Shown here: positions 1 through 25,811 of the stretch, one piece after another
Layout: each line of letters begins with the position of its first letter
Numbering within the stretch: position 1 is the stretch's first letter
Origin: a virus
Length of the DNA: 25,811 nucleotides
Direction: 5' to 3' (one strand)
IMG/VR virus record: IMGVR_UViG_3300018082_000386
Coordinates: 1 to 25,811 of that record
Position numbers and translations under genes: made by a program
The notes under the pieces: generated by a model
The model's input: only the letters and a program-made list of their open reading frames with translations
Database searches by the model: none
Told to the model about the DNA's origin: nothing

Positions 1-888
1 ATGGTTAAATTCGTTGTCGAAGTCGGCAGCAACCACACTAAAGTGCGTTCCAGCAACCGCGATCTAGATCGCGCTCTCGCATTCATCGACACGGCGGCGC
101 GCATCGGGTGCGATTCGGTCAAGTTTCAACTGTTCCGAGTCGATAAACTCTTCGCGCCCGAGGCCCTGCGCGCCAATCCCGAACTTCTCAAGCGCCGCGA
201 ATGGGAATTGCCTATCTATTGGCTACCGCTGTTGGCCGAGCGATGCACGGAACGCGGTATCGAGTTTGCCTGCACGCCGCTGTATCTCGAAGCCGTGGAG
301 GAGCTGCGGCCTTATGTGGCGTTCTACAAGATAGCGTCATACTCTCTGCTGCACGACGACCTGCTGCGTGCGGTAGCGGCGACGGGCAAGCCGGTAGTGC
401 TGAGTACGGGGGTGGCACATTGGGATGAAGTCGAGAGGGCTGTCAATGTATTAGTTAATGGCAATTCACGACACATTACGCTTTTGCATTGTGTGTCCAG
501 GTATCCTGCGTCTCTCACCGATTGCAACTTAGACGCGATCCGGACTTTTTCAGACCGTCTTGGGTTCTGTTGGGTTGGCTGGTCTGACCACAGTGTTAAT
601 CGGGGCGTTATCTATTCTGCCGTATTCCGATACAATGCCTCCACGATTGAATTTCACCTCGACCTCGATGGCATGGGCGCGGAATTCGACGCCGGCCATT
701 GTTGGCTACCAAGCGAAATAGAGGCCGTGATCCGCGCCGTGCGAGACGGTGAGCAGGCTGCCGGCGACGGCGTGAAGCGCCCAACGGCGGCAGAGATGGC
801 CGAGCGCGACTGGCGCTCAGACCCGGCAGACGGATTGAGGCCGATGCGGGCGATGCGCGAGAGACTATTGACACCAGTGGCACAATAG
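1..888 (+). CDS. NeuB-like N-acetylneuraminate/nonulosonate synthase, catalytic domain only
   Basis: Resembles the TIM-barrel domain of sialic/nonulosonic acid synthases, which condense phosphoenolpyruvate with an N-acetylated hexose. Visible family motifs are EVGSNH (residues 7-12), VKFQ (40-43), KIAS (110-113), VVLSTG, LLHCVSRYP, GWSDHS (about 193-198) and IEFHLD, which keeps a His. At 295 aa it lacks the C-terminal antifreeze-like (SAF) domain of full bacterial NeuB proteins of about 350 aa. The usual KxxSxE motif reads KIASYS, so the Glu is missing and activity or substrate may differ. Residues 12-18 (HTKVRSS) are encoded by a dispersed repeat and look like an in-frame insertion. The ATG is the first base of the window, so an upstream start cannot be excluded. 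The gene sits just before the terminase as a cargo gene. Family assignment is good; substrate is unknown. Confidence 0.82.
   Translation: MVKFVVEVGSNHTKVRSSNRDLDRALAFIDTAARIGCDSVKFQLFRVDKLFAPEALRANPELLKRREWELPIYWLPLLAERCTERGIEFACTPLYLEAVEELRPYVAFYKIASYSLLHDDLLRAVAATGKPVVLSTGVAHWDEVERAVNVLVNGNSRHITLLHCVSRYPASLTDCNLDAIRTFSDRLGFCWVGWSDHSVNRGVIYSAVFRYNASTIEFHLDLDGMGAEFDAGHCWLPSEIEAVIRAVRDGEQAAGDGVKRPTAAEMAERDWRSDPADGLRPMRAMRERLLTPVAQ
34..51 (+). repeat. 18-nt dispersed repeat, copy 1 (in NeuB-like gene)
   Basis: Variant of AACACTAAAGTGCGTTCC with 17 of 18 bases matching. It lies between two direct copies of AGCAACC (28-34 and 52-58), as expected for an insertion with a 7-bp target duplication. 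The net gain would be 24 nt, or eight codons, which keeps the reading frame. Confidence 0.75.
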
Positions 889-897
889 TGCTACCAT
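868..897 (+). promoter_or_regulatory. Cassette A sigma70-type promoter
   Basis: TTGACA (868-873), 18-bp spacer, TACCAT (892-897). It overlaps the 3' end of the NeuB-like gene. The -35 hexamer and 18-bp spacing match cassette B and nearly match cassette C, which supports function although this -10 is weak. Confidence 0.65.
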
Positions 898-910
898 TGG
901 CGTGACTCAG

Positions 911-950
911 CCGCGCATCGGCGCAGGAATCCTGGCGGTATGCTGGCCGC
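911..950 (+). promoter_or_regulatory. Cassette A conserved leader core
   Basis: This leader segment starts 13 nt after the -10 hexamer and runs into the terminator stem. It matches 5162-5201 at 27 of 40 positions without gaps, including shared CCGC, GGCG, CCT, GCGGTA and CTGGCCGC blocks. It has no convincing ORF. It may be a recognition element for an antitermination or attenuation factor, or the body of a small RNA of roughly 75 nt. Confidence 0.55.
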
Positions 951-975
951 TCCCAAAAAGGGGAGCGGCCTTTTT
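945..975 (+). terminator. Intrinsic terminator, cassette A
   Basis: Perfect 10-bp stem GGCCGCTCCC (945-954) / GGGAGCGGCC (961-970), 6-nt loop, then TTTTT (971-975). It lies about 48 nt after the promoter and just before the terminase start, so read-through or antitermination would be needed for terminase expression from this promoter. Confidence 0.85.
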
Positions 976-982
976 GTGTCTC

Positions 983-2566
983 ATGCTCTCACCACAAGTC
1001 ACTAACCAACTCATGCTCGAGCGCGTGCGGCGCGCGGCAGAGAGGTCGCGCTCTATTTCCTTCGCGCCTGTTTGGAAACCACAGCCAGGGCCGCAAACGC
1101 ACGCCTACAACAGTGATGCTGACGTCATTGGGTACGGCGGCGCGGCGGGCGGCGGGAAAAGCGACCTGCTGATGGGGTTCGCTGGCACAAAGCATCGGCG
1201 CTCAATTATCTTTCGTCGTGTGTTTCCTTCCCTGCGTGGTCTCATTGAACGTTCCCGTGAGATTTTCAATCCAGCCGGAGACACACGCGCCAGAGACAGT
1301 TACAATGAGCAGTTGCACGTCTGGCGGCTACACCATGAAGTTGAGCGAATGCTTGAATTCGGCGCAGTTCAATACGAGCAGGACAAGAAAAAGCACCAGG
1401 GCCAGCCGCGCGATCTCGTGGGGTTCGATGAGGTGACAGAGATTCCCGAAAGCGTCGTGCACTTCCTGATGGCGTGGAATCGCACGACGACGCTGGGCCA
1501 GAAGTGCCGTGTCGTGATGACGTTCAACCCGCCGATGGATGAAACGGGCGAGTGGGTGATTCGCTTCTTTGCGCCGTGGCTAGACGACAGCTACCCGAAT
1601 CCCGCTCAGGACGGCGAGCTTCGTTGGTATGCCATGCTGGACGGCGAAGAAGTTGAGATGGAATCCGGCGAGCCTTTTGAACGGAACACCGAAATCATTA
1701 TCCCAAAGTCTCGCACATTCTTTCACGCCAGCCTGAAAGACAACCCAATACTCGAGGCCACAGGCTATGGAGCGACAATCGATGCACTGCCTGAGCCGTT
1801 ACGCTCGCTTCTAAAAGGCTCATTCGATGCAGCAAAAATCGAAAACCCATTCCAGACCATCCCACTCAACTGGATAAAGCTTGCCGTTGGCCGCTGGCGG
1901 GAAACGCCCCCCACCGCCGCCAAGCAGACTGCGCTCGGCGTTGACGTGGCACGCGGCGGGCGCGACCAGACGGTGATTGCCGAGCGGTTCGGCTATTGGG
2001 TGGCGCCGCTACACAAGCACCCGGGCCACAGCACGCCAGACGGCAACGCGGTCGCCGGCCTCGTTCTTTCGGCTATGAGAGGCGAGCCGGTCGTCAATAT
2101 GGACGTGATCGGCGTTGGCTCTAGTCCGACCGACCTGCTTAAAGACAGTGTGCGTGTGCGACCTATCAATTTCGGTGAGGGTACACATGCGACAGACAGG
2201 ACGGGCCGGCTAAAGTTCGCTAACGTGCGCGCGGCCGCGTACTGGCGGATGCGCGAGTTGATTGACCCCGACAACGGGTATGGCGTTTGCTTGCCAGATG
2301 ACCGTGAATTGATTGCGGATTTGGCCGCGCCGAAATGGGAACTGCGCGGTGGCAGAATCTACATTGAAAGCAAAGAGGACATCCGGGAGCGACTTGGCCG
2401 TTCAACGGATTGCGGTGATGCTGTGGTGCTGGCATTTTATGGCAGTGACCCGCTTCCTGCGGGCATTATGGAGCAGGTTGCCGAGCCGGCCCCGTCGCGC
2501 TTCGTGAAGAATGCGCCGAGCGGCGGGCGGTGGGGGCGCAATGAGAAGCGAGGATGGAGACGATGA
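983..2566 (+). CDS. terL: Phage terminase large subunit (TerL)
   Basis: ATP-driven DNA packaging motor and headful/cos nuclease, 527 aa from the ATG at 983. The Walker A motif GGAAGGGKSD is at about residues 52-61, the Walker B-like VGFDE at about 146-150, and the coupling-type motif MTFNPP follows. The C-terminal RNase H-like nuclease shows GVDVARGG (Asp at about 321), a central VNMDVIG strand and a late acidic STDCGD (Asp at about 479). A GTG at 902 would give 27 extra residues, but these would be encoded by the terminator hairpin, so 983 is preferred. No Shine-Dalgarno sequence is visible; the start follows the terminator U-tract by 7 nt. No small terminase is recognised in the window. The 3' end lies close to the next gene through a short repeat. 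Confidence 0.93.
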   Translation: MLSPQVTNQLMLERVRRAAERSRSISFAPVWKPQPGPQTHAYNSDADVIGYGGAAGGGKSDLLMGFAGTKHRRSIIFRRVFPSLRGLIERSREIFNPAGDTRARDSYNEQLHVWRLHHEVERMLEFGAVQYEQDKKKHQGQPRDLVGFDEVTEIPESVVHFLMAWNRTTTLGQKCRVVMTFNPPMDETGEWVIRFFAPWLDDSYPNPAQDGELRWYAMLDGEEVEMESGEPFERNTEIIIPKSRTFFHASLKDNPILEATGYGATIDALPEPLRSLLKGSFDAAKIENPFQTIPLNWIKLAVGRWRETPPTAAKQTALGVDVARGGRDQTVIAERFGYWVAPLHKHPGHSTPDGNAVAGLVLSAMRGEPVVNMDVIGVGSSPTDLLKDSVRVRPINFGEGTHATDRTGRLKFANVRAAAYWRMRELIDPDNGYGVCLPDDRELIADLAAPKWELRGGRIYIESKEDIRERLGRSTDCGDAVVLAFYGSDPLPAGIMEQVAEPAPSRFVKNAPSGGRWGRNEKRGWRR

Positions 2567-2572
2567 GTACAG

Positions 2573-2605
2573 AACAGCAGATCGGGAGAATTTACGGATT
2601 CGGAT
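2573..2605 (+). repeat. AACAGCGGATTnGGAGAA-family element, copy 1
   Basis: A diverged copy of the element seen between many genes here. It lies between the terminase stop and the preferred GTG start of the portal gene at 2622, which is one reason for rejecting the more upstream portal starts. Confidence 0.65.
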
Positions 2606-2621
2606 TACATGGAGTAAAAAG

Positions 2622-5132
2622 GTGAATAAAACAGATACGCGCCAGCGCGACGAAGAGATCCGCAAGAGCAAGGAGCCTGCGCCGGTGTTGGCCGAACGGT
2701 TTGGCTTGAGCAAATCGCATGTGTACCGCGTTCGCAGGAATGTCCATAACGCTGAGCGCTTCGCGGACAAAGGCAATGGTCGCTCGATGGTGGGCGGCGG
2801 GATATACAGCGAGATAGGGCTGACTGGCCTACGCCGATTTGGGGGCAATATTGACGAGGAGTACGACCGCGTTTGGAAACCGCTGTCGAAGAAGGTCGCA
2901 CTCATCAAAGAGATGGCTGACGATCCGATTATTGCCGCGGTACTCCAGGCCGTGCGCATGACACTCAAGCGTGTCAAATGGTACGTTGAGCCTGGGGGAG
3001 ATAGCCAGGCGGATGGGCCGGCGGCAGAATTCCTTGAATCGTGCATGAACGATATGAGCCAGTCGTGGACGGACACCATTGACAACGCCATAAACATGAT
3101 TCGTGACGGCTTCTCGTTGTGCGAGATTGTGTACAAGAAGCGCGCTGGACTACGGAAAGACGGCATCAGCAAGTACGATGACGGTCGCATTGCCTGGCGT
3201 AAGTGGTTGTTCATCGGCCCAGACTCGCTGGCGCCCGGTGAGCCGTGGATGTTCGACGAGCACGGCGGGATCCAGGGCATCAAACAGCAGCCGCCGCCCG
3301 ACTACCAGTTGCGCGAGATTCCGATTGATAAGATGATCCTGTTCAGGACAACCTCGTACAAGAACAACCCGGAAGGCTATCCTCTGCCGCGAGCCATGTA
3401 TCCGGCGTGGTACATGAAAAAGAACTTGGAAGAGATTGAGGCGATAAGCGCGGAGCGCATCGGGGCCGGCTTCCCGGTGATTTACATGGGCAGCGATGTG
3501 GGCAAGAACCTGGACGACCCTAACTCAGACGCGGCGCATTTGCAGGATGCCGGCCGCAACATCCGCGTCGATGAGCAAATGAGCCTGCTGGTGCCCTACG
3601 CCAAGATGGGCGCGGGAGCGCGCGAGGGCGAAGGCGTGCTATTCGAGTTCGTCTCGCCGCCCGGAACGAAGGCTATCAATTTCCACGAGACGATTACGCG
3701 CTACGAGCAGCGCATGACGATGGTCGGCCTGGCGCAGTTCATTCACCTAGGAATGAACCAGGTCGGGGCCCGGGCGCTGGGTGAATCGTCGCAGGATTTC
3801 TTCACGACCGGTTTGGCCGGCTGGGCGGACGCAATTGAGGACACGATTCGCCGCTTCGGCACGGAGCGGCTGTTCAGGCTGAATCACTTCCCCGGCATCA
3901 CAGACATCCCGCGTATCACGCACGAGGCGATTGGCAAGTACACGCTTGCCGAACTCGCGGATTACATCAGCAAACTGGCCGGGCCGGGGCTGATTGTGCC
4001 GGACACGGCACTGGAACAGTTCCTGCGCCAGTTCGCGGAGTTGCCAGAGAAGCCGATTGAGGTACAGGCACCGGAAGGTAAGCAACCTACTGATGGTGAA
4101 ATTAAACTTCCAGATGTATCACCGCAATTGACTTTGAACGGCGCTCAGGTTAGGGCGGCACTGGATGTAGTCAGGCAGGTATCCGCTGGTGAAATCTCAC
4201 AAGAGGCAGGTATCAATGCTCTGCAAATCCTATTCAACCTGACTGAAGACCAGGCTAGTCGTCTAATGGGGAGTGGCGCTGCGTTGAAGAAGGCAGCTCG
4301 AGCAACCGGGGTATCTGCCACATCTGATAATAAAAAAGGGGCAGTGGCTCTGACGGGTGACAAAGAGGCAGCAGAGAAGGCGGCGGAACGCTTCGCAGAC
4401 CTGCGCGGCGTGGGGAAGGCTGGCCGGCGCCCAAAAGCGATTGAGGCTGTCAACGCCTATCAGAAGGCGCTGGAATCCGAGTACGCGGACTGGGCAGAAG
4501 ACCTCGCCTCGCAACTGGCAGATGCCGACGAAGGCGACCGAGAGGCACTCCTTGCGGCGGCGCTGGCCGCATTGCTGCTGCAACTGCGGGCCGAGGGGCG
4601 CAAACGCATCACGGACGCGATGATGCTGGCGCTAGACGGTGAGCCGCCGACGCCAGAGATGCTACAGGCACTCACAGATACCATTGCGGAGAATGACCGC
4701 TACCTGGAATCGAGCCTGATTCCGGCGATTCGACGCAAGATGGAGGATGCGCTTACCGACGAGGACATTCTCACGGCGATTGAGACGGGCGCCGGGGATG
4801 ATGCGCTGCTCGGCTGGCTAGGGACAATGACGGCGCGGACGGCTCTGTATGCCGGGGCGTGGTGGAAACTGTTTAACCATATCGTCGGACGCAAGGCGAG
4901 CGAGAACAACCGAGAGGTTATTTGGTACCTTGACCCCAGCGCGAAACATTGCCACGACTGCCCGAGCTGGGGTTCGCCAGAAGGCACACACTATGAATCC
5001 TATGAGAAGATGCTGGAGATTACGGGCGGTATGGCTCCAGCAGATGGGGTCGAGTGCGGAGGGTACTGTCGCTGTGGATTGGGTGAGGGTGATTTCGTGA
5101 ATGTCTCTGGCATCCCCTTGACAGAAACCTAG
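2622..5132 (+). CDS. Portal protein fused to MuF/gp7-like minor head protein, with N-terminal HTH
   Basis: The dodecameric portal at the DNA entry vertex, here about 836 aa. The start chosen is the GTG at 2622, preceded by GGAG at 7-nt spacing; an ATG at 2541 is also in frame but would translate a dispersed repeat. Residues about 10-39 look like a helix-turn-helix (LAERFGLSKSHVYRVRR). Residues about 60-500 are DUF935-type portal, ending in the characteristic LNGAQVRAALDVV segment. Residues about 620-836 resemble the phage Mu gpF/SPP1 gp7 head-morphogenesis domain, with YLDPSAKHCHDC and CGGYCRC cysteine motifs near the C-terminus. In many phages portal and MuF are separate genes, so this is a fusion. 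The HTH is atypical and might represent a small-terminase-like DNA-binding module; that is inference. Confidence 0.88.
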   Translation: MNKTDTRQRDEEIRKSKEPAPVLAERFGLSKSHVYRVRRNVHNAERFADKGNGRSMVGGGIYSEIGLTGLRRFGGNIDEEYDRVWKPLSKKVALIKEMADDPIIAAVLQAVRMTLKRVKWYVEPGGDSQADGPAAEFLESCMNDMSQSWTDTIDNAINMIRDGFSLCEIVYKKRAGLRKDGISKYDDGRIAWRKWLFIGPDSLAPGEPWMFDEHGGIQGIKQQPPPDYQLREIPIDKMILFRTTSYKNNPEGYPLPRAMYPAWYMKKNLEEIEAISAERIGAGFPVIYMGSDVGKNLDDPNSDAAHLQDAGRNIRVDEQMSLLVPYAKMGAGAREGEGVLFEFVSPPGTKAINFHETITRYEQRMTMVGLAQFIHLGMNQVGARALGESSQDFFTTGLAGWADAIEDTIRRFGTERLFRLNHFPGITDIPRITHEAIGKYTLAELADYISKLAGPGLIVPDTALEQFLRQFAELPEKPIEVQAPEGKQPTDGEIKLPDVSPQLTLNGAQVRAALDVVRQVSAGEISQEAGINALQILFNLTEDQASRLMGSGAALKKAARATGVSATSDNKKGAVALTGDKEAAEKAAERFADLRGVGKAGRRPKAIEAVNAYQKALESEYADWAEDLASQLADADEGDREALLAAALAALLLQLRAEGRKRITDAMMLALDGEPPTPEMLQALTDTIAENDRYLESSLIPAIRRKMEDALTDEDILTAIETGAGDDALLGWLGTMTARTALYAGAWWKLFNHIVGRKASENNREVIWYLDPSAKHCHDCPSWGSPEGTHYESYEKMLEITGGMAPADGVECGGYCRCGLGEGDFVNVSGIPLTET

Positions 5133-5147
5133 AACCTGTTCTATAAT
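5118..5147 (+). promoter_or_regulatory. Cassette B sigma70 consensus promoter
   Basis: TTGACA (5118-5123), 18-bp spacer, TATAAT (5142-5147): both hexamers match the consensus exactly. It overlaps the last codons of the portal-MuF gene and would drive the zinc-ribbon, protease and capsid block if transcription passes two downstream terminators. Confidence 0.85.
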
Positions 5148-5161
5148 ACGCACACATCAGG

Positions 5162-5201
5162 CCGCACACTGGCGGCAAGTACCTTGCGGTACACTGGCCG
5201 C
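5162..5201 (+). promoter_or_regulatory. Cassette B conserved leader core
   Basis: Aligns without gaps to 911-950 (27 of 40 identical) at nearly the same distance from its -10 box. Shared blocks are CCGC, GGCG, GCGGTA and CTGGCCGC, and similarity resumes after the first terminator (TTTTTGyGTCTC in both). No ORF is supported in the 171 nt between the portal stop and the next gene. Confidence 0.55.
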
Positions 5202-5231
5202 GCCCGACATTCCGGGTAGTGCGGCTTTTTT
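5197..5231 (+). terminator. Intrinsic terminator 1, cassette B
   Basis: Imperfect hairpin: GCCGC (5197-5201) pairs with GCGGC (5221-5225), with an inner CCCG/CGGG stem, followed by six T residues. It is the positional equivalent of the cassette A terminator. Confidence 0.7.
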
Positions 5232-5265
5232 GCGTCTCGCGTATGGCGAGAAACTTTCAGCGTTC

Positions 5266-5299
5266 AACGGCGCTGGCCTTCGGGTCAGCGCCGTTTTTT
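5266..5299 (+). terminator. Intrinsic terminator 2, cassette B (TTCG tetraloop)
   Basis: A 13-bp stem 5266-5278 / 5283-5295 with one G-T pair and a stable TTCG loop, running into a T-tract. It ends only a few nt before the ATG at 5304. A small TCTCGC/GCGAGA hairpin (5235-5251) separates it from terminator 1. Confidence 0.85.
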
Positions 5300-5303
5300 A
5301 TTT

Positions 5304-5585
5304 ATGCGATACGACACTCGCTGCGCCAGACATGGCCTTGTTGAGATTGAAAAGCGAATGAGTGACCCGTTACCCCCCTGCCCTGCTTGCGGGGGTGAGT
5401 TGCAGCGAGTGTACTCAGTGACGCCGGTCTTATTCAACGCTGCTGGCTTCACCGCAGCGGATGTGTCGCATTTTGAAAAGCAGGTCGGCCCAGAGCGGTA
5501 CGCCCGCTTCGTCCAGCAGCGCGATGACGCAGAGCGGCGGGCGAAGGCGGGACAGTTGACGGAATACGAACGGAGTTTAGATTGA
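5304..5585 (+). CDS. FmdB-like zinc-ribbon protein
   Basis: A 93-aa protein of the FmdB-type zinc-ribbon family, often seen among phage structural genes, function unknown. The N-terminus YDTRCARHG supplies the first cysteine (Cys at about 7, with His in place of the second usual Cys) and CPACGG at about 26-31 the second knuckle. The C-terminal half is charged and helical. The ATG has no Shine-Dalgarno sequence and lies directly after a terminator U-tract, but the family N-terminus fits this start. It overlaps the next gene by 4 nt (TTGA), suggesting translational coupling. Confidence 0.7.
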   Translation: MRYDTRCARHGLVEIEKRMSDPLPPCPACGGELQRVYSVTPVLFNAAGFTAADVSHFEKQVGPERYARFVQQRDDAERRAKAGQLTEYERSLD

Positions 5586-7246
5586 ACGGGCAGCGATACG
5601 CTTTTGAGCCTTTCGCCTCACTGGACGGCGTATTGCGCGGTGAGCCAATCCGTATCATGCCGCTGGGCCAATTCTATCGCGGTGATCGGAAACTGGAGAT
5701 CACCGAAGAGCGCTTGAAGGCAATCGCAGCGAATCTCGCAGCCGGCCTGCCCCGTTTCCGTGTGCCGATTAACGAGAATCATTCAGGCGTCGGCAAGGTC
5801 GGCACAGTTCATGCAGTCGAGTTCAAGGCGGATGGCGCGGACGGGCCGGGGCTGTACGCGACGGATTACGAACTGACGGACGACGGCAGGAAGTTAGTCA
5901 AGGCGAAGCGGTTCGACGCAACGAGTCCAGAAATCATCTGGTCGCTGAATGAGGACGCGAAATACCAGGATCCACAGACCGGTGAGTATCATGACAATGT
6001 TCTTGTCGGACTCGCTCTAACCGAAAAACCCTTCTTTGGACATGACAATGTCGCGCTGTTCAGCGCTGACAGGAAAATGGGTGAGCAGTTTGTAGATAAC
6101 AGCGACGCGCACCTGTCTGCCATGCGCAAGGCGATGAAGAAGGCGCGTGACTTGGCCTATCAGTTCATGGCCGCTATCGATGGATGGGGTGAGGAATTGC
6201 CCGAGCATAAGCGTCCACAGACGGAGAAGGCTATGGACAAACAACGGCCAGATGAGTTTTATGGCGATTACCCATCCATGCCACATGGCTACCCCGCCCA
6301 TCGTTTGCTGGATGCGATTGAGATTATCAGCGATATGGGCAAGGAGATGGAGGGCGTCGCCGGCGTTGGTGACGCGCTAGAGAGTGCCAAGAACGAACTC
6401 AAGCAAGTCATCTCGAAACTTGTCGCTATGTATTCGGGCGATGATGTAATTGCCGAACGGTTCCGAGAGTTTGATGCTGAGAAACGGCGCGAACTGGCCG
6501 CGAAGGGACAGGCGCTGCTGGATGGCTCGTTCCCGATTGTGACCGCAGGTGACTTGCGGAATGCGGTCCAGGCGTGGGGGCGTGCCAGCAATCAGGCACT
6601 CGCCAAGAAACACATCATCAAACGGGCTAAGGCGCTGGGTGCGACCGATTTACTGCCCGATGATTGGAAAGAATCCATGAGTGAGGAAAAGGAGACAGAG
6701 GATATGGGTGACAAAACCACTCCAACGCCTCAGCCCGAGGCCGTTAAGTCTGAAGACCTGACAGCGCTCAAGGCTAAGGCCGAGCAGTTTGAGGCTCAGT
6801 TGAAAGCCCAAACTGAGCAGTTCGAGGCAAAACTGAAAGCGGCCGATGAGAAGGCCGATAAGTTCGCCACGGAACTGACGCATGAAAAGCGTGCGCGCCG
6901 GCTGGAGCAGATGAAAGACCGCGCCGAACAGTTCGTCGCGCTTCCAGCGAAGGCCGATGAACTGGCGCAGAAGTTGCTCGAACTGGAAGAGGCGAACGCC
7001 GACCTGTTCACGTATTTCATTGGGCGGCTGGAGGCGGCAGACAAGGCGCTGGTCGAGTCCGACCTGTTCAGCCAGAAGGCGAGCGCACGCGCGGATACGC
7101 CGGCGGCCTCGTTCGAGGCGCTGGTCGAGCAGATTCACCGCGAGAAATTCAATAGCGAGCCGGGCAAGTACGCCGATGCGTTCATGGTGGCAGGCGAGCA
7201 GCGGCCTGACCTGGCGCAAGCCTACAAGCAAGGCGCGCGGAGGTAA
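5582..7246 (+). CDS. Capsid maturation protease with DUF6582-like middle and scaffold tail
   Basis: Prohead protease of the Mu gpI type, 554 aa. The TTG start overlaps the previous stop and has GGAG 5 nt upstream. Residues about 1-165 form the protease-like region, with PINENHSGVGKVG (candidate catalytic His) and ATSPEI. A middle segment resembles DUF6582: KRRELAAKGQALLDGSFPI, then DLRNAVQAWGRA and HIIKRAKALGATDLLP, at about residues 300-360. The C-terminal third is a long coiled coil rich in Glu, Lys, Ala and Gln, with repeated EQFEA(Q/K)LKA units, and is the likely scaffold that organises capsid assembly. It sits directly before decoration and capsid genes, as expected. The protease assignment is by motif and position. 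Confidence 0.8.
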   Translation: MNGQRYAFEPFASLDGVLRGEPIRIMPLGQFYRGDRKLEITEERLKAIAANLAAGLPRFRVPINENHSGVGKVGTVHAVEFKADGADGPGLYATDYELTDDGRKLVKAKRFDATSPEIIWSLNEDAKYQDPQTGEYHDNVLVGLALTEKPFFGHDNVALFSADRKMGEQFVDNSDAHLSAMRKAMKKARDLAYQFMAAIDGWGEELPEHKRPQTEKAMDKQRPDEFYGDYPSMPHGYPAHRLLDAIEIISDMGKEMEGVAGVGDALESAKNELKQVISKLVAMYSGDDVIAERFREFDAEKRRELAAKGQALLDGSFPIVTAGDLRNAVQAWGRASNQALAKKHIIKRAKALGATDLLPDDWKESMSEEKETEDMGDKTTPTPQPEAVKSEDLTALKAKAEQFEAQLKAQTEQFEAKLKAADEKADKFATELTHEKRARRLEQMKDRAEQFVALPAKADELAQKLLELEEANADLFTYFIGRLEAADKALVESDLFSQKASARADTPAASFEALVEQIHREKFNSEPGKYADAFMVAGEQRPDLAQAYKQGARR

Positions 7247-7249
7247 GAC

Positions 7250-7675
7250 ATGGCTACCAAGAGACACATCGGAGTCGCGGATGTCACTTACAAAGCCGAC
7301 GTCGACCTGACTGGCGTGCAGTATTATTTCGTCACTGCGGCATCCACGGCGGGCAACGTCAAGGTCGCAACGGGAGCGAGCAATCCCGCGCCGTTGGGCG
7401 TGCTTCAGAACTCGCCCAGCCTGGGCCAGGAGGCACGCTTGTCGATGCTTGGCCCCACGAAGGTATTCGCTGTGACACCCTCAACCTGCGGCATTGCCCA
7501 GGGGCGCTACGTCACGGTCAACGCCAGCGGTCAGGCCATTCCATTGGCGACCGAATCTGGATCGCCCATCGTCGGGCGCAACATCGGCAACGTAAACGCG
7601 CCGGTGAGCGCGAGCCGCTTCATCGAGATCTTCTTCTTCGGCCCGCTGTCAGCGTGCGCCGTGAGTGCGTCGTAG
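7250..7675 (+). CDS. Capsid decoration protein, DUF2190-like (copy 1)
   Basis: A 141-aa beta-rich protein resembling DUF2190 capsid-cement proteins, placed just before the major capsid gene with a good ribosome site (GGAGGTAAGAC before the ATG). It shares a clear pattern with the protein at 8624: GASNPxPLGVLQNxP, then ARxxxxGxT, then GRxx and VGRxI. This marks the two as paralogues. Likely binds the capsid surface as an accessory stabiliser. Confidence 0.72.
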   Translation: MATKRHIGVADVTYKADVDLTGVQYYFVTAASTAGNVKVATGASNPAPLGVLQNSPSLGQEARLSMLGPTKVFAVTPSTCGIAQGRYVTVNASGQAIPLATESGSPIVGRNIGNVNAPVSASRFIEIFFFGPLSACAVSAS

Positions 7676-7685
7676 GAGGTGAGAC

Positions 7686-8612
7686 ATGAGTAAACCGACC
7701 TATCAGCAAGTCCACACCGACGTTCCGCTGACCAACATCAGCGTCGCCTATGTCCCCGCCAGTTTCATCGCGCCGCAGGTGTTCCCGCTCGTTCCGGTAC
7801 AGAAGATTTCGGACAAGTTCTACGTTTACACCAAGGCCGACTGGCTACGGCGTGAGGCTCAGCCACGCGCGGCTGGCACACGCGCGGCGCGCGGCGACTA
7901 CGGCCTGACGACCGATACTTACACCTGCGTCGAGATTGCCATCGGCAAGGGTGTGCCGGATGAGATCGTGCGCAATGCGGACAACCCGTTGCGACCGCTT
8001 GAGGATGGCACAAAGTGGGTCACATCGCAGCTCCTGCTGGAGATGGAGAACGAAGTCGCGACGACTGTCAACACTGCCGGTGCATGGTCGGGCAGCGCAA
8101 CACCGGGCGTGCTGTGGAGCAACGACACCAGCACGCCGCTGGACGACGTGGAGACGGCAGTCAACAGCGTGGTATCCACCATCGGTGTCCTGCCGAATAC
8201 GGGCGTTCTGGGGCGCGGCCTGTGGCGTTTCCTCAAGAACCACCCCGAAATCCTGGACCGCATCAAGGGCTCGGCTGGGCCGAACAGCCCGGCAGTCGTG
8301 ACGCTGAACGCAGTCGCGGCGCTGATGGAGCTGGATCGGCTGGTCGTTGGGTCGGCCATCAGCGACACGGCGGCGGAAGGCGCGGCCTCCTCGCTCTCAT
8401 ACATCTGGGGCAATCACCTGCTGGTGGCCTACGTCACACGCGGGCCATCGCTGATGGAGCCGAGCGCGGGCTACGTGTTCACCTACGAGAATCGGCGGAT
8501 CGAGCGCTTCCGGGAAGACCAGGAGCATCAAGATGTACTGACTGGCTATCAGTCCTGGGACACGAAGATTGTCGCGTCGGACGCTGGCTACAGAATCATT
8601 AGCGCGGCCTAG
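7686..8612 (+). CDS. Major capsid protein (HK97-fold type)
   Basis: A 308-aa protein beginning with the typical N-terminal pattern of Mu/E-like coat proteins (NISVAY, FIAPQVFPLVPV, then YTKADWLR). A central helix region and a C-terminal TYENRRIERFREDQEHQDV and YRIISAA fit this coat family. The very strong Shine-Dalgarno AGGAGGTGA fits high expression. It is the only gene of suitable size between protease and connector, and is flanked by decoration proteins. Confidence 0.87.
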   Translation: MSKPTYQQVHTDVPLTNISVAYVPASFIAPQVFPLVPVQKISDKFYVYTKADWLRREAQPRAAGTRAARGDYGLTTDTYTCVEIAIGKGVPDEIVRNADNPLRPLEDGTKWVTSQLLLEMENEVATTVNTAGAWSGSATPGVLWSNDTSTPLDDVETAVNSVVSTIGVLPNTGVLGRGLWRFLKNHPEILDRIKGSAGPNSPAVVTLNAVAALMELDRLVVGSAISDTAAEGAASSLSYIWGNHLLVAYVTRGPSLMEPSAGYVFTYENRRIERFREDQEHQDVLTGYQSWDTKIVASDAGYRIISAA

Positions 8613-8623
8613 AGGAGGGCAAC

Positions 8624-9073
8624 ATGCCTGACGTTTTTTACGGTAGTGCCTGTGCCCTCGCCGGATTCGCCATTGACGACCTGTTCACGGCGGCAATAAG
8701 TCTGAGCGGGAGCCAGTTCAGGTTCGTGTCGGCTGGATCGGTAGCGGGCGAGGTGACTGGCGCGACGGGCGCCTCTAACCCAACGCCCCTCGGCGTTCTT
8801 CAGAATGCGCCGAATGCGGCGGGCATCGCTCGCGTGCGTATTTTTGGCCGAACGCAGCTGAGCGGCTCGCCCAACGCCTGCAACCTGGGCTATGGCCGGT
8901 TCATTTCGTCCGGATCTCTGGGATCGGCCCTGGCCTCGATAGACAACGCCTGCGTCGTGCTGGGCCGCTGGATTTCCTCTTCACTGGTGTCCACGGGCGG
9001 GTCGGTGCTTGGCGAGGCCTACGTGAACTGTGTTGGTTTTGGCGCATCGAGCGTGGGCGCGGCTGCCTCTTAA
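8624..9073 (+). CDS. Capsid decoration protein, DUF2190-like (copy 2)
   Basis: A 149-aa paralogue of the protein at 7250: GASNPTPLGVLQNAP, ARVRIFGRTQ and VVLGRWIS align with its counterparts, but the rest is more Gly/Ser-rich and more hydrophobic. Strong Shine-Dalgarno AGAGGAGG, 12 nt after the capsid gene. Probably a second capsid-surface protein that arose by duplication; whether both occupy the same sites cannot be told. Confidence 0.65.
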   Translation: MPDVFYGSACALAGFAIDDLFTAAISLSGSQFRFVSAGSVAGEVTGATGASNPTPLGVLQNAPNAAGIARVRIFGRTQLSGSPNACNLGYGRFISSGSLGSALASIDNACVVLGRWISSSLVSTGGSVLGEAYVNCVGFGASSVGAAAS

Positions 9074-9076
9074 TAA

Positions 9077-9139
9077 CACGGATTCAACGGATTGCACGGA
9101 ATCCACACGGATTCCGTGCAATCCGTGACCGAATCCGTG
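9077..9139. repeat. Long inverted repeat / hairpin after capsid block
   Basis: An 18-bp perfect inner stem (9087-9104 / 9109-9126, loop ACAC) and a 9-bp outer stem CACGGATTC (9077-9085) / GAATCCGTG (9131-9139). There is no T-tract, so it is not a standard intrinsic terminator. It could cap mRNA 3' ends after the highly expressed capsid genes or be a REP-like element of the cacggattc family. Confidence 0.8.
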
Positions 9140-9153
9140 CGAGGTGTTTAGTG

Positions 9154-9351
9154 ATGACTAACACTGCTGCAACTTCTGAAACTCCCCGCTGTGTCTGGTG
9201 TGGCGGATTGCACGCCAACACGACATGCCCCCGAATCAAGCGGATCGAATATCACGAACACGGTGCAATCAAGAGCATCGAGTTCCATGAACTGCCGAAC
9301 CCCGATGGTCAGCCGGTGATGTATCCCTGGCCCATCCCTGGAGGTAACTGA
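9154..9351 (+). CDS. Small zinc-knuckle phage protein
   Basis: A 65-aa protein with CVWCGGLHANTTCP, a CxxCGxxHxxxxCP-type zinc knuckle, followed by the segment IKRIEYHEHGAIKSIEFHE. This layout is recurrent in small phage proteins of unknown function. The ATG at 9154 is preferred over GTG at 9151 because GAGGTG lies at a suitable distance. Its stop overlaps the spacer before the next GTG, so the two may be translated together. Confidence 0.62.
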   Translation: MTNTAATSETPRCVWCGGLHANTTCPRIKRIEYHEHGAIKSIEFHELPNPDGQPVMYPWPIPGGN

Positions 9352-9353
9352 CA

Positions 9354-9638
9354 GTGGCTATTATCGTTCCGAATGCAGCCTCGGTCTATGACGCGGCGGC
9401 CAGCGTACCCAACAGCGCCAACCGGTGGGCGTGGCTGGGCCTGGTGCCGAATGTTGGCGCGTCGGCGTCGGTGATCTGGTTCCAAGGCGCATCGGCGACG
9501 GCCGGCTGCCAGTTGCTGCCACTTGTTGTCGCCGCTGGCCAGCCATTCATCACAGGCCCGTTCAATTCCGTGTGCGGATTCTTCGCGGCCAGCTTGTCAG
9601 GCGGCTGCGCGGTCATCTGGCTGAAATCCGGCTCATAG
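9354..9638 (+). CDS. Small hypothetical structural-region protein
   Basis: A 94-aa protein not recognised by family. It begins with GTG preceded by GGAGGT at 8 nt and starts 2 nt after the previous stop. Composition is rich in Ala, Gly, Ser and Val with short beta-like segments and three cysteines, without a signal peptide or catalytic motif. Position suggests a minor virion or accessory capsid protein. Confidence 0.55.
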   Translation: MAIIVPNAASVYDAAASVPNSANRWAWLGLVPNVGASASVIWFQGASATAGCQLLPLVVAAGQPFITGPFNSVCGFFAASLSGGCAVIWLKSGS

Positions 9639-9644
9639 ACAGCA

Positions 9645-9708
9645 GGGCGAACACGTAGGCTCAGGGCGAGCACGTAGGCTCAGGGCGAGCACATAGGCTC
9701 GCCCCAAC
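9645..9708 (+). repeat. GGGC-hairpin repeat array 1
   Basis: Three units: GGGCGAAC, GGGCGAGC and GGGCGAGC, each followed by ACGTAG or ACATAG. The last is closed by GCTCGCCC (stem 9683-9690 / 9697-9704) and CAAC. It fills most of the gap before the gene at 9732. Confidence 0.75.
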
Positions 9709-9731
9709 ACGGAAAAAGGCATAGGACACGG

Positions 9732-10118
9732 ATGGCCGTTTACCTCGGCGCGCTCGAAATGTATCGCGGCGAAAAAAAGACGTGGCAGTTCACCGTCACG
9801 GGCTCGAGCGGCTCGCCGCAAAGTCTGACCTCCGCCAGCATCCTATTCACGGTGGCATCGGCGATACCAGCCGGCAGCGTGGGGAACGATTCGGCGGCGA
9901 CCTTCACACGCACGAACGGCAGTGGCGTCACTATCACAGATGCATCGGCCGGAGTGTTTGAGTTGACGGTCAACAAGACCAACACCTGCGCGCTGGATGT
10001 GGGATCGGTGAAAGATTTTTTCTACGGCCTGGAACTGCTCACTTCTGGGGAGACGGAGCCGCGTGTGATTGCGACGGGCCTTTTCCGTATCCTGCCGGAT
10101 ATCGTCCGGGGCGCCTAG
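9732..10118 (+). CDS. Ig-like/BppU-N-like phage structural protein
   Basis: A 128-aa beta-rich protein. The N-terminus (MYRGEKKTWQFTV, then LTSASILFTV) resembles the N-terminal domain of baseplate upper protein BppU-type proteins, and the C-terminus (EPRVIATGLFRILPDIV) fits their closing strand. This suggests a small virion accessory or adaptor. Here it lies in the head-fibre region rather than with baseplate genes. The ATG follows the repeat tail acacgg; the nearest AGG is close but the ribosome site is weak. Confidence 0.5.
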   Translation: MAVYLGALEMYRGEKKTWQFTVTGSSGSPQSLTSASILFTVASAIPAGSVGNDSAATFTRTNGSGVTITDASAGVFELTVNKTNTCALDVGSVKDFFYGLELLTSGETEPRVIATGLFRILPDIVRGA

Positions 10119-10177
10119 GGCGAACAGGGCAGACACACAGGTCTGCCCCAACGAGTTCGCCCCAACGGGTTCGCCCT
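10118..10177 (+). repeat. GGGC-hairpin repeat array 2 (nested)
   Basis: Outer GGGCGAAC (10118-10125) can pair with either of two GTTCGCCC copies (10155-10162, 10169-10176). The inner hairpin GGGCAGAC-ACACAG-GTCTGCCC spans 10127-10148. CCAAC follows the first two closing arms, CTAAC the last. The first base overlaps the stop codon of the preceding gene. Confidence 0.78.
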
Positions 10178-10196
10178 AACACGGAGAGTTTGATGG

Positions 10197-10691
10197 ATGG
10201 CGCTCAATGCTCAGGTAGTCGAAGTCAACTCGCTGAATACGGCAACGGTCGCGCTCGATGAACTGCGCCTAGCGACAGCCACACTCAACGAACTGCGCCT
10301 GTCTGTCCTGGAAGTCGTCGCGGTAGCGGAGGCCGTCGTCTTCAGCAGTGGAGAAGTGGGCGACGTATCCACGGCGGTTGTGGAAATCACCTTCGATGGA
10401 ACGGTGGTCAGTCCGTCCGACGACTACAAGCTGGGCGTGACCATCAAGGTCAATGCGGTGAGCATAACCATTTCGTCCGCTGTTCGGCAAACGAACACCG
10501 CGAAGGTGCGCTACACACTTGCTAGCGCGGTTGATGCCAACGATACGGTGACGTTTGAGTATGCCAGCGGGCCTGGTGACCTTCAGACGAGTTCAGGCAG
10601 CGACATCGCAGATATTGCCGCGACGGGTGTGACGAACAACGTAGGGACGCACTGGTATTTTGATACGGCGGACGATAGCGCGCATATTTAG
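10197..10691 (+). CDS. SwmB-like-domain structural protein
   Basis: A 164-aa protein with two short degenerate N-terminal repeats (ALDELRLATATL / TLNELRLSVLEV). Residues about 50-150 resemble a SwmB-type adhesin repeat: VVEITFDGTVVSPSDDYKLGV, then VRYTLASAVDANDTVTFEY and a closing GVTNN. Such domains are beta-sandwiches of surface-exposed or adhesive proteins. Its place between Ig-like and fibre genes suggests a virion surface or fibre component. The ATG at 10197 has GGAG about 11 nt upstream. Confidence 0.5.
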   Translation: MALNAQVVEVNSLNTATVALDELRLATATLNELRLSVLEVVAVAEAVVFSSGEVGDVSTAVVEITFDGTVVSPSDDYKLGVTIKVNAVSITISSAVRQTNTAKVRYTLASAVDANDTVTFEYASGPGDLQTSSGSDIADIAATGVTNNVGTHWYFDTADDSAHI

Positions 10692-10695
10692 CAGG

Positions 10696-10754
10696 CAAGT
10701 AGACAGGTAGACAGGTAGACAGGTAAACAGGTAAACAGGTAGACAGGTAATCAG
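10696..10754 (+). repeat. gtagacag/gtaaacag octamer tract 1
   Basis: About seven tandem octamers alternating GTAGACAG and GTAAACAG, between the SwmB-like gene and the fibre gene. Equivalent tracts occur at 21043 and 25430. Confidence 0.9.
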
Positions 10755-10829
10755 AGGTGCGAAATCGCAAACTATAAGGTCAAAGACGCGGATGCTGCCA
10801 GTCAACTGATACGCGCCAGCGGATCGGGT

Positions 10830-13439
10830 GTGACCGGCAGCCCGCTCGTACCTCATCGAGTTATCGCAGACACCGATGGAAACATCCTCGGCGTGTCCGG
10901 CTCGCCGCTGGTCGTTTCGGCGACCTCATCCTCGACCATCGTCACCAACACGGTCTCTGCAAGCATTTCGGCTGGCTCAGTGGCCTTGCTTGCTGGGACG
11001 AATGTCATCGGCTCGGCAAGTGCTATCCAGTCCACTGCGGCTCCGCTTACCGCGCCGTGGCCTGTCAAGATTTCGGACAACACAGATGGCGCCGATGTGG
11101 ACTCGGCCAGCCGGCTAACCGTCGCAGCCTCGGCGGTCGTTACGAATACGGTCTCGGCTTCCATTTCAAATACGGTCACCGCCAGCGCTGTCCAGTCCAC
11201 TGCTGCCGCGATCACGGCCCCCTGGCCGGTGCAACTTTCAGATGCGACCGACAGCGTGGCGGTTGATTCCGCCAGCCGGCTGACCGTCGCGGCATCGGCA
11301 GTCGTTACGAATACGGTTTCTGCGTCCATCTCCAACACAGTCACCGCCAGCGCTGTTCAATCCACTGCTGCCTGCCCGGCTGCTGCCTGGCCAGTGCGAC
11401 TGACCGACCTGACCGATACGGTTTCTGTCACCTCCAGTAGCCAACTCGAAGTCAACATGAGTTCTGGATCGGTGATAGTAACGAACACCGTCAGTGCGTC
11501 GATTTCATCTGGCTCAGTGGCACTGCTGGGCGGTGCGAATACCATCGGATCTGTCAAACTGACGGATGGCGCCGATACGGTATCCGTGACGGCGGGTAGC
11601 CTGCTCGAAGTGAGTGTGTCGTCTGCATCAGTCGTCGTCACTAACCAGGTCTCAGCCTCCATCTCCAACAACCTGACGGCCAGCGCCCTGCAGAGCACGC
11701 CGGGGGCGGCGGCTTCGGGCTGGCATGTGCGTATCGTGGATCGGGACGGGAACCTGCTGGGCGCAACCGGGTCGCCATTGGTCGTTTCAGGTGGAGCGGG
11801 CGGAACGAGCGCCACTGATAGAGCCGTCTACGCGGAAGGCTCAACCAGTTTCACTCCGGCGGGCGGTTTCTTCTTCGATAGCGCAGCCTCGCTGACTGCG
11901 TGCCAATCGGGCGCGGGGCGGATAACCGCCTATCGCGCTGAGCACATCAATCTACGTGACGCCAGCGGCCTGCAACTTGGCGTATCCGGATCGCCGCTCA
12001 TCACCAGCACATCGGCGGTCGTGACCAACACCGTCTCGGCCAGCATCAGCGCCGGAAGCGTGGCCCTGCTGGCTGGGGCCAACACCATCGGAGCAGCGAG
12101 CGCAATTCAGGGAACAAAGGCGGCGATGGCTGACGCCTGGCCCGTCAGAATCGCAGACGGAAGCGGGAATCAACTCGGCGTGACGGGTTCTCCGCTCGTG
12201 GTCACCGGCGGCGCTGGGGGAACGAGTGCGACTGACCAGGCGGTCTACGCTGAAGGCAGCACATCATTTACCCCGGCAGGCGGCTTCTTCTTCGACAGCG
12301 CGGCCTCGCTGACTGCGTGCCAATCGGGCGCAGTACGTCAGACCGCTTATCGGGCACTCCACGTCAATTTGCGGAATGCTTCAGGTCTCCAGCTCGGCGT
12401 ATCTGGCTCACCGCTGATTACCAGCACGTCGGCAGTTGTGACAAATACCGTCAGCGCATCCATTTCGAGTGGCTCAGTTGCCTTGCTGGCCGGAGCGAAC
12501 GTCATTGGATCGGCCAGCGTGATTCAATCCACGGCGGCGGCGGACACGGCTCCGTGGCCGATGAAACTCTCGGATGGCACGGATACCGCCGTAGTGGACT
12601 CGGCCAGCCGGCTGACGGTTGCGGCCTCAGCAGTCGTCACGAATACGGTGAGCGCGTCCATCTCCAGCGGCTCAGTGGCACTGCTGACCGGGGCCAACGT
12701 CATCGGCTCGGCGAGCGTGGTTCAATCCACGGCGGCGGCGGATACGGCCCCCTGGCCGATGAAACTCTCGGACGGGACCGACACCGCCGTCATCGACAGC
12801 GCCAGCCGGCTGACCGTCGCGGCGTCGGCGGTCGTCACGAATACGGTGAGCGCGTCCATCTCCAGCGGCTCAGTGGCACTGCTGACCGGCGCGAACGTGA
12901 TCGGATCGGCGTCGGTTATCCAGGGTACGCCAACGGGAATTGCGAACGCATGGCCGATGCAACTCACGGACGGCACGGATACCGCCGTGGTGGACTCGGC
13001 CAGCCGGCTGACGGTGGCCGCCTCGGCGGTGGTGACCAATACCGTCAGTGCCTCGATTTCGTCGGGCAGCCTGAACGTGATGCACGAGAACGGGACGCTG
13101 GTCGTGACCGGTTCGATTCTGACGCTCCAGACGCAGGATGTGAGCGCCAGCACGAGCGGGTGCATCATCATCGTTTCGGGCTGCCAGAATCAGAAGATCC
13201 GGGTCGTGGCGATGACGTACAGCACGTCAGGCAGCCAGCGCATCGGATGGATCAGCGGCTCATCGGCGTCCACACTGCTGCAAACGGCGATGGCGCTGGC
13301 GCAGTACGGCGGCGTGGATGTGAACCGGATGCCCTATGGCTACCTGTACGAGTGCGCCAACGGCTCGGCACTGGTGATGACGACGAACGCCGCCAGTCAG
13401 GTGTCGGGCAATCTCAATTATGTGTTTGTGCCGGTGTAG
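10830..13439 (+). CDS. Repetitive Ser/Thr-rich fibre-like protein
   Basis: At least 869 aa. Ten degenerate units begin (V/I)VTNxVSASIS, most continuing SGSVALLxGANxIGSAS, APWPxKLSDGTD and DSASRLTVAASA. Units 5 and 6 carry a nearly identical inserted block (GGAGGTSATDxAVYAEGSTS and GGFFFDSAASLTACQSGA). The last about 130 aa form a distinct cap with GCIIIVSGC and GYLYECANGSAL. Such tandem beta repeats with a C-terminal cap fit a fibre or whisker protein. The frame stays open 22 codons upstream, reading ANYKVKDADAASQLIRASGS, a common phage protein N-terminus, directly after ATC at 10764 with AGAGGTG ahead of it. The real start may therefore be ATC 10764; GTG 10830 is simply the first canonical start. 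It lies before the connector, so head fibre is possible. Confidence 0.72.
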   Translation: MTGSPLVPHRVIADTDGNILGVSGSPLVVSATSSSTIVTNTVSASISAGSVALLAGTNVIGSASAIQSTAAPLTAPWPVKISDNTDGADVDSASRLTVAASAVVTNTVSASISNTVTASAVQSTAAAITAPWPVQLSDATDSVAVDSASRLTVAASAVVTNTVSASISNTVTASAVQSTAACPAAAWPVRLTDLTDTVSVTSSSQLEVNMSSGSVIVTNTVSASISSGSVALLGGANTIGSVKLTDGADTVSVTAGSLLEVSVSSASVVVTNQVSASISNNLTASALQSTPGAAASGWHVRIVDRDGNLLGATGSPLVVSGGAGGTSATDRAVYAEGSTSFTPAGGFFFDSAASLTACQSGAGRITAYRAEHINLRDASGLQLGVSGSPLITSTSAVVTNTVSASISAGSVALLAGANTIGAASAIQGTKAAMADAWPVRIADGSGNQLGVTGSPLVVTGGAGGTSATDQAVYAEGSTSFTPAGGFFFDSAASLTACQSGAVRQTAYRALHVNLRNASGLQLGVSGSPLITSTSAVVTNTVSASISSGSVALLAGANVIGSASVIQSTAAADTAPWPMKLSDGTDTAVVDSASRLTVAASAVVTNTVSASISSGSVALLTGANVIGSASVVQSTAAADTAPWPMKLSDGTDTAVIDSASRLTVAASAVVTNTVSASISSGSVALLTGANVIGSASVIQGTPTGIANAWPMQLTDGTDTAVVDSASRLTVAASAVVTNTVSASISSGSLNVMHENGTLVVTGSILTLQTQDVSASTSGCIIIVSGCQNQKIRVVAMTYSTSGSQRIGWISGSSASTLLQTAMALAQYGGVDVNRMPYGYLYECANGSALVMTTNAASQVSGNLNYVFVPV

Positions 13440-13442
13440 GCG

Positions 13443-14168
13443 ATGGCTATTGTCTTTACCAATCTGGGTGTGAGCTCGGTCACGGCAACAAACCCGGACA
13501 TTCGCGATGGCTCGAATGCGGCGGCGTATGCGAATACGGCGTGGACGCCGCCTGGTTCGGGTCTGATCGTCGCGTTTGTCATCAATTATATTGCCACAAT
13601 CGGCAGCGCGCCGTCTATGTATGGCAATTCGCTCACCTGGGTGCGGGTCGCAACCTGTGCGGTCGATCCGGGCACCAGCCACCGAGTAACACTGTTTGGC
13701 GCAAACGCGACAGGATCAGCATCAGGTATCACATCGGCCTGCTTTGCCGATACACAGATAGGGTGCGATGTGAGCTTCTTCGAGGCGCAGGGCGTTGATC
13801 TGACAGGAGGCGTCGCATCGGCTTTTGTGCAGGCGCCAGCGGCCAGCGGTACGGGCACCAGTGCCAGCGTGACGCTGGCGGCTGCGGGAAACTCAAACAA
13901 CCGGCCCATCGCGGCCTTCGGTCACCAAGCGAACGAGGCGACCACGCCGGACGCGAACTGGACTGGGGTTGACGACATGAACGGAGTGGGTCCCAACCGC
14001 GGCTTCGAGACGCAGCAGGACAGTGACGGCTTCCAGAACGCTTCGGGGTCGTGGACGACATCGGCGGCGTGGATTGCGATGGCGGCTGAGCTGAAGGCGG
14101 CGGACGTTGGAGCAGTGACCTACGTGCCGTCCCCGGTCATGCAGACGTTCTTTGCGGGGCCGGTTTAG
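13443..14168 (+). CDS. Hypothetical beta-rich virion protein
   Basis: A 241-aa protein starting 3 nt after the fibre stop. Rich in Ala, Gly, Ser and Thr, with predicted beta strands (GLIVAFVINYIATIG, then SLTWVRVATCAVDPGTSHRV). A late segment, SWTTSAAWIAMAAELKA, is the kind of closing pattern seen in phage beta-sandwich proteins. No enzyme motif. Close coupling with the fibre gene suggests a fibre-associated or head-surface protein. Confidence 0.55.
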   Translation: MAIVFTNLGVSSVTATNPDIRDGSNAAAYANTAWTPPGSGLIVAFVINYIATIGSAPSMYGNSLTWVRVATCAVDPGTSHRVTLFGANATGSASGITSACFADTQIGCDVSFFEAQGVDLTGGVASAFVQAPAASGTGTSASVTLAAAGNSNNRPIAAFGHQANEATTPDANWTGVDDMNGVGPNRGFETQQDSDGFQNASGSWTTSAAWIAMAAELKAADVGAVTYVPSPVMQTFFAGPV

Positions 14169-14186
14169 AACACTAAAGTGCGTACC
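14169..14186 (+). repeat. 18-nt dispersed repeat, copy 2
   Basis: AACACTAAAGTGCGT followed by ACC, one mismatch to the AACACTAAAGTGCGTTCC form. It starts immediately after the stop codon at 14166-14168. Confidence 0.75.
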
Positions 14187-14188
14187 TG

Positions 14189-14213
14189 CAGCGGATTATG
14201 AGAATTAACGGAT
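14189..14213 (+). repeat. AACAGCGGATTnGGAGAA-family element, copy 2
   Basis: CAGCGGATTATGAGAATTAACGGAT-type copy, slightly diverged in the middle, followed by the ribosome site of the connector gene. Confidence 0.7.
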
Positions 14214-14236
14214 AAGGACTGAAGGAAGGTGTCAAA

Positions 14237-14746
14237 GTGGCATATGCTTCTTCGAGCGACGTGGGCGGGCTGTGCAGAAATCTGCTGGGCAACCTGCCCG
14301 ACTTCACACAATCGAGTAGTCCGACACTGACGCAGGTAGATTCGTGGCTGTCGAGCGGGTGCGCGGTGATTAACTCGTTTCTGGCGTCGCATGGGTACGG
14401 CGCTATTCCAGCCGGCGCGGCGGCCTATGGCGTGGCGCAGCAGGCGAATGCGCTGTATGCGGCGTGGATGGCGGAGCGGTCGCGCATCAACGCGCGCGTG
14501 TCGGCGGACGAGCGGACGCGCGCGGATATGCTCAAAAAGGACATGGAATACCACCTCGACCTGCTCAAGATGATGGACTTATCTCAGGCGGGCGTATCAC
14601 AAACATCAAGAGTATATGCGGGAGGAATTTCGAAGGCGGACAAATCAACTGTTGAGGGTGACAGCGACAGGGTTGTGCCAAGATTCCGAAGGGGTATGTT
14701 TTCCAATAAGGACGCACGATCGCCAGGGGATACTAGTGCAAGCTAA
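14237..14746 (+). CDS. Head-tail connector/adaptor protein (gp6-like)
   Basis: A 169-aa mostly helical protein. The N-terminus (MAYASSSDVGGLCRNLLGN, then TLTQVDSWLSSGCAVINSFL) resembles phage head-tail connector proteins that form the ring below the portal. The remainder is helical (QQANALYAAWMAERSRINAR) with a basic C-terminal tail (VVPRFRRGMFSNKDARSP). GTG start with AAGGAAGG upstream. It lies between capsid and tail-completion genes, although a homing endonuclease and glycosyltransferases now separate it from the latter. Confidence 0.72.
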   Translation: MAYASSSDVGGLCRNLLGNLPDFTQSSSPTLTQVDSWLSSGCAVINSFLASHGYGAIPAGAAAYGVAQQANALYAAWMAERSRINARVSADERTRADMLKKDMEYHLDLLKMMDLSQAGVSQTSRVYAGGISKADKSTVEGDSDRVVPRFRRGMFSNKDARSPGDTSAS

Positions 14747-14749
14747 GAT

Positions 14750-14943
14750 TTGGACTTTGGACAAATCCATTAGCCGACATGTGGCGGTTGTTGCCCAAGA
14801 CAGAGGCGTATCGGATTATTCGGCAGTTTGAGCATAGTCCGATAGTTTCCCAAACGCCCAAATAATTCACAGCCCCGTTTGTGCTCGTTATGTAATCCAT
14901 CGTCGCTACTCGTGGATGTTCGAGTGTTTTGTCCAAAGTCCAA
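14750..14943. repeat. 16-bp perfect inverted repeats enclosing 162 nt
   Basis: TTGGACTTTGGACAAA at 14750-14765 and its exact reverse complement at 14928-14943. No ORF is supported inside; an internal TATCGGA/TCCGATA hairpin (14809-14815 / 14838-14844) suggests structure. The element starts 4 nt after the connector stop and ends 9 nt from the endonuclease stop, so it may belong to the endonuclease insertion. Confidence 0.85.
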
Positions 14944-14951
14944 TAAAATAT

Positions 14952-15632
14952 TTAGCCGATATATTTCTTGACTTTTCTGAGTTGATGATAGAGTTCGTCG
15001 AGTTGGCTTCTTTCAGAAGCCAGCAATGGGAATCCCTTTCTGTATTCTGAATATCTCTTGTTCATGATTTCTACAGCGATGGCGAATATCTCAAAGTCCT
15101 TTTGTTTCTTGGACATTAAGGGATACCTTCTGAATGTTGCGACCACTTTGTGGTATAGAGTAGGTATATCAGATATATCTACGCCAACATATGGTTTTGA
15201 GATATATCCCTGACGATTGGAGTTCCTATAGTGTTTGTGAGCTATCTTGTTGTCGATATTCCATAGATGACACAAATATTTAATAGCATCTTCATCATCT
15301 GCTCGGAGATTAACTAAATAATGGCATCGGTAATACAGAGGGCCTTTCTTGTTTTTGATTGCGCCCATGTGAAAGCAGGCTTCTCCAGAACTAAAGCCGG
15401 CAATCCAGCCGCCTTGTTCTGGAGTGAGTATATCAACAGACCATTCAATCGAATCGCGTTCAAAGCCAGCCAAATGCAAGGCACGTTCCCAGCCGACAAA
15501 TCTTTTTGTAATCGTACACCAACTGAATCGACCGTGTTCTCTGTAGTCTCGATTTGTGGGCGGTCTATCGACTATTTCGGCAACATGCTTGAGGTCTTGA
15601 AGTAGCTCTTCGCTGGGAAATGTACGCGGCAT
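14952..15632 (-). CDS. LAGLIDADG homing endonuclease
   Basis: The only minus-strand gene, about 226 aa from the ATG at 15632. The frame is open to 15788, but that extension would translate the promoter and leader hairpin. An N-terminal region (about residues 15-55: PPTNRDYREHGRFS and VGWERALHLAGF) resembles the homing-endonuclease-associated repeat. It is followed by the LAGLIDADG-type motif WIAGFSSGEACFHMG and its beta sheet. A single such motif suggests a homodimer. The gene is more AT-rich than its neighbours and has its own promoter, as expected for a free-standing mobile endonuclease that cuts alleles lacking the insertion. A second degenerate LAGLIDADG helix cannot be excluded. Confidence 0.85.
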   Translation of the reverse strand: MPRTFPSEELLQDLKHVAEIVDRPPTNRDYREHGRFSWCTITKRFVGWERALHLAGFERDSIEWSVDILTPEQGGWIAGFSSGEACFHMGAIKNKKGPLYYRCHYLVNLRADDEDAIKYLCHLWNIDNKIAHKHYRNSNRQGYISKPYVGVDISDIPTLYHKVVATFRRYPLMSKKQKDFEIFAIAVEIMNKRYSEYRKGFPLLASERSQLDELYHQLRKVKKYIG

Positions 15633-15650
15633 AGTTGCACCATAAAAGGT

Positions 15651-15706
15651 GCTCCCCCAGTGGCGTGCCGGTCTGTTGTCTAGGCAGACTGGGCCAAAGG
15701 GGGAGC
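15651..15706 (-). promoter_or_regulatory. Structured leader hairpin upstream of the homing endonuclease
   Basis: Read on the minus strand, an 8-bp GCTCCCCC/GGGGGAGC stem (15699-15706 / 15651-15658) encloses further GGC/GCC and CAGAC/GTCTG pairs. It is followed by ACCTTTTA just before the start codon. A 12-nt arm (15677-15688) is the exact inverse of 15743-15754 in the same leader, so two alternative folds are possible, as in attenuators. Confidence 0.65.
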
Positions 15707-15759
15707 ATGTAAGAGAAACAAAAAGACCCGCGTGCTTGCCAATCTGCCTAGACAGGAAC

Positions 15760-15788
15760 ATTATAAGCCTGCTTGCGCTTGGCGTCAA
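15760..15788 (-). promoter_or_regulatory. Homing endonuclease promoter
   Basis: On the minus strand: TTGACG (15783-15788), 17-bp spacer, TATAAT (15760-15765). It is about 130 nt upstream of the preferred endonuclease start at 15632. Confidence 0.8.
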
Positions 15789-15823
15789 TAGGTGAGCGGG
15801 TGATACAAAAGGGGTGATGCTCT

Positions 15824-17101
15824 ATGACAGTTCCAAAGAACGGTATGCACTACATTTTTCTATATGCCGACAGCCCCAGCGAATGGAATTGCAGCGAATG
15901 GCGCGCGTTAAGTCCCAGCAATTCAATCAACGCTGAGCACGCGGCCGGCCGCACGCCGCACACAGCGCAACTGTTTCACCTACCCAGCGCGCTCAATTGG
16001 TCACATCCCGAGGTGCAGAAGAAAGTCGGTCTCGGCGACGTGCTGATTTTTCAGCGCAACTGCATCGCTCCCGAAGTTTGGAATGCGATGGATTACTGGC
16101 GCGCGCTAGGCAAATTGGTCGTTGTGGATCTCGACGACGGCTACCCACTGCTGCCGCCGTCCAACCCGGCCTTCACGTACTGGATCCGCAACATCAATGA
16201 CATGAATCCTGATCCGGTCACGGCGCTCGAAGAGGGTTTACGGCACGCCGACGCGCTGATTTCACCGGGCAAGGTTATTTTGCAAGACTGGGCGCATGTC
16301 GTGCGCGGCTACTGGATTCCCAACTGGACGCGGCGGGCGTGGTATACCGGGCTCCAGCAGAAACCGATGGGCGCGCCCGATGTGATATTCAGTTACGAGG
16401 CAAAGGAAGGCGTTCCCGAACTCGTGATGAAATTCCGCGAGAACTCTGAGGATTGGCAAATCATCGGGTGGGGTGGCAGTATCAGCCATGTCGATTCGTG
16501 GATGTATAGCGGCATCGTCGAGGCGCTCGACCGGATATTCGAGAAGTGGCCGAATGCTCACCTCAAGTTCTGCGGAAGCGAGGCACGGCTCGATGCCATC
16601 CTCAAGCGGTGGGGGGAGCGCGTGATCCGGCAGGAGGGCGTCAAGCCGGAGCACTGGCCGATGGTATTGTCCACCTTCGACATTGGTGTCGCGCCGCTGG
16701 ACATGCGTCCGCTGGAGCCGTGGCGACCGGGGGCGCCGGTTGCGGCCTACGACGAGCGCCGGTCGTGGCTGAAGGGCATTGAGTATCTGTCCGCCGGCGT
16801 GCCGTGGGTGGGGAGCAAGTCGCTGACTTACAACGACCTGGCTCAGCATGGCACGCTGTGCGAGAATACGTCTGAGGGGTGGTTTCGAGCGCTCGACAAC
16901 AAACTACAGAGCCTGTCGGGCGAGAAGGGAATAGCCTGGAAGCGACGCACCTGGGCGCTGAAGAAAGTCACCTTCGAGGCGAATGTCGGCAACTATGCGG
17001 GCATCTTTGAGCGCATCATTGCCGAGAAGAGCGTTAGGAATGGGGCGCGGCTACCGGACATCATCTACATTCAGCAGCAGGTCGCGCCGGCAGGGACATA
17101 A
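15824..17101 (+). CDS. GT-B glycosyltransferase (GT4-like)
   Basis: A 425-aa protein with GT-B features of glycosyltransferase family 4. An N-terminal acceptor-side half has VVVDLDDGYPLLP. A C-terminal donor-binding half has IIGWGGSISHVDSW, HLKFCGS, then FDIGVAPLD and WLKGIEYLSAGVPWVGS, the last matching the nucleotide-sugar-binding E/D-rich loop region of this fold. It would transfer a sugar from an activated donor, acting in the host cytoplasm. The ATG is preceded by GGGGTGAT. It lies within the structural operon between connector and tail genes, so virion decoration or surface modification is plausible; neither donor nor acceptor can be read from the sequence. Confidence 0.8.
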   Translation: MTVPKNGMHYIFLYADSPSEWNCSEWRALSPSNSINAEHAAGRTPHTAQLFHLPSALNWSHPEVQKKVGLGDVLIFQRNCIAPEVWNAMDYWRALGKLVVVDLDDGYPLLPPSNPAFTYWIRNINDMNPDPVTALEEGLRHADALISPGKVILQDWAHVVRGYWIPNWTRRAWYTGLQQKPMGAPDVIFSYEAKEGVPELVMKFRENSEDWQIIGWGGSISHVDSWMYSGIVEALDRIFEKWPNAHLKFCGSEARLDAILKRWGERVIRQEGVKPEHWPMVLSTFDIGVAPLDMRPLEPWRPGAPVAAYDERRSWLKGIEYLSAGVPWVGSKSLTYNDLAQHGTLCENTSEGWFRALDNKLQSLSGEKGIAWKRRTWALKKVTFEANVGNYAGIFERIIAEKSVRNGARLPDIIYIQQQVAPAGT

Positions 17102-17127
17102 CAGCGGATTGGGAGAATCGGACGGAT
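17100..17127 (+). repeat. AACAGCGGATTnGGAGAA-family element, copy 3
   Basis: Starts at the end of the glycosyltransferase stop codon and is followed by AGAGGAAGG and the next ATG. Confidence 0.8.
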
Positions 17128-17139
17128 AAAAGAGGAAGG

Positions 17140-17349
17140 ATGCTGACACAACAACAACAACAGGCGCAGGAGACCAGTTATCGACTGGCGCATGAATGGT
17201 ATCAGGGTATCGACCTGGACTGCTCGGGAGTCCACCTCGGCCAGGCGATGACCTACGAGATCATGCGCATCGCGGGCGTGATTTTCAGACGACACATGGA
17301 GAGAGGTAAAGGCGATGGCCGAACCGAAGAAGCACGACACGGAACCTGA
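17140..17349 (+). CDS. Small hypothetical protein
   Basis: A 69-aa protein not recognised. Begins with a polyglutamine stretch (MLTQQQQQAQ), then a helical segment and HLGQAMTYEIMRIAGVIFRR. AGGAAGG directly precedes the ATG, and the 3' end overlaps the next gene by 35 nt. The tail beyond about residue 55 may be read-through into that overlap. It could be a small helical partner or a leader peptide for the downstream glycosyltransferase. Confidence 0.45.
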   Translation: MLTQQQQQAQETSYRLAHEWYQGIDLDCSGVHLGQAMTYEIMRIAGVIFRRHMERGKGDGRTEEARHGT

Positions 17350-18661
17350 CACGGAGACACGGAACAGCGGATTAGGAGAAATCACGGATTCGGACACCCC
17401 CGCCGAAAGCGGGCGAGGGCAGGCGGATGAACGGAAGTCATACAAGCCGGTCTTGCTGATTTCGGGCCATAATGTCACAGAAGCGCTGTGGAGACCGCTG
17501 TCCGAAAGGTATGACCTGTGCATGCTCTATGCGCAGGCCGCGCCGTATGCAGAATCGATTGGGGTCAAGTGCCTGGGCCTTAACAATTTCCTGACGCCCG
17601 ACGTGCAAGAGAAGGCGATGAACACCGCGGCTGAACTGACGGCAAACATCGTCAATGGGATGCCGGGAATCATGCAGCGGATGCGTGCGGCGGTTGGTGA
17701 GCCGATCATGCCGACGGAGTTGGAGAATGCGGAGGAGTGGTTCGCCGGATTATGCATGCATCATTTTCAGGCGTGGTCGATAGAAATCGCCATGCTGGAG
17801 CAGTTGGAGGCGCAAAGGCGCATTGCCGGCTGCGTGACGCACGAGGACGTGACGGGAGAGACGCGGGCTATGGTGGACTTCTGCCGAGCGAGAAGCATCC
17901 CGACCGTGCACGTGCCGCACGCGAATTGTCATCTGCTGGCCGATGCTGGCCCAGATATTCATCGTGAGTGGCGTTGCGATTTCATTGCGGTGGCAGGGAC
18001 AGCTATGCGCGACTGGTTCGTCGCCAACGGGTTCCCGGCCGCGAGGATTGAAATCACGGGAGTACCCTACTTCGACCGTTACTATGGCGAAATGCCGTTG
18101 AAAGAGGAGGCGAGGCACATTCTGGCGATACCGGACGGAAAGCGTGTGATTTGCTACTCTGGCACATGGACGCAGACGACGGGTCTGCGCGGGGAATGGG
18201 AGAAAGAAATAGACGGCAACCTGACCGCCGTTATCAACCTGGCGCGTGACTGGGATGCATTTCTCATCAAGACCATTCACCCACACGACGCAAGCCAGTC
18301 AGAGCAGTATTTCGCGCAGGCGATGCAACAGGCACAGGTGTATGGATTGGTTACGCGACATCACCAGACCTATGCGCTGCGCGCAGCCGATGTGCTGATT
18401 GCGCCGGCGTGCAGCAACATGTGCATCGACGCGGCGATCCTGGGAACACCAGCATGCTACCTGCAAACGGAAGGATTCGAGTACGCGCACGAATTTCCAT
18501 TCCGGGCGGGGCCGGAGGGCATTGCCGAAGCGGCTCGCCTAGCGCTGGAAAGTCGGGACGACCCACGCTGGGATGACTTCTGCAAGACGTACAACGCGGT
18601 ACATCCCGCAGGCGACGCGGCGGAGCGGGTCGCCTCGGTGGTGACACGGATATGCCCATAA
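17315..18661 (+). CDS. GT-B-fold glycosyltransferase-like protein (capsule/glycerophosphotransferase type)
   Basis: A 448-aa protein. After a hydrophilic N-terminus, YKPVLLISGHNVTEALWRPL begins a Rossmann-like half. IPTVHVPHANCH, CDFIAVAGTAMRDWF, IEITGVPYFDRYY and DVLIAPACSNMCIDAAILG match the two-domain fold of CDP-glycerol glycerophosphotransferase and surface-polysaccharide transferases. Residues about 16-40 are encoded by a dispersed repeat and look like captured intergenic sequence. The ATG has GAGAGG about 10 nt upstream. The gene overlaps the small ORF before it and the tail-completion gene after it, so it is embedded in the late operon. Sugar transfer is probable; the substrate is unknown. 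Confidence 0.68.
   Translation: MAEPKKHDTEPDTETRNSGLGEITDSDTPAESGRGQADERKSYKPVLLISGHNVTEALWRPLSERYDLCMLYAQAAPYAESIGVKCLGLNNFLTPDVQEKAMNTAAELTANIVNGMPGIMQRMRAAVGEPIMPTELENAEEWFAGLCMHHFQAWSIEIAMLEQLEAQRRIAGCVTHEDVTGETRAMVDFCRARSIPTVHVPHANCHLLADAGPDIHREWRCDFIAVAGTAMRDWFVANGFPAARIEITGVPYFDRYYGEMPLKEEARHILAIPDGKRVICYSGTWTQTTGLRGEWEKEIDGNLTAVINLARDWDAFLIKTIHPHDASQSEQYFAQAMQQAQVYGLVTRHHQTYALRAADVLIAPACSNMCIDAAILGTPACYLQTEGFEYAHEFPFRAGPEGIAEAARLALESRDDPRWDDFCKTYNAVHPAGDAAERVASVVTRICP
17363..17393 (+). repeat. AACAGCGGATTnGGAGAA-family element inside coding sequence
   Basis: A copy lying in frame within the N-terminal region of the glycosyltransferase-like gene, preceded by cacgga-rich sequence. Other copies lie between genes. 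Confidence 0.75.
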
Positions 18662-19152
18662 GCATCAACATCAAATCGGACGGCGTGCTGGAGCAGGTCG
18701 CCAAGAACATGGCGGCGGCCCCGCAATGGATGCCGAAGATTGCGAAACGGGAAATCAAGCGGCTTGGGCCGATTGGCATCCGAAGGATGCAGGGCATGGT
18801 CGGGCGCAACTATTACACTGGCACGCTGCTGAGGAGCGTGAAGGATGAGTACAAAGACGCGGGAATGACGGTCGAGATTGGCCCGACTGCCAAGCGTGGG
18901 CGATGGGATGCCGGCCTGATCCTGGAGTTCGGCACACGCCCGATTGCGCGCTGCCCGTATGCGCCCATCGCGCGCTGGGCGAGCGCGAAAGGCGCTCCGA
19001 TGCCCGGGGCGTGGCTGAAGATCCGGCGTGAGGGCGTGTCGCCGCATCCGTTCCTGGACGATACGCTGAATGCGGTAGAGCCAGATCTGGATAAGTCGAT
19101 TGACAAGATGCTGGGCGAGGCGATAGCTGCGGCGCTGCATGGGACGACTTAA
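18652..19152 (+). CDS. HK97 gp10-like tail completion protein
   Basis: A 166-aa protein with the layout of the HK97 gp10/minor tail family, which forms the head-proximal tail joint. It shows an N-terminal alpha-helical half (LEQVAKNMAAAPQWMPKIAK), then YYTGTLLRSVKDEY, VEIGPTAKRGRWDAGLILEFGT (the family's characteristic E-GT motif) and a C-terminal HPFLDDTLNA. It overlaps the preceding stop by 10 nt, so coupling is likely. Confidence 0.8.
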   Translation: MPISINIKSDGVLEQVAKNMAAAPQWMPKIAKREIKRLGPIGIRRMQGMVGRNYYTGTLLRSVKDEYKDAGMTVEIGPTAKRGRWDAGLILEFGTRPIARCPYAPIARWASAKGAPMPGAWLKIRREGVSPHPFLDDTLNAVEPDLDKSIDKMLGEAIAAALHGTT

Positions 19153-19178
19153 ACAGCGGATGGGGAGAATTTAACGGA
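19152..19178 (+). repeat. AACAGCGGATTnGGAGAA-family element, copy 5
   Basis: Spans exactly the gap between gp10-like stop and the next ATG. Its GGGGAGAA is the only candidate ribosome site for that gene. Confidence 0.82.
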
Positions 19179-19612
19179 TGGGGTTGCAGGATATTCGAGA
19201 CGGGTTGGCAAGAACATTGACGGCGTGCGGGCCGTATGTGGATGCGGAAATCTCGGCATGCGATTTCGGCATCCTGGAGTCGACGTCGGCCTGCGCGATT
19301 GTGTTCACGCCCGGTGCGGATACGGTATTCGAGGCAATGACGTTTGGCGCGGCGGGGGTGGATGCAAAGTCGTGGTCGATTGACGGCGCGGTGTACGTGA
19401 AAGACACGGGAGATCCGCTACTCTTTTTTGGCCGGGTGTGGCAGGCGCACGACGACTTCTTCAACACAGTGAAGAAGGACAGGTCTTTGAACAGCACGGC
19501 GAAATTCGGGCGCGTCGTGTCGATGTCGTACAATCCCGACGTGGGGCGCGAGGCGGGAGGGGCGTTTTGGGGGGAAATCAAGTTCCGGGTGGTGGCCGAG
19601 GAATATAGTTAG
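19178..19612 (+). CDS. Putative tail terminator/minor tail protein
   Basis: A 144-aa mixed alpha/beta protein. An N-terminal helix (LQDIRDGLARTLTACG) is followed by strands (CAIVFTPGADTVFEAMTF) and a C-terminal WGEIKFRVVAEEYS. Size, fold pattern and position between gp10-like and tail tube genes fit a tail terminator, but sequence similarity alone is not decisive. The repeat supplies its ribosome site. It is followed by the promoter of cassette C. Confidence 0.6.
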   Translation: MGLQDIRDGLARTLTACGPYVDAEISACDFGILESTSACAIVFTPGADTVFEAMTFGAAGVDAKSWSIDGAVYVKDTGDPLLFFGRVWQAHDDFFNTVKKDRSLNSTAKFGRVVSMSYNPDVGREAGGAFWGEIKFRVVAEEYS

Positions 19613-19615
19613 TCA

Positions 19616-19645
19616 TTGACGGCAGTCATTCGGATGTGGTAGGAT
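19616..19645 (+). promoter_or_regulatory. Cassette C promoter
   Basis: TTGACG (19616-19621), 18-bp spacer, TAGGAT (19640-19645). Same spacing as cassettes A and B, immediately after the preceding stop codon and ahead of the tail tube gene. Confidence 0.65.
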
Positions 19646-19662
19646 AGTCGCAGGCGGCCTGA

Positions 19663-19711
19663 GGGCAATCACGTAGGCAGCCTGAGGGCAATCACGTAGG
19701 ATTGCCCCAAC
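19663..19711 (+). repeat. GGGC-hairpin repeat array 3 within cassette C leader
   Basis: Two GGGCAATC-ACGTAG units; the second is closed by GATTGCCC (19700-19707) and CAAC. It looks inserted between the -10 box and the conserved leader core, lengthening this leader compared with A and B. Confidence 0.75.
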
Positions 19712-19717
19712 AGCACG

Positions 19718-19752
19718 CGCCCGCATTGGCGGGACAATCGAGCGGACACGCG
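19718..19752 (+). promoter_or_regulatory. Cassette C leader core
   Basis: CCGCA, TTGGCGG, GCGGACAC and the following CTG-CTC order resembles cassette B, with gaps. More diverged than the A/B pair. Placed directly before the terminator. Confidence 0.45.
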
Positions 19753-19790
19753 CTGCTCACCGGTGGAAATTCCGGTGAGCGGCGCTTTTT
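19750..19790 (+). terminator. Intrinsic terminator, cassette C
   Basis: A 14-bp stem 19750-19763 / 19772-19785 with one T-G pair and loop TGGAAATT, followed by TTTTTATTTT. Confidence 0.88.
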
Positions 19791-19814
19791 ATTTTCAGTA
19801 GAGGCGGGTACAGA

Positions 19815-19870
19815 GGGCAATCGCGTAGAGGGCAATCACGCAGGATTGCCCCAACTAGGATTGCCCCAAC
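19815..19870 (+). repeat. GGGC-hairpin repeat array 4 (nested)
   Basis: Two GGGCAATC arms (19815-19822, 19830-19837) and two GATTGCCC arms (19844-19851, 19859-19866) nest around ACGCAG; each closing arm is followed by CAAC. With cassette C this accounts for the 282-nt gap between genes; no further ORF is supported there. Confidence 0.8.
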
Positions 19871-19894
19871 GAGGCCCGCCCAGGAGAGAGAGAC

Positions 19895-20317
19895 ATGCCA
19901 TTCAGTCACGGTCTTCAGACGGTCATTTGGATAGACGACAGCACCGGAACCTGCCGCAACCTGTCGGGCGACTTCAACAGCGTCACGATGTCATGGACGA
20001 AGGACAACCCAGACACGACCACATTTGGCAAGACGACCACGCAGCGCATCTCAGGATTGCGCGACATGAACCTCAACGGCGCCGGCATCTGGAACACCGG
20101 CGCGGCGAGCGCAGATGATGTCCTGGGCGGTCTGATGGCCGCGTCCATCAACACGCTCGTGCGCTATGCGCCGGGCGGGTCGGTTTCGGGCTGCCCGCTG
20201 TACAGCGCCTGTATGCAGTTGGCCTCGTACGAAATCAGTGGGCCAATCGCCGGGCCAGTCGGCATCTCGTGGGCCTTCCAGCATTCGAGCGGCAGCGTCA
20301 CCGACGGCACAGTCTAA
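19895..20317 (+). CDS. Major tail (tube) protein
   Basis: A 140-aa protein with the beta-rich pattern of short siphovirus tail tube proteins: DSTGTCRNLSGDFNSVTMSW, TTFGKTTTQRISGLRDMNL and WNTGA are typical elements, and a C-terminal VGISWAFQHSSGSV closes it. GGAGAGAGAG precedes the ATG. It is the first gene after cassette C and directly precedes the chaperone frameshift pair and tape measure, the canonical order. Confidence 0.77.
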   Translation: MPFSHGLQTVIWIDDSTGTCRNLSGDFNSVTMSWTKDNPDTTTFGKTTTQRISGLRDMNLNGAGIWNTGAASADDVLGGLMAASINTLVRYAPGGSVSGCPLYSACMQLASYEISGPIAGPVGISWAFQHSSGSVTDGTV

Positions 20318-20333
20318 CACTAAAGTGGGTTCC
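20316..20333 (+). repeat. 18-nt dispersed repeat, copy 3
   Basis: AACACTAAAGTG then GGTTCC, one mismatch to the consensus; it overlaps the tail tube stop codon and lies before the chaperone ribosome site. Confidence 0.75.
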
Positions 20334-20348
20334 ACGGGAGTGATAGCC

Positions 20349-20777
20349 ATGAACGCATCCGAGTTGTCGGAGCAGGTCAGGCAGAACGTCGAGGCGGGCG
20401 AGTGGGCGCGGGCGATGACGGCCGTGGCCGAAGCCTGGCGCGACGCGTCCGAATTCGGAACGGTCACCTGCGGCCTGCCGGAGTATGCCGATGTGTGGGT
20501 CCGGTTCAGGACGAGCGGATACCCCTTCTCGCTACGCAAGCAATGGGAGCAGGCCAACGACGAAGGCGCGCTGGATTTGATTCTGCCGCGTGTGGTGGCC
20601 TGGAATCTGCGCGACGTGGACGGACTGAGCGTGGATTTGCCGGAGGGCGAGCGCCAGCACGCATTGCAGGAACGCACTTTAGTGTTTGACAACGTGGACG
20701 ATGCGCTTGTGGTGTGGATGATCCGCGCGTTTTTCATGTTCTGGAGGCGCGACCTGACGGGGCCGCGAAAAAACTAA
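20349..20777 (+). CDS. Tail assembly chaperone (gpG-like)
   Basis: A 142-aa acidic, helical protein (MNASELSEQVRQNVEAGEW ... VWMIRAFFMFWRR), placed between tail tube and tape measure, the site of lambda G-like chaperones. An upstream reading of this frame exists but would overlap the tail tube gene, so the ATG at 20349 with GGGAG upstream is preferred. The last codons are CGA AAA AAC TAA, placing a slippery A-AAA-AAC next to the stop. The shifted product would join to the -1 frame ORF that follows, giving the longer GT-like form that binds the tape measure. Codons for QERTLVFD come from an inverted copy of the 18-nt repeat. Confidence 0.8.
   Translation: MNASELSEQVRQNVEAGEWARAMTAVAEAWRDASEFGTVTCGLPEYADVWVRFRTSGYPFSLRKQWEQANDEGALDLILPRVVAWNLRDVDGLSVDLPEGERQHALQERTLVFDNVDDALVVWMIRAFFMFWRRDLTGPRKN
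20669..20686 (-). repeat. 18-nt dispersed repeat, copy 4 (inverted, in chaperone gene)
   Basis: Exact reverse complement of AACACTAAAGTGCGTTCC inside coding sequence near the 3' end of the chaperone gene. Confidence 0.85.
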
Positions 20778-21058
20778 TCGCCGCCGTCGGCCAGTACGTG
20801 ATTTATGCCGTCGGCGGCCTGCCCGATGAGGTGACGGACGTCGACCTGTGCGAGCGGTTCGGCTGGACGCCTTCGCAGTTGGACGGTGAGGACATGGCGC
20901 GCGTGCTGCCCGGCATCTACGGCGCGAACGCACGTGACGGCCTGCGGCGCATCAAGCGATACCTGGACACGCAGGGACAGTACAAGCCGAGCGAGGACGA
21001 CTGGAATATGTATGGCTGGGTGTTGGAGCAGATGGGCGGTAGAGAGGTAGACAGGTAA
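20714..21058 (+). CDS. Chaperone -1 frame extension (gpT-like part of GT fusion)
   Basis: The overlapping -1 frame ORF. Only the part from about 20774 is likely translated, as a C-terminal extension of the upstream gene: after a slip, the sequence continues LIAAVGQYVIYAVGGLPDEV. The nominal GTG start at 20714 has no ribosome site and lies in the coding part of the first frame. The extension has a helical, charged C-terminus (RDGLRRIKRYLDTQGQY). Its last residues VDR and stop codon are supplied by the octamer repeat tract. Fused product would run from 20349 to 21058. Confidence 0.78.
   Translation: MDDPRVFHVLEARPDGAAKKLIAAVGQYVIYAVGGLPDEVTDVDLCERFGWTPSQLDGEDMARVLPGIYGANARDGLRRIKRYLDTQGQYKPSEDDWNMYGWVLEQMGGREVDR
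20768..20818 (+). other. Programmed -1 ribosomal frameshift site
   Basis: Slippery heptamer A AAA AAC at 20768-20774, in the correct phase (CGA AAA AAC) and immediately before the zero-frame stop. After a 5-nt spacer a stem forms: GCCGCCG (20780-20786) with CGGCGGC (20812-20818), extended past one T-T mismatch by CGGC (20788-20791) with GCCG (20807-20810). This is the usual layout of tail chaperone frameshifts. Confidence 0.88.
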
Positions 21059-21094
21059 ACAGGTAAACAGGTAGACAGGTAGGCGGGTAAACAG
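21043..21094 (+). repeat. gtagacag/gtaaacag octamer tract 2
   Basis: Tandem octamers spanning the end of the chaperone extension and the whole gap to the tape measure ATG at 21095. They supply the stop codon (GTA GAC AGG TAA) and AGG-containing sequence ahead of the start. Confidence 0.88.
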
Positions 21095-23287
21095 ATGGCG
21101 GATAGCACGAGACGGGCGCTGCTCATTCTTCAAGCGAAGGATGAGATGTCGCGGACTCTCAAGGGTGCCGGCGACGAAGTTGACAAGACCGGTAAGAGCC
21201 TGCTGAATCTTGGCACTATTGCGGCCGGTGCGGCGGTGGCGGGTGTCGGGCTGTTCGTCGCCGGCCTCAAAGCGTCCATCGATGCGGCGATGGAGGCCGA
21301 GCGCGTCACGGCACAGACCGAGGCCGTGATTAAGGCCACGGGCGGCGCGGCTGGGCTTACCGCCGAACAGATAGGTAAGTTAGCCGAATCTGAGTCGCGC
21401 CTGACCTCGATTGACGACGAGGTGATTCAGAGCGGCGCGAACATGCTGCTTACGTTCAAGGAAATCGGGGGTGATACGTTTCCGCGTGCGACGCGGGCGA
21501 TGGAGGACATGGCCGTCGCGATGGCGGCTGGCGACACGTCTGCGATTGATTTGAAGGGAACGGCGATTCAATTGGGCAAGGCGCTCAACGACCCAGTGAA
21601 AGGTATGTCGGCTTTGCAGCGTGTCGGGGTGACGTTCTCTCAGTCTCAGAAAGATACCATCAAAGAGATGGTGCGGATGAACGATGTCGCCGGCGCGCAG
21701 GCAGTCATTTTGTCAGAGCTGGAATCTGAATTCGGTGGCGCGGCAGAGGCGGCAGGAAATACGACGGCTGGAGCAATGGCAAAGCTCAGCAACGAAGTCG
21801 GCAATGCTTTTGAGGCTATCGGCACGCATCTGTTGCCAGTCGTACGGGACCTGGCAACGGGTTTGACCAATTTGGTGACCGCGGGAAAGTTCGCTAGCGA
21901 TGTTCTCAGAACGGGCGCAGAGGAAGCACTTGAATCGGCAACGTCCTATGAAAGCTATAGAGCAGCCCTGGATTTGCTTATAGAGGCCAAGAAAAAAGAG
22001 TTTGGTTGGAGCAATCTGAGCATTGATGCGAATGGTGATTTGGTTCGCACATACGAGGATTTGTTTGGTTCTTATTCAAAAGTCATTGTGGCTAATTTCG
22101 CTCTTACTGAAGCGGAGAAGGAGTCTATTAGAATCGGCGAGAGCTGGGCTGACATTACGGATCGTGCAGCAGATTCGGCGCGTGGCTATGCCGAGAAACT
22201 AACTGAGGTAATATCCCCAACAGATGACTTGACCGATTCGCAAGAGGAACTCAAGGCCCAGATGAGTTCTCTTCGGTTTTTGATGGGTGGAATCGTCGGC
22301 AACGAGATGACGGCGTATCAGACGAAGCAGGATGAACTCATAGCGAAATCTGAAGAGTTGCGTGCTGAGTTGGAGAAGTTGGAGGGTGGTCACGGTCGAG
22401 CGGTGACGGTGCAACAGAAGAATACCTTGAGCGCCGCTGAGTTGAATCTGGCGACTATTAAATTAGCCGAGGCGCAAACCAAACTGGCCGAGACGACTGA
22501 CCCGAAGAAACAGGCCGAACTTGCTGTCCAAATCGAGAAGTTGACTGAAAAGATGGGTGGTGCGACTGAAGCAACAACATCCTATGTTGACAACTCAAAG
22601 AAGATGGCTGAGGTCGAGAGTCAACTGGCCGAACTCGATGCGGCCTACTTGCAGAATGCTGCCGCACATGAGTCAGCAACGAAGCGTATCCTGTTCGACA
22701 TCGCCTCGCAGCAGTTGGCAATGGATGGATTGACCACAACGGAAGTCGAGGCACTCACGGCACTGGCCTCGCAGTGGGGTTTGATGGAGGAGGCGACGGC
22801 GCGCGCGGTGGGTGATGTGTTGATAGCGACAACGCGGCTGGCCGAAGATGAGAACATCAACACATTCCAGGCCGATATGGAGAAGGCGCTGGGCCGGACG
22901 AGCGGAGATTTGGGTCAGGTCGAGGAACAAGCGCGGCGAGCGCAGGGTGCCATTGATCGGATGCAAGGCAAGGAAATCATCATTACGAGTATCTTCCGTG
23001 AATTGCATGAGCAAGGCCAGGGCGGTCCCGGAGGTCGTCAGCACGGCGGCCCGGTCACGGCGGGCGTGCCGTACACCGTCAATGAGCTGGGCCGAGGCGG
23101 AGAATTTCTAATCAGCGCGCTCAACGGCTTCGTGCTGAATCGCCAGCAGGCCATGCAGGCTATGTCGGGCGCGGGCGGCGGGGCGATGGGCGGTGGCGGT
23201 ATGAATACCGAGCTGCTCGTCCTGATGCGCTCGCTGCCTCAAGCGATGGCCCGCGCGGTGCGTGACGGGGTACAGTTGGCGAGGTAA
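21095..23287 (+). CDS. Tail tape measure protein
   Basis: A 730-aa protein, the second largest CDS of the tail block region, placed right after the chaperone. N-terminus has a Gly/Ala-rich hydrophobic segment (LGTIAAGAAVAGVGLFVAGLK), followed by a PhageMin/TP901-type helical region (LAESESRLTSIDDEVIQSG, then NDPVKGMSALQRVGVTF) and long coiled coils with EAQTKLAETTDPKKQAELAV. The C-terminal third contains GGxxGG linker segments and a hydrophobic end. By the usual relation of length to tail length it implies a tail near 110 nm. Bases about 21890-22130 look lower in GC than the flanks, possibly an exchanged segment. Confidence 0.88.
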   Translation: MADSTRRALLILQAKDEMSRTLKGAGDEVDKTGKSLLNLGTIAAGAAVAGVGLFVAGLKASIDAAMEAERVTAQTEAVIKATGGAAGLTAEQIGKLAESESRLTSIDDEVIQSGANMLLTFKEIGGDTFPRATRAMEDMAVAMAAGDTSAIDLKGTAIQLGKALNDPVKGMSALQRVGVTFSQSQKDTIKEMVRMNDVAGAQAVILSELESEFGGAAEAAGNTTAGAMAKLSNEVGNAFEAIGTHLLPVVRDLATGLTNLVTAGKFASDVLRTGAEEALESATSYESYRAALDLLIEAKKKEFGWSNLSIDANGDLVRTYEDLFGSYSKVIVANFALTEAEKESIRIGESWADITDRAADSARGYAEKLTEVISPTDDLTDSQEELKAQMSSLRFLMGGIVGNEMTAYQTKQDELIAKSEELRAELEKLEGGHGRAVTVQQKNTLSAAELNLATIKLAEAQTKLAETTDPKKQAELAVQIEKLTEKMGGATEATTSYVDNSKKMAEVESQLAELDAAYLQNAAAHESATKRILFDIASQQLAMDGLTTTEVEALTALASQWGLMEEATARAVGDVLIATTRLAEDENINTFQADMEKALGRTSGDLGQVEEQARRAQGAIDRMQGKEIIITSIFRELHEQGQGGPGGRQHGGPVTAGVPYTVNELGRGGEFLISALNGFVLNRQQAMQAMSGAGGGAMGGGGMNTELLVLMRSLPQAMARAVRDGVQLAR

Positions 23288-23288
23288 A

Positions 23289-23378
23289 AACAGCGGATTA
23301 AGAGAATTGAGCGGATAGCACGACACGGATCAGGCGGATACACGGAGTAACGGATCTGGAAAGTGGAGCGGATTGTGA
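23289..23378 (+). repeat. AACAGCGGATTnGGAGAA-family element plus acacgga-rich spacer
   Basis: The gap between tape measure and next tail gene holds a copy (23289-23316), then cacgg/cgga-rich sequence up to the ATG at 23379. No other ORF is seen. Confidence 0.7.
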
Positions 23379-24917
23379 ATGGCGGTCAGGCCCTCGGTTG
23401 CAATCGAGATGCAGTTCAGCGGGAGCGCGGGCGCGTGGACGAGTGTGCGTGCGGATGTGCGCACGGATGTGCCTGTGACCTGCAACTACGGCATTGGCGG
23501 CAACTCCCCGAACGACCGCGTGGCGGGCACGGGTACGCTATCGTTCGCGCTGAACAACGCGCAGAACAACAGCGGCGGTCTGTTGGGCTATTATTCTCCG
23601 TCTGCGGCGAACACGCGCAGCGGATTCGAGCTAGGCATTGGCGCGCGGCTGGCGATCACCTACAGCGGCAGCACCTTTTACAAGTTCAGCGGCCGGCTGG
23701 ACGACATCGACGTGCTGCCGGGCAAGCTGCGTGGACGATTGACGCATTGTGTGGCGGTGGACTGGATGGACGAAGCCGCCAAGCACAAGCTGGACAAAAT
23801 CGATACGCAAATCAATCAGCGCGCAGACCAACTGATTGCGACGGTCGTTGGAAATATGAAGCGCGTGCCGGCGGCTTCCAGCTTGGCGCAGGCGCAGATG
23901 GAATTCCCGTTCGCAATGGATACCGCGAACGACGAAAGCACGACTGCGCTGGAGGAGTTGCAGCGCATCGCGCTGAGCGACTTCGGGTATATCTTCCTGG
24001 CAGGCAATACCTCGACTGGCGGCGTGTTGACATTTCAGGACCGGCGCACGCGCTTCAATCCCGGCTCGTCGCTGGTGACGCTAAACGATTCGATGGTGGA
24101 GATGGCGCCGCCGCGCCGCCGGCAGAACCTTTACAACCGGACTCGGGTGACCATCCATCCCCGGCGCGTGGATCCAGTGGGTACAACGACGGTGCTGTAC
24201 TCAATGGACGGCTTCCTGGCTATCTCGGCATCGCAGTCCATCACCATTGACGGGCAGTACCGCGACCCGAACCAAGAGGCAGCGCGGATGGGAGGCGCCA
24301 GCCTGGTTGCGCCGGTGGCGAGCACGGACTACACATTCGGCTCAGACGAGGTGGCCGAATCCAACAACCTCATCGCCAACCTGAGCGCATCGGGGTTCAC
24401 GGGCGGTAACGCGGTCCGGTTTCAGTTCGACAATGACGGAACGCAAGGCGGATTCCTGACGAAGTTTCAGGTGCGCGGGCGGGGCATCTTCGATTATGCG
24501 CCGCTGACGCTGGAGGCAACAAGCGCATCGTCACAGTCCACCTATGGCCTGTATTCTGCTAATGTGGACATGCCTTACGAGCCGAAGGATTTCACGGCAC
24601 AGGCTATCGCGGATTGGATTCTGGCGCGGCAGAAAGACCCTATTAAGCAAGTTGACTCGGTGACATTCGTGGCGAATGAGGATGACACGCTAATGCTGGC
24701 GGCGTTAAGGCGTGAGCCGGGTGACCTGATTACGATTACAGAGACGGCGACGGGTATCTCGCAGGATTATTTCATCCATGGTGTAGCGCTGGAGGCGACT
24801 GCCACAGACATCCTACACTGCGCATGGGGACTGGCGCTCATCAACGACCCGAACCTGAACGACTATTGGATCCTCGGCACGGACACGTTGGGGACGGGGA
24901 CGAGGCTGGCGCTGTAA
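23379..24917 (+). CDS. Distal tail / minor tail protein
   Basis: A 512-aa protein rich in beta strands. It follows the tape measure, where distal tail or baseplate hub components are encoded. The first third resembles tail-tube-like or Dit-type beta barrel segments (GTGTLSFALNNAQNN, YSGSTFYKFSGRLDDIDVLPGK). A middle with EELQRIALSDFGYIFL and LTFQDRRTR and a late TLMLAALRREPGDLITITE fit minor tail proteins of the same region in other siphoviruses. Start at the ATG after the repeat spacer; the ribosome site is weak. Hub versus Dit role cannot be decided by eye. Confidence 0.68.
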   Translation: MAVRPSVAIEMQFSGSAGAWTSVRADVRTDVPVTCNYGIGGNSPNDRVAGTGTLSFALNNAQNNSGGLLGYYSPSAANTRSGFELGIGARLAITYSGSTFYKFSGRLDDIDVLPGKLRGRLTHCVAVDWMDEAAKHKLDKIDTQINQRADQLIATVVGNMKRVPAASSLAQAQMEFPFAMDTANDESTTALEELQRIALSDFGYIFLAGNTSTGGVLTFQDRRTRFNPGSSLVTLNDSMVEMAPPRRRQNLYNRTRVTIHPRRVDPVGTTTVLYSMDGFLAISASQSITIDGQYRDPNQEAARMGGASLVAPVASTDYTFGSDEVAESNNLIANLSASGFTGGNAVRFQFDNDGTQGGFLTKFQVRGRGIFDYAPLTLEATSASSQSTYGLYSANVDMPYEPKDFTAQAIADWILARQKDPIKQVDSVTFVANEDDTLMLAALRREPGDLITITETATGISQDYFIHGVALEATATDILHCAWGLALINDPNLNDYWILGTDTLGTGTRLAL

Positions 24918-24937
24918 ACAACGGATGGGGAGAACAC
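24916..24937 (+). repeat. AACAGCGGATTnGGAGAA-family element, copy 7
   Basis: Truncated copy (ACAACGGATGGGGAGAAC) overlapping the distal tail stop codon. Confidence 0.7.
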
Positions 24938-24995
24938 ATGCGGTGCAGCCTGCCCTCGCACAGCGGGGGTGCTCCCGTTGAACGGATAGCACGGA

Positions 24996-25136
24996 ATGTC
25001 GAGACGCTCATTCTTAATTGATTGGATAGCTGGCCTGTTCGCAATCGCTCCATGGAGTGTCTTGGCGCGGCATCGGCGTTGGCGGCTGGGCATGGCCGGC
25101 CGGAGCGAACTGGGTGTGACGACGGTGCCGGCATGA
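24996..25136 (+). CDS. Small Tat-signal-like membrane protein
   Basis: A 46-aa ORF. It opens MSRRSFLIDWIAGLFAIAPW: a twin-arginine-like SRRSFL box, a hydrophobic helix, then VLARHRRWR. Small SRRxFL-type proteins recur among phage structural genes, without known function. The ATG lies after a gcggatagcacgg-like repeat tail with no strong ribosome site. Its stop (25134-25136) overlaps an in-frame ATG at 25133 of the next ORF, giving an ATGA junction. With its neighbours it fills the 248 nt between the distal tail gene and the next preferred start. Confidence 0.5.
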   Translation: MSRRSFLIDWIAGLFAIAPWSVLARHRRWRLGMAGRSELGVTTVPA

Positions 25137-25165
25137 ACAGCGGATTAGAAGAATTTTCTGATCGG
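25136..25165 (+). repeat. AACAGCGGATTnGGAGAA-family element, copy 8
   Basis: AACAGCGGATTAGAAGAA copy directly before the preferred ATG at 25166. If the ATG at 25133 were used instead, the repeat would be translated. Confidence 0.75.
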
Positions 25166-25441
25166 ATGCCCAGCACGGTGAAGGCACGGGTCAACGAGGG
25201 TCGCTGGATTGCTGACTGCCCGGACTGCTCTGGCGCGGAGTTAGTGATGCTAGGTGAGCCGTTCGTGTGCAAATCGAAGAATCATGGCGTCAGGTATGAC
25301 GTGGAATGGCCGACTGACAAAGACGAGATTGAGGCGGCACTGGCGGTCAGGAAGACAGTCAATCGGCACTGGTCGCCGGGCGAGTCGGTGGAGGATTTGC
25401 AGAGGGAGAATCGGGAGCATGGAATAGTTGTAGACAGGTAA
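25166..25441 (+). CDS. Small zinc-ribbon phage protein
   Basis: A 91-aa protein. ADCPDCSGAELVM with a later FVCKSKNHG forms an incomplete zinc ribbon, and RHWSPGESVEDLQRENREHG closes the protein in a pattern found in small phage proteins of unknown function. Start 25166 is chosen because the family-like sequence (STVKARVNEGRWIADCP) begins here; the ATG at 25133 is an alternative and is overlapped by the upstream stop (ATGA). The C-terminal VDR and stop come from an octamer repeat tract. Confidence 0.62.
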   Translation: MPSTVKARVNEGRWIADCPDCSGAELVMLGEPFVCKSKNHGVRYDVEWPTDKDEIEAALAVRKTVNRHWSPGESVEDLQRENREHGIVVDR

Positions 25442-25463
25442 ACAAGTAGAAGGTAGACAGGTA
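25430..25463 (+). repeat. gtagacag/gtaaacag octamer tract 3
   Basis: Imperfect tandem octamers overlapping the end of the zinc-ribbon gene. AAGGAGA (25465-25471) follows as the ribosome site of the next gene. Confidence 0.85.
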
Positions 25464-25481
25464 TTAAGGAGATAGCACAGC

Positions 25482-25811
25482 ATGGCATGGACATCACCTC
25501 GCACCTGGGTAACCGGCGAAGTTGTCACCGCGGCGATAATGAATACCCACGTCCGCGACAACCTAAACGCGACCGCGCCCGCCGTTGTCACGACGAAAGG
25601 TGACAGCGTGTGGGCGACGGCTGCCAATGCGCTGGCGCGTCTCGGTGTTCATGCGACGAATGGGGCTGTCCTGGTTGCAAATAGTGCCTGCAACGCCGGC
25701 GTCAATTGGACCGCGTGCGGAGTCATTAGCAACACCACGGGTGAATATCTGAATCGCTCAGCGGCCAATGTTTCGCCATTTACGCAAAGCCGCATAGGTC
25801 TTTATGCGGAT
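25482..25811 (+). CDS. Tail/fibre structural protein, 5' part only
   Basis: An open frame of 110 codons running off the right edge. It begins MAWTSPRTWVTGEVVTAAIM and continues NTHVRDNLNA, a well-recognised N-terminus of phage tail or fibre proteins; KGDSVWATAANALARLGV follows, also typical of these. The strong AAGGAGA upstream and place after distal tail genes support a tail fibre or receptor-side structural protein. Full length and the C-terminal domain are unknown. Confidence 0.7.
   Translation, partial: MAWTSPRTWVTGEVVTAAIMNTHVRDNLNATAPAVVTTKGDSVWATAANALARLGVHATNGAVLVANSACNAGVNWTACGVISNTTGEYLNRSAANVSPFTQSRIGLYAD

Follow-up and report, generated by a model that had tools for sequence, protein, structure and literature searches.

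Each of the packaging, capsid and tail gene blocks of an uncultivated tailed phage begins with a cassette made of a predicted sigma70-type promoter, a short leader and one or two intrinsic terminators, and in phages of the same capsid lineage this layout is found at three syntenic places, i.e. ahead of the terminase block, the Zn-ribbon/prohead-protease/capsid block and the major tail protein. From this arrangement we infer, with moderate confidence, a mechanism in which a phage factor loaded at the promoter would open several late operons together. The DNA analysed, a linear virus record of 25.8 kb referred to as the window, covers the late region of the phage.

Gene order and cassettes of the window

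Cassette A occupies the gap between the NeuB-like and terminase genes, cassette B the junction between the portal and Zn-ribbon genes, while cassette C lies 5' of the major tail protein gene (Table 1). A preliminary description of this DNA had placed promoters with following intrinsic terminators near 868, 5118 and 19616, ahead of the packaging, capsid and tail blocks; all three are present at those positions, and gene identification bears out the blocks that they precede. It had also assigned a single terminator to each cassette, which is right for A and C, but B carries two in tandem. Promoters and terminators were predicted by E. coli rules, the sigma70 consensus and terminator strength being assumed to apply to the host.

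Concerning the distance to the genes, the terminase ATG (983) follows the terminator of cassette A (ending at 975), the second T run of cassette B stops just short of the Zn-ribbon ATG (5304), and cassette C lies about 110 nt from the ATG of the major tail protein (19895). The first half of the C leader consists of a dispersed palindromic repeat (GGGCAATCACGTAGGATTGCCC) and the second half of a CCCGC-ATTG-GCGGG hairpin.

Table 1. Genes, cassette elements and other features of the window, in positions of the window.
Feature	Position	Strand	Description
NeuB-like enzyme gene	1-888		sugar gene, NeuB family
Cassette A promoter	868..897	+	TTGACA-18-TACCAT; TG before -10; within last NeuB codons
Cassette A leader	904..944	+	predicted start 904; 41 nt
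Cassette A terminator	945..975	+	10-bp stem, T5; d'Aubenton score +46
Terminase large subunit gene	983-2566		ATG 983
Portal gene	2511-5132		
Cassette B promoter	5118..5147	+	TTGACA-18-TATAAT, perfect; overlaps portal gene end
Cassette B leader	5154..5195	+	predicted start 5154; ~42 nt to first terminator; homologous to A
Cassette B terminator 1	5196..5231	+	GGCCGCGCCCG...CGGGTAGTGCGGC + T6
Cassette B terminator 2	5266..5301	+	13-bp stem
Zn-ribbon protein gene	5304-5585		first gene 3' of cassette B
554-residue protein gene	from 5582		protease/scaffold position
Decoration-like protein gene			listed between 554-residue protein (5582) and major capsid protein (7686)
Major capsid protein gene	7686-8612		
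Glycosyltransferase-like genes			listed between major capsid and major tail protein genes
Dispersed palindromic repeat	9640-9715, 10110-10180, 19665-19712, 19805-19880		intergenic; GGGCAATCACGTAGGATTGCCCCAAC and GGGCGAGCACGTAGGCTCGCCCCAAC variants; half of cassette C leader formed by two copies
Short tandem runs	10692-10760, 21040-21090, 25425-25465		AGGTAGACAGGTAAACAGGT; gaps between structural genes
Homing-endonuclease-like gene	14952-15788	-	HNH_repeat + LAGLIDADG_1
Promoter-like site	15788-15760	-	near-consensus; at homing-endonuclease-like gene
Sugar biosynthesis/transfer genes	15824-17101, 17315-18661		with 1-888: NeuB family, glycosyl or glycerophospho-transferase
Cassette C promoter	19616..19645	+	TTGACG-18-TAGGAT; extended -10 TGTGG
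Cassette C leader	19652..19749	+	predicted start 19652; 98 nt
Cassette C terminator	19750..19794	+	14-bp stem, T5AT4
Major tail protein gene	from 19895		ATG 19895
Tape measure gene	21095		

Some further features of the window should be mentioned. The Zn-ribbon start codon stands a few nucleotides past the T run, with no space for a Shine-Dalgarno sequence. Genes for sugar biosynthesis or transfer lie in the late region, as they do in the relatives G001, G025 and G031, several of them being common to the window and the relatives, and their products possibly modify the virion or the host surface. The homing-endonuclease-like gene stands amid structural genes on the opposite strand. The window has no tRNA genes and no match to Rfam families. 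Among bacterial genomes, terminase relatives are spread across scattered phyla, and a search of such genomes found no capsid relatives.

Relationship among the cassettes

Compared over the full length of leader and terminator, A and B agree at 60 of 83 columns (score 44), a score reached by none of 2000 shuffles and neared by no other site of the window. Against A and B, cassette C gives its best matches with pieces of the terminator, which are equalled by 27 and 87 of 2000 shuffles, respectively. The leader core that had been reported as shared by all three therefore stands as homology between A and B, but C matches them in layout only. This core is common to A, B and, partly, close relatives only. 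As a widespread element it was rejected: a DNA-pattern search of viral_contigs gave 58 matches, none of them in a promoter-terminator context.

Occurrence in related phages

Capsid-protein searches of IMG/VR led to about 90 loci, and some 1.2 Mb of relatives were scanned with a fixed rule, written after the window was seen, that requires a stem with 8 or more pairs, 6 or more of them G-C, a T-rich tail and a promoter score of at least 10 within 155 nt. As the preliminary description had anticipated, related phages have further copies that precede late genes, with the lambda/P22 pR'-tR' geometry. In relatives with 34-75% capsid identity, promoter-leader-terminator units lie 1.3-2.8 kb 5' of the capsid gene, most of them found by the scan (L068, L075, L078, L082, L083, L087, L088, L089, L094, L163, L164, L169-L172, L174, L175, L178, L180, L197) and others by reading (G002, L077). 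Units ahead of the tail protein, in the same position as cassette C, are present in G012, G013, G026, G031 and G032, and units ahead of the terminase or of an upstream late block in G001, G002, G028, G031, G032, G039 and G040. Five or six units were counted in G025, a record of 82 kb, where a start codon mostly follows the unit at a distance of no more than a few tens of bases. Every record with cassettes is of metagenomic origin, and most are fragments. The layout is absent in several relatives (G005, G014, G033, L090, L091, L095-L097) and around the capsid block of isolates with related, more distant capsids (KPP23, Salgado, RDJL1, Mulvp2); larger stretches of those isolates hold one qualifying terminator, in Mulvp2 only. 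A terminase relative (L006, 8803-9016) shows a strong promoter, then a tRNA-like gene without assignable anticodon (8844-8920) and then a terminator.

Among the sense-strand strong terminators of the relatives, a promoter stands upstream in 35 of 76 and downstream in 5 of 76 (p 1.4e-6), counts to which 25 records contribute and which are not all independent, since some records share homologous cassettes. An upstream promoter was found at none of the 40 antisense terminators, 48 terminators of unrelated viral loci and 39 of bacterial loci (Fisher p ~1e-9 to 2e-8 for the relatives against controls), and reversed-sequence controls agree with the enrichment. Hence, the cassette layout across relatives is far above chance, and the putative promoters and terminators, their order, their conservation at syntenic places and their absence in the controls can be read in the DNA itself. 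These counts also bear on the reading that the terminators merely insulate operons from upstream transcription, with promoters before them by chance. Inter-operon terminators are common and L068 does have a second terminator immediately 5' of its promoter; however, the excess of upstream promoters is the opposite of what ordinary units show (KPP23 terminators, 0/17 with a promoter upstream and 4/17 downstream), so that the enrichment counts already largely refute insulation, to which we give a minimal probability.

Known units served as a positive control: the scan detects pR'-tR' of P22 and HK97 (promoter score 9) and oop in lambda, HK97 and P22, together with a few other matches; oop RNA genes are established promoter-terminator units of the lambdoids.

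Promoters and terminators

The promoters of the cassettes show a TRTG extended -10 element, with T at the first position in 30 of 42, a purine at +1 in 36 of 42 and a pyrimidine at -1 in 33 of 42. As the TRTG and pyrimidine-purine features were not used, or only partly used, in the search, they support initiation about 7 nt past the -10 element as real. A -10-like sequence of the kind that acts as a sigma-dependent, promoter-proximal pause element occurs among the first transcribed nucleotides in 3 of 42, compared with 2 of 42 at the control offset.

The terminator stems of distant relatives are unlike in sequence. Compensatory changes had been anticipated among the copies, and what was found is that unrelated stems are re-formed at the same place, but no pairing beyond that. 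The d'Aubenton score is positive in 34 of 44 terminators, weak scores being those of L087, L082 and G026, and tandem terminators occur in cassette B of the window, L088, L180 and G025. These values are relevant to the proposal that the terminators are leaky, a constant low read-through from strong promoters fixing the ratios of late proteins with no factor involved. Such a scheme requires no hitherto undescribed protein and would suit the few weak scores, but most terminators score strongly and some are doubled, low read-through would be odd for capsid genes, which require high expression, and a conserved strong promoter in front of a strong stop would be hard to account for. We regard leaky termination as quite improbable.

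The most serious rival, which we nevertheless consider unlikely, is that hairpin and U tract form a 5'-UTR element that shields the 5' end from decay and offers a U-rich aid to the ribosome, termination being incidental or weak; the leader of T7 gene 10 is a precedent for such an element. It owes its weight to T runs that often touch the ribosome-binding site (they adjoin AGGAGG in G025, L084 and L078) and to HK97 (L256), in which terminator-like stem-loops with a T run stand directly 5' of the protease and major tail genes (3309-3335 and 6692-6719), positions that correspond to those of cassettes B and C, where, unlike the cassettes described here, no promoter reaches the scan threshold; P22 likewise has terminator-like stem-loops beside structural genes. 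The median distance from the end of the stem to the next open frame (at least 70 codons) is 18 nt, and the shortest leaders, of 2-12 nt, put the hairpin near the 5' end. On the other hand, tandem terminators and strong scores would be superfluous for such a role, cassette C is 110 nt away from its gene, and transcription from a strong promoter into such stems should mostly terminate.

Leaders

Leader length ranges from 2 to 117 nt (median 37), with 7 of 42 leaders in the range of 2-12 nt and 8 of 42 no longer than 18 nt, and leader sequence is kept among close relatives only. The leaders are mildly structured (mean z -0.87 against shuffles), and they show no excess of pairing with the 5' arm of the terminator (mean z +0.15 over 35 cassettes). 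A leader motif that appeared conserved by eye (CCCGC-loop-GCGGG hairpin plus GCGGTWAC) was not established: a covariance model trained on five B/C leaders recovered its training sequences only, and the held-out leaders of window C, G026 and G031 B were all missed.

A cis-acting leader RNA (put-like, riboswitch or attenuator) that chooses between terminator and antiterminator would agree with the slight excess of structure, with a B leader that can fold into a junction and with an upstream GGCGG segment that can pair with the terminator 5' arm in A, B and L068. The arm pairing is nevertheless not enriched over the cassettes, there is no Rfam match, and leaders of at most 18 nt compare with about 70 nt for put (PMC9378689), making such an RNA highly improbable. 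As a general device a put-type RNA is excluded by the median and minimum (2 nt) leader lengths and by the lack of sequence conservation.

Small-RNA genes, either lambda oop-like or resembling the 6S RNA of pR'-tR', might alternatively stand at late operons by chance. The recovery of oop by the same scan, the leader common to A and B and the promoter-tRNA-like-terminator unit of one terminase relative speak for them; the missing Rfam match, the lack of conserved leader sequence or structure among distant relatives, the failure of the covariance model on held-out cassettes and a position tied to the gene start speak against, and we hold this explanation to be very unlikely.

Proposed mechanism and search for the factor

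In the promoter-loaded mechanism that we favour, each late operon (packaging; Zn-ribbon/protease/capsid; tail) would begin at a strong sigma70-type promoter, from which the transcript would reach one or two intrinsic terminators 2-117 nt on, immediately 5' of the first gene. Host RNA polymerase in its unmodified form would mostly halt there and free a short leader RNA. A phage factor that we infer to be made later would then bind at or near the promoters and load, there and not via RNA, onto the departing polymerase, so that the terminator is passed and a single factor opens all late operons together. Late genes would probably be made only when the virus factor lets host polymerase past the stops, at several operons at once. 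Leader and stem sequences change from one relative to another, but the order promoter-terminator-gene persists, which indicates selection on the stop as such and no general need for a particular leader RNA. In leaders of 2-12 nt there is no space for such an RNA, and this fits a promoter-loaded factor.

Concerning the identity of this factor, the Q families PF06530 and PF03589 (Q21- and lambda-Q-type) gave nothing above cut-off in 20 records, mostly fragments; in the search for Q82 (PF06323) the control was silent. The NusG domain PF02357 is absent from 20 mostly partial records, with a positive control. No shared motif was seen between -35 and -10 that could serve as a binding element common to the target promoters. 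Within genomes the -35/-10 spacers resemble each other at p 0.012, uncorrected for the seven stretches tested, which is only suggestive as a hint of a binding site. Genes confined to cassette-bearing records are mostly structural, plus the Zn-ribbon gene (8 cassette-bearing records, 0/7 others); since no counterpart of the Zn-ribbon protein was matched in several relatives that do carry cassettes, it ranks as a weak antiterminator candidate at most.

More tentatively, and with some doubt on our side, the promoter-loaded antiterminators might form a new family of their own, without relationship to the known Q, AlpA and GafZ proteins, that controls three to six gated late operons throughout a large uncultivated phage group of this capsid lineage. 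The promoter-loaded mechanism predicts short leader RNAs, regulated read-through and a single loading factor, and the lineage is a possible source of new antiterminators. In metagenomic phages the cassette can also serve as a simple signature by which late operons are found.

Comparison with known systems

The likeness to lambda pR'-tR' or HK022 put noted in the preliminary description is retained for the pR'-tR' geometry but not for a put-like RNA. As in the cassettes, lambdoid pR'-tR' with Q (lambda, P22 gene 23, phages 21 and 82) joins a strong sigma70-type promoter and an intrinsic terminator to late genes; in P22, pR' starts at 37887 and tR' lies at 37917, which puts the terminator at +31. 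To our knowledge, Q-type antitermination is known chiefly from the single late promoters of lambdoids. Whereas lambdoids have one late operon, here there are three to six gated operons, in a different lineage, with no Q homologue found, no sigma-pause element and a terminator usually right at the first gene. What is new is the number of gated operons, three to six in each genome of a lineage that has no recognisable Q; the Q-like logic appears to recur at each late operon of the lineage, the leaders and terminators being exchangeable. The open-licence literature searched holds no description of multi-operon phage cassettes of this type, which is weak evidence of novelty.

HK022 put is an RNA of about 70 nt with two stem-loops that needs no protein (PMC9378689); the leaders described here likewise lie directly past the promoter with terminators downstream, but most are shorter, and they are variable and unrelated. 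The Caulobacter gene transfer agent has, in GafZ, a promoter-loaded antiterminator of a capsid and tail gene cluster, the same logic as proposed here, with the difference that GafZ has a single target promoter and a terminator after the first gene (PMC11150451). By analogy, the closest worked example for the proposed mechanism is AlpA of Pseudomonas aeruginosa, which has two target operons with terminators at +26 and +54, before the first gene, and a binding element between -35 and -10 (PMC7969949); read directly, the three spacers of the window lack its ABE motif GGGACG-N5-GGTA. The likeness consists in one factor acting on more than one operon, with terminators, sometimes two, 5' of the first gene, while the targets of AlpA differ in being chromosomal cell-death and other bacterial genes (PMC7969949, PMC9371919). 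On balance, the cassettes probably work like pR'-tR' or AlpA targets, and we assign them to neither.
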